From positions 3,671,001 through 3,735,000 of the forward strand of contig NZ_JAUOEO010000001.1 of the NCBI RefSeq assembly GCF_030540825.1: a DNA stretch of 64,000 bases, read 5' to 3'. Both the position numbers and the translations under genes were made by a program. Positions 1 through 64,000 of this stretch are shown here, piece after piece. The DNA is from Flavivirga spongiicola (lineage in GTDB: Bacteria > Bacteroidota > Bacteroidia > Flavobacteriales > Flavobacteriaceae). The notes beneath the pieces were generated by a model. The model saw only the letters and a list, made by a program, of their open reading frames with translations. It was not told the DNA's origin and ran no database searches. Each line of letters begins with the position of its first letter. The first letter of the stretch is position 1.

Positions 1-2169
1 GGTGAAAAAACAAGACTAAATGCTTCAATAAATGCGGTTGAAGATCAAGGGTCTTTATTAAAATCAGAATATAATAGGCTAAACGGAAGAATAACCGTTA
101 ACCACAAAGTTAGCGATAAACTAGATGCTACTGTTGATGTACTTTATACTAACTATACACAAGAGGGGCTTAATACCAAGGGGAACTCATCATATTCCTT
201 TTTGAGGAGCTTAGTAACTTATAGTAATGTTGCAAATAAATTTATAGATTACCCAGAGGGTTTTGACCCATTAGATCAAGTAAGCGAAGATTTTGATGCC
301 TTTAACATTGTGGTTTGGCATCCTATAGTATCTTTAAATAATGAGTATAGAAAACGAGAGAACGATCAGTTTATAGGAAACCTAAGGTTAAAATATAAAA
401 TTTCTCCAGCGTTCAGATTCGAAACTAGAGCAAGTTTTAACCGTCAGTTTAGAAATACAGGTATTTTTAATAATAGTCATACCGTTTATGGTCGATTATT
501 AAGTAAAATAGATGGTATAAATGGCTCTTTAGATGAGCAAAAATGGAGAAACTTTGCTTCGGTAAATACTTTAAATTTTAAAAAGAAAATTAATGATCAT
601 TCTTTTGACGGATTGCTAGGGGTTACTTTGAATATTAGAAAAACTTCAAGAACACGTTTCAGATCTATAGATATTCCTCAATATCTTGAAAACCTGGGTA
701 TCAATTCTTTAGATGGAGGAACTTTAGATAGTTCTGATGATGTTAGCGGTACTGCAGAATCAAGAATATTTTCTGTACTAGGGAGATTTAATTATGGCTA
801 TAAAGGGAAGTATTTATTTACAGCATCATTAAGACGTGATGGGTCTTCAAATTTTCCTAAAAAGAATAGGATTGGGTACTTTCCATCAGCAGCTATATCA
901 TGGAACGCTCACAAAGAGTCTTTTATTGAAAACCTAAATGTATTTTCTCAATTAAAATTTAAAGCAGGTTATGGTAAAACGGGTAACGATAGAATTCCTA
1001 GTACAGCAAGGTTTGAATTTTTAACTGATAGCGATGCTTCATACTTTTTTGGTGGGCAAACTGTTCAAGGACAGAGACCTACAAGTTTTGGTGCCAATCC
1101 AAACTTATTTTGGGAGACTACTGAGCAATATAATGTTGGTTTAGATATGGGCTTTTTTAACGATAGGTTATCTTTATTAGTAGAAGTTTATCAGAAAGAT
1201 ACTAATGACCTTCTTATAAATGCTGATACTGCTTTATCTCAAGGATTCCAGTCTGTTTGGACAAACACAGGGCAAGTGAGAAATAAAGGTTTGGAAATTA
1301 GTTTGAATACAGTAAATATTTCTAACAAAAATTTTAAATGGACTTCAGATTTTAATATCTCTTTCAATCAAAATACCATTGTGTCTTTACCAGATGGGAA
1401 ACCCATTTTTGGAAAACCAAATTATTACAGATTGCTAAGTACTAATCAATTTCTTGTTGAAGAAGGTCAAGCATTAGGAAATATGTTTGGGTATATCTCT
1501 GATGGCGTATATCAACCAACCGATTTTGAAAATTATGATCCAGATGCATCTACGCATACTTTACTTCCTGGGCAACCAAGTTACAGAAGCCACCAACCTG
1601 GAGATGAAAAATATAAAGATTTGAATGGTGATGGAGAAATAACAGGAGCAGACAAGACCATCATAGGTAACGCATTGCCTAAACACTTTGGAGGTTTTGG
1701 AAATACTTTTACTTATAAAAATTTCCAACTGAGCACTTTTTTACAATGGTCTTATGGGAATGATGTATTAAATGCAAACCGACTGGTACTTGAAGGCATG
1801 ATTAATGGAGGTCAAAACCAATTAGCTACTACGCTTAATAGATGGACTCCAGAAAATCAAAATACAGATTTACATAGAGCTGGAGGACAAGGTTTTCAAG
1901 ACGTATCATCTCGAATTGTAGAAGATGGCTCATATTTACGATTAAAAACCGTTAATTTTTCTTATAACTTTTCTAAAGATGTTTTGGAAAAATTAAAGTT
2001 AAACAGTTTAGAACTGTACCTGTCGGGGCAAAACCTAATTACTTGGACTGACTATTCTGGTTTTGACCCAGAAGTGTCGGTAGCAAATTCATTAATTACT
2101 CCAGGTATTGATTATTCAGCTTACCCAAAGCATAGAACATTCAGTTTAGGTTTAAATGTTTCATTTTAA
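1..2169 (+). CDS. SusC-like TonB-dependent outer-membrane transporter, 5' end outside window
   Basis: The frame is open from base 1, so the gene begins upstream and only about 722 C-terminal residues are visible. What remains is the beta-barrel of a SusC/RagA transporter: repeated aromatic-rich strands, the barrel motif reading NPNLFWETTEQYNVGLDMGF, a DLNGDGEITGADKTIIG-type loop common in SusC proteins, and a C-terminal strand ending in Phe. SusC works with the SusD lipoprotein encoded 12 bp downstream to bind and import oligosaccharides across the outer membrane using TonB energy. The plug and any STN or carboxypeptidase-like N-terminal domain lie outside the window. The neighbouring lyases suggest a glycosaminoglycan ligand; that is inference from context. 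Confidence 0.95.
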   Translation, partial: GEKTRLNASINAVEDQGSLLKSEYNRLNGRITVNHKVSDKLDATVDVLYTNYTQEGLNTKGNSSYSFLRSLVTYSNVANKFIDYPEGFDPLDQVSEDFDAFNIVVWHPIVSLNNEYRKRENDQFIGNLRLKYKISPAFRFETRASFNRQFRNTGIFNNSHTVYGRLLSKIDGINGSLDEQKWRNFASVNTLNFKKKINDHSFDGLLGVTLNIRKTSRTRFRSIDIPQYLENLGINSLDGGTLDSSDDVSGTAESRIFSVLGRFNYGYKGKYLFTASLRRDGSSNFPKKNRIGYFPSAAISWNAHKESFIENLNVFSQLKFKAGYGKTGNDRIPSTARFEFLTDSDASYFFGGQTVQGQRPTSFGANPNLFWETTEQYNVGLDMGFFNDRLSLLVEVYQKDTNDLLINADTALSQGFQSVWTNTGQVRNKGLEISLNTVNISNKNFKWTSDFNISFNQNTIVSLPDGKPIFGKPNYYRLLSTNQFLVEEGQALGNMFGYISDGVYQPTDFENYDPDASTHTLLPGQPSYRSHQPGDEKYKDLNGDGEITGADKTIIGNALPKHFGGFGNTFTYKNFQLSTFLQWSYGNDVLNANRLVLEGMINGGQNQLATTLNRWTPENQNTDLHRAGGQGFQDVSSRIVEDGSYLRLKTVNFSYNFSKDVLEKLKLNSLELYLSGQNLITWTDYSGFDPEVSVANSLITPGIDYSAYPKHRTFSLGLNVSF

Positions 2170-2181
2170 AAAAAATAGATT

Positions 2182-3837
2182 ATGAAAATAAAATTCATTT
2201 TAATAACAATTCTAACCGCTTTTATAATACAAGGCTGTGATGAACAATTAGAAATAGCACAAGAAGATAACATAACCTCTGAAACTTTATACAACACGCC
2301 AGCAGGTGCCTTAGCAGGTTTGGCAGGAGCATATAGTCGTGTGGTTTCTGTATACAGAGAATCTATAATTAATGCACAATATCCAACAAACTGGACAGAT
2401 GAAGGTTTCTACAATAGAAAAGGAGCGCGAGATATACGTAAAAATAATTTTACTGCTTCAGAGCCAGTATTAAGAAGTATATGGGGCACGTATTATGAAG
2501 GTATATCTGCGACAAACACGCTAATAGTTGGTCTAGAAAATTCATCTCTAGAAGCTAATGTGAAACAAGAGTTTATAGCTGAAGGGCGTTTTTTAAGAGC
2601 ATTTCTGTATTTTGATTTACAAAAAGCGTTTGGTGGTATTGAAGGGATTCCAATGCCTTTAGAAGAAACCAACAAACAATTATTACCAAGAACGTCTGGA
2701 ATTGATGTATTCAAGCAAATTGTTGCTGATTTAGAGTTTGCAGAAGTGTATTTGCCTACTGCAGCTGAAGCTGTTGGAGGAAGAGCAAGTAAAAGTGCTG
2801 CAAGAGGTTTGTTAGCTAGAGCATACTTATATATGGCAAGTGAGCCTTTTAACGAGTCTGGAGCTTATGAGAAAGCAAGAGAATGGAGTAAGAAAGTTAT
2901 TGATGATTCGTATCATGAATTAAATCCAAGTTATGCAGATATATTTAATGAATTGGCCAGAGGAAACTATGAAACAAAGGAAACCTTATTTCAAATAGGG
3001 TTTTCATTTGCTGATTTAGATTCAAATCAATCCTCTAAACTAGGTTCTGCTTTTGGAATAAAATTTGACGATGAATCATGCGGTGGAGGTGATGATTTTA
3101 AAGGTAAAGGTTTTGGCTTAACGTATGCGACCGTTTCCTTGGTTTTAAAATACAGAGAAGATCCTAGTGATGAAAGAGGCTTATGGAACACACTACCATA
3201 TTTTAATAGAAGAAATGATAATTGTCAATTAGGAATTATCAATAGCCAGTTTATGATTCCAGGGTCAAAATACCGCAGGTATTTAGAACCTAATACTACG
3301 AATACAAGTTATGGTTCACACCATTGGCCTATTTTACGCTTATCCGAAATGTATTTAATATATGCCGAAGCCATAAATAAAATAACTCCTGGTTCTACGG
3401 ATGCATTAAATGCCATTAATAGTGTGAGAAATAGAGCAAAAGCTACACCAATAACTGAGATTTCAGATGGAGCCATTCAAGAAGAGCGTCTATTAGAATT
3501 ATGCTTTGAAGGACAGCGTAAATATGACTTGGTAAGGTGGGGATTATTAGAGCAAAAAGTAAATGAAACTAAAACTGCGATGGAAACCTTAAGAGATGAT
3601 ACTAATTTTTATAATGAAGATTGGGTTACTATGGGCACGTTTGACTTAGATTCAAACGATATTCCAGTTTATGGCAATGTACCTGTTAATAATATTCCAA
3701 GGAGAAATGTGATGAATGCTTCATTTGACTTTTTTGATGGCTATAATGATTTTGATTCAAACAAACATTATATACTACCTATTCCGGAACAAGAATTGGG
3801 TGTAAATACTAATTTAAAGCAAACCGCAGGGTGGTAA
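2182..3837 (+). CDS. SusD/RagB family surface glycan-binding lipoprotein
   Basis: This 551-residue protein starts with a lipoprotein signal whose lipobox (IQGC) puts the lipidated Cys at residue 19. It has the usual SusD layout: N-terminal TPR-like helices with RFLRAFLYFDLQKAFGG, a middle variable region, and the C-terminal signature LRLSEMYLIYAEAIN followed by RLLELCFEGQRKYDLVRWG. SusD caps the SusC barrel outside the cell and captures glycan. The gene follows SusC by 12 bp and clearly shares its operon. The length is normal for the family. Substrate specificity cannot be read from the sequence; the lyases downstream suggest chondroitin-like chains. Confidence 0.95.
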   Translation: MKIKFILITILTAFIIQGCDEQLEIAQEDNITSETLYNTPAGALAGLAGAYSRVVSVYRESIINAQYPTNWTDEGFYNRKGARDIRKNNFTASEPVLRSIWGTYYEGISATNTLIVGLENSSLEANVKQEFIAEGRFLRAFLYFDLQKAFGGIEGIPMPLEETNKQLLPRTSGIDVFKQIVADLEFAEVYLPTAAEAVGGRASKSAARGLLARAYLYMASEPFNESGAYEKAREWSKKVIDDSYHELNPSYADIFNELARGNYETKETLFQIGFSFADLDSNQSSKLGSAFGIKFDDESCGGGDDFKGKGFGLTYATVSLVLKYREDPSDERGLWNTLPYFNRRNDNCQLGIINSQFMIPGSKYRRYLEPNTTNTSYGSHHWPILRLSEMYLIYAEAINKITPGSTDALNAINSVRNRAKATPITEISDGAIQEERLLELCFEGQRKYDLVRWGLLEQKVNETKTAMETLRDDTNFYNEDWVTMGTFDLDSNDIPVYGNVPVNNIPRRNVMNASFDFFDGYNDFDSNKHYILPIPEQELGVNTNLKQTAGW

Positions 3838-3873
3838 TTGACAATAAAATATAATAATTTAAAAAAATTAAGA

Positions 3874-4812
3874 ATGAAAAAAATAGTTTATTCATTAACA
3901 ATGTTGCTTCTCGTAACCTTAGGGTTTCAGAGTTGTGAAGATCTAGAAGAAGTTGATGCTCCAAGTTTTGAAATTGCTTTTAATACAAATGCAAAAGTGG
4001 GGGAGCCAGTAGAATTTAAAATAAAGAATGCACCAAATTTCTTGTATTTCTTTGCAGGAGATTTTGAACATCAATACAAATTTAGAGATAGAACTAATGC
4101 TGAAGGTACAGTAACCATGTCCTTTTTAAATTCTCAAAAGTGGGGATTAGGAGCTAATGCTACTGGTAATCTTTCAGTATGGTATTCAAAAGACTATGAT
4201 GGTTCTGGTTCAGCAGCTAGTGTTAACATTGCCACTTGGACAGAAATAACTGATAGATTTAATATTTCAACGTTGTACGATTTTACATTGCAGGAATCAG
4301 GAATTGTAGATATTACTGATTTAGCTGATGGAAAACCTATTTATTTTGGGTTTAAATATTTTTGCGATGATACAACTACAAGACCTTCAGAATGGTATTT
4401 GGACAATTTAAATATTCAAATGGATGTAGCAGATGCACCAGCACCACTTACTGTAGCTTCAGAAGATGTTCCAGGGTTCAAAGGAGTTGATGTACAAGGA
4501 ATAGTAAGTGGTTGGAATGCAAATAAATGGTATTGGGATTCTGGTAAAAAGCTTTGGAGAATGAGAGGACAAGTTAAAGTAGGTGGAGAATGGATAGTGA
4601 ATGAAGATTGGTTAATTACTAATGCTATTAATTTAACAAAAGTTGCACCTGATAAAGGCACGCCTTTAAAAACATATTCTGAAAAACTCGAAACTTTTGA
4701 ATATACTTATACAAAAGCAGGAACTTATACAATAACATTTATTGCTAATAACGAAACTATACATGGGCAACAAGAAAAAATCCAAGAGTATACTATTACT
4801 GTAACAGATTAA
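3874..4812 (+). CDS. SusE-position surface glycan-binding lipoprotein (DUF5017/PKD-like)
   Basis: About 312 residues. I start at the ATG at 3874 because it gives a clean lipoprotein signal with lipobox FQSC (Cys21); an upstream in-frame TTG at 3838 would only add charged residues. The middle part (WTEITDRFNISTLYDFTLQESG then IYFGFKYFCDD) resembles DUF5017-type proteins, and the C-terminus (FEYTYTKAGTYTITFIANN) looks like a PKD/Ig-like domain. Proteins in this position, directly after SusC and SusD, are usually auxiliary surface glycan-binding proteins held on the outer membrane. The family assignment is by recognition, not a search. It is the last gene before a likely terminator. Confidence 0.75.
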   Translation: MKKIVYSLTMLLLVTLGFQSCEDLEEVDAPSFEIAFNTNAKVGEPVEFKIKNAPNFLYFFAGDFEHQYKFRDRTNAEGTVTMSFLNSQKWGLGANATGNLSVWYSKDYDGSGSAASVNIATWTEITDRFNISTLYDFTLQESGIVDITDLADGKPIYFGFKYFCDDTTTRPSEWYLDNLNIQMDVADAPAPLTVASEDVPGFKGVDVQGIVSGWNANKWYWDSGKKLWRMRGQVKVGGEWIVNEDWLITNAINLTKVAPDKGTPLKTYSEKLETFEYTYTKAGTYTITFIANNETIHGQQEKIQEYTITVTD

Positions 4813-4834
4813 TTACCTCGTCATTAGTAGCACC

Positions 4835-4890
4835 TTTCCCAATTCAGTATAGTAGTAAATACGTATTGATATTGGGAAATTTTATTTTAT
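4835..4890 (+). terminator. Likely terminator of the SusC-SusD-SGBP operon
   Basis: TTTCCCAAT (4835-4843) and ATTGGGAAA (4871-4879) form a perfect 9-bp stem around a 27-nt loop, followed by a T-rich run (ttttatttta). It begins 23 bases after the binding-protein stop codon and ends before the PL8 start. The loop is long for a classical intrinsic terminator, so attenuation rather than full termination is possible. Confidence 0.5.
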
Positions 4891-4941
4891 GTCGCACATA
4901 TTTAACTTTTTATCATGATATCAAATTTTTGTACTTATTTA

Positions 4942-7900
4942 ATGATGCATACTAAAACATATACTATACTACTTTTATTAGTCGTCAATATGGCATTTTC
5001 TCAAGTAAATAGTTCTTCTGGGATATGGACCCCCATAGGAGATGTTAATTTAAGTAGCGTATTTGATGATGCCAATAATGGAGATGGTATTGGCGATGGC
5101 GCTACATCTGTTGATGGTCAATCAGTAGCTACAGGTCAAGGTGCTGCATACACATTTGGGGGCAGTATGCAGTTAGGTGAATCAATAACTATTAGTACCT
5201 ATACTTATAATCGAAATAGTTCGTATGTAAATTTTAGAATTCAATTATATAACAATACTGACAATACATTGTTAAAAACGTTATCAATAATCACTCATTT
5301 AGGAAATAATACGACACCAAAAAATACAGTATTAAACTATACCGCAGTAGCTAGTGATGTTGGAGATGTATTGCAAGCACGTTATATTAGAACAGATGAT
5401 GGCAATACCTCAAGAAACTTTGCTATTGATAATATATTTTTAGTAGGTCCTTGCCCATTTACAGTAACTCCTGATTTGCCATTAATACCTTCAAACGCGA
5501 CTATAGAATCTGAAATCAATAGTGCAGTTATCAAGTTTTCGGACAGTTATTTAGGCACAAGTCCACCATCCGCAGGACAGTTGTCATCTGCCGAAAGTAA
5601 TTACGCCGCCTTAAACATAAATGTTTCAGGTGGAACTATTACCGGTAATCCAATATCCTCTTTTAGTACGGCATCTTTTTTAAAAACATTTGCGAAACAC
5701 TTAAAATTCAATCCTGGAGACACCAATATTCAAACCAAGGCAAACAATACGGTTTGGTGGATTTCTAAACAATTTTGTTCAGGTGATTTAGCTTTAGATT
5801 CCCAAATGTATGCCTATGAAGATTTTGCAAGACCCACTTCCTTGCTTGAAAACTTTTTAGACCCTATTGTAAAAGACCTTTTTGCCTATACGTTATATAA
5901 ACATTCAGTTGAATTTGAACATTTTTGGGAACCCACCTATGATGCATCTTATCAAGAAATATATGGCGCTATCAATACCGATTTAATTTATAATATTTCA
6001 GATGTTATGTTAGCCTATAGTTTATGGCACGATACGGCAGATGAACGCTACAGGTACATGCGTGGATTTAAACGCTATTTAGATCGTTTTTTCTCTTACA
6101 CAGTTGGCACAACAGATGGTATAAAAGTAGATGGAACTGGTTTTCACCATTGGACAGCGTATAATAACTATATGTATGCTTATAGTACAGCGGCTAGTTT
6201 ATTGTCATATTTAAGTGGAACAGGTTTTCAAGTTGACCAGGCTAATTATGAGGTGTTTCGTAATGCGTTTTACACACAGTTTATACAGGCAAATGATGCA
6301 GGAGTCCAAGCATTATCGACCTCAGGTCGGAATCCTCAAACTAGAACTAGACCATTTTCTCAATCCGCACTTAAAAAAATAGCAATTGCTGGAGGAGATA
6401 TTCTTGGATTATCAACAGCCGACCCTGTTTTTGCAGGCATATACAACAGGATTTATGGCGTAGACGCTGAATTTAATTATAGCACTATTGCTCCGTTTGA
6501 AGAAGGTTTTTTTCAATTTAACCACGCGTCTGCAGGTGCTTTTAGAAAAGATAATTGGGTTATATTCAATAAAGGCTTCTCCAACAATATGTGGGGCAGT
6601 GAGATCTATACATCTCAAAACAGATATGGACGTTACCAAAGTTATGGTGCTCAAGAAGTTATTTATTCGGGGAATAAGGATGCAGGAAATGGTTATGATG
6701 TTAATACATGGGACTGGAACTACAACCCAGGAACAACTGTAATTAGATTACCATGGGCCAATTTGCATGCTGAGCGTGGGCGTTTGGATGAAGTGCAGCA
6801 AGAAAGGTTTGTAGGAGCCTTAAATTTAAAGAACAAAAATAGCGAGGTATTGTCTAGCAATCATGGTGACTATGGTATGTTTGCCATGAACTTTCAACAA
6901 AAAGAAGGTCAAGGATTTGGTGTAACACATGCTTCTGAAAATCACAATAATACATTCACTTTTAAAAAATCCAATTTTTATTTTGATGATATTATAGTTT
7001 GTTTAGGCTCAGGAATCACGAATGATGATACTTCAAATGAAACCATTACAACTTTGTTTCAACGATTGGACAATTCTGGAAACAGTGTAAATGTAAATGG
7101 AACAAACCAATCGTCAACAGGAGCAGTGACTTACAGTGGTATAATAAATAACTGGTTGTTGAGCAATTATGGCACAGGTTTCTATTTGGTTTCTGGTAAT
7201 GATGATCTTGTAGTTAAAAAAGAATTACAGCAAACCCCAAATCAAAACCAAATATGGCCAGTCGATTTCAGCAGTAATCCCACAGATACCTATTATGTTG
7301 GTTATATTAATCATGGCTCAAGCCCATCCAACAAGAATTACGAATACATATTAAAACCTAATAGTAATATAGCAGAAATGCAGGCGTTAGACACAGGTAT
7401 ACAGAACACAAACAAACCCTATACAGTACATCAACAGGATAATAATGCACACATTGTGGAGCATATTTCAAAAAATATTTGGAGTTACGCTTTTTTTAAT
7501 AGCGCAACTAATTTAAGTTATGATTATGTTACGGATGTAGATGCATCTTGCCTTGTTATGACAGAATATAACGAAGGCAATAAAACCTTATTATTATCCA
7601 TTACCGATCCAGATATTGGGTTTAACAGTAGAGCCTATACGCCATCCATTCAAAGTATTAAGCGACTTGTGCTTCAGGGCGAATGGGATTTGAGTACCTT
7701 ATATCCAGGTGTGCAAATAGTGTCTGCCAACGCGACCGAAACCGTCATAGAATTTATGTTAGTAGATGGATTGGCTAAAGAAGTTTTATTGAATTCAGCT
7801 ACTTTGAGTAGTCAAGAGTTTGTAAAATCACCAGTTAAAATTTATCCAAATCCAACGAATAGTGTCTTGAATATAGGTATATCAGATGCATCAGTTCAAA

Positions 7901-8058
7901 CTAAAAATGTGCAGTTAATTGATATCTCTGGAAAAATTATTTATAATAATAAAAGCAAGAAACCTATTCGTGTAAACGATTTTGCAAAAGGACTTTATTT
8001 TTTAAGGATAACAACTAAAGAAAATAATAAAATCGTTAAAAAAGTTATAGTAAAATAA
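4942..8058 (+). CDS. PL8 family glycosaminoglycan lyase, T9SS-secreted, with N-terminal repeat module
   Basis: I start at ATG 4942 (or 4945), which gives a normal Sec signal ending MAFSQ; an in-frame ATG at 4915 adds nine residues. About 1038 residues. Order: signal peptide; a roughly 145-residue module with a DDANNGDGIGDGA loop; an alpha/alpha-toroid lyase domain; beta-sandwich domains; and a C-terminal T9SS sorting domain (KIYPNPTNSVLNI to KKVIVK). Counting from 4915, His412 and Tyr419 in the FHHWTAYNNY segment, Arg472 (GRNP) and Glu563 (GSEIYTSQNRYGRY) match the spacing of the catalytic His501, Tyr508, Arg560 and Glu653 of chondroitinase ABC. WDWNYNPGTT is a further PL8 signature. It probably depolymerizes chondroitin- or hyaluronan-like chains outside the cell. 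The exact substrate is not readable. Confidence 0.9.
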   Translation: MMHTKTYTILLLLVVNMAFSQVNSSSGIWTPIGDVNLSSVFDDANNGDGIGDGATSVDGQSVATGQGAAYTFGGSMQLGESITISTYTYNRNSSYVNFRIQLYNNTDNTLLKTLSIITHLGNNTTPKNTVLNYTAVASDVGDVLQARYIRTDDGNTSRNFAIDNIFLVGPCPFTVTPDLPLIPSNATIESEINSAVIKFSDSYLGTSPPSAGQLSSAESNYAALNINVSGGTITGNPISSFSTASFLKTFAKHLKFNPGDTNIQTKANNTVWWISKQFCSGDLALDSQMYAYEDFARPTSLLENFLDPIVKDLFAYTLYKHSVEFEHFWEPTYDASYQEIYGAINTDLIYNISDVMLAYSLWHDTADERYRYMRGFKRYLDRFFSYTVGTTDGIKVDGTGFHHWTAYNNYMYAYSTAASLLSYLSGTGFQVDQANYEVFRNAFYTQFIQANDAGVQALSTSGRNPQTRTRPFSQSALKKIAIAGGDILGLSTADPVFAGIYNRIYGVDAEFNYSTIAPFEEGFFQFNHASAGAFRKDNWVIFNKGFSNNMWGSEIYTSQNRYGRYQSYGAQEVIYSGNKDAGNGYDVNTWDWNYNPGTTVIRLPWANLHAERGRLDEVQQERFVGALNLKNKNSEVLSSNHGDYGMFAMNFQQKEGQGFGVTHASENHNNTFTFKKSNFYFDDIIVCLGSGITNDDTSNETITTLFQRLDNSGNSVNVNGTNQSSTGAVTYSGIINNWLLSNYGTGFYLVSGNDDLVVKKELQQTPNQNQIWPVDFSSNPTDTYYVGYINHGSSPSNKNYEYILKPNSNIAEMQALDTGIQNTNKPYTVHQQDNNAHIVEHISKNIWSYAFFNSATNLSYDYVTDVDASCLVMTEYNEGNKTLLLSITDPDIGFNSRAYTPSIQSIKRLVLQGEWDLSTLYPGVQIVSANATETVIEFMLVDGLAKEVLLNSATLSSQEFVKSPVKIYPNPTNSVLNIGISDASVQTKNVQLIDISGKIIYNNKSKKPIRVNDFAKGLYFLRITTKENNKIVKKVIVK

Positions 8059-8104
8059 TTGAAATTCTACGGTGGTCAAAATAATAATGTAAATCCAATC
8101 CAAA

Positions 8105-8175
8105 AATATGCTCAAAACATCATTATAGCAAGCAGTCGATTAAATGGCCTGTCATAATGATGTTTTGAGCATATT
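8105..8175. repeat. Perfect 22-bp inverted repeat between the PL8 and module-protein genes
   Basis: Bases 8105-8126 and 8154-8175 are exact reverse complements (core ATGCTCAAAACATCATTAT) separated by 27 bases. It lies 46 bases after the PL8 stop. There is no clear T-run after it, so it could be an mRNA-stabilizing or processing hairpin, a bidirectional terminator, or the ends of a tiny repeat element. Confidence 0.8.
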
Positions 8176-8234
8176 ACACACCTCTTTTGATCAGTTGCTC
8201 CCTCTATAAACCCTTATTCTTTAAATATTTTTAA

Positions 8235-8251
8235 GTCTGAAAATTTCAGAC
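8235..8251. promoter_or_regulatory. Palindrome upstream of module protein, possible operator
   Basis: GTCTGAAAATTTCAGAC is a perfect palindrome with 8-base arms around one central base. It ends 25 bases before the ATG at 8277. Its position suits a dimeric repressor or activator site, or a 5'-UTR hairpin. No regulator has been assigned. Confidence 0.35.
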
Positions 8252-8276
8252 AACAAATACTAAAATCTAACTTATT

Positions 8277-9524
8277 ATGAGAAAAATTACTTTATTATTA
8301 TCAATTATTGTTTTGAATACAATGGTCATCTCTGCTCAAATTATACCTACAGGTCTGTGGTATCCAATTGGAGACGTGACTATTTCTACCGTCACAGATG
8401 ATGGAGATAACGGCGATGGTGCTGGTGACGGAGCATTGTTTATTAATGGTCAATCATCTGTTGTTGGTCAAGGAGCTCGCTTCAAATTTAACGGAACTAT
8501 GGAGAGCGGAACAAACTATGCAATAGATAGTTATATTTATAACTTTAGTGGCTCCTTCTCTAGAGTAAGAGTATCTCTACATAATATTACTGATGATGTT
8601 GAATTGGCAGTTTATGTTGATGCAGGCACCGTTTTGAATGGTTCAAATCAACTTGAAAATGTGGTATTTAATTATACTGCAATTGCATCAGATGTTGGTG
8701 ACCAATTAGAATTAAGATATGTTAGAAACGATGATGGTAATACAGCACGAGATTTTAAAATAGATAATGCAAGCTTAGGAGGAACTTTTATAACTGAAGC
8801 CCTTCCCGCTGTTTCATCATCTGGAGTATGGTCTGCTATTGGTGATACTGCAATAACAAATACTACCAATGATGATGATAATGGTGATGGTTTAAATGAT
8901 GGAGCAATATATGTAGATGGTTTATCTGCCGTTGTAGGCCAAGGGGTAGCATTTACTTTTGATGAAGCCATAGTTAATGGAAACAGATATACAGCAGAGG
9001 CAACAATTTATAATTCAGATGCATCTTTTTCACGCCTACAATTATCACTCTATAATGCTACAGATGATGTTGTGTTGGCTACAAGCAGTTCGGTTGTTCT
9101 TGTTGGAGGTGCTATAGAAACCACTAGTATTACATATGATGCCTTAGCAACCGACAATGGAGATGTTTTGGTTCTTAGATTTATAAGAGATGATGATGGT
9201 AATACGGCACGTAACTTTAGTATAGATATTGCTAAAATAAATGGAGCAGTATTGTCTACCACAGTTTTGGGTATTGAAGATAATATATTAAAGCAAGGTA
9301 TTGCAACATATCCTAACCCAGTTAGTCATATTTTGAACATAAAAAAAATAGATAATGGTATTACAATTAAGAATGCTTCACTTTATAATATAATTGGTAA
9401 AGAGGTATATACAGCCATTAATACAAGCTCTATTGATGTTTCAAATTTCTCTAAGGGGTTATATATTTTAAAACTAGAATCTCAAGAAGGTGGCGTTTTA
9501 ACAAAAAAAGTTCTTGTAGAGTAG
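8277..9524 (+). CDS. T9SS-secreted protein with two tandem acidic-loop modules, function unknown
   Basis: 415 residues: a signal peptide (1-20), module A (about 24-173), module B (about 182-330), and a T9SS sorting domain (about 345-415, motif TYPNPVSHILNI, ending KKVLVE). Each module begins with a G[LV]W.(P/A)IGD strand, carries an Asp/Asn/Gly loop (DDGDNGDGAGDGA or DDDDNGDGLNDGA) and ends with RxDDGNTARxFxID. The same module forms the N-terminus of the PL8 lyase just upstream. I do not recognise it as a named family. The loop resembles calcium-binding loops of dockerins and thrombospondin type 3 repeats. A non-catalytic, secreted glycan-binding or cell-surface-anchoring role is inferred from the shared module and T9SS export. 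Confidence 0.85.
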   Translation: MRKITLLLSIIVLNTMVISAQIIPTGLWYPIGDVTISTVTDDGDNGDGAGDGALFINGQSSVVGQGARFKFNGTMESGTNYAIDSYIYNFSGSFSRVRVSLHNITDDVELAVYVDAGTVLNGSNQLENVVFNYTAIASDVGDQLELRYVRNDDGNTARDFKIDNASLGGTFITEALPAVSSSGVWSAIGDTAITNTTNDDDNGDGLNDGAIYVDGLSAVVGQGVAFTFDEAIVNGNRYTAEATIYNSDASFSRLQLSLYNATDDVVLATSSSVVLVGGAIETTSITYDALATDNGDVLVLRFIRDDDGNTARNFSIDIAKINGAVLSTTVLGIEDNILKQGIATYPNPVSHILNIKKIDNGITIKNASLYNIIGKEVYTAINTSSIDVSNFSKGLYILKLESQEGGVLTKKVLVE

Positions 9525-9547
9525 TATAATAGAAACAATTAATATTA

Positions 9548-9592
9548 AAAAAACCTCAACTGCTAAGTAATATTGCGGTTGAGGTTTTTATT
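9548..9592 (+). terminator. Intrinsic terminator after module protein
   Basis: CCTCAACTGC (9554-9563) pairs with GCGGTTGAGG (9575-9584), ten pairs including one G-U, with A-runs before and TTTTTATTTATT after. It lies 30 bases past the stop codon. This is a textbook rho-independent terminator separating the T9SS genes from the GH88 operon. Confidence 0.85.
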
Positions 9593-9622
9593 TATTGGCT
9601 ATAATTGCTTAAATATAGCTTA

Positions 9623-9663
9623 AATGAACAGGTATGACCACTATAATGAACAACTATACCCAC
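9623..9663. promoter_or_regulatory. Direct repeat with 22-bp period upstream of the GH88 operon, candidate operator
   Basis: AATGAACAGGTATGACCAC (9623-9641) and AATGAACAACTATACCCAC (9645-9663) agree at 15 of 19 bases and start exactly 22 bp apart, about two helical turns. AraC-type regulators, including the output domains of hybrid two-component systems, often bind such tandem half-sites. The repeat lies about 110 bp before the GH88 start and after the preceding terminator. It is a candidate control site for the lyase/sulfatase operon. Confidence 0.5.
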
Positions 9664-9772
9664 ACCTTTTTTTGTTATAAAGGCAATCTTTGTTTTGTGG
9701 TATATTTAATTATTACTCAATAAATAATTATAAGCACTTTAATTGTAATATAATTTTAAAATTAATAAAACT

Positions 9773-10999
9773 ATGCGCTTTAAAATTCTTTTATTAATCT
9801 GTCTTGTAAGTTTTGCAAGTTGTAAAGACTCTAATAAAATAGATAATACTAGTACTATTTCAGAAAATAAGATTGAAGTAGATTTAAAAAAACAGATTGA
9901 TGATTGCGAAAATCAATTAGAAATTGCTATACCTAAACTAATCGATCTTACAAAACATCCACGTTTAATAGATACGGGCTCAACCGAATGGAAACAAGTG
10001 CCAAACGATAAATTGGTTTGGACTTCTGGTTTTTACCCAGGAGTTTTATGGTATGCATATGATGTAACTGGAAAAGAAAAATGGAAGGAAGAGGCTATTA
10101 AGCGGACCGAAGTTTTTGAAGATTTTAAAACCATTACAGAGCATCACGATATAGGCTTTATGATGTTTCCTGCTTATGGGAAAGGATACGAAATAGGTAA
10201 TAAAGGAGTATATAAAGATATTCTTTTAACATCAGCAAATTCACTTGCAAGTCGATTTAATCCAAATGTAGGAACTATTAAATCTTGGTCAAACAAAATG
10301 CACCCGCGTTGGAAGGAACATATTACAATTATCGACAATATGTTAAATTTGGAATTACTGTTTTGGGCTGCTAAAAATGGAGGAGATTCAAAGTTTTATG
10401 ATATAGCTGTTAAACATGCGGAAACTACTATGAAAAATCATTTTAGAGAGGATTATACCTCATGGCATGTTTTAGAGTATGATTCTAATAACGGTAGTGT
10501 AATAAACAGACACACAAAACAAGGTTATGCAGACGATAGTAGATGGTCTCGCGGACAAGCATGGGGTGTTTATGGATATACGATGGTGTACAAAGAAACC
10601 AAAGACAAAAAGTTTTTAGAGTTTGCACAAAAAATAACAGATAAATATTTGTCGTTGCTTCCTGAAGATATGGTACCTTGTTGGGATTTTGATGTTCAAG
10701 ACAATCCAAAAGAAGAAAAAGACGCCTCTGCAGCCGCAGTAGTTGCTTCTGCATTATTAGATTTAAGCACTTTTGTTGAAAGTAAAGAAGATCAAGAGCG
10801 TTACTACAACGCTGCTTTAAAAACTCTAAAATCTTTAGGTTCAGAAAATTATTCTGCAGTGGGTAAAGCAGATTCTTTCTTGTTACATTCTACTGGAGCT
10901 AAATCTTTAGGACACGAAATTGATGTGGCTTTAATTTATGCAGATTACTACTATATTGAAGCACTTTCCAGATTAAAAAAAATGAAAGGGAAACATTAA
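9773..10999 (+). CDS. GH88 unsaturated glucuronyl hydrolase lipoprotein
   Basis: 408 residues, with a lipoprotein signal and lipobox FASC (Cys17). The (alpha/alpha)6 barrel shows the GH88 signatures: HHDIGFMMFPAYG (Asp126), IIDNMLNLELLFWA (Asp188), then DDSRWSRGQAWGVYGY and CWDFDVQ followed by DASAAAVVASALLDL. Asp126 and Asp188 match the spacing of the catalytic Asp88 and Asp149 of Bacillus unsaturated glucuronyl hydrolase. The enzyme hydrates the 4,5-unsaturated uronic acid left at the non-reducing end by lyases, releasing it from the hexosamine. Its place beside two PL8 lyases fits exactly. It probably acts in the periplasm. It is the first gene of a run that continues through the sulfatase, 14 bp downstream. 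Confidence 0.93.
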   Translation: MRFKILLLICLVSFASCKDSNKIDNTSTISENKIEVDLKKQIDDCENQLEIAIPKLIDLTKHPRLIDTGSTEWKQVPNDKLVWTSGFYPGVLWYAYDVTGKEKWKEEAIKRTEVFEDFKTITEHHDIGFMMFPAYGKGYEIGNKGVYKDILLTSANSLASRFNPNVGTIKSWSNKMHPRWKEHITIIDNMLNLELLFWAAKNGGDSKFYDIAVKHAETTMKNHFREDYTSWHVLEYDSNNGSVINRHTKQGYADDSRWSRGQAWGVYGYTMVYKETKDKKFLEFAQKITDKYLSLLPEDMVPCWDFDVQDNPKEEKDASAAAVVASALLDLSTFVESKEDQERYYNAALKTLKSLGSENYSAVGKADSFLLHSTGAKSLGHEIDVALIYADYYYIEALSRLKKMKGKH

Positions 11000-11013
11000 C
11001 TTCTTAACTCTTT

Positions 11014-12525
11014 ATGAAAATTATTTTTAAATACATATTAATTACCCTTAGTTTAATAGTATTAATTTATTGTGTAAATTTCATACAAAAAGAAACCGTA
11101 AATAAAAACGAACAAACACAACCTAATATATTATTTATTTTCCCAGATCAATTCAGAAATGCAGCTGTTGGTATAAATAATCAAGACCCTGTTTATACTC
11201 CTAATTTAGATAAATTAGCAAAAGAAGGCATGGTAATTTCTAACGCTATAAGTAATTATCCATTATGTAGCCCTTATCGCGGGATGTTAATGACGGGGAA
11301 ATTGCCATACAATAATTCGATATTAAGTAATAGTAATTCCAAACGTTATAAATACAATAATTCTTGGCAAAAAGACGATATAAGTATTTCTGATGTTTTA
11401 GTAAACAATGGGTATGATGCTGGTTATGTTGGTAAATTACACTTAATGTCTCCACCACCAATTAAAGGAAAAGATACTGTACTTTGGGATGCATATCAAC
11501 CAAAAGAATTACGTCACGGATTTAATTTTTGGTATGCTTATGGTACTTTCGATCAACATAACAATCCTCATTATTGGATAAATGATGCCAATGAAGAAGA
11601 AATTACTTATGTAAACGAATGGTCTCCAAAACACGAAGCTGATGTAATTATAGACTATATTAAACATCCTTCAACAAAAACTAGAAGTAAAGATAAGCCG
11701 TTTGCATTATTTTGGTCTGTAAACCCACCACATCCGCCTTACCAATATGTACCAGAAAAATATTTAAAGCATTATAAAGATAAATCATTAGATGAGTTAC
11801 TAGTAAGGCAAAATGTAGATTTAAATACTGATGCCAAAGATTTGACGTTTCATTCTGGAGCGACAAGAAAAAGAACATATTTAGCCAAAGAACATGTAAA
11901 AAATCATTTTGCAATGATTACTGGTGTAGATGAGCAAATAGGTCGTGTTTTAAAAGCGTTAAAGGATGAAGGTTTAGAAGAAAATACTATAGTCGTAATT
12001 ACTTCAGATCATGGAGAAATGATGGGAAGTCATGGTTTAATGTCTAAAAATGTATGGTTTGAAGAAGCCATAAATGTACCTTTTATAATCAAATGGCCAA
12101 AGAAAATAAAGGGCAATCAAAAAAGTGATTTGATAGTTAGTGCTACCGATATTATGCCAACACTTTTAAATATGGTAGAAGCTACAGAAGGTATACCAAC
12201 CAATATAGATGGTAAAGATTTGTCATCAATAATTTTAGTAGATAAAGGCGACAAACCAACATCGGCATTATACTATTTTATTTTAGAAGGTAAACCAGAA
12301 TCTGGTCACAGAGGTATAAGAACCCATAGGCATACTTATGTTATAACTATTGATAAGAAAAATGTAGAACGTAAGTTTTTGTATGATAATAAAAAAGATC
12401 CATATCAAAAAACAAACCTAATAGGAAAAGCTGATAATACAGAAAAAAGATTACATGCAGAATTACTTAAAAACTTAAGAGAAAAGAAAGATCCTTGGTT
12501 AGAAAAATATCAAAATTTAGAATAG
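11014..12525 (+). CDS. S1 family (formylglycine) sulfatase
   Basis: 503 residues with an N-terminal hydrophobic segment (about 4-23) that may be a signal anchor or a lipoprotein signal ending LIYC. The sulfatase core starts at PNILFIFPDQFR. The C-x-P-x-R maturation motif is CSPYR, with Cys85 as the residue converted to formylglycine. Further signatures are GYVGKLHL and the metal-binding VVITSDHGEMMGSHGL. It follows GH88 by 14 bp and probably removes sulfate esters from chondroitin/dermatan oligosaccharides in the periplasm. Position specificity (2-O, 4-O or 6-O) cannot be assigned by eye. A sulfatase-maturating radical SAM enzyme would be needed and is not in this window. Confidence 0.92.
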   Translation: MKIIFKYILITLSLIVLIYCVNFIQKETVNKNEQTQPNILFIFPDQFRNAAVGINNQDPVYTPNLDKLAKEGMVISNAISNYPLCSPYRGMLMTGKLPYNNSILSNSNSKRYKYNNSWQKDDISISDVLVNNGYDAGYVGKLHLMSPPPIKGKDTVLWDAYQPKELRHGFNFWYAYGTFDQHNNPHYWINDANEEEITYVNEWSPKHEADVIIDYIKHPSTKTRSKDKPFALFWSVNPPHPPYQYVPEKYLKHYKDKSLDELLVRQNVDLNTDAKDLTFHSGATRKRTYLAKEHVKNHFAMITGVDEQIGRVLKALKDEGLEENTIVVITSDHGEMMGSHGLMSKNVWFEEAINVPFIIKWPKKIKGNQKSDLIVSATDIMPTLLNMVEATEGIPTNIDGKDLSSIILVDKGDKPTSALYYFILEGKPESGHRGIRTHRHTYVITIDKKNVERKFLYDNKKDPYQKTNLIGKADNTEKRLHAELLKNLREKKDPWLEKYQNLE

Positions 12526-12535
12526 AACATTGACT

Positions 12536-13327
12536 ATGAAATCATGCATTTTCAATCTTTCTTACATATTAAAAACAAAATTTACGACTGTTAAATTACT
12601 GCTTCTAATGGGGTGCTTATTACTCGTTATTAGTTGCAAAGGTGAAGCAGATACTAATTTTAAAAGTGATTTCGCAAACATCAAAAAACATGCGGTTATC
12701 GGTTCGAAATATGAAGCAAACTCTATACAAGAATGGCAAATTTCTAATAATAGAATGGAGTGTTTGGTTAGTAAAGAAAACCGAAACATACGTTTGCTAA
12801 CAAGGCAACTTTCAGAACAAAAAGGCGATTTAGAAATGCGAGTTCGTTTGGGCTTTTTTAACGATAAAATTTCAACTCTAAATAAAAACTGGGCTGGTTT
12901 TAGTATAGGCTTAAAAGAACAGTTTAACGATCATAGAGATAATGTCATTTTTGCTAAAAGCTTAAATATAGGTGTTTGTACAAACGGAGCGTTGTTTATT
13001 GGAGCGCCAAGTCCGAATCACAAAAATGAAAAAGTAATCGAGAAACTATCAAAAGGTGTAGATTTAGTTTTAACAGTGATACCAATAGGAAACACTTATA
13101 CTTTATATGTTTCAATTTATGATATTGAAACAAGGATATTACTCTCAAAAATATCTAAAAAAGAAGTGACTTCGGATCAGTTAATTGGCGATTTGGTTCT
13201 CGTGAGTAATTTTGAAAACCTTAAAGACGATAAAGACAACAATACGAAAAGTGTATGGTTCAAAAATTGGGGGATTAGTGGTTCTAAAATAATAACAAGA
13301 TCTAAAAAAAGTGTGAATAACAATTAG
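12536..13327 (+). CDS. Lectin-like (concanavalin-type) lipoprotein, function unknown
   Basis: About 263 residues from the ATG at 12536; an in-frame TTG lies two codons upstream. A hydrophobic stretch ends in the lipobox VISC, so it is probably a lipoprotein. The mature part alternates beta-strand-like segments (GDLEMRVRLGFF, WAGFSIGLKEQFND, GALFIGAPSP, VWFKNWGISGSKI), as expected for a jelly-roll LamG-type fold. It resembles, from memory, the N-terminal domain found before PhoD-type phosphatases in Bacteroidota, here standing alone with no catalytic domain. It sits between a sulfatase and a chondroitin lyase, which suggests glycan binding. That role is inferred. Confidence 0.65.
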   Translation: MKSCIFNLSYILKTKFTTVKLLLLMGCLLLVISCKGEADTNFKSDFANIKKHAVIGSKYEANSIQEWQISNNRMECLVSKENRNIRLLTRQLSEQKGDLEMRVRLGFFNDKISTLNKNWAGFSIGLKEQFNDHRDNVIFAKSLNIGVCTNGALFIGAPSPNHKNEKVIEKLSKGVDLVLTVIPIGNTYTLYVSIYDIETRILLSKISKKEVTSDQLIGDLVLVSNFENLKDDKDNNTKSVWFKNWGISGSKIITRSKKSVNNN

Positions 13328-13403
13328 ATTTTAGTATTACAAAATAATAGGAAAGGTATTTGTTTTTAATAGTATGTCAAATAGTTTCAAAACAGAATGA
13401 ATT

Positions 13404-16400
13404 ATGACTGTAAATTTATCTAAAGTACATAAAAAAAATAATCTATGTATTAGTTTTTTACTTTTAATAGTAGCCTTTGGCTATACCCAAAATAGTGAAA
13501 AACCAGCAGTAGAATCTTTTGAGTCAGAGTTTGTGTTGTCTAAATATGACGAGTCAAACGGAACATTAATGCTAAGCGAAGATCATTATAGATTCGGAAA
13601 AAAATCCTTACAATGGGAATGGACAGGCGAAGCTTCTTTTGGTACTTCAAATTTTAAATTTTTAACCCAAGAAGAAAGCCCACTAGCTTACGGTGATTTT
13701 TTCCCTGCAAGCCCTACATTACAAATGTCAATATACAATGAAACGCCCCAAAATGAAAAAATTACAATTGCTTATGAAAAAGGAGGGCAGAAAGAAGTAT
13801 GGTTTGATATACCATTAAATTTTAAAGGTTGGCGAACAATTTGGGTGCCTTTTTACGAAATGCAAGGAAACGCACCAAAAAAAGAAGCAGTTGTTAATTA
13901 CGATTATTTTAAAATCTCTACGACTTCTAAAAGTGGTACTTTATTTTTTGATGATATTATTTTTTCTCAATATCAAGATGATAGACATCAATATCCAGAT
14001 GAAATTGTACCGTTTGTCAAGTCAGATTTAAATTTAGGAGATGACCATTGGATGCCTTTAATTGAGAATTATAAACGTATTCAAAATATAGAAGGAATAC
14101 CGATTTCAACATCGGTAATAGCAGATCTAGAAAAGTTTGAAAAACTAATTGATAATGAATTTGTAATTCCAAAAAAATACAAAGCTTATGTTAATTCACT
14201 AAAAGAGGGCTTTCAAAACCTAAACCTTAAAGATAATGGTAAAACAGTAACGGGTCCCCCCCTTACTTTTAAAAGAGAACAAGAGTATTTTGATAAGAAG
14301 CAACAAGGAAATAATAAGTTTAATAAAATTCAAGATTTAGGTAAAGCATTAAAAAAATTGGCTATTTATCACGATAGAGTAGATGGTTCCGATAAAGAAA
14401 CGCTTGAGAATATGTTTTTAATTGGAATAAAGTATTTCTTAGATCAAGGTTGGCAAGCTGGAAGTTCAGGAGGGACGCGTCACCACATAGGTTATAATGT
14501 AAGAGAAATTACAGAGGCCTGCTACATAATGAGAGGTTTATTAAAGGAAGAAGGTCTTTTAAATGATGTTGGAGCCAGTTTACATTGGTTATTTAATCTC
14601 GGAATGATTTTAGATGATGAAAAAAACTTTCATGTTAATATAGATTATTTAAACACACAATCGTATTATCACTTAATACTCATCTTTTTGGTTGAAAGCC
14701 AAGAAAAGCAAGCTGTTTTGTTGGGAGCTTACTCTAAATATATATCTATTATTTTGGCACAACAAAAAGAAGAATGGGGATTTAAAATTGATGGTACTTC
14801 TTGGCATCATAATGGACATTATCCTGCTTATGGTATGGGAGCTTTCAAATCGGTTCCTAAAATAATTAGAACCTTATCTGGTACTCGATTTCGTATTCGT
14901 CGTCAAGGACATGAAAATTTCAAAAAAGCCTTTTTAACAACGAGGGCATATAGTCAATTATATGATTTTGGCTTTGGTAATGCTGGACGACATCCTTTAG
15001 ATGGTAACAATATATCAACATTAAAAAAGCAATATCTCTTAATGGCAAATTCTGGAAACCCGAGTGGAAGAGAAAAAATCGATAGAGATGTTGCCGCAGC
15101 TTATTTAAGACTTTGGGGTAAAGATGATATTATAAATACCACTTTATTTACAGGTATGCATGGTATTAAAAGCGAAGTTTTAAAAGGGTACCATACTTTG
15201 CCATATGCTGCAACAGCAATTCATAGAGATAAAGGTTGGGCCGCAATTATTAAAGGTTATAGCAAGTATGTTTGGGCATCAGAGATTTATGTAGCTTCTA
15301 ATAGATATGGGCGTTATCCAGCCAATGGCACCATTCAGCTATTAAATAATCAAGGAGAAAAGGGGAGCGGTTTTAAGCAAGAAGGTTGGGATTGGAATAG
15401 ATATCCTGGGGCAACCATTATTTATTTACCATTAGAAGAATTAGAGACTAAAAAGCCACTATTGATGTTTAGGTCTGATGAAACTTTTGCTGGGGCTGTT
15501 GAATTAGAAAATAATGGTGTTTTTGGTATGATTTTAAATGAAGGAAAAGGATCTAATGCTGATGGAGCTAAAAGCAAAGTAGGTTTTCCAGGTAGGCTAA
15601 AAGCAAAAAAATCGGTGTTTTCTTTTGGTGATAAACTTATTTGTATTGGTACAGATATTTCTAGTATCGACGAAAAAAATCCTACGCAAACCAACTTATT
15701 TCAAACATTTTTACAAGATAATAAAGATCCCATTTACACATCATCAAAAAAAATAACAAAGCTTCCTTTTGAAGGTGAATTGCCTAAAAATACTGAAGCA
15801 AAAAACTGGATTATTGATCCTTATGGTAATGCGTATCACATTTTATCAAATCATACTATTAATTTTAAAAAGGAAAAGCAACACTCGTATCACAATAAAT
15901 ATTCTGTAAATACAGGTAAAATGAATCCGAAAGGTAAAGGAGCAAAAGAAACCGAAGGTAATTACGCTTCGGCATGGATTAATCATGGTTTAGCCCCTAA
16001 AAAGGCTAATTATCAATATGTTATCTATCCTTTTAATAATGAAGCAGAAATAAATAATTTTGATAAAAAGGTAAATAATGCTAAGTCTTATACTATTTTA
16101 AGAGCAGACAGTATCGCTCATATTGTAAAAGATTTAAAAACAAATACAACGGGTTATGTTGTTTTTGAAGCTAAAAATAGTTTAGAAAAAGGACTTTTAA
16201 AAGAAGTTTCTAAACCAGCTTTGGTAATGTTAAGAGAGGATGGTATTAATAATATAACATTAAGTGTTGTACAACCAGATCTAAATTTCCCTGAATACAA
16301 AAAGGGAAGATATAGAAACTACAGTAGACATATACAATTTTTCATAACTTTAAATGGAGAATGGACAACTTCTATAACACCTCAAGTACTTTCTGTTGAT

Positions 16401-16481
16401 AATTCATCTAATGGCATAACACGCATTACTTTAGAGTGTAAAGATGGGTTTCCAGTAGAATTAAAATTGATAAAGCTGTAA
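13404..16481 (+). CDS. Chondroitin sulfate ABC-type lyase, PL8
   Basis: 1025 residues, close to the roughly 1000 of Proteus chondroitinase ABC. It has a signal peptide (to about GYTQ), an N-terminal beta-sandwich (FGKKSLQWEWTG, FFDDIIFSQYQDDRHQYPD), an alpha-helical lyase domain and C-terminal beta domains. His469 and Tyr476 (SWHHNGHYPAYG), Arg529 (GNAGRHPL) and Glu627 (SEIYVASNRYGRY) match His501, Tyr508, Arg560 and Glu653 of chondroitinase ABC in order and spacing. WDWNRYPGATIIYLP, EGNYASAWINHG and VVQPDLN are further matches. Unlike the PL8 at 4942 it has no T9SS sorting domain, so it is probably periplasmic and works on imported oligosaccharides. Expected reaction: beta-elimination at hexuronic acid in chondroitin or dermatan sulfate. 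Confidence 0.94.
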   Translation: MTVNLSKVHKKNNLCISFLLLIVAFGYTQNSEKPAVESFESEFVLSKYDESNGTLMLSEDHYRFGKKSLQWEWTGEASFGTSNFKFLTQEESPLAYGDFFPASPTLQMSIYNETPQNEKITIAYEKGGQKEVWFDIPLNFKGWRTIWVPFYEMQGNAPKKEAVVNYDYFKISTTSKSGTLFFDDIIFSQYQDDRHQYPDEIVPFVKSDLNLGDDHWMPLIENYKRIQNIEGIPISTSVIADLEKFEKLIDNEFVIPKKYKAYVNSLKEGFQNLNLKDNGKTVTGPPLTFKREQEYFDKKQQGNNKFNKIQDLGKALKKLAIYHDRVDGSDKETLENMFLIGIKYFLDQGWQAGSSGGTRHHIGYNVREITEACYIMRGLLKEEGLLNDVGASLHWLFNLGMILDDEKNFHVNIDYLNTQSYYHLILIFLVESQEKQAVLLGAYSKYISIILAQQKEEWGFKIDGTSWHHNGHYPAYGMGAFKSVPKIIRTLSGTRFRIRRQGHENFKKAFLTTRAYSQLYDFGFGNAGRHPLDGNNISTLKKQYLLMANSGNPSGREKIDRDVAAAYLRLWGKDDIINTTLFTGMHGIKSEVLKGYHTLPYAATAIHRDKGWAAIIKGYSKYVWASEIYVASNRYGRYPANGTIQLLNNQGEKGSGFKQEGWDWNRYPGATIIYLPLEELETKKPLLMFRSDETFAGAVELENNGVFGMILNEGKGSNADGAKSKVGFPGRLKAKKSVFSFGDKLICIGTDISSIDEKNPTQTNLFQTFLQDNKDPIYTSSKKITKLPFEGELPKNTEAKNWIIDPYGNAYHILSNHTINFKKEKQHSYHNKYSVNTGKMNPKGKGAKETEGNYASAWINHGLAPKKANYQYVIYPFNNEAEINNFDKKVNNAKSYTILRADSIAHIVKDLKTNTTGYVVFEAKNSLEKGLLKEVSKPALVMLREDGINNITLSVVQPDLNFPEYKKGRYRNYSRHIQFFITLNGEWTTSITPQVLSVDNSSNGITRITLECKDGFPVELKLIKL

Positions 16482-16503
16482 CGGATGCATAGAAAAAAGA
16501 TAG

Positions 16504-16707
16504 ATTTTAAAAAATCATATTGTTGCGAATATTGGTTTGGCAAGAGCAAATCGCTATAGTGGAACCTATAAAGTAATTACTAACACTTCTCTTTTTTGTA
16601 AAACTAATTTTGGTGTCGTTGGAGATCCATACATTTGGGATGGTCCTAGAGGATTTGCAAATGCTAAGAATTCTTGGAATATGGTGATTCTTTTAAACCC
16701 AGATTAA
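16504..16707 (+). pseudogene. Gene remnant: open frame without start, unknown family
   Basis: A frame of 67 codons is open between TAG (16501) and TAA (16705) with no start codon. It reads like a real protein C-terminus (GDPYIWDGPRGFANAKNSWN, ending MVILLNPD). It fills most of the 295-bp gap between the ABC lyase and the beta-helix gene, which is otherwise empty. It looks like the tail of a deleted or frameshifted gene. I cannot name the family, and it does not match the C-terminus of either neighbour. Confidence 0.5.
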
Positions 16708-16776
16708 AATGTTTCAAAAGAAATAGTAAATTTTTAGTTAAATAAGAAATAAAACAGTTTGTAAATAATTAGTAGT

Positions 16777-18405
16777 ATGATAAAAAATAAAAGCATATCT
16801 ATTTTTATTAGTTGTTTGATGGTAGCTATGAGTAGCATTTATAATGTAAAAGCTCAAGAATCACTTATTTGGAAAAAATTTACAGGTGAAATTTCAAATT
16901 CTGAAATTCCAATGCTTTTTGATTATTCATATGCAGGCTATCAATTGGGTGAAGTAGGAATTCCTGAAAAATTCAAATATTTAAAAGTTTTTAATATAAC
17001 CCATTTTGGTGCTATTCCTAATGATGCTATTTCAGATCAAGACGCAATTCAAGCTGCAATAAATGCCGCAGAAAAAAATAAAGGAGGCATTGTTTTCTTC
17101 CCTAAAGGAGAATTTTTAGTAAATGTAAAGCCAAAAAAAACGAATCCGATTACTATAAAATCTTCTAATATTATTTTAAAAGGAAGTGGTTGGGGTAAAG
17201 ATGGGACAGTAATCAACATGAAAAACCACATGTTGCAAAGAACTCCAAATGAACCAGAATGGAAAGTGAGTTACATGTTCAATTTCTTCTCTGAAAAAGG
17301 AAGTAAAGCACAAGCAAACATCACTAAAAATGCAGAAGAAGGCGATTTTACAATAGAAGTGGAAAATGCTAATGTTTTTAAAAATACCAAATACATTCAA
17401 TTAGAAATGCCTTTTAGCCTAGATGCTGTTTCAGAATCCTTAGGAGGAAAAGAAGCACGTCCACATTGGGAAAAGGTAAAAGGAAAAGGGGTGACTTTTA
17501 TAGAAAACCATGAGATAAAGAGTATATCTGGCAATAAAATCACTTTTAAAGACCCGATAGTAAATTCAATAAATACCAATTACAATTGGCGAGCTAAACC
17601 TTTTTACCCTTTAGAGAATGTGGGTGTAGAAGGCATTTTTTTTAAAGCAAATTTTAAAGATACATTTGTACATCATAAAGATTTTGTGCATGATAATGCC
17701 TGGTCTATAATTTCTATGCAAAGGGTTGCAAATTCTTGGGTTAGAAAATGTAGGTTTAGTAATGTTACTGGCGCCGTTTCAATGAGTAACAGTTACGCTT
17801 CTTCTATTTTGATGTTGCTAGTAGAAGGGAATAGTGGTCATAAACTAACTAATGTGACACAATCAACAAGGGTTTTGACAGGTTTAATTAATGATGCTTC
17901 AAATTATGGTCAATTTCATGGAGCATCAATGTCTCATAAAACTTCAGGTTCTGTAATTTGGCGTGTAAAAACCCCAAAACAAGGTTGGGATTCGCATGCC
18001 GATATCCCAAAAAACAATTTGGTAGATTTATATGAAGGCTTTAAAATGAGCAATCATGGCGGGTTTTATAAAAACGAACCACATCATTTAAAAGGTTTAA
18101 CACTTTGGAATTACAAACGCGTTGGAGATTCAGTAAGCAATTATGATTTCTGGAAATTATCAGGCAAAGGGATGTATTGGGGTTTTTCAGTTGTAGATCC
18201 AATTATAGTTGGCTTGCATGGTACATCTACTACTTTTAATCGAGCAAATATCGGATATATTGAAAGTTTGGGAAAAACAGTTTTACCAAATTCTTTATAT
18301 GAAGCACAATTAAAATTCCGATTAAAAAAAACACCAAAATGGATTACCGAAAGTTTAAAAACTTGGCAAACACTAGAAACGAATTGGCTTCAAAATAAAA
18401 TATGA
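16777..18405 (+). CDS. Secreted pectate-lyase-superfamily beta-helix protein, candidate polysaccharide lyase
   Basis: 542 residues with a Sec signal ending VKAQ (about residue 27). The segment FNITHFGAIPNDAISDQDAI followed by GGIVFFPKGEFLVN is the hallmark start of right-handed beta-helix proteins of the pectate-lyase superfamily. Asn- and Gly-rich turns typical of coils follow (VRKCRFSNVTGAVSMSNSY). It lies between a chondroitin lyase and a sulfatase and overlaps the sulfatase start by 4 bases, so it is translated with it. A third glycosaminoglycan lyase is the natural guess, but the catalytic residues are not recognisable. Beta-helix hydrolase or epimerase activity remains possible. Confidence 0.7.
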   Translation: MIKNKSISIFISCLMVAMSSIYNVKAQESLIWKKFTGEISNSEIPMLFDYSYAGYQLGEVGIPEKFKYLKVFNITHFGAIPNDAISDQDAIQAAINAAEKNKGGIVFFPKGEFLVNVKPKKTNPITIKSSNIILKGSGWGKDGTVINMKNHMLQRTPNEPEWKVSYMFNFFSEKGSKAQANITKNAEEGDFTIEVENANVFKNTKYIQLEMPFSLDAVSESLGGKEARPHWEKVKGKGVTFIENHEIKSISGNKITFKDPIVNSINTNYNWRAKPFYPLENVGVEGIFFKANFKDTFVHHKDFVHDNAWSIISMQRVANSWVRKCRFSNVTGAVSMSNSYASSILMLLVEGNSGHKLTNVTQSTRVLTGLINDASNYGQFHGASMSHKTSGSVIWRVKTPKQGWDSHADIPKNNLVDLYEGFKMSNHGGFYKNEPHHLKGLTLWNYKRVGDSVSNYDFWKLSGKGMYWGFSVVDPIIVGLHGTSTTFNRANIGYIESLGKTVLPNSLYEAQLKFRLKKTPKWITESLKTWQTLETNWLQNKI

Positions 18406-20027
18406 CAAACTATACTATAATATCCAAAATTATGACTTTTAAAAAACATTCATTTTTAGCTTACGTTTTACTCACTTTTGTATTAGTAAGTTGTAAAAAC
18501 AAAACTTCAAACCATAAAGCTGATTCAGAAACAACTACCAAAGAAACTCAAAAACCAAATATTGTTTTCATTTATACGGACGATTTAGGTTATGGAGATA
18601 TTAGTGCCTATGGAGCAACAGAAATTAAAACGCCAGCTATTGATGCCTTGGCTGATGAAGGCATAGCTTTTCATAACGCTTATGCTACAGCAGCAACCTG
18701 CACACCATCAAGGTATTCTTTGTTAACAGGAAATTATGCATGGAGAAAAAAAGGAACTGGTGTTGCAAAAGGAGATGAAGCACTTTTAATTGATACCAAA
18801 AGAACAACTTTACCAAGTATTTTAAAAACAGCAGGATATAAAACGGGAATTGTTGGAAAATGGCATTTAGGTTTAGGTGATAAAAGTGGCCCAGATTGGA
18901 ACGGAAAAATTAGTCCAGGGCCTTTAGAAATTGGTTTTGACTATTCGTATCTAATTCCTGCAACTGGTGATAGAGTGCCTTGTGTGTTTGTAGAAAATCA
19001 TCATATTGTAAACCTAGATCCTAACGATCCTGTGACTGTAAATTACAAAGAAAAAGTCGGGAATTGGCCAACAGGTAAAGAAAACCCTGATTTATTAACC
19101 ATGAAACCTTCACAAGGGCATAACAACACCATTGTAAACGGCATTAGCAGAATTGGATATATGACAGGCGGAAAAGCTGCCTTATGGGATGATGAAACTA
19201 TCCCAATGGAATTGGTCGATAAATCTAATAAATTCATCAATTCAAATAAAAATCAACCTTTCTTTTTATTGCTTTCTACACATGATATACATGTGCCAAG
19301 AATTGCCAATAAAATGTTTCAAGGTAAAAGTGGTATGGGGGCAAGGGGAGATGTTATTTTACAATTAGATTGGACAGTAAATGAAATTGTAAAAACACTC
19401 AAAATGCAAAATTTATTAAATAATACCATTATTGTTTTTTCTAGTGATAATGGACCAGTTATAGATGATGGCTACCAAGATCAAGCGAGAGAATTATTAG
19501 GAGATCATAATCCAACAGGAGGTTTGAGAGGTGGAAAATATAGTGCTTATAATGGTGGTAGTAAAATACCATTAATTATTCGTTGGCCAGATGGAAAAGG
19601 AAAAGGAACTATTTCTAACGCGCTTGTAAGCCAGGTTGATTTTTTAAGTTCTTTTGCAGCTTTAACTGGTGTTAAGAAAGTAAAAGAAGATGTTATAGAT
19701 AGCCAGAACAGCTTAGATGTTTTTTTAGGAGATAACACCACAGGAAGAACAGCAATTGTCCAAGAAAGTTTTATGGGTCCAGTGTCTTATTTGGAAGGGG
19801 ATTGGAAATACATTGAACCTATTGATGGTCCAAAACTAGTGCCTTGGGGACCAATAATTGAAACTGGTTTTCAAAAAGAACCACAATTATATAACATCAA
19901 GAACGATCCGAATGAGCAAGAAAATCTAGCTTCAAGATTTCCTGAAAGAGTAAAGGATTTTAAAGAAAAGCTTATTAATTTGAAAAAGGGTGGTTTTGCA
20001 AATCAGCATGAAGTAAATCTTAATTAG
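18402..20027 (+). CDS. S1 family (formylglycine) sulfatase lipoprotein
   Basis: 541 residues from the ATG at 18402, which overlaps the previous stop (ATGA). A second ATG at 18432 leaves a more typical lipoprotein signal, MTFKKHSFLAYVLL ending LVSC. The core begins PNIVFIYTDDLGYGDISAYG. The maturation motif is CTPSR with Cys100 as the formylglycine site, followed by GNYAWR and GIVGKWHLGLG. IVFSSDNGPVIDDGYQ is the distal metal-binding motif. It differs clearly from the sulfatase at 11014 in sequence and motif (CTPSR versus CSPYR), so the two probably remove sulfates at different positions or from different units. Last enzyme gene of the glycosaminoglycan cluster. Confidence 0.92.
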   Translation: MTNYTIISKIMTFKKHSFLAYVLLTFVLVSCKNKTSNHKADSETTTKETQKPNIVFIYTDDLGYGDISAYGATEIKTPAIDALADEGIAFHNAYATAATCTPSRYSLLTGNYAWRKKGTGVAKGDEALLIDTKRTTLPSILKTAGYKTGIVGKWHLGLGDKSGPDWNGKISPGPLEIGFDYSYLIPATGDRVPCVFVENHHIVNLDPNDPVTVNYKEKVGNWPTGKENPDLLTMKPSQGHNNTIVNGISRIGYMTGGKAALWDDETIPMELVDKSNKFINSNKNQPFFLLLSTHDIHVPRIANKMFQGKSGMGARGDVILQLDWTVNEIVKTLKMQNLLNNTIIVFSSDNGPVIDDGYQDQARELLGDHNPTGGLRGGKYSAYNGGSKIPLIIRWPDGKGKGTISNALVSQVDFLSSFAALTGVKKVKEDVIDSQNSLDVFLGDNTTGRTAIVQESFMGPVSYLEGDWKYIEPIDGPKLVPWGPIIETGFQKEPQLYNIKNDPNEQENLASRFPERVKDFKEKLINLKKGGFANQHEVNLN

Positions 20028-20145
20028 TTTACGACTCCTAGTAACAAAGATTAAGAAACATAATCTTGTGTATATCATAAGAAATTTACTTAGTAATTTA
20101 GAAAGGTAAGGAGGTAAGCCTTAAAAAGGTTTCAAAATATTCAAA

Positions 20146-20175
20146 TACCCCTTCTTTTTGAACAATTTACCCCTT
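20146..20175. promoter_or_regulatory. TACCCCTT direct repeat with 22-bp period upstream of the TRAP operon
   Basis: TACCCCTT occurs at 20146-20153 and 20168-20175, exactly 22 bp apart. The second copy sits in TGAACAATTTACCCC, which resembles TGAACAACTATACCC before the GH88 gene (9647-9661), with one base less between the two blocks. The site is 105-134 bp before the DctP start. This suggests common control of transporter and enzymes by an AraC-type activator. Confidence 0.45.
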
Positions 20176-20223
20176 AGGATTATTCTATATATTATAGAAC
20201 TTGCATAGAATAAAATAATCTCA

Positions 20224-20254
20224 GTTGATTCAAAATTAACAGTTATATCTTTTG
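20224..20254 (+). promoter_or_regulatory. Possible Bacteroidota-type promoter of the TRAP operon
   Basis: TTG (20225-20227) is followed after 18 bases by TATCTTTTG (20246-20254). That is near the Bacteroidota -33 TTG / -7 TAnnTTTG pattern, with one extra base in the -7 element. It lies 25 bases before the ATG. Confidence 0.3.
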
Positions 20255-20279
20255 ATTACAATTATCGAATCTAGTTAAA

Positions 20280-21260
20280 ATGAAAAAATTAACTCCAGTA
20301 TTTATTCTCTTCTTACTCATTTTTACTTTTACTTCTTGTGAAATTTCGCAAAAAGAAAAGACAATCAAATTAGCACACGGATTAGACATGAGCCATCCTG
20401 TCCATAAAGCTATGATGCTTATGGGCGAGGAATTGGATAAAAATTCTAAAGGAGCATTGAAATTAGAAATTTATCCAAACCAACAGCTTGGATCAGAACG
20501 GCAATGCCTAGAACTATTACAGATTGGTAGTTTGGGGATGACCAAAGTATCTGCAGCAGTCATGGAGAATTTCTCACCAAATATGAAAGTATTTGGGCTG
20601 CCATTTTTGTTCAAAGACCGTGCCCATACGTTTAATGTACTAGATGGAGATATTGGTAAAGAACTGTTGGATGGGGGGCAAAAATACTGGCTGAAGGGTT
20701 TAGGGTATTATGATTCAGGAAGTCGAAGCTTTTATACTAAAGAAAAGCCAATACAAACACCAAAAGATTTGGAAGGGCTTAAAATTAGGGTCATGGAGAG
20801 TGTCACAGCTATGAATATGGTTAACAAATTAGGGGGTTCACCAACACCTATTTCATGGGGCGAACTATACACGTCCTTGCAGCAAGGCGTCGTAGATGGG
20901 GCAGAAAATAACCCTCCCAGTTTCTACCTTTCAAGGCATTATGAAGTATGCAAATATTATACATTAGATGAGCATACAACGATACCGGACGTTTTGATTA
21001 TTAGCACTCATTTATGGGAGGATCTATCTGATGAAGAGCAAGGTTGGTTGCAGTCGGCAGTTGATACCTCTGTTCAATATCAAAGAGAACTATGGGCAAC
21101 CTCAGAATTAGAAGCATTAGAGGCTGTAAAGAAAGCTGGTGTTGAAGTGGCAAGACCAGATAAATCATCTTTTAAAAATAAAGTAAAGTCTATATATGAG
21201 GAATATAAAGACGATATACCCGTGTACAATTTGATCAAAAGAATTCAAGAAAATCAATAA
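20280..21260 (+). CDS. dctP: TRAP transporter substrate-binding protein, DctP family, predicted lipoprotein
   Basis: 326 residues. The signal has a clear lipobox (FTSC, Cys20), so the binding protein is probably membrane-tethered rather than freely periplasmic as in most Proteobacteria. Family signatures: IKLAHGLDMSHPVHKAM, GLKIRVMES with Arg170, the conserved carboxylate-binding arginine position, and WGELYTSLQQGVVDGAENN. TRAP binding proteins capture organic acids and hand them to the DctQM permease, which is driven by an ion gradient. Its place behind glycosaminoglycan lyases and GH88 suggests uptake of an unsaturated uronate-derived acid, by inference. It lies 2 bp before dctQ. Confidence 0.93.
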   Translation: MKKLTPVFILFLLIFTFTSCEISQKEKTIKLAHGLDMSHPVHKAMMLMGEELDKNSKGALKLEIYPNQQLGSERQCLELLQIGSLGMTKVSAAVMENFSPNMKVFGLPFLFKDRAHTFNVLDGDIGKELLDGGQKYWLKGLGYYDSGSRSFYTKEKPIQTPKDLEGLKIRVMESVTAMNMVNKLGGSPTPISWGELYTSLQQGVVDGAENNPPSFYLSRHYEVCKYYTLDEHTTIPDVLIISTHLWEDLSDEEQGWLQSAVDTSVQYQRELWATSELEALEAVKKAGVEVARPDKSSFKNKVKSIYEEYKDDIPVYNLIKRIQENQ

Positions 21261-21262
21261 TT

Positions 21263-21727
21263 ATGGAAGTAAGAAGAAAAGTTGATCGAATTTTAGGTAT
21301 GATTCTCTCTACAATTATGGCTGTTATGGTCGTTAATGTATTGTGGCAAGTATTTACCAGATTTGTAGTTGGTACTCCAAGCTCGTTTACAGATGAGTTT
21401 GCAAGATATCTCATGATTTGGGTTGGTGTTCTTGGAGCTGCATATATTTCTGGTAGAAGGATGCATGTTGCTATAGATCTATTGCCTACTAGGTTAAATA
21501 AAGAAGGTCAAACAAAATTGAAAACATTTGTAAATTGGATTATAATTGTTTTTTGCTTTACTGCATTGGTAATTGGTGGACTTCGTTTAGTATATATAAC
21601 ATTTATTTTAGGACAGTATTCTCCCGCCTTACAAATACCTCTTGCTATAGTTTATTCTGTTATTCCTATAAGTGGTATGTTAATTATTTATTACAAACTC
21701 TCTGATATTATAAACAAGCAATTATAA
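21263..21727 (+). CDS. dctQ: TRAP transporter small membrane subunit, DctQ family
   Basis: 154 residues with four predicted transmembrane segments (about 10-30, 45-62, 85-105 and 125-147). It carries the DctQ signature DEFARYLMIWVGVLGAAYIS, then GRRMHVAID. DctQ pairs with DctM to form the permease that accepts substrate from DctP. It starts 2 bp after dctP and its stop overlaps the dctM start (TAATG), showing tight translational coupling. Confidence 0.93.
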   Translation: MEVRRKVDRILGMILSTIMAVMVVNVLWQVFTRFVVGTPSSFTDEFARYLMIWVGVLGAAYISGRRMHVAIDLLPTRLNKEGQTKLKTFVNWIIIVFCFTALVIGGLRLVYITFILGQYSPALQIPLAIVYSVIPISGMLIIYYKLSDIINKQL

Positions 21728-23022
21728 TGGAATACTTACCAATACTCGTTTTAGTTATTAGTTTTATAGGATTATTGTTTATAGGTGTTCCAGTGGCATG
21801 GAGTATTGCTATTTCATCGTTATTAACAATGATGACAAGTATTTCGATGCTTCCAGCGCTTACTACGGTATCTCAGCGTATGGCAACAGGCTTGGATAGT
21901 TTTGCACTACTGGCTATTCCATTTTTTGTGCTTTCTGGACAGCTCATGAATAAGGGAGGTATTGCACATCGCCTTATCGATTTTGCTAAAACCTTGGTAG
22001 GTTCGCTTCCAGGAGGCTTAGCACTTATAAATGTTATTGCAGCCATGTTAATGGGGGCCATTGCTGGTTCTGCAATGGCATCAGCTTCAGCAATGGGAAG
22101 TATTTTAGGACCAGAAATGGAAAAAGAAGGCTATTCAAAAGAATTTGGAGCGGCTGTAAACATAACATCATCAACAACTGGTTTGATCATTCCCCCAAGT
22201 AATGTGCTTATTGTGTATTCATTGGCAAGCGGTGGTGTTTCTATAGCAGCATTATTTTTAGCAGGTTATATTCCAGGGATACTAACAGGTTTATTTCTTA
22301 TGATAGTAGCCTCATTTTGGGCTAAAAAGAAAGGTTATAAAATAGGAAAAAGAAGTTCTTTAAAGGAAGTTGCAAGGAGCTTCGTAAGCGCTTTTCCAAG
22401 TTTAATGTTACTTGTTGTTGTTATAGGAGGTATTGTCGCTGGTATTTTTACAGCTACCGAGGCTTCAGCCATTGCTGTTTTATACACATTGTTATTAGGG
22501 TTTTGGTATAAGGAAATTAGCTTAAAGGATCTACCTAAAATATCCTTAGACTCTTGTGGTACCACAGCTATTGTAATGTTATTAATTGGTGCTTCCATGA
22601 GTATGTCCTGGGTCATGTCTTATGAAAATATTCCGCAAGATATTAGTACAGCTCTTCTTGGCGCAAGTGAAAGCCCAATAATTATACTCCTAATCATTAA
22701 TTTAATATTATTGTTTGTAGGTGTATTTATGGATATGACACCAGCAGTATTAATTTTTACCCCAATTTTTTTACCAATTGTTGAAAAACTTGGAATGGAC
22801 CCAGTGCATTTTGGTATTGTTATGATTCTAAATTTATGTATTGGCCTCTGTACGCCACCTGTAGGCTCCGTGCTATTTGTTGGAGTTGGTGTTGCTAATA
22901 CTACTATAGAGAAAGTTGTTAAACCGCTTTTACCACTTTTTGTTGCAATGATTATATCTTTATTTTTAGTGACTTATTTTCCAGGCTTAAGTCTATGGTT
23001 GCCAAAAGTATTTGGGTTCTAA
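21727..23022 (+). CDS. dctM: TRAP transporter large permease subunit, DctM family
   Basis: 431 residues, almost wholly hydrophobic, with about 11-12 transmembrane segments. Signatures include LLAIPFFVLSGQLMNKGGIA, GAIAGSAMASASAMGSI, NITSSTTGLIIPPSN and the repeat-related LNLCIGLCTPPVGSVLF. DctM is the transport channel proper and uses an ion gradient, usually sodium, to move acidic substrates into the cytoplasm. The length is normal for the family. It overlaps dctQ by one base and is the last large gene of the region-1 cluster. Confidence 0.94.
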   Translation: MEYLPILVLVISFIGLLFIGVPVAWSIAISSLLTMMTSISMLPALTTVSQRMATGLDSFALLAIPFFVLSGQLMNKGGIAHRLIDFAKTLVGSLPGGLALINVIAAMLMGAIAGSAMASASAMGSILGPEMEKEGYSKEFGAAVNITSSTTGLIIPPSNVLIVYSLASGGVSIAALFLAGYIPGILTGLFLMIVASFWAKKKGYKIGKRSSLKEVARSFVSAFPSLMLLVVVIGGIVAGIFTATEASAIAVLYTLLLGFWYKEISLKDLPKISLDSCGTTAIVMLLIGASMSMSWVMSYENIPQDISTALLGASESPIIILLIINLILLFVGVFMDMTPAVLIFTPIFLPIVEKLGMDPVHFGIVMILNLCIGLCTPPVGSVLFVGVGVANTTIEKVVKPLLPLFVAMIISLFLVTYFPGLSLWLPKVFGF

Positions 23023-23035
23023 AAATAATACTGGC

Positions 23036-23128
23036 ATGATGAGTTTTTTTAAAAAATCTAGGCTTGAAATTTCTTTACTAATCTTATATTGCCTAATTTT
23101 TATAGCGTTATATTGGTGTTTTAAATAG
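23036..23128 (+). CDS. Possible 30-residue single-span membrane microprotein
   Basis: An ATG-ATG start 14 bases after the dctM stop opens a 30-codon frame ending at TAG 23126. It has a basic N-terminus (MMSFFKKSRLE) and one hydrophobic span (ISLLILYCLIFIALYW). The layout and position are those of a small accessory membrane protein co-transcribed with the transporter. Chance is not excluded at this length; conservation next to dctM would be the test. Confidence 0.4.
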   Translation: MMSFFKKSRLEISLLILYCLIFIALYWCFK

Positions 23129-23352
23129 TTCTAAGACCAAATTTAAAACGTAGATAGAAATTAAATGTTTACCTTATTGGTGTGTACCAGTCAATAATTA
23201 AAGTCAAAGAAAATGATGAACTATTGATTGAGCTAAAAAGAGTGGAATTGTTTTGTGGACCTGCAACAAAAAAACAAGCAATTAATTGTAAGATTTATGT
23301 AGCACATTATTTTAGAATATTAAACTTTTTTAGTTCTATAAAAATTAAGGGG

Positions 23353-23389
23353 TTCGACATTTTTTCTGTACGCTCTACTAAACGAGACT
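23353..23389. repeat. 37-bp direct repeat, left copy (PUL 2 flank)
   Basis: The 37 bases from TTCGACATTTTTTCTGTACG onward, ending AAACGAGACT, recur without mismatch at 43083-43119 in the same orientation. The flanking bases differ on both sides. The two copies are 19.7 kb apart and enclose exactly the ECF-sigma/SusCD/fucosidase locus. The right end of this copy touches the stop codon of the recombinase remnant. Confidence 0.9.
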
Positions 23390-23604
23390 CAAATACATTT
23401 TGTATTTGGGTTTTTCCTTTTGTAATGATCTTTAAATGAGTTAGTTAATTCAAAAATCATGTTGACTTTACTGGTTCGACATTCCTTATTTTTCAATGAA
23501 AATTTAAAACCCTCAGGAAATACAATATTTTGGAACACCCGTTTATCGTTATAATTTAAAGACTTATAGAATTCGCTGGGGTTAATACATATAATTTTTA
23601 TAGT
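23389..23604 (-). pseudogene. 3' remnant of a serine site-specific recombinase
   Basis: On the minus strand a 71-codon frame runs from just after a stop at 23605-23607 to a TGA at 23389-23391 and has no plausible start. It reads NPSEFYKSLNYNDKRVFQ, then NIVFPEGFKFSLKNKECRTS, then KVNMIF. This matches the pattern K-x-x-x-Q-x-x-x-F-P-x-G followed by R-T-x-x-x-N-x-I-F that I know from the C-termini of large serine recombinases in Bacteroidota. The catalytic N-terminal part is absent. It points to a past integration event at this junction. Confidence 0.6.
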
Positions 23605-23715
23605 TTAAGAAATTACTCTCAAGAGTATTAGCATGTTGTGGGAAAGAACTTTCTAAATTTTTGAAGGTTTAAATCTAAGTAGATAGATTTCATATATTTA
23701 TTTACTAATTATCTT

Positions 23716-23723
23716 TACATTTG
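23716..23723 (+). promoter_or_regulatory. Possible -7 element upstream of the ECF sigma gene
   Basis: TACATTTG fits the Bacteroidota -7 consensus TAnnTTTG and lies 21 bases before the ATG at 23745. No good -33 TTTG is visible at the usual distance, so the call is weak. Confidence 0.25.
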
Positions 23724-23744
23724 GGCAATATTTGATAGAAATTA

Positions 23745-24332
23745 ATGACTCTCACCAGGAAAAGAATAGATGAAGATTTGGTAGAAAGGCTTCGTAATAA
23801 CGATGAAGAGGCTTTATCTATTATTTACAAGGAATATTGGGAAATAATGTATTTGTCAGCTTATAATCTATTGAAAAACAGGGCTGTTAGTGAAGATGTT
23901 GTTCAGGAAGTATTTTTTTCTTTTTGGCAAAAACGAAGTACATTAGAAATTAAAGTATCTATTAGAAGTTATCTTTATACGAGTGTCACTTATAAGGTCT
24001 ACGACTATTTTAGAAAAAACAAAAAAATGATAAAAGAGGAGCTTTTTCAGCATTTTGATGAGAAAGTTCAAGCTCTAACTCCAGAAACTAAACTTATCCA
24101 TAAAGAATTAGTTGATTATATCGATTCGTTAATAACTCAATTGCCTCCAAAACGTCTGGAAGTATTTAAATTAAGTAGAGAAGAGCAGTTATCTAATCAA
24201 GAGATAGCGAAACGATTAGGTATTTCGAAGCGAACTGTCGAAGGACACATAACAAAGGCGTTGATATTTTTAAGAAGCTCACTTGGGGTTCATATAAGTA
24301 TTGAATTTCTATCCTTAATTTCCAATCCCTGA
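23745..24332 (+). CDS. ECF RNA polymerase sigma factor, FecI-like
   Basis: 195 residues. Region 2 is visible at about 20-90 (NNDEEALSIIYKEYWEIMYL, SEDVVQEVFFSFWQKR) and region 4 at about 130-180 (LPPKRLEVFKLSREEQLSNQ then EIAKRLGISKRTVEGHI, a helix-turn-helix). It belongs to the Bacteroidota sigma-70 family that pairs with FecR anti-sigma factors. The FecR gene follows 89 bp downstream, then a SusC with a signalling domain. Expected role: activating this locus when the SusC senses its glycan at the cell surface. Confidence 0.93.
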   Translation: MTLTRKRIDEDLVERLRNNDEEALSIIYKEYWEIMYLSAYNLLKNRAVSEDVVQEVFFSFWQKRSTLEIKVSIRSYLYTSVTYKVYDYFRKNKKMIKEELFQHFDEKVQALTPETKLIHKELVDYIDSLITQLPPKRLEVFKLSREEQLSNQEIAKRLGISKRTVEGHITKALIFLRSSLGVHISIEFLSLISNP

Positions 24333-24421
24333 ACGATATTATTTTTTAAACTCAAAAAAAATAAGCACAGAGTAGGTGTGCATCATTCTTTTTACGACAT
24401 GTATATAAAGGGGCGTAATAA

Positions 24422-25582
24422 ATGATGAGATTAAAACCTAAACAATACTTTATAGAATTATTGAATAAACTTTATGATGGTTCAATTACTAAAAAAGAAC
24501 TTGAAAAGCTATCATATTTTTTTCACAATAATCAGGAACTTAAAAGTTGGCCTGAACATTTTGGCTCAAAAACTGAAATAGAAGAAAGAATCTTCAGCAG
24601 GCTACAATCTGATATACACAAAGAATCATCTAAAGAGATTCGGGTAATCCCACTTTATAAAAAAGCGATTTTTAAATATTCCGTTGCGGCGTCCGTTGTT
24701 TTTTTAATTTCACTAACGTATTTTTTCAATAGAAATAATAGTACGCCATCTATAGTTAGCCCGACTATCGTTGAGGAAAACATTAAACCTGGTACTGATA
24801 AAGCGACCTTAACTTTGGAAGATGGTTCTGTAATAGAATTGGATAAATCACAGATGTACCAAAATAAAAATGTAAGGAGTAATGGGAGTCAAATTGTTTA
24901 TGAAACTAATGATGAAGCAACGAACGAGATAGTATACAATTACTTAACCATTCCAAGAGGGGGGGAGTATCACATAATCTTATCAGATGGAACCCAAGTC
25001 TGGCTTAACTCTGAATCGCAATTAAAATACCCAGTTAGTTTTATTGAAGGAGAAGTTAGACAGGTTGAACTTGTTTATGGAGAGGCATATTTTGATGTGT
25101 CCTCCAACATAGATCATAACGGGACCAAATTTATAGTAAATAATCAATCTCAGAAGATTGAGGTTTTGGGCACTGAATTTAATATTAAAGCGAATAAAAA
25201 TGAGATGAATATCTATACCACTTTAGTGGAAGGTGAGGTGATAATTAATGCGATTGGGAGTAAGCAAAAATTATTGCCTAATCAACAATCAAACCTGGAT
25301 ATTGAGAATAAAAATGTGACAATAGCAGATGTTGATGTAATTCCCGAGATTTCTTGGAAAAACGGATTATTTATTTTCAGGAACAAATCTCTAAAAGAAA
25401 TTATGAGAGTTATAGAAAGGTGGTATGATGTTGATATTGTTTTTGTTAATAAAGACTTGGAATCTGTAAAATTTAGAGGAGTTATAAAGAAACAGGTGAG
25501 CATAGAAGAGATTTTGACTATTATGAAGTCCAGTTCGATAAATAGTTACGATATAAATAATAGAACGATAATACTTAAATAA
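24422..25582 (+). CDS. FecR-type anti-sigma factor
   Basis: 386 residues. A cytoplasmic N-terminal part (1-77) is followed by one transmembrane helix (about 78-97, YSVAASVVFLISLTYFF). The periplasmic FecR domain (about 180-280) shows IPRGGEYHIILSDGTQVWLN and VEVLGTEFNIKA-like segments. A C-terminal DUF4974 domain follows (LKEIMRVIERWYDVDIVFVN). It holds the neighbouring ECF sigma factor inactive until the STN domain of the SusC at 25807 passes on the ligand signal. Start codons at 24422 and 24425 are both possible. The length is typical. Confidence 0.93.
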   Translation: MMRLKPKQYFIELLNKLYDGSITKKELEKLSYFFHNNQELKSWPEHFGSKTEIEERIFSRLQSDIHKESSKEIRVIPLYKKAIFKYSVAASVVFLISLTYFFNRNNSTPSIVSPTIVEENIKPGTDKATLTLEDGSVIELDKSQMYQNKNVRSNGSQIVYETNDEATNEIVYNYLTIPRGGEYHIILSDGTQVWLNSESQLKYPVSFIEGEVRQVELVYGEAYFDVSSNIDHNGTKFIVNNQSQKIEVLGTEFNIKANKNEMNIYTTLVEGEVIINAIGSKQKLLPNQQSNLDIENKNVTIADVDVIPEISWKNGLFIFRNKSLKEIMRVIERWYDVDIVFVNKDLESVKFRGVIKKQVSIEEILTIMKSSSINSYDINNRTIILK

Positions 25583-25806
25583 AACCTAAACTATACCTAC
25601 TGAATTGCAATATTTATTGAAGAACAGTTGTCTTGATAACCTAGAAATACAGAAAAAAAATAAACATTTAAATATTTATTAGCCTATGAAGTAAAAAAAC
25701 GATCAAAAAAAGGAAGATAAAGCTCAACTCGACAAAGTAAAAGACTCTATCTCCCTACGATTATTATTAATTAAAAAAATTTAACTAACAAATAACAAGC
25801 AAATTT

Positions 25807-28800
25807 ATGGAAAATAAATTAACTAACACAGACTTTCTTATATACAGAAAGCGGCTCTTATTATTTATTATGAGGACATTCATTTTCTTATGTTGTGCAA
25901 CTTTCTTTGCACTAACCCCTAATAATATTGTATCCCAGAATTCTAAAATTAAAATTGAGGAGGATAAAACGTTAACTGTAGACGAGGTTTTTGATTTAAT
26001 TATGAACCAAACGGATTATATATTCTTTTACGAAGAAGGATTATTTAAAGATTTTCCAAAATTAAGTTTAAAGAAGGGGACAATAAGAACAAATAGATTA
26101 TTAAGCAGGAGTTTGGCTAAAGGAAATTTAGACATTACTGTTACTGATAATAGAGGAATTGTTATAAAGAAAAAATCTTTAAAAATTGTAAAGAAAGAAC
26201 AGGAGAATCAAGTCTCAGGTATGATTACAGACTCAAATGGTGTCCCTATTCCTGGCGTTAATATTCTGCTTGTTGGAACAAATAAAGGAACTCAAACAGA
26301 TTTTGATGGAAAATACAAGATCAGTGCTAATGATGGTGACGTATTACGTTTTACATTTATTGGGTATAAAAGTGTAGATATTACTGTTGGGCCTCAAGCA
26401 GTTTACGATTTTGCTATGCAGGAAAGTGTTAGCAATTTAGAAGAAGTGGTAGTTGTTGGGTATGGTACTCAAAAAAGAACTACAGTAACTGGAGCTATTA
26501 CTACAATTAACGCTAAGGAATTAAAAACTGTTTCTGCTCCAAATGCTGCAATTGCCCTACAAGGTCGTGTGCCTGGTTTACAGATACTTAGTAGACCTGG
26601 CCCATTAGCTGGCCCTAGATATTTCCAATTAAGGGGAATTGGCTCTTTAGGTGTTGATAGTTCTCCATTGGTATTAGTTGATGGAGTACCTGGTGATATT
26701 AATTCAATTAATCCTGAGCAAATTGAAAATATTTCAATCTTAAAAGATGCTGCCACTACAGCAATTTATGGAGCTTCGGCTGCAGGGGGAATCATTTTAA
26801 TCACAACCAAGAGCGGAAAAAGTGGGAAAATAAATGTTGATGTTAAAATTAGACATGGAATTAATGATTTTGTAAACCTTTTAGAGCCTTTAACAGCTAG
26901 AGAACAAGGACTGTTAGTAAATGAATCTAGAATTAACGCTGGTCTTTCTCCTGCTTGGACTCCTCAACAAATTGAAGGTTTAGGAGCAGGTACTAATTGG
27001 ATAAAAGCTGTTACACGATCTGGAATGGTGAATGAAGCTAATTTACAAATATCCGGGGGAAATGATACTTCTAGATTTTTGTTAGCGTCTAATTATGTAA
27101 AAGAAGAAGGCGCACTTATAGGTAATTGGGTAGAGCGATTTAATACGCGACTTAAAGTAGATTTTGACTTGACAAGTTGGTTTAAATTAGGACTTAATGT
27201 TTTTGGGCAACATCAAAGAGGAAGAGGAGGCGCTAATTTTTGGAGCGCGGTGGAATATTCTTCTATTATACCAGAATTTTTGCCAGATGGAAGATATGGA
27301 ATTATAGACCCAACTATAGGAGGAGGTACATCTGGAGGTCAATCTGGAGGAGTAAACCCAGTACAGGCAGCGCTTGATGATAAATTTAGAGGGACATCTA
27401 ATTTCGATCCATCATATAACCTAAATACCATACTTACCGCAGAATTAAAATTCACCGAGTTTTTAAAATTCAATACAATTGTTAATTATGGGTATAATTT
27501 TCAATATAGAAAATCATTTTCCCCAGATTATAAAATATATGATGCTGGAGGAGAAGCAGGTGGAAATTTGATTTTTGAGAGAACACCCGAAAATAGAAGA
27601 GCAAGTGCTGGATTTGATTATGCACATAATTGGGGTCAACAAAGTTTTTTTTCATTTAATAAAATATTTAATGATGTTCACGATGTATCTGCAATTGTTG
27701 GTTTTCGTTCTTCTGAAAGTAACCAAGGAGCCAGAATTACTGCATCTAGAAGAGACTTCGCAAACAATGTTGTGCAAAATGTAGGACAAGGTAGTGGTGT
27801 TGGACAATCTGGTGGTGGATTTGACTATAATCCAACGACCAGTTTCTCTTATTTTGGAAAAATTGCTTATAGCTATGATAATAAATATTCATTTGAAGGA
27901 TCACTGAGTAGAGATGGTTCTGATAGGTTTGGTCCAAAAAATAAATTTGGATTATTTGGAGGCGTAGGGGCTTCTTGGCGTATTTCTGAAGAAGATTTTT
28001 TTAAAGAATTAGTCGGCGACAACATATCGCAAATGAAATTTCGTGCTAATTACGGGGTTGTAGGGAATGACAGAATTGGTCAATTTTTATATTATTCAAA
28101 GATAAATATTAACGGTAATGCTTATCCATTTGGGAATCCTCCTTTGGCAGCTTCTGCTGGTGCATATCAAGATGATGATGTGCTTCCAAATGAAAGCGTT
28201 AAATGGGAAACATTAAAATCCCTTAATATTGGAATGGATGTTTCTTTTTTGAAAAACTGGAATTTAAGTTTTGATTGGTATGATAAAACTACAGAAGATT
28301 TATTGTATAGAGTCCCAGTATCTTCAACAACAGCATTCTCGTCACAATGGCAAAATATTGGAAAACTTTCAAATAAGGGTATTGAAATATCATTAGGCTT
28401 TAATAAAACATTCAATAAGGATTTAGATATCTCATCTCGAGTAATATTTTCTAAAAACAAAAATGTAGTTAAAGAATTATTTAACGGAAGGGAGCGAATT
28501 GATGGGCGTCAAACTGCCATTGTTGTTGGCAAATCGGTAACTTCAATATTTGGATTAAAAGTACTGGGGATTTATGAAAGTCAAGCAGAGGTAGACGCTT
28601 CTCCTCATTTTGGTAATCCAGGACCTGGTGATTTTATTTATGAGGATAAAGATGGTGATGGTACAATTACTCAAAAAGATTATCAAGTTTTGGGAGATGC
28701 TGTTCCTAAAGGTTCTTTTTCATGGACTAATAAAATAGCATATAAGAATTTCGATTTGGGAGTTCATCTTACAGTAGACTATGGAGCACAGACATCACAA

Positions 28801-29193
28801 TGGGGTGAAGGAAAATTTCAGTTATCATTCTTAAATAGAAATAATTTAAGATACATAGTTGGTAGATGGCGTGGACCAGGAACAAGTACTAACATTTCGA
28901 GAGTACAAGCAGGTAATTTTTATAACGTTAGTGGATCTAGAGCACCAGCTTCAAATTTTGTTTCAGACTCAGATTTTATGAGAATTAGGCAAATCGAATT
29001 GGGATATAATTTACCCGATTATGTATTGGATAAACTTGGTGTTAAATCTTTGAGGATTTATGGAAACACAACCAACCCTTTTACATTTACTAAATTGTAT
29101 GGGTGGGATCCAGAATCGGGGCGTTCTAATCAACGTGGTGCAGAATCCCCTATATATAGAACCATTAATTTTGGTATTAATCTCAATTTTTAA
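25807..29193 (+). CDS. SusC-like TonB-dependent transporter with N-terminal STN signalling domain
   Basis: 1128 residues, longer than the region-3 SusC because of an extra signalling domain. Order: signal region (to about SQ44); STN domain (about 50-110, LTVDEVFDLIMNQTDYIFFY); carboxypeptidase-like domain (about 130-215, VSGMITDSNGVPIPGVNILL); TonB/plug region (EEVVVVGYGTQKRTTVTGAI, LVDGVPGDINSINPEQIENI, SILKDAATTAIYGASAAGGI); then the barrel to the terminal Phe. The STN domain fits transmembrane signalling to the FecR and sigma factor encoded just upstream. It imports oligosaccharides with the SusD 12 bp downstream. Confidence 0.96.
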   Translation: MENKLTNTDFLIYRKRLLLFIMRTFIFLCCATFFALTPNNIVSQNSKIKIEEDKTLTVDEVFDLIMNQTDYIFFYEEGLFKDFPKLSLKKGTIRTNRLLSRSLAKGNLDITVTDNRGIVIKKKSLKIVKKEQENQVSGMITDSNGVPIPGVNILLVGTNKGTQTDFDGKYKISANDGDVLRFTFIGYKSVDITVGPQAVYDFAMQESVSNLEEVVVVGYGTQKRTTVTGAITTINAKELKTVSAPNAAIALQGRVPGLQILSRPGPLAGPRYFQLRGIGSLGVDSSPLVLVDGVPGDINSINPEQIENISILKDAATTAIYGASAAGGIILITTKSGKSGKINVDVKIRHGINDFVNLLEPLTAREQGLLVNESRINAGLSPAWTPQQIEGLGAGTNWIKAVTRSGMVNEANLQISGGNDTSRFLLASNYVKEEGALIGNWVERFNTRLKVDFDLTSWFKLGLNVFGQHQRGRGGANFWSAVEYSSIIPEFLPDGRYGIIDPTIGGGTSGGQSGGVNPVQAALDDKFRGTSNFDPSYNLNTILTAELKFTEFLKFNTIVNYGYNFQYRKSFSPDYKIYDAGGEAGGNLIFERTPENRRASAGFDYAHNWGQQSFFSFNKIFNDVHDVSAIVGFRSSESNQGARITASRRDFANNVVQNVGQGSGVGQSGGGFDYNPTTSFSYFGKIAYSYDNKYSFEGSLSRDGSDRFGPKNKFGLFGGVGASWRISEEDFFKELVGDNISQMKFRANYGVVGNDRIGQFLYYSKININGNAYPFGNPPLAASAGAYQDDDVLPNESVKWETLKSLNIGMDVSFLKNWNLSFDWYDKTTEDLLYRVPVSSTTAFSSQWQNIGKLSNKGIEISLGFNKTFNKDLDISSRVIFSKNKNVVKELFNGRERIDGRQTAIVVGKSVTSIFGLKVLGIYESQAEVDASPHFGNPGPGDFIYEDKDGDGTITQKDYQVLGDAVPKGSFSWTNKIAYKNFDLGVHLTVDYGAQTSQWGEGKFQLSFLNRNNLRYIVGRWRGPGTSTNISRVQAGNFYNVSGSRAPASNFVSDSDFMRIRQIELGYNLPDYVLDKLGVKSLRIYGNTTNPFTFTKLYGWDPESGRSNQRGAESPIYRTINFGINLNF

Positions 29194-29205
29194 AAAAGAA
29201 TAATT

Positions 29206-30819
29206 ATGAAAAATAATAAATATATTTTATTTACTCTCATGGCAATAATTGTCATGGCAGTAACTTCTTGTCATGACGATTTTTTAGAAGTGCCGCCAAA
29301 CACAAATTTACCGAATGATGAATTTTGGAAAACTTCCAATGACGCTGTTTTTGGTGTAAATAGTATCTACCTAACACTAGCAGAAGGTTCTTTTCCGCTA
29401 TTTGGTACATATGGAGGAACTTTGAGATGGATAGATGTTTTATCGGATGATGCTATGTGGACATCAAATGCCACGGCTACTGCTTCAGGAGCTTGGGGTA
29501 ATATGGCTAACGGAATTGATCTGGCGGGAGATTTTGGTAGTTATTCTAATAGAACATGGACTTCATTTTATAAAATGATAAGTAGGGCCAATAATGCCAT
29601 AACAAAAATTGAAGGCATTGATATGGATACAGACCTTAAGAAAAGACTGATTGCAGAAGCTAAATTTTTTAGAGCCCATGCTTACCATAGATTATCTATT
29701 TATTATGGAGATGTACCCTTGTTACTTTTGCCTTTTGAAGAAGAAAACCCTGTGCCAGCAAGGGACCCTTACACCGAGGTTAGAGCGCAAATAATAAAAG
29801 ACCTTACTGAAGCTAGTGTAGATTTGCCAGTTTCTTATGGCAATGCTGATTTAGGTAGAATAACAAAAGGAGCTGCTTTAACAGCCTTAATGCAGGCCAA
29901 TATGTATACAGAAAATTGGGCAGAAGCTACGACAGCCGCAGAAGAAGTTATGAGTCTGGGTGTATATCAATTATTGCCAGATTTCTCCGATTTATGGATA
30001 CATGGTAATGAGGAGACCGTAGAATCTATTTGGGAAGTTCATTTTGGTTCAGATACTGGTGGAAATCTTGCGTTTTTTGGTGTTAGTGATTTTCCTTCAA
30101 CTGCTGGAGGAGGTGGAGGTTTTACTGGCTGGGGAGGATTTTCCACCCCTCAACAACAGTTGGTTAATGAGTTTGAAACAGCTATAGATAATGATAATGA
30201 TGGTGTTATAGATATAGCGACGCCATTTGACTCATCGAGTATAGGTAGTTTGTTTGATACAAATCAATATGTAAACAGAGATCCACGTTTGGCAGCTTCA
30301 ATTTGGTATAATGGAGCTGACTATTTTGGAGTACCATATGATCCTGACTTTGCTACCCAAAATAGTGGCTATCACTGGAAAAAAGGAAACGCTTCGCCAG
30401 CAGCAGATTTTCCAAATGGTAGACCTGAGTATAATACAATTATTTATCGTTATGCATATGTCCTTTTAGGTTTTGCCGAATCCAAGAATGAAGTTTCTGG
30501 TCCAGATGCATCTGTATATAGTGCTATAAACCAAGTTCGTCAAAGAGTTAATATGCCAGAGTTAGCTACAGGTTTAAACCAAGATCAAATGCGCGAAGCT
30601 ATTCGTCATGAGCGTAGAGTGGAGCTAGCAGGTGAAAATCACCGTCATGAAGATTTAAGACGTTGGGGACTATGGAAGCAAGCTATTGAGAATAGAGGAA
30701 TTAATAACGGAAGACAACAAGGTAGTGTGACAATTGCTCCAGGACATGAACTTTTTCCTATTTCACAAGGAGAATTGGATGCTAATCCAAATATGGTTCA
30801 AAACGAAGCGTATAAATAA
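29206..30819 (+). CDS. SusD/RagB family surface glycan-binding lipoprotein
   Basis: 537 residues with lipobox VTSC (Cys22), then DDFLEVPPNTNLPNDEFWKT, the usual start of mature SusD proteins. AEAKFFRAHAYHRLSIYYGD is the SusD TPR segment, and REAIRHERRVELAGENHRHE followed by DLRRWGLW is the C-terminal signature. A Gly-rich, presumably flexible insertion (STAGGGGGFTGWGGF) lies near residue 300. It acts with the SusC upstream as an outer-membrane glycan capture complex. Confidence 0.95.
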   Translation: MKNNKYILFTLMAIIVMAVTSCHDDFLEVPPNTNLPNDEFWKTSNDAVFGVNSIYLTLAEGSFPLFGTYGGTLRWIDVLSDDAMWTSNATATASGAWGNMANGIDLAGDFGSYSNRTWTSFYKMISRANNAITKIEGIDMDTDLKKRLIAEAKFFRAHAYHRLSIYYGDVPLLLLPFEEENPVPARDPYTEVRAQIIKDLTEASVDLPVSYGNADLGRITKGAALTALMQANMYTENWAEATTAAEEVMSLGVYQLLPDFSDLWIHGNEETVESIWEVHFGSDTGGNLAFFGVSDFPSTAGGGGGFTGWGGFSTPQQQLVNEFETAIDNDNDGVIDIATPFDSSSIGSLFDTNQYVNRDPRLAASIWYNGADYFGVPYDPDFATQNSGYHWKKGNASPAADFPNGRPEYNTIIYRYAYVLLGFAESKNEVSGPDASVYSAINQVRQRVNMPELATGLNQDQMREAIRHERRVELAGENHRHEDLRRWGLWKQAIENRGINNGRQQGSVTIAPGHELFPISQGELDANPNMVQNEAYK

Positions 30820-30842
30820 TTAAATTTATAAATTTTAATATT

Positions 30843-31205
30843 ATGAAAAAATATATAATAGTAGCTTTTATTTTGGTTTGTTCTTTAGGGGTATTATCCT
30901 GTTCAAAAGCAGAAGAGCATGACTTGGAATATGAATACCCTACAATACTAACAATTGCGGGAAGTAACAATATAACAGTTGGAGCAGCTGGATTTACCAC
31001 AGATTATTATACCTATTATTTAGGGTCTTCGGTTACGTTAACTTGGACGTCTTCTTCTCCAACAGATGTTACAATTACTCAAATACCTGAAGATTCTACA
31101 GGTGCAACATTCTTCTTTAAACCCAGTGCAGCAGGAAAAACGATAACAGTTACTGTTACGGCTTCCAATGGTGTTGTGGGAACTAGAGAAGTGACGGTCA
31201 ATTAA
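30843..31205 (+). CDS. Small Ig-like lipoprotein, candidate surface glycan-binding protein
   Basis: 120 residues with lipobox VLSC (Cys20). The mature 100 residues form one beta-rich domain (SVTLTWTSSSPTDVTITQI, TFFFKPSAAGKTITVTVTAS) like bacterial Ig-like or PKD domains. It starts 23 bp after SusD, where most loci encode a larger SusE/SGBP protein. One Ig-like domain is unusually small for that role, so it may be a minimal binding protein or a spacer domain left by shortening. A terminator follows. Confidence 0.75.
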   Translation: MKKYIIVAFILVCSLGVLSCSKAEEHDLEYEYPTILTIAGSNNITVGAAGFTTDYYTYYLGSSVTLTWTSSSPTDVTITQIPEDSTGATFFFKPSAAGKTITVTVTASNGVVGTREVTVN

Positions 31206-31521
31206 TGATTTGTATAATAAACTCGTTAATGATTTTTTGAATATGTCAAAGCGAGGCCATCTAAAAACAGATGGTCTTGCTTATTTTATTCTTTATGAGG
31301 TAATACTCCGAGGCTTATCTCGTTGGTAAATACAATCAGTTTAAAAACGAGAATTCCTTAAAATCACCAATATTCTAAAGGGTGAGATTGCAACAAGAAA
31401 GTGACTTTAAAAATAACAGACGCAACCAATTGACCGAGAGTAAGCCATGAATCCATATACAGTTTAGTGCACAAGCGTCATTCAAGGAAAATACAGTGTT
31501 GTTTAATTTAAAAATAGAAAG
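31206..31521. other. 316-bp intergenic region before the fucosidase genes
   Basis: Apart from the terminator at 31248-31292 I see no gene or clear signal here. It must hold the promoter of the enzyme genes if that terminator works, but no good -33/-7 pair stands out. Confidence 0.5.
31248..31292 (+). terminator. Intrinsic terminator after the SusC/SusD/lipoprotein operon
   Basis: AAGCGAGGCCATCT pairs with AGATGGTCTTGCTT across a short A-rich loop, allowing G-U pairs, and is followed by ATTTTATTCTTT. It separates the binding and import genes from the enzyme genes. Confidence 0.75.
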
Positions 31522-32877
31522 ATGAATAAAAGTTTATCTATACTTAGAGTTTTATGTATGAAATCAGCACTTATTTTGTTGTTAATTAATATAGTTAACA
31601 ACAAAATTAGTGCACAGGAAGTAAAACCATTAAATCTTAATAAACCAGAAATAGAACAATGGTTTACAGACCTCGGATTTGGAATGTTTATCCACTGGAG
31701 TATGGATGTTCAGCTAGGTATGGTTATAAGTCATAGTATGGTTGGTGCATCGGAAGATTACCTTAACAGGTATATAAATGAACTTCCAAAAACCTTTAAT
31801 CCTGAAAATTTTGATGCTAAACAATGGGTTAATGCGGCTAAGTTAGCTGGAATGAAGTACATTATTTTTACTACAAAACATCACAATGGTTATTGCATGT
31901 TTGAGACCAAGACAACCGATTTTGGAATAATGAATAGTCCCTATGGTAAAGACGTCACAAAAATGATTATCGATGCATGTCGAGAGGCTGGTTTAGCTGT
32001 AGGGATATACTTTTCTCCTGATGATTTTTATTTCCTTTATACACAAGGAACGCCAATTTCAAGAACACGAAAGGAGGCTCTTGCAAGTGGTAATCCTGAA
32101 TTAAATGAATATGCTAAAAAGCAAATAAAAGAGTTAATGACACAGTATGGTAAAATTGATATTGTATTTCTCGATGGTACAGATCAATTTAGTAAAACCG
32201 AGTTAGCCAAATTATGTTGGGAAATAGATCCGGATGTAATGGTCACTCGTGGTGCAATTAATACTCCCGAGCAAGGATCTCCTAATAATCCCATCCCACC
32301 CCCTTGGGAAGCATGCATTACCTTAGGTCATCAGTGGCAATATCGACCAACAAATGAAACCTATAAAACTGCTAAAGACGTTATCCTTAAGTTAATCGAT
32401 ATAAAGGCAAAAGGAGGCAATTTTCTCTTAAATTTTGGCCCTGATGCCTTAGGTGATTTTCCTACTGAACAAATGAAAGTATTGAATGAAGTTTCTTTAT
32501 GGAAGTTTATCAATCAAGAAGCGTTTCATCAAACAATTCCTAATCAAAAAAAGATAAAGGATGATAATATGTGGTTTTTAACATCAAAAGACAGAAAAAC
32601 GGTATACATATTTATTAATGAAGATCAATGGAGGTTTGGCGAACGAAAGGTATTTAACATTGAAGGATTTAGTGCAACTAAAAAAAGCCAAATTTCTGTT
32701 TTGGGTCACAATGGAAAAGTACTCGAGTACCAGAAAAATGTAAACCCTGCTCCTTCTGTTAAACATACATCTGAGGGCATTGAAATATCTGTTACACGAT
32801 CTCAAAGAATTTATAACGATCATAAATGGAATAATCCAATCGTAGTAAAATTAACAGAATTGGATATAAATGAATAA
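31522..32877 (+). CDS. GH29 alpha-L-fucosidase
   Basis: 451 residues; a second ATG 12 codons in (MKSALILLLINI) gives a shorter, cleaner signal peptide ending ISAQ. GH29 signatures: FGMFIHWSMDVQLG, FNPENFDAKQWVNAAKLAGM, KYIIFTTKHHNGYCMFET, and YGKIDIVFLDGT with Asp218 in the nucleophile position. It cleaves terminal alpha-L-fucose from glycans. Downstream sequence to the C-terminus forms a beta-sandwich. It lacks a lipobox and is probably periplasmic. It differs strongly from the second GH29 that follows, so the two may handle different fucose linkages. Confidence 0.92.
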   Translation: MNKSLSILRVLCMKSALILLLINIVNNKISAQEVKPLNLNKPEIEQWFTDLGFGMFIHWSMDVQLGMVISHSMVGASEDYLNRYINELPKTFNPENFDAKQWVNAAKLAGMKYIIFTTKHHNGYCMFETKTTDFGIMNSPYGKDVTKMIIDACREAGLAVGIYFSPDDFYFLYTQGTPISRTRKEALASGNPELNEYAKKQIKELMTQYGKIDIVFLDGTDQFSKTELAKLCWEIDPDVMVTRGAINTPEQGSPNNPIPPPWEACITLGHQWQYRPTNETYKTAKDVILKLIDIKAKGGNFLLNFGPDALGDFPTEQMKVLNEVSLWKFINQEAFHQTIPNQKKIKDDNMWFLTSKDRKTVYIFINEDQWRFGERKVFNIEGFSATKKSQISVLGHNGKVLEYQKNVNPAPSVKHTSEGIEISVTRSQRIYNDHKWNNPIVVKLTELDINE

Positions 32878-32894
32878 ATACCAGTGCACAACAA

Positions 32895-32996
32895 TGAATA
32901 TAGATCATTAGCGGATAGTGTCAAATTTAAGCAAGTTATAAGGATTTGCCACGAAAGTACTTCGATATACTAACGCCCTATATTCAAACCATTAAC
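32895..32996. repeat. Imperfect-palindrome intergenic element, copy 1
   Basis: TGAATATAG (32895-32903) and CTATATTCA (32988-32996) are perfect inverted ends, with inner TTAG/CTAA arms at 32908 and 32980. The right end, through 33005, matches the right end of copy 2 (34480-34502) at 20 of 23 bases. It fills the gap between the two GH29 genes. Confidence 0.55.
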
Positions 32997-33011
32997 AAAT
33001 AATAAAACAAA

Positions 33012-34364
33012 ATGAAACGATTTTTTTGCATACTTACCTTATTGCTATTTGAATATACATTCAGTGGTGCACAGGAATTAATTGTTACCCCAACTGCAAA
33101 GCAGATGGAATGGGCAGATGCTGAAATAGGAGTGATAATACATTATGACTTGGTGACTTATGATCAAGATTATGTATGGTTTAAACAATGGGATTATGAT
33201 CCAGATCCATCAATTTTTAATCCCACTTCTCTAGATACAGATCAATGGGTTTTAGCAGCAAAAGCAGCTGGTGCTAAATATGCTCTGTTAGTAGCAAAAC
33301 ATTGTGTAGGATTTTCTTTGTGGCCTACCAAAGCACATGATTATAGCGTAGCAAGCACACCTTGGAAAAATGGTAATGGCGATCTAGTAAGAGACTTTAT
33401 AAACTCTTGCAAAAAATACGATGTTAAACCTGGGCTGTATTATAGCGCGGCTGCAAATGGGTATTTGAAAGTCAAAGGCCCTGGGGTGCCAGTTCCAGAG
33501 AGTTCAATTTCTCAGGAAGAATATAATAGAATTGTTGAATTACAACTAACAGAACTTTGGTCAAATTACGGTGATTTATTTGAAATATGGTTCGATGGAG
33601 GACTTCTACCTCCTGATAAAGGAGGCCCTAATGTTATTCCTATCTTAAAAAAACATCAACCTAACGCTATTGTTTTTCAAGGTCCTAGTGATTTTAATAA
33701 TCTAATTAGATGGGTCGGAAATGAAGAAGGTTTAGCACCATATCCGTGTTGGTCTACTGTGAATTTTAAAACGAGACCTTCAGGAGTTATTGATGTTTCA
33801 GAATATAGTGGTAATCCTAATGGGAAAAGTTGGATTCCTGGAGAGGCGGATCTACCGATTAGAAATTCTTCTACTTTACAAGGTGGATGGTTTTGGGAAA
33901 AAGAGCAGGAATCTTCACTAAGACCCCTGGAAGAAATGATAGATATCTATTATAAAAGTGTTGGAAGAAATACAAATGTTCTATTAGGAATAGTGGTAGA
34001 TGATAGAGGTCTGGTTCCAGAAGCAGATGCCTCTTTATTGAAAGAATTTGGAAAGTCAATTAACGGCATATTCTCAAAAACACTGGCAGAAACATCAGGC
34101 GAAGGAACCGAATTTATTCTTGATCTGAAAAAACCAACTAGCATAAACAATGTACTCTTAATGGAGGATATAAATAAAGGAGAACGTGTAAGAGAATACA
34201 CTGTAGAAGCGTTTAAAAATGATCAATGGATTACCCTTTGTAAAGGAGAATTAATAGGACACAAGAGATTAGAGCGTATCGAAAACATTTCGGTTTCAAA
34301 AATTAGAATTTCTATCAATAAATCTATAGCTAAACCTCTAATGAAAAAAATCGCATTGTATTAG
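33012..34364 (+). CDS. GH29 alpha-L-fucosidase with C-terminal discoidin-like domain
   Basis: 450 residues, with a signal peptide ending SGAQ (about residue 21). Signatures: VIIHYDLVTYDQDYVWFKQW, FNPTSLDTDQWVLAAKAAGA, KYALLVAKHCVGFSLWPT, and LFEIWFDGG with Asp195 as probable nucleophile. The C-terminal part (about 345-450: GTEFILDLKKPTSINNVLLM, then VREYTVEAFKND) looks like an F5/8 type C carbohydrate-binding domain. This combination is typical of GH29 enzymes acting on alpha-1,3/1,4-linked fucose, though linkage cannot be settled by eye. The gene is flanked on both sides by copies of a palindromic intergenic element. Confidence 0.9.
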   Translation: MKRFFCILTLLLFEYTFSGAQELIVTPTAKQMEWADAEIGVIIHYDLVTYDQDYVWFKQWDYDPDPSIFNPTSLDTDQWVLAAKAAGAKYALLVAKHCVGFSLWPTKAHDYSVASTPWKNGNGDLVRDFINSCKKYDVKPGLYYSAAANGYLKVKGPGVPVPESSISQEEYNRIVELQLTELWSNYGDLFEIWFDGGLLPPDKGGPNVIPILKKHQPNAIVFQGPSDFNNLIRWVGNEEGLAPYPCWSTVNFKTRPSGVIDVSEYSGNPNGKSWIPGEADLPIRNSSTLQGGWFWEKEQESSLRPLEEMIDIYYKSVGRNTNVLLGIVVDDRGLVPEADASLLKEFGKSINGIFSKTLAETSGEGTEFILDLKKPTSINNVLLMEDINKGERVREYTVEAFKNDQWITLCKGELIGHKRLERIENISVSKIRISINKSIAKPLMKKIALY

Positions 34365-34390
34365 AGACTGGTAAACATTTGCTAACAAAA

Positions 34391-34502
34391 AATATAATGC
34401 ATTTGGCAGGTAGTACAAAAGTTAGAGATAACTCAATAAACATCGTAGTAAATTGAAGGACTTGAGTGTTGAAATGCCAACGTCCCATATTCAAACCGTT
34501 AA
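34391..34502. repeat. Imperfect-palindrome intergenic element, copy 2
   Basis: TTGGCA (34403-34408) pairs with TGCCAA (34475-34480), and AATAT (34391-34395) with ATATT (34487-34491). The right end ATATTCAAACCGTTAA matches ATATTCAAACCATTAA in copy 1. The layout is the same as copy 1 and in the same orientation, again directly downstream of a GH29 gene. Confidence 0.5.
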
Positions 34503-34567
34503 TTACAAGAAACGAAATAATAAAAAAATGAAACTTTATCTTAAGAATACTTATTAAAACAGACATA

Positions 34568-37500
34568 ATGTATAGAAAATATATGATAGTAATTCTAACT
34601 GTAATTTTAATAATAAATGCACAGGCACAGGAGATGTATAATAATGAGAAAAGTTCATTGGTTGCCTCAGAAGAAAGGATCTTGGTAGAGCAATTAGAAT
34701 TGGACACTAATAGAATTACAGATAATATCCTCCCCATAATTCTCGAAAACGCACATTTTGATAGAAATTCTCTGATTACTTTCGGTAAGCGTTATACGAC
34801 AGCTTATAAAACATTAAATAAGAATGATGAGCCTAAGCCAAGTAACAAACCGGATTGGTTGTTAGATGGTACGTCATACAAAGCCAATGTGTATAAAGGG
34901 AAGCGTAGTGACGAAATCATAATGTCTAACGGGTTGCTAAGAAGAGTTTTTAGAATAAAACCCAACGCCGCGACCGTAAGATTGGATAATCTTGTAACGG
35001 GAGAGTCGTTGCTTAGGGGCGTGAAGCCTGAGGCTATTGTGAAAATTAATGGTATAAACTATGAGATTGGAGGTCTTAAAGGGCAACCTAATTACGCCTT
35101 TCTAAAGGAAGAATGGTTAGATGGGATGACTTCTGATGCTTCTGCCATGAAATTTGTAGGTTTTAAAATTAGTAAGCCAAAAAAACCATTTGGATGGAAA
35201 CGTTTTGGGGCTCATAATACAGATGCAGAGTGGCCTCCTAAAGGGGTTCACTTGCAAATGGATTATGCTCTGCCAAGCGATGAAGATCTTATAAAAGGCA
35301 CTAGTATTTTACCAAGCAGTTACGGAAGGCAACAGCTTTATAAAACAAATTTTAATACTTTAGATGATGGTTGGAGAACACATTACTCTTCCTCTCATGA
35401 GCGTTCTTCTTTTGAGAATGAAGGAAAAATTGGAGAAATCTATACACCTCAAAATACTACAGTTTATGTAGAGCGAGTGCTAAATGCTGATACTAGAATT
35501 ATTGAAGCAACATTTAATGCCGGAACAGATAAAACCAAAGATTATGGACCAGGTATTGCGCTTGTATGGCCAGACAAAACGTTAAAATTTTATTTACGCC
35601 CAGGACCCAACATAGAAGGTATACCAACATTTGGACTTTGGGATGGTAAGCGTCATAATTATGCTGTTGGGGGACAAAAACCTTTCGATATAAACCAGCC
35701 ATGGACGTTACGCTTAAGGATAGCAGATGATGGTGTATATTGTGAAGCTAAATCTAAAGATGGAGAGTGGCGAACATTGCAAAAATTACCCACTTTTAAG
35801 ACCATGCCTTCAGAAGTACGTATAGGAAAAACCAATGCAAAAGGTATTGGGGAGGATTTAAAAGAATCTCAGGGAGAATTAGCACGCCTTCAAGTAATGG
35901 ATTTTTCACTTTACGGTGTACTAAAATCTAATAATAAGTCTGCTTTAAAATCAGGTGATCTAACTGTTTCAGTTCATTACGAACTTTATGATGGTATTCC
36001 GGTTATGGGCAAATGGTTAACACTTAAAAACAATAGTGATAAGGAAATTACTGTAGATAAATTTACAAGTGAAATCATCGCAGCTATCGAATATACTTCT
36101 ACAGTTAATATTGATGGTATGCCAGATGCTTATCCCAATATTCATGTAGAAACCGATTATGCCTTTGCTAGTATGAATGTAGAAGGTGCTAATAGGCATG
36201 TGGTAAAATGGTTAACAGATCCAGATTATGCAACACAAGTCAATTACCTCAGGGTAACACCTTGTTTGCTTAATGTCGGTCCAGAATTAGGGCCAGATCG
36301 AAAGGTTAAGCCTAATGAAACATTTAAAACATTTAGAACATTTGTTTTACCACATGATAGTTTCGATAGGGAGCGCCAAGGTCTCTCCATTAGAAAAATG
36401 TATCGAACGTTAGCACCTTGGACGACAGAAAATCCATTAATGATGCACGCACGTTTTTCAGATTGGGATCGGGTCAAGCTTGCAATAGACCAAGCTTCAG
36501 AGGTAGGTTTTGAGATGGTTATTCTTACGTTCGGTAGTAGTTTTAATATGGAAGATGATAGCCCTGAATATTTGGTTAAAATGAAAAAATATGCCGACTA
36601 TGCCAAAAGTAAAGGGATCGAAATTGGGGGATATTCGTTGTTGGCTTCACGTAAAGTTGGGGGCGGTAATGATGTGGTCATGCCTCCCGGAAGGCGACCT
36701 AATTTTGGTAACTCCCCTTGCTTAGAAAGCTCATGGGGACAAGATTATTTTAGAAAACTATACAATTTTTATAAACAAACAGGTTTTAAGTTGCTAGAAC
36801 ACGATGGTTCATACCCAGGAGATATATGTGCTTCTACAGAACATCCTGGTCATAATGGTTTGGAAGATTCTAGGTGGAAACAATACGAAAAGATTTCAAA
36901 ATTCTATCAATGGTGTAGAGAACAAGGTATAGTTCTTAACATACCCGATTACTATTATTTAGCAGGAGGGAATAAGTGTGGTATGGGATATCGCGAGGTT
37001 AACTGGAGCCTCCCCAGAAATCAACAACTGATTCATGCTCGTCAAAATATATACGATGGCACATGGCAAAAAATGCCTAGTATGGGCTGGATGTTTGTAC
37101 CATTAACAGAATATCATGGTGGTGGTGCGGCGGCTACTATCGAGCCTTTAAATGAACACTTAGACCATTACGAGTCTATGATGGTAAGTACTCTGGGTGC
37201 TGGTGTACAAGCATTTTACCGTGGCCCAAGACTTTATGATACTAACAAAACCAAAACCATGGTTACTAATGTGGTTAATTGGTTTAAGGAACATCGCGAA
37301 GTTTTAGAGGGCGATATCATTCACCTTAGAAGACCGGATGGTCAAGATTTGGATTATTGGCTAAGCGTAAACCCACAAAGTAAAGAAAAAGGCATGTTAA
37401 TGGTCTATAATCCTTTAAAAGAAGCTGTTGTAAAGAAAATAAAAGTGCCTCTTTATTATACAGGATTGAAAGACAGGACCGTAATTAAATCAAAAGAAGG

Positions 37501-37594
37501 CTTGTTAAAAACTTATACTTTAAATAGGGATTATTCAATAGAAATCGAAGTAAAAGTACCAGCTAATAGTTATACGTGGTATGTAATGGAATAA
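34568..37594 (+). CDS. Large secreted glycoside hydrolase resembling clan GH-D (alpha-galactosidase-like), with inserted lectin-like domain
   Basis: 1008 residues with a signal peptide ending AQAQ (21). An N-terminal beta-supersandwich (about 100-260; SNGLLRRVFRIKPNAATVRL) is interrupted by a jelly-roll-like insertion at about 265-450 (FNTLDDGWRTHYSSS, LRPGPNIEGIPTFGLWDGKR, GEWRTLQKLPTFK). A TIM-barrel region follows (about 600-900), with FEMVILTFGSSFNMEDD and GFKLLEHDGSYPGDICAST. Asp746 there occupies the place where GH27/GH36 enzymes carry their nucleophile. The C-terminus is a small beta domain. The resemblance to GH36-type enzymes is by pattern only, and a separate or new family is possible. 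Neighbours suggest action on a fucosylated glycan. Confidence 0.6.
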   Translation: MYRKYMIVILTVILIINAQAQEMYNNEKSSLVASEERILVEQLELDTNRITDNILPIILENAHFDRNSLITFGKRYTTAYKTLNKNDEPKPSNKPDWLLDGTSYKANVYKGKRSDEIIMSNGLLRRVFRIKPNAATVRLDNLVTGESLLRGVKPEAIVKINGINYEIGGLKGQPNYAFLKEEWLDGMTSDASAMKFVGFKISKPKKPFGWKRFGAHNTDAEWPPKGVHLQMDYALPSDEDLIKGTSILPSSYGRQQLYKTNFNTLDDGWRTHYSSSHERSSFENEGKIGEIYTPQNTTVYVERVLNADTRIIEATFNAGTDKTKDYGPGIALVWPDKTLKFYLRPGPNIEGIPTFGLWDGKRHNYAVGGQKPFDINQPWTLRLRIADDGVYCEAKSKDGEWRTLQKLPTFKTMPSEVRIGKTNAKGIGEDLKESQGELARLQVMDFSLYGVLKSNNKSALKSGDLTVSVHYELYDGIPVMGKWLTLKNNSDKEITVDKFTSEIIAAIEYTSTVNIDGMPDAYPNIHVETDYAFASMNVEGANRHVVKWLTDPDYATQVNYLRVTPCLLNVGPELGPDRKVKPNETFKTFRTFVLPHDSFDRERQGLSIRKMYRTLAPWTTENPLMMHARFSDWDRVKLAIDQASEVGFEMVILTFGSSFNMEDDSPEYLVKMKKYADYAKSKGIEIGGYSLLASRKVGGGNDVVMPPGRRPNFGNSPCLESSWGQDYFRKLYNFYKQTGFKLLEHDGSYPGDICASTEHPGHNGLEDSRWKQYEKISKFYQWCREQGIVLNIPDYYYLAGGNKCGMGYREVNWSLPRNQQLIHARQNIYDGTWQKMPSMGWMFVPLTEYHGGGAAATIEPLNEHLDHYESMMVSTLGAGVQAFYRGPRLYDTNKTKTMVTNVVNWFKEHREVLEGDIIHLRRPDGQDLDYWLSVNPQSKEKGMLMVYNPLKEAVVKKIKVPLYYTGLKDRTVIKSKEGLLKTYTLNRDYSIEIEVKVPANSYTWYVME

Positions 37595-37628
37595 CTATAA
37601 AATTTTTAATTTGATAATTATAGCAATC

Positions 37629-39719
37629 ATGAAAAAAATCAATTCATCGCTTTTAATGTTAGTAGTTTTTTTTGTAACCTCCTGTTCTAATATTTCAGTA
37701 GAAAAAGAAATTACCATTTCTACCTTACTTAACGAAATTGTAGACCGTGAGCAAATAGCAGAATTCCCTACAAATAACTATAAATCCTTGCAAGCTAGCA
37801 GTTACAATAGAGAATCAGTTTCATCAGATAAACCCGGTTGGTTTGCAGATAGTGATGGCATAGGTTTTATCCGAACAGAGGAAAACAATGGAAAAAAAGA
37901 ATGGGTTATCATGGAAGATGATGGACCAGGTGTTATTACTAAGATTTGGGCTGTATGTTTTTACTATGGTTTTAATAATAAGACGGGACCTAACATTAAC
38001 ATTTACCTAGATGGTGAAATTACACCAACCATTTCTACAAATTTTTTCAAACTAATAAAGGGACTGGATTTTGTAAAAGCACCACTTGCAGATGAGTCAG
38101 CCAGAGCAGGAAACTTATATTTTCCTATACCGTATGCTAAGAGTTGTAAGATTACGATGGATAACAAGGCTTCTTATAACATCATTAATTACAGAAAATA
38201 TCCAACAGGAACAAAGGTTAAGACTTTTTCAATGGAAGCGTTTAAGCAAACATCTGAACTACAAAAAAAAGTAGCACATGTTTTAGATACCAGACCAGAA
38301 CCAAAAGGAGAGAAAACCACTATAGTGAGAACCCTAGAAAAAGGAGATCAAATAGCTATGAGCCTGGATAGGGGGCTTGCTATTAAGCAACTGGAAATCA
38401 AACTGGATAAAACCGAAGATATGGCTCAAGCACTTCGTTCGGTGGCATTGAAAGCTACTTTTGATGGAGAGCAAACAGTATGGGTTCCTGTGGGTGATTT
38501 TTTTAACAATGTAGGTAAAGTAAGGGCATACGATATGTGGGAACGTTCTGTAAAAGCAAATGGCACTATGGTTTGTCGTTGGGTGATGCCTTTTGAAAAA
38601 GAAGCCCAATTATATCTTGAAAATATGGGAGACCTAAGTGTAAAAGCAAAGTTAACAGTGACCACAGACGAATATAAATGGACAGAAAATTCCATGCATT
38701 TTTACGCGACCTGGCAAATGGATGATCCCGTGCCTACATTTCCATTATTTGATTACAATTTTTTAGAAGCTCAAGGTAAAGGGGTGATTGTCGGTGATGA
38801 GTGGTCTGTATTGAACCCTATTGAAGGTTGGTGGGGAGAAGGTGATGAAAAAATATATATTGACAATGATATAGAAAAAAACTTCCCATCTCATTTTGGA
38901 ACAGGCACGGAAGATTATTATGGATGGGCAGGAGGTGTAGTACCTACTCCGACAGATGAGTTTGCCAAACCATTTTTGGGAAATATTATTGTAGGAGAAC
39001 AAAAATCTAAAGGATATAATGTTTGCACAAGAACACGTGTTTTGGATGCAATTCCTTTTAATAAGCAAATACAATTTGATATTGAATCATCGTGCGGTAA
39101 GCGTAGTAAATCTCATTTTTTACAATATGCTCAAACTACATTTTGGTATGGTATACCCGGAGTAAAGCACAATAGAGAACCTTTGCCAGAATTTGCGTCG
39201 GCAAAGTTACCATCTATTGAAGATTTAGAAAAGGAAATAGAAAAAGCCAAAGGGTCACAATATATTGTTGAAGGGGCTTTGGAAGCAGAATTACTTCCAA
39301 TTATTGAAAAAAGTGATAAGGTCAAGGAGAATTTCAGTGAAATTCCAATGTGGGGGGAAATAAGCTCTGGATCCATGAAAAACATATGGTTTGAACAGCC
39401 AGGAGATTTTGCAGAGTTAAAAATTACAGAACAGTTTGAAAAATCTAAAATTAGTATCTGCGCAGCTGTAGGACCAAACAGTGGTAGTTTTGATGTCTAT
39501 GTTAATGGAATCAAAAAAATCACCCAAGATTTTTATACCCATCATGAAGGCATTACAAATCCGTATTTAGATTTGGGAGATTGTGAACCTTTAAACAATG
39601 CTTTTATAGTTCGATTTGAATATAAAGGGAACCATTTGAAATCTAGATCAACTAAAAACAAACATGCCTTGGGTCTTGATTTCTTTTTAATTGATAATAA
39701 TTTTATGAATAGAAATTAG
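37629..39719 (+). CDS. GH172 (DUF2961) family lipoprotein with C-terminal beta-sandwich
   Basis: 696 residues from the ATG at 37629; an upstream TTG at 37611 would spoil the signal. Lipobox VTSC (Cys19). The DUF2961 core shows EWVIMEDDGPGVITKIWAV, INIYLDGEITPTIS, WWGEGDEKIYIDND and the signature GTGTEDYYGWAGG. GH172 enzymes act on furanosides, with difructose-dianhydride and arabinofuranoside activities known. After the core, residues about 560-696 add a beta-sandwich (IWFEQPGDFAELKITEQFEK, GSFDVYVNGIKK), which is probably carbohydrate-binding. The second GH172 nearby lacks it. The furanose substrate here is unknown. Confidence 0.85.
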   Translation: MKKINSSLLMLVVFFVTSCSNISVEKEITISTLLNEIVDREQIAEFPTNNYKSLQASSYNRESVSSDKPGWFADSDGIGFIRTEENNGKKEWVIMEDDGPGVITKIWAVCFYYGFNNKTGPNINIYLDGEITPTISTNFFKLIKGLDFVKAPLADESARAGNLYFPIPYAKSCKITMDNKASYNIINYRKYPTGTKVKTFSMEAFKQTSELQKKVAHVLDTRPEPKGEKTTIVRTLEKGDQIAMSLDRGLAIKQLEIKLDKTEDMAQALRSVALKATFDGEQTVWVPVGDFFNNVGKVRAYDMWERSVKANGTMVCRWVMPFEKEAQLYLENMGDLSVKAKLTVTTDEYKWTENSMHFYATWQMDDPVPTFPLFDYNFLEAQGKGVIVGDEWSVLNPIEGWWGEGDEKIYIDNDIEKNFPSHFGTGTEDYYGWAGGVVPTPTDEFAKPFLGNIIVGEQKSKGYNVCTRTRVLDAIPFNKQIQFDIESSCGKRSKSHFLQYAQTTFWYGIPGVKHNREPLPEFASAKLPSIEDLEKEIEKAKGSQYIVEGALEAELLPIIEKSDKVKENFSEIPMWGEISSGSMKNIWFEQPGDFAELKITEQFEKSKISICAAVGPNSGSFDVYVNGIKKITQDFYTHHEGITNPYLDLGDCEPLNNAFIVRFEYKGNHLKSRSTKNKHALGLDFFLIDNNFMNRN

Positions 39720-39745
39720 ACATAATAAAATAAATTTAAATATAG

Positions 39746-39872
39746 ATGAGATTTTATAAAGGTGTTTTATCATTTATCGTTCTGTTTTCATTTGAAACAT
39801 TCATAACTAAAAACGTTAATCATGCAGAAAGTTAATTATGTAAACGATGCATGGCAATTAAAAAAACAATAA
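39746..39872 (+). pseudogene. Possible remnant of a deleted exported-protein gene
   Basis: An ATG at 39746 opens 29 codons that look like a signal peptide (MRFYKGVLSFIVLFSFETFI) and stop at 39833. A second, frame-shifted frame from 39822 reads MQKVNYVNDAWQLKKQ and stops at 39872. Together they look like the 5' end of a gene that lost its body, leaving the 163-bp gap between the two GH172 genes. This is weak; random sequence is a fair alternative. Confidence 0.25.
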
Positions 39873-39882
39873 ATATAAACAG

Positions 39883-41154
39883 ATGAAAAACAATTTAATA
39901 TTATTAGTAACTGTATTGATAATGAGTTGTAATAGCTCGAAGAAGGACAATACTTTTTTACTTTCAGACATTCAAGAATATTATAAAGCTGCACCAGATG
40001 GTGTGGAAACTCGTTGGTATAGTTCAGAAAACAAAAAGGGAGAAAAAGGCAAAGGAGGAATGACCAATAAAGGTGCTAAGGGAGATGCATTTACAATGAT
40101 TGGGCCAGGTGATAAAACGGTAATTTTGGATTATAATGGTGCTGGTATTATTACAAAAATATGGTCGGCAAACTCAATACAATGGGTAGAAGAAGATCGA
40201 CGAAAATTAAGCATTAATATGTATTGGGATGGTGAGGAAAAACCAGCTGTGTCTGTCCCATTTACTGATTTTTTTGGTGTCGGCTTAGGCTTAACAAGCA
40301 CTTTTGAAAATAAATTCTTTGCCATGCCAGAAGGACGTTCATTTAACTGTGCAATACCTATGCCATTTCGTAAAGCCGCTAAGGTTGAAATTGTAAATGA
40401 GTCTGACAAGTTTATCATGTTCTATTATAAGATCAATATGGTTAAAATTCCAAAATTGGATGATAACGCTTTATATTTTCACGCCTATTGGAATAGAGAT
40501 ACAGCCACTGTTAAGGGGGTTGATTATGCAATCTTACCTAAAATAGAGGGAAGAGGACGATATTTAGGAACTAATATTGGTGTTATTGGCAGTGAAAAAT
40601 ATAAAGGAACTTGGTTTGGAGAAGGAGAAGCAAAAATCTTTCTAGACGGCGATACTAAGTATCCTACGTTAGTGGGCACAGGAACCGAAGATTATATTGG
40701 CACTGGTTGGGGACAAGGAGAATATGCCAATAGAATTCAAGGAAGTACAGTATCTAATAGAAAACATGATATATATACCTTTTATCGTTTTCATACCTAC
40801 GACCCTGTTTACTTTCATAATGATTGTCGTGTAACTATTCAACAAATTGGGAATTCAAGAAAAGGAGGAATTATAAGATTAAATAAAAATGGTGCAGACA
40901 TAACACCTGTGTGGTCTTATGTCGAAAAGGATGGTTATGATGCTGCTAAGCGGTATTTAGATATGGAAAATCCTCCCGCATTAGAGAGTGAGGAATTCCC
41001 TGGTGCATCATCTACAAATTTTTATAGAAGTGATGATGTATCAGCTACCGCTTATTTTTATTTAGACAAGCCATCATCTAATCTTCCTACTTTACCTTCT
41101 GTAGATTTAAGAGTTAAGCATATTAAGGAAAAAGTATTTGATAAATTAAAATAA
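39883..41154 (+). CDS. GH172 (DUF2961) family lipoprotein
   Basis: 423 residues with lipobox IMSC (Cys16). The DUF2961 core is complete: GVETRWYSSENKKG, FTMIGPGDKTVILDYNGAGI followed by ITKIWSAN, LSINMYWDGEEKPAVSVPFT, TWFGEGEAKIFLDGD and the signature GTGTEDYIGTGWGQGEY. It ends soon after the core, so it is a single-domain version of the family, unlike the longer GH172 at 37629. Two distinct GH172 proteins side by side suggest two furanoside linkages or a two-step removal. The cell location is the periplasm or outer membrane. Confidence 0.87.
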   Translation: MKNNLILLVTVLIMSCNSSKKDNTFLLSDIQEYYKAAPDGVETRWYSSENKKGEKGKGGMTNKGAKGDAFTMIGPGDKTVILDYNGAGIITKIWSANSIQWVEEDRRKLSINMYWDGEEKPAVSVPFTDFFGVGLGLTSTFENKFFAMPEGRSFNCAIPMPFRKAAKVEIVNESDKFIMFYYKINMVKIPKLDDNALYFHAYWNRDTATVKGVDYAILPKIEGRGRYLGTNIGVIGSEKYKGTWFGEGEAKIFLDGDTKYPTLVGTGTEDYIGTGWGQGEYANRIQGSTVSNRKHDIYTFYRFHTYDPVYFHNDCRVTIQQIGNSRKGGIIRLNKNGADITPVWSYVEKDGYDAAKRYLDMENPPALESEEFPGASSTNFYRSDDVSATAYFYLDKPSSNLPTLPSVDLRVKHIKEKVFDKLK

Positions 41155-41247
41155 AAAGATATTAAATGCTAATTATGTAATCTTAGTTTAAGATCACTTA
41201 TTGATTTGCATCCAGTACAAGCATTATACTTTCAAAATCAATTTACT

Positions 41248-42873
41248 ATGCGTTATTATTTATATTCGTTTATTCTAATCTTATTATTAAGTAGTTGCTC
41301 AGAAAAAAATAAAACATTTGTAGAATCGGAAATTTCAATAATTCCCAGGCCTGTTAAACTTGTTTTAGCCGAGGAATCTTTTGCTTTTAAAGAAGGTCTT
41401 CAGATTCACATAAACTCTGAAGAACAAAAAACAGCAGCTAATTACCTTATAGGTCTTATTAATAAAACAGCGGGCTACCAGTTAGAATTAAAAGAAAATC
41501 AAGGTGCTTCTATAGTCTTCGAAAAAATGGATGGACTACAGCCAGAAGCCTATCAATTGGATGTCACACCTAAACAAATAACTGTTAAAGCAAGTGATGC
41601 AGCAGGGTACTTTTACGGAGTACAATCGATTCATCAGTTATTGTCAAAAGAAGTTTCAGATGAAACTAAAAAAACAAAATGGTTAGTCCCATCGCTGTCA
41701 ATTACGGATGCACCACGATTTAAATGGCGAGCATATATGTTGGATGAGTCACGTTATTTTCATGGCGAGGAATTTGTAAAGCAAATGTTGGATCAAATGG
41801 CATTGCTAAAGATGAACGTATTTCATTGGCATTTAGTTGATGATGCTGGGTGGCGAATAGAAATAAAAAAATATCCGTTGTTAACAGAAATTGGAGCATT
41901 CCGTAAGGATACAGAAATTGAATGGTGGGGTAGTGGTAAAACTTCTGGAGAACCACATGGAGGTTTTTATACTCAACAGCAGATTAAAGATATTGTTGCC
42001 TATGCATCTGAAAGAAATATTACGGTAGTTCCAGAATTTGAAATGCCTGGTCACTCCAGTGCTGCCATAGCCGCTTATACCTGGTTAGGTACCGCAGGTG
42101 TTGATATAGATGTACCCGTGAAATTTGGAAGATTATATGATAATTATGATGTGACCAAACCAGAAGTTATCCAATTTATTAAGGATGTATTATTAGAAAT
42201 TTTTGAAATATTTCCTTCCGAAGTGATTCATATTGGAGGTGATGAAGTGGGTTATAAAGTTTGGGAGGAATCAAAACCTGTTCAAAAATACATGAAAGAA
42301 AATGGTATAAAAACACCAGCAGATTTGCAGATAGATTTTACTAATAAAATTTCTAAATTTATAGAACGAAATGGACGTAGAATGATGGGGTGGAATGAAA
42401 TTATGGGGGTTAACATTCATGAAGGATTTAAAGAAAAGAAACATGATAAAGCAGCCGAAACCGAATTGGCTAAAAATGTAGTGGTACACTTTTGGAAAGG
42501 TAATTTGAAACTCGCTACTGAAGCTGCTGAAAAAGGATACGGTATCGTTAATTCTATTCATACCCATACGTATTTAGATTATAATTATAATGATATAAGT
42601 TTAGAGAAAGCTTATAAATTTAATCCAATCCCTAAAGGATTGGACGAGCAATATCATAAAAACATATACGGATCTGGTTGCCAAATGTGGAGTGAATGGA
42701 CACCTACAAATCCTGATGTTGAACGTCAAACATTCCCAAGAATAGCCGCATACGCAGAAGTGGGGTGGACAAAGCTGGAAAAAAAGGATTTTGAAAGTTT
42801 TAAAATAGCTTTGAAAAAATTGCAAAAATATTGGAGTTCATTAGGTATTAATTATCAAGTGATTAAATTTTAG
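41248..42873 (+). CDS. GH20 beta-N-acetylhexosaminidase lipoprotein
   Basis: 541 residues from the ATG at 41248, giving a lipobox LSSC (Cys17); an in-frame TTG lies 14 codons upstream. The N-terminal GH20b domain is followed by the TIM barrel with MNVFHWHLVDDAGWRIEIKK, VVPEFEMPGHSSAAIAAY and the catalytic pair Asp332-Glu333 in HIGGDEVGYKVWEE. The enzyme removes terminal beta-linked GlcNAc or GalNAc by substrate-assisted catalysis. It is the last gene of the region-2 locus, followed by a terminator, and shows that the target glycan contains N-acetylhexosamine. Confidence 0.95.
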   Translation: MRYYLYSFILILLLSSCSEKNKTFVESEISIIPRPVKLVLAEESFAFKEGLQIHINSEEQKTAANYLIGLINKTAGYQLELKENQGASIVFEKMDGLQPEAYQLDVTPKQITVKASDAAGYFYGVQSIHQLLSKEVSDETKKTKWLVPSLSITDAPRFKWRAYMLDESRYFHGEEFVKQMLDQMALLKMNVFHWHLVDDAGWRIEIKKYPLLTEIGAFRKDTEIEWWGSGKTSGEPHGGFYTQQQIKDIVAYASERNITVVPEFEMPGHSSAAIAAYTWLGTAGVDIDVPVKFGRLYDNYDVTKPEVIQFIKDVLLEIFEIFPSEVIHIGGDEVGYKVWEESKPVQKYMKENGIKTPADLQIDFTNKISKFIERNGRRMMGWNEIMGVNIHEGFKEKKHDKAAETELAKNVVVHFWKGNLKLATEAAEKGYGIVNSIHTHTYLDYNYNDISLEKAYKFNPIPKGLDEQYHKNIYGSGCQMWSEWTPTNPDVERQTFPRIAAYAEVGWTKLEKKDFESFKIALKKLQKYWSSLGINYQVIKF

Positions 42874-42911
42874 ATTTCAAAATAGTAACGAACTAAGATT
42901 AAAGGACAGAA

Positions 42912-42953
42912 CCACAAGTCGAATTCATGACCTTCTGAGGTTGTGGGTTTTTT
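42912..42953 (+). terminator. Intrinsic terminator after GH20
   Basis: CCACAA (42912-42917) pairs with TTGTGG (42941-42946), followed by GTTTTTTATT. The loop is 23 bases. It lies 39 bases after the GH20 stop and closes the region-2 locus. Confidence 0.65.
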
Positions 42954-43082
42954 ATTGTCTACTATTATGCTCTACTCGATGCGGACTTGAATTCTTAAAA
43001 TTATTTAGTTTTGACATCTAAACCAATTGTTAGGTTTTGTCTTAATGAATCAAATTTACCCAACTCTGAAATTAATAATTGA

Positions 43083-43119
43083 TTCGACATTTTTTCTGTA
43101 CGCTCTACTAAACGAGACT
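43083..43119. repeat. 37-bp direct repeat, right copy (PUL 2 flank)
   Basis: Identical over 37 bases to 23353-23389 and in the same orientation. It lies about 130 bases after the GH20 terminator, so the two copies bracket the whole region-2 locus with its regulators. Confidence 0.9.
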
Positions 43120-43276
43120 TATTTCTCTTTTCTATTTTTGAGATTTCTAATTGTAGATAATATTTAAAAATAATTTATATTAGATATTGGTAATGAAAAA
43201 TTGATATTTCACTATTATGTCACCAATTCTTTTGAAAAGAATTATAGGTCAATAGATAAGAGAGATAAAGAAAATA

Positions 43277-43298
43277 GTTCGAATCCTTCAGGGCTCAC
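43277..43298 (+). tRNA. tRNA 3'-end-like fragment (not a complete tRNA)
   Basis: GTTCGAATCC has the T-loop consensus (TTCGAAT closed by G-C), and is followed by TTCAGGGCTCACT with the length of a T-stem plus acceptor strand. The 5' strand of the T stem does not pair and no D or anticodon arm lies upstream, so this is not a working tRNA. Such fragments are left when an element integrates into the 3' end of a tRNA gene. A strong terminator follows, as expected behind a tRNA gene. Confidence 0.35.
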
Positions 43299-43324
43299 TT
43301 GAATATTTTCAATTCAATTCATTA

Positions 43325-43358
43325 CCCCACAGTTCGATAGGAACTGTGGGGTTTTTGT
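43325..43358 (+). terminator. Strong intrinsic terminator behind the tRNA-like fragment
   Basis: CCCCACAGTTC (43325-43335) and GAACTGTGGGG (43341-43351) form a perfect 11-bp stem with a 5-base loop, followed by TTTTTGTTTT. No protein gene ends just before it. The nearest upstream feature is the tRNA-like fragment, so it may be the terminator of the lost tRNA gene. Confidence 0.9.
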
Positions 43359-43495
43359 TTTCATATAATTTCGATTTAATTCGCTTGATATCATTTTTTT
43401 GTGGGAAGCGGTATTACAAATTCTACGAAGAGTGTGCATTAAATATTTAAAAAGAAAGAACTATCTAGAAAGTATTTTAAATTAATTATTAAAAG

Positions 43496-44362
43496 ATGAA
43501 TAATAGAACTATAAAATTTGTAAACACGTTTATGTTAATATTTTTGTTTTCTTTAATAGCTAGTTCGCAAACCAATGAGATTGTTTATTTATGGCCGGAT
43601 AAAGTATCAGGGAAAAATAAAATAAAACATGACGCGGTTCAAACTCCGGATACAACAGGTCATGTTGTTAGGTTAACAGATGTAACAAATCCTACTTTAA
43701 CTGTATTTAAACCAAAAGATTCTATTAGTAATGGGATTGGAGTCATTGTGTGCCCAGGTGGCGGATATAAGATATTAGCAATAGATAAAGAAGGGTATGA
43801 AGTTGCAGAATGGCTAAATACATTAGGGTTTACCGCTTTTGTATTACAATATAGTGTTCCAGATAAGCGAGAAGCCGCTTTATACGATATTCAAAGAGCG
43901 ATTAGAATAATAAGAGGCAAAGCCAAAACATGGCATTTGAGCACTAATAAAATTGGAGTTATTGGATTTTCTGCGGGAGGAAGTTTAACGGCAAGAGCCA
44001 GTACATTATATTCTAAAAACATGTATCCCAATATCGACAGCTTTGATAACATATCTTCCCGTCCAGATTTTTCGCTATTAATTTACCCTGCATATTTAGA
44101 TGAAGGAGAAGATAGAACACTCACTTCAGAATTATTGGTAGATAATAATACACCGCCAATGTTTATTTTTGGAACAATAGATGATCCCTATGGAAATAGT
44201 GCCTTAGTCATGGCACGGGCATTAAGGGATGCTAAAGCTTCGGTAGAACTACACGTACTTCCTGCCGGTGGACATGGATATGGGCTGCGCTCTGGGAATA
44301 TTGCAGCCGAAACCTGGCCAGTCTTGGCCGAAAAATGGTTAAGAAAAATAATTACAGATTAA
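43496..44362 (+). CDS. Secreted alpha/beta-hydrolase, probable carbohydrate esterase
   Basis: 288 residues, with a signal peptide ending ASSQ (25). It has the alpha/beta-hydrolase fold with GVIVCPGGGYKILAIDKEGY (oxyanion region), the nucleophile elbow GFSAGG with Ser159, an acid region GTIDDPYG and the catalytic His in GGHGYG. This layout is that of bacterial acetyl-xylan-esterase-like and feruloyl-esterase-like proteins found in polysaccharide loci. It probably removes acetyl or other acyl groups from the region-3 glycan. The acyl group cannot be determined. It precedes the hybrid sensor gene by 104 bp. Confidence 0.8.
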   Translation: MNNRTIKFVNTFMLIFLFSLIASSQTNEIVYLWPDKVSGKNKIKHDAVQTPDTTGHVVRLTDVTNPTLTVFKPKDSISNGIGVIVCPGGGYKILAIDKEGYEVAEWLNTLGFTAFVLQYSVPDKREAALYDIQRAIRIIRGKAKTWHLSTNKIGVIGFSAGGSLTARASTLYSKNMYPNIDSFDNISSRPDFSLLIYPAYLDEGEDRTLTSELLVDNNTPPMFIFGTIDDPYGNSALVMARALRDAKASVELHVLPAGGHGYGLRSGNIAAETWPVLAEKWLRKIITD

Positions 44363-44466
44363 ATACTAAATCAAGGTATAGCGCATCTAATATAAAACTT
44401 GTTATGTGTTATTATATATGGATATACAACCTTATATTTACATAGCAGATATTTTAATTAGATTAA

Positions 44467-47400
44467 ATGTTAAAAGTCTTAAAATACGTATTATTTTATT
44501 TACTATCCATATCGGTATATTCTCAAAATAGTGATATTAAGTTTGATTATATTGATGATAATAATGGACTTTCCAGTAATTCTGTTTTATCTATAAGCCA
44601 AGATTCTTTAGGTTTTATGTGGTTTGCTACTCGGTATGGGCTAAATCGTTATGATGGCTACGAAGTAAAAACATATTATCGCAACACAGAAGATGAAAAT
44701 TCTATAAGCAATAATCATATTAATAAAGTTTTTAAAGATAGTAATCATAATTTATGGGTAGCTACTAAAAGTGGTGTAAACCGCTATAACAAAAATTTTG
44801 ATAGTTTCACTAGGCTAGAAATTAAAAACAATGCATTGGATTTTACAAATGACTATTTTATAGATATTATTGAAGATTCCAATAAGAGTATTTGGCTTTT
44901 AAGCTTAGCATCTTTGGTTAAGTGTAGAACTTTTGATATCAAAAATGCGAATCCAAAATTAGAATCTTACCACGATCTTTCTACTATTAAGCCTAAATGC
45001 TTATATGTCGATAAAGAAAACACTATTTGGATAGGAGCGGAAGAAGGGCTTTTTATTATAAAAAACAAACGCCTCTCTCCTTATAAATTAATTAATACAA
45101 AACATACAGAAACAATAATCTCAATTAATAAAATTTATGAATTAGATAATGGAGAGCTAGCACTTGCAACCGAAAATGCAGGCTTGCAGGTATTAAATAT
45201 AAAAAGCCAAAGAATCATTAATTATTTACGGAATGATAACAATAATGAAAACTCTTTGGTTAATGATAGGGTAAGATCGATTTTTGAATCAAAGAAGGGA
45301 GATATATGGCTTGGAACTCGAGATGGTTTAAGTGTCTTAAATCATGAAAAGAATCGTGTTACAAACTTTTTGCATAAATCAATAGATCAAAATTCGATTA
45401 GTGATAATTCAATAAAAGATATTTTTGAAGATAATGCTGGAGGGATTTGGTTGGCTACCTATGCAGGTGGAGTTAATTATTATCATCCCGAAAATTCAAA
45501 ATTTAAGCATATTAAAAGGGATTTTATAAATTCTAATAGCCTATCATCAGATAAGATTTCTTTTTTGTATAAAGATAAAGGAGGTGTTTTATGGATTGGT
45601 ACAGAAGGTAGTGGTATTAACAGGTATAATGAAGGAAATGGTGTTATAAAGTCTTACTCCAATTTTCCAGATCATTATGAGGCTTTAGATAATATCAAAG
45701 CGATTGCAGAGTCCAATAATCAATACCTATGGCTAGGAACCAATGGCGGGCTTAGTAAGTTTGATAAAGAAACACATACATTTACTAATTTTACTAATAA
45801 CCCTTTAGATCCTAATTCTCTTTCTTATGATCAAATTCATTCTATTTTACATGATTCTGGAATTTTATGGATTGGAACCAACGGAGGTGGTTTAAATAAG
45901 TTTGATATTTCTAAAAATACATTTCAAGTTTTTAAATCTAATGATTCTGAATCTGGTATTATTTCAGATAATATAAATCATTTGTTACAAGAAAAAAATG
46001 GAGGACTATGGATCGGTACTGAAGCAGGAATAGACTTTTTACTTCCGGATAAATTAAATTTTAATCGTTCTGATGCCTTTAAACAATTACAGAGAAAACT
46101 AAACCCTAGTATTAATAATGTGCTATTTAGTGACGATCATAACTATTTATGGATAGGCACAGAAGGAGACGGATTGATAAGTATTAACAAAGATAAACAC
46201 AGCATTCAATTTTATACACGAGCGGATGGATTACCAGGAAACATTGTTTATGCTATAGAGCAAGATAAAAAATCTAATATTTGGATAAGTACAAATAAAG
46301 GGTTGTCTAAACTCACTTTAAATTATCTTAAAGATTCCATTGAGCTTGTTAAAGTAAATAATTTTAATAAAAAAGATGGATTACAAGGAAATCTGTTTTC
46401 ATACAGGTCTTCATTTAAAGATCGTTTTGGAATGATGTATTTTGGAGGGGTAAAGGGATATAACACGTTTTACCCCAGTCAAATTCTTGATACATCTTCG
46501 AGGCCTTCAGTTATTTTTACCGATTTTAAAATAAACTATGAGACCATTAAGCCTGGTGATAAAAAATCACCACTAGTAACAGATATTACTAAAGCATCAA
46601 ATATCACACTAAAATATGATCAGCAACCGTTTTCGTTTACCTATGCTGGGTTGCAATTTATTAATCCCAATAATTTATACTATTCGTATCAATTAGAAGG
46701 TATTGATGATGATTGGGTTATAGCTGGAAAAGAACGTACGTTAACTTATACACGTTTGCACGAGGGGAGTTATGAGCTTAGAATAAAGGCCTCAGACAAT
46801 CTAAATCAATGGGGAGATGATTATACTAAAATTGCAATTACTATTTTACCTCCACCTTGGCGCTCCTGGTGGGCATATTTATTATATGTATTTGTAAGTA
46901 TTTTGGCTTTAATCTTTGCTATATATTATACAAATAAGTGGTTTCAATTAAAAAACATATTGGCATTAGAAAAACTTAGTAAAGAAAAGGAGCACGAACT
47001 TCATGAAAGAAAAGTTAAGTTTTTTACAGATGTTTCACATGAATTGCGTACACCACTTACTTTAATACTGACGCCTCTGGAAAAGTTAATGGATGAGACT
47101 AAGAATAATTTAAAGTTTAATAAAAAAATTAGAATTATTCAAAATAATAGTAGAAAGATGTTATTGCTTATTAATCAGCTTTTAGATCTTCGAAAATTTG
47201 AAACGGGTCATGTAAAATTAGAAATTGCCGAAGGCAATATTTCTAAATTCATAAAAGAAACAACACTTCCTTTTAGAGAAATGGCGAAAATTAAAGGAAT
47301 GGATTTTAGTTATAAACCTTCAAAACCTCATATTAGTTTTTGCTTTGACAGGGTAAAGATGGAAATAATTATTTATAACTTATTATCTAATGCATTTAAA

Positions 47401-48645
47401 GCAATTTCATCCCATGGAAGCGTGGAGGTGAGACTAGAAGAATTAAGCAAAAAAGATGAGTTAGGTGATGTTAGGCCTTTTGTTAAAATTGAAGTAGAAG
47501 ATAATGGTAAAGGTATTCCTGAAAAATATACTAAAAGTATTTTTGATCGATTTTACCAATCGGAAAACGATACACAATTAGGAGTTAATAGTAGCGGTAT
47601 AGGGCTTGAGTTGACTAAAAGAATGGTAAAACTACATCAAGGAACTATTACGGTGTTTAGTAAAATGCCTACAGACACAACAGCAGGAAAAACGATTTTT
47701 ACTATAGAAATACCACAAGGCAATATAGATCTAGAAAGTAAGCCAATAAAAAGAGAGCATGCTAAAGGTAATGAACAATCATTGTATAAAACGGAGTTGC
47801 TAAAATCTGAATTATATGACTACCAAGTTGAATCTGAAAGCAGAAAATTTGATGAGATCTTAAGCTTGGGAAAAGATACACCTGCTTTGTTAGTTGTAGA
47901 GGATAACAAGTCTATTTCTAATTTAATATGTGATTTATTTAAAGATGATTTTAAAGTTAGAACGGCTTACAATGGAAAAGAAGGGTGGAATAAAATTTTA
48001 GAAAATATTCCAGATATTGTAATTAGTGATATCATGATGCCGGAAATGGATGGTCTGGAATTATGTAGGATGCTAAAAACAGATAAAAGAACCTGTCATA
48101 TTCCAGTTATATTGTTAACTGCCAGAACATCGGTTACATTTAAGTACGAAGGTATGGAAACCGGTGCCGATGATTATGTTAAAAAACCTTTTAGCACAAA
48201 ATACCTTTCAATGCGGGTTAAAAGTTTATTACACCAGCGTAAGTTAGTACAAGAGCATTTATTTAGAAATAGTGTTATACAGCCAAAAGAACTAGGCTTA
48301 AACTCAACAGATGAGGTTTTATTAACGAAAGCTGTAAAATATATAGAAGAGAATCTAGATAATCCTGAACTTTCTGTTGAGAACCTGAGCAATCATTTAG
48401 GATTAAGTAGAGTACATTTTTACAGAAAAATAAAAAGCATTGCAAATGTTACAGCTGTAGATTTTATTAAAAACGTAAGATTAAAAAAAGCAATACAATT
48501 ATTAGAATCTGATAGCTATAGTATTAAGGAAGTAAGATATCTTACAGGATTTAATGATGCTACATATTTTAGAACGTCTTTTAAAAAATTATTTGGCGTA
48601 AACCCTTCTCAATATATTAAAGAATCTAAATCAGGTAACAAATAG
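44467..48645 (+). CDS. Hybrid two-component system sensor/regulator (HTCS)
   Basis: 1392 residues. A signal peptide is followed by a periplasmic double beta-propeller (about 20-690) with many LWIGT..GGLN/FD repeats, a Y_Y_Y domain (about 695-775), and a transmembrane helix (about 785-812, YLLYVFVSILALIFAIYYTN). Then come a HisKA domain with His858 in SHELRTPLT, a HATPase domain (NLLSNAFKAISSHG, DNGKGIPEKY), a receiver with Asp1188 in VISDIMMPEMDG, and an AraC helix-turn-helix (VENLSNHLGLSRVHFYRKI; FNDATYFRTSFKKLFGVNPS). One protein thus senses a periplasmic oligosaccharide and activates transcription. All key residues are present. It lies directly before the SusC/SusD genes it probably controls. 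Confidence 0.97.
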   Translation: MLKVLKYVLFYLLSISVYSQNSDIKFDYIDDNNGLSSNSVLSISQDSLGFMWFATRYGLNRYDGYEVKTYYRNTEDENSISNNHINKVFKDSNHNLWVATKSGVNRYNKNFDSFTRLEIKNNALDFTNDYFIDIIEDSNKSIWLLSLASLVKCRTFDIKNANPKLESYHDLSTIKPKCLYVDKENTIWIGAEEGLFIIKNKRLSPYKLINTKHTETIISINKIYELDNGELALATENAGLQVLNIKSQRIINYLRNDNNNENSLVNDRVRSIFESKKGDIWLGTRDGLSVLNHEKNRVTNFLHKSIDQNSISDNSIKDIFEDNAGGIWLATYAGGVNYYHPENSKFKHIKRDFINSNSLSSDKISFLYKDKGGVLWIGTEGSGINRYNEGNGVIKSYSNFPDHYEALDNIKAIAESNNQYLWLGTNGGLSKFDKETHTFTNFTNNPLDPNSLSYDQIHSILHDSGILWIGTNGGGLNKFDISKNTFQVFKSNDSESGIISDNINHLLQEKNGGLWIGTEAGIDFLLPDKLNFNRSDAFKQLQRKLNPSINNVLFSDDHNYLWIGTEGDGLISINKDKHSIQFYTRADGLPGNIVYAIEQDKKSNIWISTNKGLSKLTLNYLKDSIELVKVNNFNKKDGLQGNLFSYRSSFKDRFGMMYFGGVKGYNTFYPSQILDTSSRPSVIFTDFKINYETIKPGDKKSPLVTDITKASNITLKYDQQPFSFTYAGLQFINPNNLYYSYQLEGIDDDWVIAGKERTLTYTRLHEGSYELRIKASDNLNQWGDDYTKIAITILPPPWRSWWAYLLYVFVSILALIFAIYYTNKWFQLKNILALEKLSKEKEHELHERKVKFFTDVSHELRTPLTLILTPLEKLMDETKNNLKFNKKIRIIQNNSRKMLLLINQLLDLRKFETGHVKLEIAEGNISKFIKETTLPFREMAKIKGMDFSYKPSKPHISFCFDRVKMEIIIYNLLSNAFKAISSHGSVEVRLEELSKKDELGDVRPFVKIEVEDNGKGIPEKYTKSIFDRFYQSENDTQLGVNSSGIGLELTKRMVKLHQGTITVFSKMPTDTTAGKTIFTIEIPQGNIDLESKPIKREHAKGNEQSLYKTELLKSELYDYQVESESRKFDEILSLGKDTPALLVVEDNKSISNLICDLFKDDFKVRTAYNGKEGWNKILENIPDIVISDIMMPEMDGLELCRMLKTDKRTCHIPVILLTARTSVTFKYEGMETGADDYVKKPFSTKYLSMRVKSLLHQRKLVQEHLFRNSVIQPKELGLNSTDEVLLTKAVKYIEENLDNPELSVENLSNHLGLSRVHFYRKIKSIANVTAVDFIKNVRLKKAIQLLESDSYSIKEVRYLTGFNDATYFRTSFKKLFGVNPSQYIKESKSGNK

Positions 48646-48722
48646 TTTAGAGAAATTTTCTTTCAATAATAAGTGTTATAGGTTACTAAAAAGGGCTATT
48701 AACCCCTTTAAATACTAGGCAT

Positions 48723-48750
48723 GTAACATTTACCCTCTTTATCGTAACAT
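48723..48750. promoter_or_regulatory. GTAACAT direct repeat, candidate HTCS operator
   Basis: GTAACAT occurs at 48723-48729 and 48744-48750, 21 bp apart, just before the likely -33 element. TGTAACATTTACCC (48722-48735) also resembles TGAACAATTTACCCC before the TRAP operon, and TTAACCCCTT lies at 48699-48708. This position and two-turn spacing suit an AraC-type activator such as the adjacent HTCS. Confidence 0.45.
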
Positions 48751-48755
48751 AAGCC

Positions 48756-48787
48756 TTTACTGTTTTTTTAGTATTAGAATAACTTTG
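48756..48787 (+). promoter_or_regulatory. Promoter of region-3 SusC operon
   Basis: TTTA (48756-48759, one mismatch to TTTG), 20 bases, then TAACTTTG (48780-48787), an exact match to the Bacteroidota -7 consensus TAnnTTTG. The leader to the ATG is about 50 bases. Confidence 0.5.
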
Positions 48788-48838
48788 GAATACAATTAAC
48801 TCTAAAAACTAATTTTAATACAAACAAAAATCAATTTT

Positions 48839-51751
48839 ATGAAAAAATTTACAATTTTAATTTTGCTATTATTAACTACAGTAACAGTGTTTGCGCAAGT
48901 AAATATTACTGGTGTAGTTAAATCGGCAGAAGACGGACAGCCTTTACCGGGGGCAAGTATCATAGAGAAGGGGACTAGTAATGGGGCAAGTTCAGATTTT
49001 GACGGAAATTTTTCTCTTAATGTTGCTAATTCCGATGCTATTTTGGTGGTATCATATATTGGATATACAACGTTAGAAATTGCTATTGGAACTCAAACAC
49101 GGATTGAAATTCAACTACAACAAAATGCAGCTGCTTTAGATGAGATAGTAGTTGTAGGATATGGAACGCAAAAGAAAAGTGATGTTACCGGTTCTGTGGC
49201 GTCAGTATCAAAAGATCGATTAGAGCAGGTGCCCAATACCAATTTTACACAAGCTTTACAAGGATCTGTTCCGGGTGTTTCCATAGTAAATAATTCAGCA
49301 AATGCTGAAGGAAATGATGTTAGTATTATTATTCGGGGGAGGAATTCTATTTCTGCCAGTAATTCTCCTTTAGTGGTTTTAGATGGTGTGCCATATAGTG
49401 GAAGTATATCTGATATAAACCCAACAGATATTCAGTCTATTGAGATATTAAAAGATGCCTCATCTGCTGCAATTTATGGATCACGAGGTGCTAATGGGGT
49501 CATATTAATTACGTCTAAGAAAGGAAAAAAAGGAAAAACAAAGATTAGTTATGATGGCTTTTATGGTATTGAAGAGGTAGCTAATCTACCTGATCTTTTA
49601 ACACCATCAGAATTCTATGCCTTTAAAAACATTAGAGAGCCAGGTACAATATCAGATTCCGAAGAAGCGCTTTTTCAAAGTGGAGGTGGTACAAATTGGT
49701 TAAATGAAGCTCTTGGAACGGGGTATAAGCAACAGCATACATTATCCGTTTCTGGTGGTGGAGAAAACATGAACTATTATGTGTCAGGAAGTTATTTGAA
49801 CGTAGAAGGTGTTGCAGTTAATGACTCTTATAAACGGTCATCTCTTCGTGTCAATCTGGAATCAGACATAACAGATTGGTTAACACTTGGTACAAATACA
49901 CAACTTTCACATGGAGATAGAAGTGGTCTTCCTAGCAACTGGGGAGGTGATGCTGGAGCATTTTATATGAACCCATTAACATCTTTACGTGACGAAAATG
50001 GCGATTTCACCATATATCCATGGCCTGAAGAAGTATTCTTTGGGAATCCTTTACAACCTACACTTGCAGCGAATAATGATGTAACTTCTAAAGTATTTAC
50101 CAGTAATTATATTAATATTGATTTTCCTTTTATTCCAGGCTTGTCATATAAATTTAATTCTGGGGTAGAATATACCAATCGCAATAGAGCGACTTATTAT
50201 GGTAGAAACACTAAAATTGGATTGGAAAGTCAAGGGTCTGCAGAAACTCAAGACATATTAACAACCAATGTTCTTATAGAAAATATTATAAATTACAACC
50301 GCGAAATTGGAAAACATAACTTGTTCGCAACGGCATTATACAGTTATCAAAATAATGAAATAGAGAGAGATCAGGTTGAGTCACAAGGGTTTCCAAATGA
50401 TGTACTTACTTGGTATCAGCCTAATATAGCAAGTTTAGCAGTTTCGACAAGAGATGCAGAAGAGTTTAGTATTATTTCTTCTATGTTAAGGTTAAACTAT
50501 AGTTTTGATAGCCGTTATTTATTAACCTTAACAGGAAGGCGAGACGGTTTTTCCGGATTTGGTAGTGATACCAAATGGGGTAATTTTTATTCAGCGGCAA
50601 TAGGATGGAATATCCATAATGAAGCCTTTATGGAAGATTCTAAATTTAATACTTTAAAGCTTAGGCTGTCTTATGGGAAGAATGGAAACCAGGCAGTAGG
50701 GCCTTATGAGACGTTATCAAGACTTTCAGAATTATCATATCTTAATGGTAGCAATACGGCTCCTGGATATACGCCTTCAAAGCTTGGTAACCCATCTTTA
50801 GGTTGGGAATCGACAACATCATATAACATAGCTGTAGATTATGGTTTATTTAATAATAGATTTCGCGGTAGTATAGATGTATATAAATCTGAAACAGAAG
50901 ATCTTTTATTGGAAAGACAAATCTCTCCAATTCATGGAATTAATACGATAACGCAGAATATAGGTAAAACCGAAAATTTTGGAATAGATTTTTCTTTATT
51001 TGCCGATGTAGTAAAGACTGATAATTTTAGATGGAATATTGGTAGTAATCTTACTTATAATAAAAATGAAATTGTGGATCTTTATGGAAATGGAGAAGAT
51101 GATGTTTTGAATGAATGGTTTATAGGTAAACCTATACGCGTAAATTATGGCTATCAATTTGACGGCGTGTATCAAGTTGGAGATGATATTGCAAATTCGG
51201 CTCAACCAAGTGCTCAACCAGGATACGCAAAAATTGTAGATCAGAACGGTGATGGAGCTATAGATACAGATAAAGATAGAGTAGTCATTGGACAGTTGGA
51301 TCCTAAGTACATAGCGGGATTAAACATGACATTTTCTTATAAAAATATTACTTTAAATATTGTTTCACAGGGTGCTTTTGGGGTTACTAAGGCCAATACA
51401 TTACTTTCAGATCTGGTTTGGGGAGAAGTTCGTAGAAATACCACTAATAAAAATTGGTGGACACCAGATAACCCTACAAATAGTTATTGGGCTAACCATA
51501 TTGATGCTAATATTAATGGCGTAACGATTTTTGAAAAGGCAGATTATTGGAGGCTAAAAGATATAACACTTTCATATAACCTTCCTACAAACATCATGGA
51601 TAAAATAGGGCTAGATCGTGTTAGATTATATTTTACTGGACGTAATTTATTTACAATCACCAAATTTAATGGGCTAGATCCAGAGTTAACCAATAACCGC
51701 AATATTCCTTTACAAAAAACATACACGTTAGGAATTAATATAGGTCTTTAA
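48839..51751 (+). CDS. SusC-like TonB-dependent outer-membrane transporter
   Basis: 970 residues: a signal peptide (MKKFTILILLLLTTVTVFAQ), a carboxypeptidase-like domain (about 22-105, NITGVVKSAEDGQPLPGASI), and a plug with DEIVVVGYGTQKKSDVTGSV, LVVLDGVPYSGSI and IEILKDASSAAIYGSRGANG. The barrel ends KTYTLGINIGL. It has no STN domain, which fits regulation by the HTCS rather than by a sigma/anti-sigma pair. It imports oligosaccharides of the region-3 glycan with the SusD encoded 3 bp downstream. Confidence 0.96.
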   Translation: MKKFTILILLLLTTVTVFAQVNITGVVKSAEDGQPLPGASIIEKGTSNGASSDFDGNFSLNVANSDAILVVSYIGYTTLEIAIGTQTRIEIQLQQNAAALDEIVVVGYGTQKKSDVTGSVASVSKDRLEQVPNTNFTQALQGSVPGVSIVNNSANAEGNDVSIIIRGRNSISASNSPLVVLDGVPYSGSISDINPTDIQSIEILKDASSAAIYGSRGANGVILITSKKGKKGKTKISYDGFYGIEEVANLPDLLTPSEFYAFKNIREPGTISDSEEALFQSGGGTNWLNEALGTGYKQQHTLSVSGGGENMNYYVSGSYLNVEGVAVNDSYKRSSLRVNLESDITDWLTLGTNTQLSHGDRSGLPSNWGGDAGAFYMNPLTSLRDENGDFTIYPWPEEVFFGNPLQPTLAANNDVTSKVFTSNYINIDFPFIPGLSYKFNSGVEYTNRNRATYYGRNTKIGLESQGSAETQDILTTNVLIENIINYNREIGKHNLFATALYSYQNNEIERDQVESQGFPNDVLTWYQPNIASLAVSTRDAEEFSIISSMLRLNYSFDSRYLLTLTGRRDGFSGFGSDTKWGNFYSAAIGWNIHNEAFMEDSKFNTLKLRLSYGKNGNQAVGPYETLSRLSELSYLNGSNTAPGYTPSKLGNPSLGWESTTSYNIAVDYGLFNNRFRGSIDVYKSETEDLLLERQISPIHGINTITQNIGKTENFGIDFSLFADVVKTDNFRWNIGSNLTYNKNEIVDLYGNGEDDVLNEWFIGKPIRVNYGYQFDGVYQVGDDIANSAQPSAQPGYAKIVDQNGDGAIDTDKDRVVIGQLDPKYIAGLNMTFSYKNITLNIVSQGAFGVTKANTLLSDLVWGEVRRNTTNKNWWTPDNPTNSYWANHIDANINGVTIFEKADYWRLKDITLSYNLPTNIMDKIGLDRVRLYFTGRNLFTITKFNGLDPELTNNRNIPLQKTYTLGINIGL

Positions 51752-51754
51752 TCA

Positions 51755-53413
51755 ATGAAAATATTTTTAATTATGAATAAAATTATAAAATTTAAAAGTC
51801 TAAAGTTAATTATAGCAGTACTTATTTTGTTTGTTGTCTTTGCTGGCTGTTCAGACAGCGAATTAACTGAAAATCCTCCACACATAATTGGAGCTGATAA
51901 TTTATATAAAGATCTTGCAGGGTTTGAAGCTGGGCTTAATGGTCTTTATGCACAATATGCTCGAGAAAGAGCTGGTAGTGTGCTTGGATCTGGAAATAAT
52001 CTTTTTATTGACATGGCAACTTCTGCTGTCGATAATGCTTATGGAAACTTTAGAGCGGGATGGGCATTTGTAGGTAATAATTTAGATACACGTAATAACC
52101 CATCAGAAGTTCACAATCGTCGTTTTTTCGAATGGATATATACAACGATAAATGCAGCCAATACCATTATAACTAGAGCAGAAAACCCAGATGTTGATTG
52201 GACGCAAGAGGATAAAAGTAGAGTTGTTGCAGAAGCTCGACTTATTAGAGCTTGGGCGTATCGTCATGCCACGTATTTATGGGGAGATGTTCCACTGTCT
52301 TTAGAAGAAAGTTCAGGATCAACTATTCGTACAGATTGGACAAGAAACCCTGTGGCAGAGGTTAGAAATCAAATGTTAGAAGATTTACTTTTTGCTGAAG
52401 CAAACCTTCCTGAGACCTCATCAAACCCGGGGAAAGCAGTAAAAGGAGTAGCAACTCACTATCTTTCTGAATTGTATTTAACTATAGGAGATAATGAAAA
52501 TGCCAAAGCTAAAGCAGAAAGTTTAATAAATAGTGGGATTTATAGTTTAGTTACAGAAAGATATGGTGTAAAAGCGAACCAGCCAGGTACGCCTTATTCA
52601 GACATGTTCCTAGATGGAAATTCCAATAAATCAGAAGGTAATACCGAAGCCCTTTGGGTTATGCAACAGGAGTTGGAAACAACTGGAGGGGGAAAGAATA
52701 TTATGCGTCGTTGGCATAGAAATAGGTCAAATTCTGTGAGAGTTGATGGTATAACGGGAGCAATTATCTTTTCCGTTGAAAATGGAGGACGTGGAATTGG
52801 AAGAATTGGACCAACACGTTATGCTATGGAATTGTATGAACCAAATGATGATAGAGGCGGTATTTTTGCATGGAGAACATACGAAGTATTAAATAATCCA
52901 AACGTAGTGCCTCCTGGTCGTGCTATTGGAGATACCATATGGTTTAACTGGCAGGGAAAAGATGAAGCATTATTTGTTGCAGATTGGCCAAGTACTAGAA
53001 AATGGGATTATGCAAATCCAAATAATTTATCAGACGAAGAAAACTATAACGACCAAGTGTATTTGAGGTTGGCTGAAACCTATTTACTTTTAGCTGAAGC
53101 ACAATTTAAACTAGGAGATCCAAGTGGTAGTGCAGAAACCATTAATCATTTAAGAAGGCGTGCAAATGCAAGTGAGATAACAGGAGGGGATGTTAGTATT
53201 GATTTTATATTAGATGAAAGGTCAAGAGAGCTTTATTCCGAAGAACATAGAAAATATACTCTAACCCGCTTAGGAAGATGGTTAGACAGAATGCAGTTAT
53301 ATAACAAAGTTGGAGGACCTAAAGCAGGAGAAAAAGATAAACTGTCTCCTATTCCTCAAACGGTTATAGATGCTAATATCGGTGGTGCATTCGAACAAAA
53401 TCCAGGATACTAA
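51755..53413 (+). CDS. SusD/RagB family surface glycan-binding lipoprotein
   Basis: 552 residues from 51755; a second ATG at 51773 gives a shorter signal with lipobox FAGC (Cys26 from that start). SusD signatures: EARLIRAWAYRHATYLWGDV near residue 140, and VYLRLAETYLLLAEAQFKLG with LDERSRELYSEEHRKYTLTR at the C-terminus. The C-terminus (LSPIPQTVIDANIGGAFEQN) is typical. It starts 3 bp after the SusC stop, so it is tightly coupled to it. Confidence 0.95.
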   Translation: MKIFLIMNKIIKFKSLKLIIAVLILFVVFAGCSDSELTENPPHIIGADNLYKDLAGFEAGLNGLYAQYARERAGSVLGSGNNLFIDMATSAVDNAYGNFRAGWAFVGNNLDTRNNPSEVHNRRFFEWIYTTINAANTIITRAENPDVDWTQEDKSRVVAEARLIRAWAYRHATYLWGDVPLSLEESSGSTIRTDWTRNPVAEVRNQMLEDLLFAEANLPETSSNPGKAVKGVATHYLSELYLTIGDNENAKAKAESLINSGIYSLVTERYGVKANQPGTPYSDMFLDGNSNKSEGNTEALWVMQQELETTGGGKNIMRRWHRNRSNSVRVDGITGAIIFSVENGGRGIGRIGPTRYAMELYEPNDDRGGIFAWRTYEVLNNPNVVPPGRAIGDTIWFNWQGKDEALFVADWPSTRKWDYANPNNLSDEENYNDQVYLRLAETYLLLAEAQFKLGDPSGSAETINHLRRRANASEITGGDVSIDFILDERSRELYSEEHRKYTLTRLGRWLDRMQLYNKVGGPKAGEKDKLSPIPQTVIDANIGGAFEQNPGY

Positions 53414-53463
53414 AAACTAATTTTAAATAAGTTTATTCATAGTAGAGTTTGAGTTAGTTATTT

Positions 53464-53500
53464 CCTCCTCTTGAAGAACATCAAGAACATCAAGAGGAGG
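53464..53500 (+). promoter_or_regulatory. Hairpin that pairs with a strong Shine-Dalgarno sequence upstream of the sulfatase
   Basis: CCTCCTCTTG (53464-53473) and CAAGAGGAGG (53491-53500) form a perfect 10-bp stem with a 17-base loop holding a tandem AACATCAAG. The right arm contains AGGAGG, six bases before an ATG at 53507, and the left arm is its exact complement. Bacteroidota rarely use strong Shine-Dalgarno sites, so this is unusual. It could attenuate translation of the sulfatase, or serve as an mRNA processing signal between SusD and the enzymes. Confidence 0.6.
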
Positions 53501-53608
53501 TTAATTATGTTCCTTATAGAATGTATCAGAATAGTTAACAATGTAGTACATCTTTTAATTATTGATTTGTTTATTTCTCCTTTAAATTATAAAATAAAAC
53601 ATAGACGA

Positions 53609-55192
53609 ATGCATCTTAAACATAGGCTGTTATTAATTTTTAGTTTTACATTTTTCTTTTTTAATAACTGTGAAAAAAAAGAAAAAATAGAGAAGGATAA
53701 ACCTAATATTATCGTAATCATGGCAGACGACATTGGGTATTCTGATCTTGGTTGCTATGGTGGCGAGATTGCAACGCCAAATTTAGATCTTCTAGCTAAG
53801 AATGGTATTCGTTTTAATAAAATTTATAATAGTTCAAGATGTTGCCCTACCAGAGCTTCTTTACTTACAGGATTGTACCCACATAATGCAGGAATTGGAG
53901 GTATGACCGTGGCAGCTGGAAAAGAAGGGCCTGAAGGTCCATACCAAGGCTATTTAAGCCGCAAAAGTGTAACAATAGCAGAAGCTTTAAGTGCATCAGG
54001 GTACAATAGTTACCTATCAGGAAAATGGCATGTAGGTGAAGGCATTGAAAATTGGCCTTTAAAGCGTGGTTTTAAACGATATTTCGGATTAATAAGTGGA
54101 GCTAGTAGTTATTTTGAAGTTATTAAAAATCAGGAACGCAAAAGGCAAATGGTATTAGATAGTCTCCCTTGGGAGCCTCCTGCAAAGGGGTTTTATATGA
54201 CTGATGCTATAACCGATTATGCCATAGAGTGGATGCATGATGCAGATAAAACCAAAGAAACCCCTTTCTTTCTATATGTGGCTTACACAGCACCACATTG
54301 GCCGTTACATGCATTACCAGAAGATATTGCTAAATATAAAGGGACGTATAATATAGGTTGGGATAGCCTACGCCTTAGAAGGTTCAAAAAGCTTAAAGAT
54401 TTGCACCTCATTGATGCCCACGCACAACTTTCTAAAAGACCAAATTCTATCCCCGCTTGGGAAGATGTAGATAATAAAGAAGATTGGGTAAGAAGAATGG
54501 AAGTTTATGCAGCCATGGTAGACCGAATGGATCAGGGCGTTGGAAAGATAATTGAAACTTTAAAATCTCAAGGCCAGTTAGAAAACACATTAATTCTATT
54601 TTTATCAGACAACGGCGGCAGTGATGAAAATATTGAGAGTAGAGGGTTAAATGATCCTGAAATTTCTATTGGCGATCAGGGTTCCTATGCAGCATATTGT
54701 GCACCTTGGGCAAACCTGTCTAATACACCATTTAGATTTTTTAAAAAAAGTACTTATGAAGGAGGTATTGCATCCCCTTTTATAGCACATTGGCCAAACG
54801 AAATAAAAAATAAAGGCAGTATTATTAATCAACTGGGATCTGTAACAGATTTGTTACCTACCTTTTTAGATATTGCTAATACAACATATCCACTAAAATA
54901 TAATGGACATAATATTAAACCGACAAACGGTATTAGCTTATTGCCAGCGCTAAAATCTAATATATCTACAAATCGAGAAGCATTGTTCTGGGAGCATGAG
55001 GGAAGCAAAGCGGTCCGGCAAGGAAAATGGAAAGGGGTAACCAATAGTGCTAGTGAATGGGAGTTATATGACATGTATAATGACCCGTCAGAGATTAATA
55101 ATCTAGCAGAAGTTTATCAAGATACGCTCGATGTATTAGTAGAAAAATATAATCATTGGGCCAATGAAATTGGCATTAATCCTCAAAATTAA
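53609..55192 (+). CDS. S1 family (formylglycine) sulfatase lipoprotein
   Basis: About 527 residues from ATG 53609, which gives a lipoprotein signal with lipobox FNNC (Cys21). An in-frame ATG at 53507 with a strong AGGAGG would add 34 residues, including a second hydrophobic stretch. The core starts PNIIVIMADDIGYSDLGCYG. The maturation motif is CCPTR with Cys78 (from 53609) as the formylglycine site. GNYLSGKWHVGE-like and ILFLSDNGGSDENIE segments and a KSTYEGGIASPFIAHWP stretch follow, all typical of arylsulfatase-like S1 enzymes. It is followed 7 bp downstream by GH2, so desulfation and galactoside cleavage are probably coupled. Sulfate position is unknown. Confidence 0.92.
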   Translation: MHLKHRLLLIFSFTFFFFNNCEKKEKIEKDKPNIIVIMADDIGYSDLGCYGGEIATPNLDLLAKNGIRFNKIYNSSRCCPTRASLLTGLYPHNAGIGGMTVAAGKEGPEGPYQGYLSRKSVTIAEALSASGYNSYLSGKWHVGEGIENWPLKRGFKRYFGLISGASSYFEVIKNQERKRQMVLDSLPWEPPAKGFYMTDAITDYAIEWMHDADKTKETPFFLYVAYTAPHWPLHALPEDIAKYKGTYNIGWDSLRLRRFKKLKDLHLIDAHAQLSKRPNSIPAWEDVDNKEDWVRRMEVYAAMVDRMDQGVGKIIETLKSQGQLENTLILFLSDNGGSDENIESRGLNDPEISIGDQGSYAAYCAPWANLSNTPFRFFKKSTYEGGIASPFIAHWPNEIKNKGSIINQLGSVTDLLPTFLDIANTTYPLKYNGHNIKPTNGISLLPALKSNISTNREALFWEHEGSKAVRQGKWKGVTNSASEWELYDMYNDPSEINNLAEVYQDTLDVLVEKYNHWANEIGINPQN

Positions 55193-55198
55193 AAAAGA

Positions 55199-57814
55199 AT
55201 GATTTTTCATAGAACATATATAATAATATCACTATTCTACTTATTTGTTAATATTTCGGTCTTTGCGCAAGAGGTAAATTCTCGTTCTAGTATTACTGTA
55301 AATAACGATTGGAAGTTTTGCTATACAGGAAAAGATATTAAAGTTACAAATGTATTAGATACAGAATGGAAGCATATTAATATTCCGCATACATGGAATA
55401 TAAATGATACGCCTAATGATACAACCACTTATAAAAGAGGTATTGGTTGGTACAAAAAAACACTTCGCCTTTCAAATAGCTTGAAAAATAAAAGAGTGTA
55501 TTTGCACTTTGAAGGTGCGAATCAAATCGCTGAACTTTTTGTAAACGGAACTTATGTTGGAAAACATTTAGGTGGATATACTGCATTTTCATTTGATATT
55601 ACCAATTATATACATTTTGATGATGAAAGTAATAGCAATGAAATATCTGTTAAGATAGATAATCGTTTTAATAAGGATATACCGCCGTTATCAGCAGATT
55701 TTACTTTTTATGGTGGTATTTATCGTGATGTTTGGTTAATTGCAACAAACCCGGTACATTTTTCTTTAAATGACTATGGGTCTAAAGGGGTTTATATCGC
55801 GACACCTAAAGTAACAAAAAATGAAGCTACGGTTAAAATACACGGAAAGATTCATAATCAATCAAACGTTGAAAAAGAAATTCTTATTAGAAGTAAGCTA
55901 TTTAATAAAAAGGATAGTGTTCTACACACTATTGAAAAAAACTTAAAAATAACAGCAAACCACCAAGTAGATTTCTCTTTAGATAGCATTTTAGTTAATA
56001 AGCCAGAGTTGTGGTCTCCAGACCAACCAAATTTATATACGGTAAGAACAGAACTTTTTGAAAAGGGTCATCTTAAAGATGAGGTTATAAGCCCTTTAGG
56101 GTTTCGTTTTTTTAATTTCCACGCAGATAAAGGTGTTTTTCTAAACGGAAAGCCTATAAAATTGATAGGTACAAACAGACATCAAGATCATGAAACTTAT
56201 GGCAATGCTTTATCAAATAAGCTCCATGTAAAAGATTTAGAAATGATTAAAGATGCAGGCTTCAATTTTTTAAGACTAGCACACTATCCCCAAGATCCGG
56301 AAGTATTACATGCCGCTGATAAGTTGGGTATTATTATTTGGGAAGAGATACCCATAGTTAATTATGTTACAACCTCAGATGCTTTTCTTAATAATAGCAA
56401 GTATATGCTAACAGAAATGATTCGCCAGAGTTATAATCACCCATCCATATTCTTTTGGGGTTATATGAATGAGGTATTTCTTTATGATGCTAATGGAGAT
56501 CGAAATAAAAACATGAACTTTCCTGACACATATTTAGAATGGACAAAAGATTTAGCAAAACAATTAAACACCTTAGTAAAAAAAGAGGACTCTAGTAGAA
56601 TTACAGTAATGGCTATCCATCAAAACGATAAGTATGATGAGGTAGGGATCTCTAAAATTCCGGATGCTCTCGGTTATAATCTTTACCAAGGTTGGTATTC
56701 AAATTATTTTACAGATTTCGGAAATTTCCTAGATAGAACACATCTTAAATACCCTAAGCGAAAAATTGTAATTAGTGAATATGGAGCAGGAAGTGACGAG
56801 CGAATACATGCTTCTAAACCTAAGCGTTTTGATTTTTCAACCGAATATCAGCAGGCCTTTCATGAGAGTTATTTAAAACAGATTAAAGAACGTCCTTTTG
56901 TTGGAGTAACAGCTGTTTGGGCACAGAGTGATTTCGGGTCTAATACCAGAGGCGACTCAAAACCTCAAGTTAATCAAAAAGGATTGCAATATTTTAATCG
57001 CAAGCCTAAAGACATCTATTATTATTATCAATCTGTTTTAGGTTCAAAACCAGTTATACATATCGCCAGTCATGACTGGCTTAAAAGAACTTCCGCTTTT
57101 GGAGAAGGTCAAATAGCAGATACTATAAAAATATACACCAATTTAAAAACTTTGGATATATCGGTTGATGGCATTAAGCATCAAACCCTACAAGTAGACC
57201 AATCCAACGTGGCATATTTTAGTTTTATGCCATCAAAAGAGCAACATAAAATTGAAGTTAAAGGAAAACAAGACGAGCATTATTATTCAGATGATATCAT
57301 CGTGTCTTATACCGATCAAAATCTTTCTAATGGATCATCTAAAGAAATAGCAATAAATGTAGGAGCTACGTTTCAGTTTACAGATGAAAACCAAAAAGTT
57401 TGGTTTAAAGATCAACCCTACAATAATATCTGGGGCTATAATAGTAATAATTCAGTGCCATTAAAATTTTCAAAAGGAATTATTGGAACTAAAAATGAGC
57501 CCATATACCAATACTATAGAAAAGATATTTCATCATATACTGTAAACGTTGAAGCAGGCCTTTATGAGGTCGATATTTGTCTTGCCGAATTGGAATATTC
57601 AGAATCGGGTAAGCGAAAAATGGATATTAGTATTAATAATAAAAGAGTTTGGAAGAATTTGGATCTTGCTAAAACATATGGAAAACAAACAGCCGTAAGT
57701 AGAAAGTTTAAAGTTTCTGTAGATGGAGGAGAAGGCATAACAATAAGCTTAAAAGCAAAAAGAGGCAAAACCATACTCAATGGACTTTACATAAAAAAAC
57801 TAAAATCATTATAA
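55199..57814 (+). CDS. GH2 family glycoside hydrolase with C-terminal malectin-like domain
   Basis: 871 residues, with a signal peptide ending SVFAQ (24). The GH2 N-terminal sugar-binding domain (GWYKKTLRLSNSLKNKRVYL, HFEGANQIAELFVNGTYVG), immunoglobulin-like domain and TIM barrel are in order. The acid/base is Glu425 in FFWGYMNEVFLYD and the nucleophile Glu527 in VISEYGAGSDERIHASKPKR. After the barrel, residues about 710-871 form a malectin/CBM-like domain (INVGATFQFTDENQKVWFKD, VEAGLYEVDICLAELEYSES). Beta-galactosidase or beta-glucuronidase activity is likely. The sulfatase beside it suggests a sulfated galactan-type substrate. Confidence 0.92.
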   Translation: MIFHRTYIIISLFYLFVNISVFAQEVNSRSSITVNNDWKFCYTGKDIKVTNVLDTEWKHINIPHTWNINDTPNDTTTYKRGIGWYKKTLRLSNSLKNKRVYLHFEGANQIAELFVNGTYVGKHLGGYTAFSFDITNYIHFDDESNSNEISVKIDNRFNKDIPPLSADFTFYGGIYRDVWLIATNPVHFSLNDYGSKGVYIATPKVTKNEATVKIHGKIHNQSNVEKEILIRSKLFNKKDSVLHTIEKNLKITANHQVDFSLDSILVNKPELWSPDQPNLYTVRTELFEKGHLKDEVISPLGFRFFNFHADKGVFLNGKPIKLIGTNRHQDHETYGNALSNKLHVKDLEMIKDAGFNFLRLAHYPQDPEVLHAADKLGIIIWEEIPIVNYVTTSDAFLNNSKYMLTEMIRQSYNHPSIFFWGYMNEVFLYDANGDRNKNMNFPDTYLEWTKDLAKQLNTLVKKEDSSRITVMAIHQNDKYDEVGISKIPDALGYNLYQGWYSNYFTDFGNFLDRTHLKYPKRKIVISEYGAGSDERIHASKPKRFDFSTEYQQAFHESYLKQIKERPFVGVTAVWAQSDFGSNTRGDSKPQVNQKGLQYFNRKPKDIYYYYQSVLGSKPVIHIASHDWLKRTSAFGEGQIADTIKIYTNLKTLDISVDGIKHQTLQVDQSNVAYFSFMPSKEQHKIEVKGKQDEHYYSDDIIVSYTDQNLSNGSSKEIAINVGATFQFTDENQKVWFKDQPYNNIWGYNSNNSVPLKFSKGIIGTKNEPIYQYYRKDISSYTVNVEAGLYEVDICLAELEYSESGKRKMDISINNKRVWKNLDLAKTYGKQTAVSRKFKVSVDGGEGITISLKAKRGKTILNGLYIKKLKSL

Positions 57815-60982
<3,168 letters not shown>

Positions 60983-61015
60983 AAGATTGACGATTGAAAT
61001 TAAAAGCAGCACGAT

Positions 61016-63295
61016 ATGCTCTTAAAGGGATTGAGGAAAATGACATATAAAGATAAGTCTGAGCCAATAGAAGTAAGAGTAAAAGATTTACTCTCAAGAA
61101 TGACTATTGAAGAAAAAGTAGCCCAAACACTATGTATTTATGCTAAAAAAGGGAATTTTCAAGACGAGCAAGGCCATTTTGATGAAAATAAGGTAAAAAA
61201 ACTTCTTTTAAGTGGCGCAGGAAGAATTGCTGAGGTTGGTTTTGTTGAAGACACTCCTAAGAAAATGGCAGAATTGACCAATAAACTTCAAGCATTTTAT
61301 TTAGAAGAATCCCGATTAGGAATTCCTGTTATATTCCATGAAGAGTGTTTACATGGGCAGATGGTAAAAGAAGCGACTAGTTTTCCACAACCAATTGCGC
61401 TAGCAGGAAGTTGGAACCCTCAATTAATACAAGATGTCTATGCGTTGGTTGCAGAAGAAACCAGAAGTCGCGGTGGACATCATGCATTAACACCAGTTGC
61501 CGATGTGGCAAGAGAACCGCGCTGGGGCCGTGTAGAAGAAACTTTTGGAGAAGACACTTATTTGGTAAGTAAAATGACAGTTGCTGCTACCAAGGGCTTT
61601 CAAGGAGAAAAAGGAAATTTCAATACAAAAAAGAATGTTATAGCAACACTAAAACACTTTGTTGCACATGCACAACCAGAAGGAGGTTCTAACTGTGCGC
61701 CGGTAAATGTCTCAGAAAGAGTTTTAAGAGAAGTCTTTTTTCCGCCCTTTCAAGATGCTATTAATGAAGCCGGAGCTATGTCTGTTATGGCATCTTATAA
61801 TGAGGTAGACGGATTACCATCACATAAAAACAAATGGCTTTTAGATGATGTATTAAGAAAAGAATGGGGATTTGAAGGATTCACGGTTTCCGATTATTAT
61901 GCAGTTTATCAACTGAAACAGCGTCATAATGTAGCAATCGATGAAAAAGAAGCCGCATTTCAGGCATTTTCGGCAGGAATCGATGTAGAAATGCCTTTTG
62001 ATGAATGCTATCACCACCTAACAGATTTAGTTAAAGAAGGACGCATCTCGGAAGCCTATTTAGATAAAGTAGTTAGCAGGTTATTAGCATATAAATTTAG
62101 AATGGGGTTGTTTGATGATCCTTACGTAGATCCCGAATATGCAGATTCAATTTGTGGTAGTGAACAACAAAGATCTTTAGCACTTAAAGCGGCTTGTGAA
62201 GCTATAACCCTATTGAAAAATGACAATGAGATATTGCCATTAAACACATCAAAAATAAAAACCATTGCAGTTATAGGACCAAATGCTAACGAAGTTTTAT
62301 TAGGAGGTTATAGCGGCAAACCAAAATTTTATACTACTGTATTAGATGGGATCAAAGAAAAAGTTGGGGACACTATAGACATACTTTATGCCGAAGGATG
62401 TAAAATTACAGAGCCTGGTGATTGGGAGGAAACGGATGAAGTTATAGCAAGTAACTCCGAAAACGATAAAAAAGGCATTGCCGAAGCCATTAAAATAGCC
62501 GAAAGAGCAGATGTGGTTATTCTTGCTATAGGAGGAAATGCATTGACCTCACGTGAGGCCTGGAATGAAGATCATTTAGGAGACCGTCCTAGTTTAGAAC
62601 TTGTAGGCAGCCAAAATGATTTAGCTAAAGCCATGGTTGAAACAGGAAAACCTATAGTTTCATTACTGTTTAATGGGAAACCTTTAAGTATAAATTACGT
62701 ACATAACAACATCCCTGCAATATTGGAATGTTGGTACCTAGGACAAGAAACAGGTAAAGCCGTTGCCGATGTGTTATTTGGAGATTTTAACCCTAGTGGA
62801 AAATTACCCATATCATTTCCTCGCTCTGTAGGGCATATACCATCTTATTATAACCATAAACCGAATGACCGTCGTGGTTATTTGTTTGATGAGGTAAGCC
62901 CGCTTTATGCCTTTGGATTTGGCTTGAGTTATACCACTTTTAAATATTCAAATTTAAATCTGGAAAAGACTCATATTGATAAAAATGAATCTACAAGACT
63001 TTCGGTTAATGTAGAAAATACAGGAAACGTTTCTGGGCATGAAGTTGTACAAATGTATATTCATGATTGCGTATCATCCGTAACACGTCCTGTAAAAGAA
63101 CTAAAAGGGTTTGAAAAAGTATATTTAAAACCAGGAGAAACAAAAACCATTACTTTAGATATTACACCAAAAGAATTGGCTTATTGGGATGCAGGTATGA
63201 ATTTTGTAGTAGATCCAGGTACTTTTAATATCATGGTTGGGACGTCTTCAAAGGCTAATGATTTAAAAACGATAACCTTAACCGTAATATCATGA
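61016..63295 (+). CDS. GH3 family beta-glycosidase without signal peptide
   Basis: 759 residues from 61016; ATG 61040 (MTYKDKSEPIEVRVKDLLSR) is an equally good start. Neither N-terminus has a hydrophobic signal, so the enzyme is predicted cytoplasmic, unlike the other enzymes of this locus. GH3 signatures: PQPIALAGSWNPQLIQDVY, the Asp nucleophile Asp293 in GFTVSDYYAVYQL, the second domain (AVIGPNANEVLLGGYSGK) and the C-terminal fibronectin-like domain (YAFGFGLSYTTFKYSNLNL, GHEVVQMYIHD). Beta-glucosidase or beta-xylosidase activity is likely. Its stop overlaps the start of the permease gene (ATGA), pointing to use on a sugar that this permease or another transporter brings in. Confidence 0.92.
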   Translation: MLLKGLRKMTYKDKSEPIEVRVKDLLSRMTIEEKVAQTLCIYAKKGNFQDEQGHFDENKVKKLLLSGAGRIAEVGFVEDTPKKMAELTNKLQAFYLEESRLGIPVIFHEECLHGQMVKEATSFPQPIALAGSWNPQLIQDVYALVAEETRSRGGHHALTPVADVAREPRWGRVEETFGEDTYLVSKMTVAATKGFQGEKGNFNTKKNVIATLKHFVAHAQPEGGSNCAPVNVSERVLREVFFPPFQDAINEAGAMSVMASYNEVDGLPSHKNKWLLDDVLRKEWGFEGFTVSDYYAVYQLKQRHNVAIDEKEAAFQAFSAGIDVEMPFDECYHHLTDLVKEGRISEAYLDKVVSRLLAYKFRMGLFDDPYVDPEYADSICGSEQQRSLALKAACEAITLLKNDNEILPLNTSKIKTIAVIGPNANEVLLGGYSGKPKFYTTVLDGIKEKVGDTIDILYAEGCKITEPGDWEETDEVIASNSENDKKGIAEAIKIAERADVVILAIGGNALTSREAWNEDHLGDRPSLELVGSQNDLAKAMVETGKPIVSLLFNGKPLSINYVHNNIPAILECWYLGQETGKAVADVLFGDFNPSGKLPISFPRSVGHIPSYYNHKPNDRRGYLFDEVSPLYAFGFGLSYTTFKYSNLNLEKTHIDKNESTRLSVNVENTGNVSGHEVVQMYIHDCVSSVTRPVKELKGFEKVYLKPGETKTITLDITPKELAYWDAGMNFVVDPGTFNIMVGTSSKANDLKTITLTVIS

Positions 63296-64000
63296 CAAAA
63301 TTAAGTAAATCACTTTCGCTTTATGGATTAACAATGATAGTAATTGGTGCCTGTATAGGGTCTGGAATTTTCTTGACACCTTCTCAAATAGCAGGCCACC
63401 TTACATTACCATCACTTATTATTTTAGTCTGGATTGTTGGAGGTGTTTTATCTTTAACAGGTGCATTGACTTATGGCGAATTAGGAGGCATGTTTCCCAA
63501 AGCCGGAGGGGTATATGTGTATTTAAAAGAAGCCTATGGTACCATGGCAGGGTTTTTATTTGGATGGGCCTATTTTACAGTTATTAATACCGGAACTATA
63601 GCTGCATTGGCTATTGCTTTTACAAACTATTTTGATTTTTTATTTCCTATGAGCGCCTCTGGGGAATTAATAGTTACTATAGCCGCAATTATTATGGTTT
63701 CAGTAATTAATATTTTTAGGGTAAAGTTGGTAGAAATGTTTACCAATATTTTTACAGGTTTGAAATTACTAGGAATTATTGCCATTATTAGCATAGGGTT
63801 CATTTGGGGGACTTATTCCATAATGGACGGATCTACAGCAGAAGTACAGAAAAGTGTTTTAGAAACGAATACATGGAGCTCTTTTGGCTTAGCACTAATA
63901 GGCGTATTATGGTCATTTAGTGGGTGGCATCATGTTTCTTATTTATCTGGAGAAGCAAAAAATGCGAAAAGAAACATACCACTTGCTATGATTATTGGAA
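63292..64000 (+). CDS. APC superfamily permease, 3' end outside window
   Basis: An ATG overlapping the GH3 stop opens a frame that runs to the window end (236 codons seen). The product is strongly hydrophobic, with about six transmembrane segments visible. It starts MTKLSKSLSLYGLTMIVIGA followed by CIGSGIFLTP, the GSGIF motif of LAT-type amino acid/polyamine/organocation transporters. GGMFPKAGGVYVYLKEAYG and WSFSGWHHVSYLSGEAKN are further family signatures. Locus transporters for sugars are usually MFS or SSS type, so an APC member is unusual here. Substrate unknown; an amino compound or a sugar derivative are both open. Confidence 0.88.
   Translation, partial: MTKLSKSLSLYGLTMIVIGACIGSGIFLTPSQIAGHLTLPSLIILVWIVGGVLSLTGALTYGELGGMFPKAGGVYVYLKEAYGTMAGFLFGWAYFTVINTGTIAALAIAFTNYFDFLFPMSASGELIVTIAAIIMVSVINIFRVKLVEMFTNIFTGLKLLGIIAIISIGFIWGTYSIMDGSTAEVQKSVLETNTWSSFGLALIGVLWSFSGWHHVSYLSGEAKNAKRNIPLAMIIG

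Follow-up and report, generated by a model that had tools for sequence, protein, structure and literature searches.

Streptococcal ICEs that insert into rumA use a single serine integrase, with direct repeats in the target gene and in the integrase gene, and their integration exchanges 3′ parts and thereby alters the C terminus of the integrase (PMC4701971). Islander-type islands extend from a tRNA gene to an att marker at the far end, and the 2014 Islander paper describes them as using tyrosine integrases and leaving a displaced tRNA fragment behind, with serine recombinases that target tRNA genes given as not known (PMC4383910). In gut Bacteroidetes, 47 chromosomal mobile elements with SusC/SusD loci have been reported, in a survey that places Bacteroidetes serine integrases only in IMEs (12 clusters) (PMC6907783).

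The locus described here lies in a 64,000-nucleotide stretch of Flavivirga spongiicola DNA (the window, Table 1) and shares features with each of these systems. It resembles the rumA ICEs in having a serine enzyme with an exchanged C terminus, whereas those elements target a protein-coding gene, have repeats of 2 to 21 bp and are conjugative (PMC4701971); here, tRNA 3′ ends are targeted, the hosts are Flavobacteriaceae, and a conjugation gene was not detected in the window unit. It resembles Islander-type islands in running from a tRNA gene to a far-end marker in intact family members, but that far end is a recombinase tail with no tRNA fragment, and no displaced fragment of the same tRNA was found. 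As in the gut elements, a SusC/SusD locus lies on a chromosomal element, but those are from gut species. Among the matches listed in open-licence literature, judged by title and start of abstract, none describes large serine recombinase (LSR) elements at tRNA-fMet with polysaccharide utilization loci (PULs).

Table 1. Features of the island and its boundaries (positions in the window)
Feature	Position	Strand	Evidence or remark
Native LSR C-terminal tail (right-end/attR-type half)	23311..23381	-	peptide LVERTEKMSNPLIFIELKKFNILK, then stop; translation; nhmmer E=7.2e-13 (model of 18 tails, both window copies among them)
37-bp repeat, left copy	23353..23389	+	tail start (minus strand), core CTCTACTAA, 8 bases of element left end
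Element left end	23380..23499	+	AAACGAGACTCAA, hairpin, reversed recombinase 3′ end; E=3.9e-26 (model from five other genomes, window left out)
LSR C terminus, fossil	23392..23604	-	truncated to 71 aa, in another frame than the tail
ECF sigma factor (cargo)	23745..24332	+	Pfam
FecR anti-sigma (cargo)	24422..25582	+	Pfam
SusC-like TonB-dependent receptor (cargo)	25807..29193	+	Pfam
SusD-like lipoprotein (cargo)	29206..30819	+	Pfam
120-aa ORF (cargo)	30843..31205	+	no family above cut-off
GH29 alpha-L-fucosidase (cargo)	31522..32877	+	Pfam
GH29-like alpha-L-fucosidase (cargo)	33012..34364	+	Pfam
1008-aa protein (cargo)	34568..37594	+	no Pfam/NCBIfam match
DUF2961 protein (cargo), taken to be GH172-type	37611..39719	+	Pfam
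DUF2961 protein (cargo), taken to be GH172-type	39883..41154	+	Pfam
GH20 beta-hexosaminidase (cargo)	41206..42873	+	Pfam
Native LSR tail, right end of unit	43039..43111	-	LVERTEKMSNQLLISELGKFD..., stop displaced (36 codons); nhmmer E=8.9e-15 (same model of 18 tails)
37-bp repeat, right copy, attR-type	43083..43119	+	
Conserved arm, about 160-165 bp, att core to tRNA-Arg scar	43112..43276	+	
3′ end of tRNA-Arg(UCU)	43277..43298	+	22 nt identical
Sequence with hairpin terminator	43299..43402	+	resembles stretches after tRNA-Arg in G398, G400

An initial, sequence-only reading had pointed to an exact 37-bp direct repeat in one orientation around this locus, and TTCGACATTTTTTCTGTACGCTCTACTAAACGAGACT is indeed found on the + strand at 23353-23389 and 43083-43119, with no match when the window is dinucleotide-shuffled 100 times. 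The genome-wide check that it had proposed bears this out: in the genome of the window (G000, 4 contigs, 5,901,487 bases), the 37-mer is found at two places with ≤3 mismatches, both of them the window copies. Two further places, C1:4571190 and C1:1300362, are diverged and match only a looser pattern, and the small contigs C3 and C4 contain no match to the motif or to the element left end. Across 397 family genomes, the full 37-mer occurs in this genome only, an exact 25-mer has 0 matches in the genome contigs and viral contigs searched, and a looser 29-mer was needed to find the motif in other family genomes. Contrary to what had been claimed, the flanks are not wholly unrelated: with its surroundings, each copy resembles the other at 79% over 73 bp, because both lie in related recombinase tails. 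Rather than a simple target-site duplication, the 37-mer is a serine-recombinase att core, and no other part of the LSR att site is as conserved.

The relaxed motif occurs at 18 places in 11 of 396 family genomes. At 12 of these places, in 9 of the 11 genomes, it is on the same contig and the same strand as tRNA-fMet or its fragment, 4.6 to 56 kb downstream; the reference for this linkage in G447, G322, and G240 is a 43- to 44-nt 3′ fragment of tRNA-fMet. The six unlinked places are both window copies, both copies in G019 (a draft, in which a flank is nearly equal to the sequence after tRNA-fMet of G240), one in G049, and one of two in G200, which is 428 kb from tRNA-fMet. The element left end sits at the tRNA or fragment in five of the nine linked genomes (G422, G226, G200, G322, and G240), while other sequence follows tRNA-fMet or its fragment in G447, G059, G397, and the genome of the window. 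Three intact LSRs (547, 545, and 545 aa, with Resolvase and Recombinase domains) are located at tRNA-fMet (G422, and G226, Marixanthotalea marina) or at a 44-nt 3′ fragment of it (G322, Yeosuana marina), and the motif is downstream of all three. Their reading frames run on into the antisense tRNA, and the native C-terminal tail, LVERTEKMSNLLISELEKF and onward to a stop, is at the far end of the element, away from the recombinase gene. When the printed frames are compared, this tail is in frame with the recombinase for 3/3 intact LSRs. The tails have codon-like conservation, and the stop comes after 22 to 25 codons in 16 of 18 copies (the left window copy among them, the right one an exception), compared with a mean of 1.8 and a maximum of 8 copies with such a tail length in shuffles (n = 2000). 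Visual inspection shows a hairpin with a T run after 15 of the 18 motif copies. These comparisons establish, at the level of sequence, an att family, its link to tRNA-fMet, and its frame continuity with the recombinase. Among 28 LSR loci from genome records, tRNA-fMet is matched at the 3′ end of the recombinase in 14 (by a fragment in one case and, in another, over 20 nt only, where the contig ends), and tRNA-Leu(CAA) is found at 9.

The arrangement in intact members suggests how such an element would integrate. In those seen, the recombinase gene occupies the left end, attL, where its 3′ end and the antisense 3′ end of tRNA-fMet overlap, and the native tail of 22 to 25 residues is at the far right end, attR; after the tail, most copies have a terminator-like hairpin similar to the ones behind tRNA-fMet. 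Since the recombinase end is at attL and the native tail is at attR, attP would lie within the recombinase gene, at its 3′ end, and because of this position, integration would replace the native tail by one derived from the tRNA. The window recombinase has decayed to a C-terminal fossil by the left att copy, while the SusCD-type locus is still there.

The recombinase debris that had been noted beside the left copy is real and is part of the LSR element. The fossil is 80% identical over 66 aa to the intact recombinase of G226 and shares 63% identity over 62 aa with the enzyme of G422; a recombinase profile matches at 23374-23619 (E=5.1e-32), and the end of the recombinase directly adjoins the att site, in the family orientation. 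In five other genomes, the left-end sequence of 23380-23499 comes after tRNA-fMet or its fragment. Neither end of the unit carries a protein with Resolvase and Recombinase domains, the 71-aa fossil being all that is left in the window, and PF00239 has no match across the whole genome of the window; the unit is a remnant and not a working LSR element. The debris has no relative in phage and plasmid records or viral contigs, nor has the tail peptide in viral contigs and the protein database, and the best match of the fossil, tail, and right-flank ORFs to NCBIfam and PHROGs has only E=0.29. The tail at 23311..23381 presumably belongs to a neighbouring element A, as its right end. The left junction, with its tail, core, and recombinase end, is what two successive insertions of such elements at the same site would produce. 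The island probably once stood in a tandem array of this kind and then moved off tRNA-fMet. The unit is not at tRNA-fMet, whose 3′ end is the attB of the family: the window has no tRNA gene, and the tRNA-fMet of this genome is at C1:1335054. A deletion fusing the ends of two elements could give the same map.

At the far end is the reciprocal att half, native tail plus core, at 43039-43119. Since a recombinase end is at the left copy and a tail is at the right copy, the stretch from 23.38 to 43.11 kb is read as one unit. We therefore consider it probable (roughly 0.8) that the island (~23382-43111, 19.73 kb) represents a single unit from an LSR-driven integrative element, now decayed, with a SusCD-type locus as its cargo. 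The sequence-only reading is thus partly supported, in that the locus maps as a genomic-island unit with its bounds now assigned to att sites; what changes is the nature of the repeat, a serine-recombinase att core with a recombinase tail on both copies.

The ORFs between the att copies are the locus itself, which has the SusC/SusD pair, glycoside hydrolases, and regulator of a PUL. The genes previously listed as enclosed are all present, and the list lacked a second GH29 gene, a second DUF2961 (GH172) gene, and the 120-aa and 1008-aa ORFs. No relaxase or conjugation gene was detected among the genes of 23745-42873 by Pfam at E≤0.001. The GC content of the unit's coding sequence (0.351) is close to that of its neighbours (0.334 and 0.340).

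The alternative that survives best, though we regard it as improbable, is that two independent scars of dead LSRs flank a resident locus that was never cargo, the bodies having been deleted. It would account for the missing LSR body, for another element's scar beyond the right copy, and for the motif copies at C1:1300362 and C1:4571190, which have no known relation to cargo. Moreover, none of 13 bracketed units combines an intact LSR with a SusC+SusD pair, and nine have no such pair. However, the inner flanks in the window are a left end on the left and a right end on the right, in family order and orientation, with the ORFs of the locus between them, and the same bracket surrounds SusC+SusD in three other units (G019, G322 b-c, and G447 f-b; four of 13 with the window), that of G019 with an LSR fossil ~1.1 kb inside its left end. 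On the favoured reading, this recombinase would have carried in the SusCD cargo.

A tRNA-end fragment had also been noted near the right copy. It is real but would mark a second, separate integration scar, that of tRNA-Arg, parted from the repeat by the conserved arm. The arm has an 85% copy at C1:4571k, and both C1:4591k and G049 have sequence that is 74% like parts of it. After the right copy, eight left-end bases give way to this unrelated arm; therefore, the outer side has been rearranged. The sequence at 43299..43402 is 81% identical to that directly 3′ of tRNA-Arg(TCG) in G398 and 84% identical over 82 nt to a stretch ~100 bp past tRNA-Arg(ACG) in G400. It is very unlikely that a tRNA-Arg-targeting element carried the locus in, with the LSR att site nested within it. 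The order tail, core, arm, and tRNA-Arg end is found in G049 as well, and a congener, G399, has a different serine recombinase at tRNA-Arg(TCT), which shows that the genus has elements of this kind, but the left boundary has no partner of the tRNA-Arg end and instead has a tRNA-fMet-type LSR end. That the 37-mer is a scattered intergenic repeat or a regulatory or RNA element flanking the locus by chance is next to impossible: most motif copies do adjoin terminator-like hairpins and the motif recurs in other genomes, but copy number in its own genome (two) rules out a scattered repeat, the window has no Rfam gathering match, and codon-like conservation, fixed tail length, tRNA-fMet linkage, and frame continuity with the recombinase all contradict it.

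Gain and loss of polysaccharide loci in marine Flavobacteriaceae are usually argued from gene trees. The signature described here, a recombinase-tail attR together with a recombinase 3′ end at a tRNA attL, is physical; it places island ends within a few bases, can outlive the recombinase, and would escape a search that looks for displaced tRNA fragments. Serine recombinases are also placed at tRNA genes by it, which the 2014 Islander paper gave as not known (PMC4383910). As a tentative and rather doubtful extension, a Flavobacteriaceae serine-recombinase family may target tRNA 3′ ends (fMet and Leu, with Arg for a separate recombinase) and shuttle whole SusCD loci, the tail swap being a built-in switch. 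Recombinase activity, stability, or direction would then differ between the circular and integrated states, and the effect of the C-terminal swap on the enzyme is directly testable.

If the island had been inserted between two older loci, as the sequence-only reading proposes, an empty site with PUL 1 beside PUL 3 would be expected in relatives; the listed hits for 11 other genomes of the genus show no such site, nor do the congener stretches mapped, and neither flanking locus is kept whole there. Adjacency of GH29 and esterase genes in G400 and G401 was considered as a counter to the right boundary and rejected, since it belongs to a different locus; in those clusters, a GH3 gene lies between the GH29 pair and the esterase.

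The 37-mer was found as an exact match at both of the places named in the sequence-only reading (see the table) and was absent from 100 of 100 shuffled windows. In the genome of the window (G000; contigs C1 to C4), it occurs at two places at ≤3 mismatches, and a looser pattern adds two diverged places, C1:4571190 and C1:1300362. The 37-mer is coding-like on the minus strand: both window copies translate to SRLVERTEKMSN, the C1:1300362 copy translates to LVERTEKMAN, and the end of a fossil protein, NIVFPEGFKFSLKNKECRTSKVN, directly precedes the left copy on that strand. The likeness of the C1:1300362 copy to the window copies extends past the 37 bases (63 to 77 bp at 79 to 86%).

A relaxed 29-base pattern (≤3 mismatches) gave 18 places in 11 of 396 Flavobacteriaceae genomes, and the reversed control pattern gave none in the 396. 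Sixteen of the 18 translated copies reach a stop after 22 to 25 codons (the exceptions are the right window copy, with 36, and copy b of Yeosuana marina [G322], with 31); in 2,000 shuffles, the mean was 1.8 and the maximum was 8 of 18. The third position is the most variable in motif codons 1 to 10 (0.44 bits versus 0.21 and 0.18) and in codons 11 to 21 (1.02 bits versus 0.82 and 0.69), and the only internal gap in the alignment is three bases. Beside its motif copy, genome G422 has an intact 547-aa large serine recombinase (LSR), the frame of which continues into the antisense of tRNA-fMet, with the C terminus LESHLVAGTGLEPVTFGL. The intact recombinases of Marixanthotalea marina (G226) and G322 are 71% identical to this enzyme and 86% identical to each other, and a Resolvase and a Recombinase domain occur in each of the three. 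By comparison of the printed frames, the motif tail shares the reading frame of the recombinase in 3 of 3 intact elements, and attP would hence lie inside the recombinase 3' end. Integration would then give the enzyme a tRNA-derived tail at attL, with its native tail left behind at attR. A swap of this kind upon integration is already described for the rumA integrative and conjugative elements of streptococci, in the excerpted text of PMC4701971.

We searched for tRNA-fMet in 20 genomes, including all 11 that bear the motif. At 12 of the 18 places, in 9 of the 11 genomes, the motif lies 4.6 to 56 kb downstream of tRNA-fMet or its 3' fragment on the same contig and strand; the linked sequence is a 43- to 44-nt 3' fragment in G447, G322, and G240. 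Linkage is absent for G049, both places in G019 (a draft assembly with about 80 contigs), the second place in G200 (at a distance of 428 kb), and both window copies. A (T)AAAYGAGACTCA-type sequence and a hairpin follow the tRNA or fragment in five of the nine linked genomes (G422, G226, G200, G322, and G240), with a reversed recombinase end visible beyond the hairpin in four of these five. Other sequence follows it in G447, G059, G397, and the window's own genome, meaning that the left end has been lost or displaced in these four. By eye, a hairpin and T run follow 15 of the 18 motif copies, as they do tRNA-fMet genes, and the G019 motif flank is almost identical to the sequence after tRNA-fMet of G240. 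In G200, an 83-aa recombinase fossil is fused to a partial tail at shared bases, ATGTCGAACC, which are found in both the recombinase gene and the tail.

Scanning genome records with the three intact recombinases gave 28 loci, 2 of which (L221 and L222) are the query genomes themselves. A tRNA-fMet BLAST match lies at the recombinase 3' end in 14 of the 28 (a 44-nt fragment in L222, a 20-nt piece where the contig ends in L226, and a broken recombinase frame in L245), and tRNA-Leu(CAA) lies there in 9 (ARAGORN; 25 of the 28 scanned). The other five are L234 (a short contig with a Leu-type tail, outside the ARAGORN scan), L241, L244, and L247 (cut by contig ends), and L248 (decayed). According to the excerpted Islander paper (PMC4383910), targeting of tRNA genes by serine recombinases was not known. 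A 2026 paper on TIGER/Islander data (PMC12884075) matches integrases of the serine and tyrosine types to att sites, which are often in tRNA genes; in its excerpted text, we found nothing said of serine integrases at such genes. A different serine recombinase family in G399, of the same genus, overlaps or adjoins tRNA-Arg(TCT) and tRNA-Leu(CAA) 3' ends. A fragment in G402 that belongs to the family of the three intact recombinases is identical to one in a Flavivirga rizhaonensis record.

A left-end model from five genomes, with the window excluded, matches the window with an E value of 3.9e-26. The left copy consists of tail, core, and recombinase end, and the recombinase debris reported there proved to be a 71-aa recombinase fossil (80% identity with the G226 enzyme over 66 aa; profile E = 5.1e-32). 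The right copy consists of tail, core, and 8 bases of left end, followed by an arm, 165 bp long when measured from the core, and a tRNA-Arg(UCU) end. Since the left copy carries the left end and the right copy carries the tail, the stretch between them runs from left to right end in family order, so that, by sequence comparison, it would be one unit of 19.73 kb. The tail-core-left end junction would be expected from a second element inserting at the same site. A serine recombinase (PF00239) has no match in G000, and we infer that the unit can no longer move by itself. The arm runs to a tRNA-Arg 3' end and probably forms one end of elements of a second family. In both the window and G049, it adjoins the att core and has a terminator, and the Arg tRNA ends differ between the two. 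Its copies near C1:4571k and 4591k are 20 kb apart in one orientation.

Coordinates of features in the window and in other stretches
Feature	Window	Elsewhere
Left 37-mer copy (+ strand)	23353-23389	
Right 37-mer copy (+ strand)	43083-43119	
Left-end model match	23380-23499	
Putative unit	23382-43111	
Conserved arm	43112-43402	G000:C1:4571017-4571188; C1:4591365-4591568; G049 (L146:1564-1693)
Other serine recombinase family at tRNA 3' ends		L125:379-453 (G399:C1); L130 (G399:C6)
G200 fossil junction		L173:709-980
G322 f-a unit		L214:2089 to L168:12648
1008-aa cargo protein	34568-37594	
Island enzymes and DNA paralogues	34753-42834	C1:135132-142758; 186259-187551; 223838-225441
TRAP transporter DctPQM and second copy	20309-23003	C1:3517726-3520424
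Inverted repeat	8105-8175	
Contig C4 (L109, L110)		G000:C4:1-23157
C1 stretch like C4		C1:3657549-3666603
C2 stretch like C4		C2:405008-415309

Thirteen bracketed units were searched by tblastn for SusC, SusD, and LSR. The queries were the window proteins, the G226 recombinase, and, from G019 and G322, their own SusC/SusD; the G240 unit lacked about 0.1 kb at the joins, and the G200 unit was left out. SusC and SusD occur together in 4 of the 13: the window, G019 (18.6 kb; GH3, GH16, GH5, two GH30, SusCD, and a Y_Y_Y/LuxR-type regulator), G322 b-c (15.7 kb; hybrid sensor, sugar transporter, GH32, SusCD, GH36, and PfkB kinase), and G447 f-b (15.4 kb). An intact LSR is present in three (G322 f-a, G226, and G422) and LSR fossils are present in the window, G019, and G240 units; none of the 13 holds both an intact LSR and a SusC-SusD pair by tblastn, and the G422 unit has an LSR with SusD alone. 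The G397 unit carries an AcrB-type pump. The G322 f-a unit, with its intact LSR at a fragment of tRNA-fMet, also holds nitrous oxide reductase genes (nos propeller repeat, NosL, and NosD) after the LSR. An open reading frame (ORF) near the G226 recombinase has a likeness to the mobilization protein NikA that stays under the Pfam cutoff (22.9 versus 27 bits), which hints at possible mobilization of intact elements. Carriage of polysaccharide utilization loci by gut mobile elements is known (PMC6907783, in excerpt), and the abstract of PMC13188876 reports experimental confirmation of their exchange between Bacteroidota.

All of the genes said to be enclosed by the 37-mers (ECF sigma factor, FecR, SusC, SusD, GH29, GH172, and GH20) were found between the copies, together with a 120-aa ORF, a second GH29, a second DUF2961/GH172, and a 1008-aa ORF without a family; we take the DUF2961 proteins to be GH172. 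The 1008-aa protein has no Pfam or NCBIfam match and has a 1201-aa relative in L069 (71% identity over 949 aa). Several island enzymes have DNA paralogues (72 to 83%) on C1. The GC content of the island is not distinct from its surroundings, which consist of PL8/sulfatase/GH88 genes and a TRAP transporter on the left and esterase, hybrid two-component sensor, SusCD, sulfatase, GH2, and GH3 genes on the right. Among the matches listed for 12 genus genomes, the left locus is partly syntenic in G403 and the right locus in G399, and the two loci between which the island was proposed to have inserted lie side by side in no congener. The TRAP transporter has an 89% second copy in its own genome. Between the PL8 gene and the gene adjacent to it lies an inverted repeat with 29-nt arms, 90% complementary, and a 13-nt loop.

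The small contig C4 joins C1-like and C2-like stretches. Its first 3.1 kb (FecR and SusC start) have no comparable match among the own-genome stretches compared; one part is 99.98% like C1 (mid SusC to mid sensor gene) and another is 99.6 to 99.96% like C2. C4 is either an assembly chimera or a structural variant.
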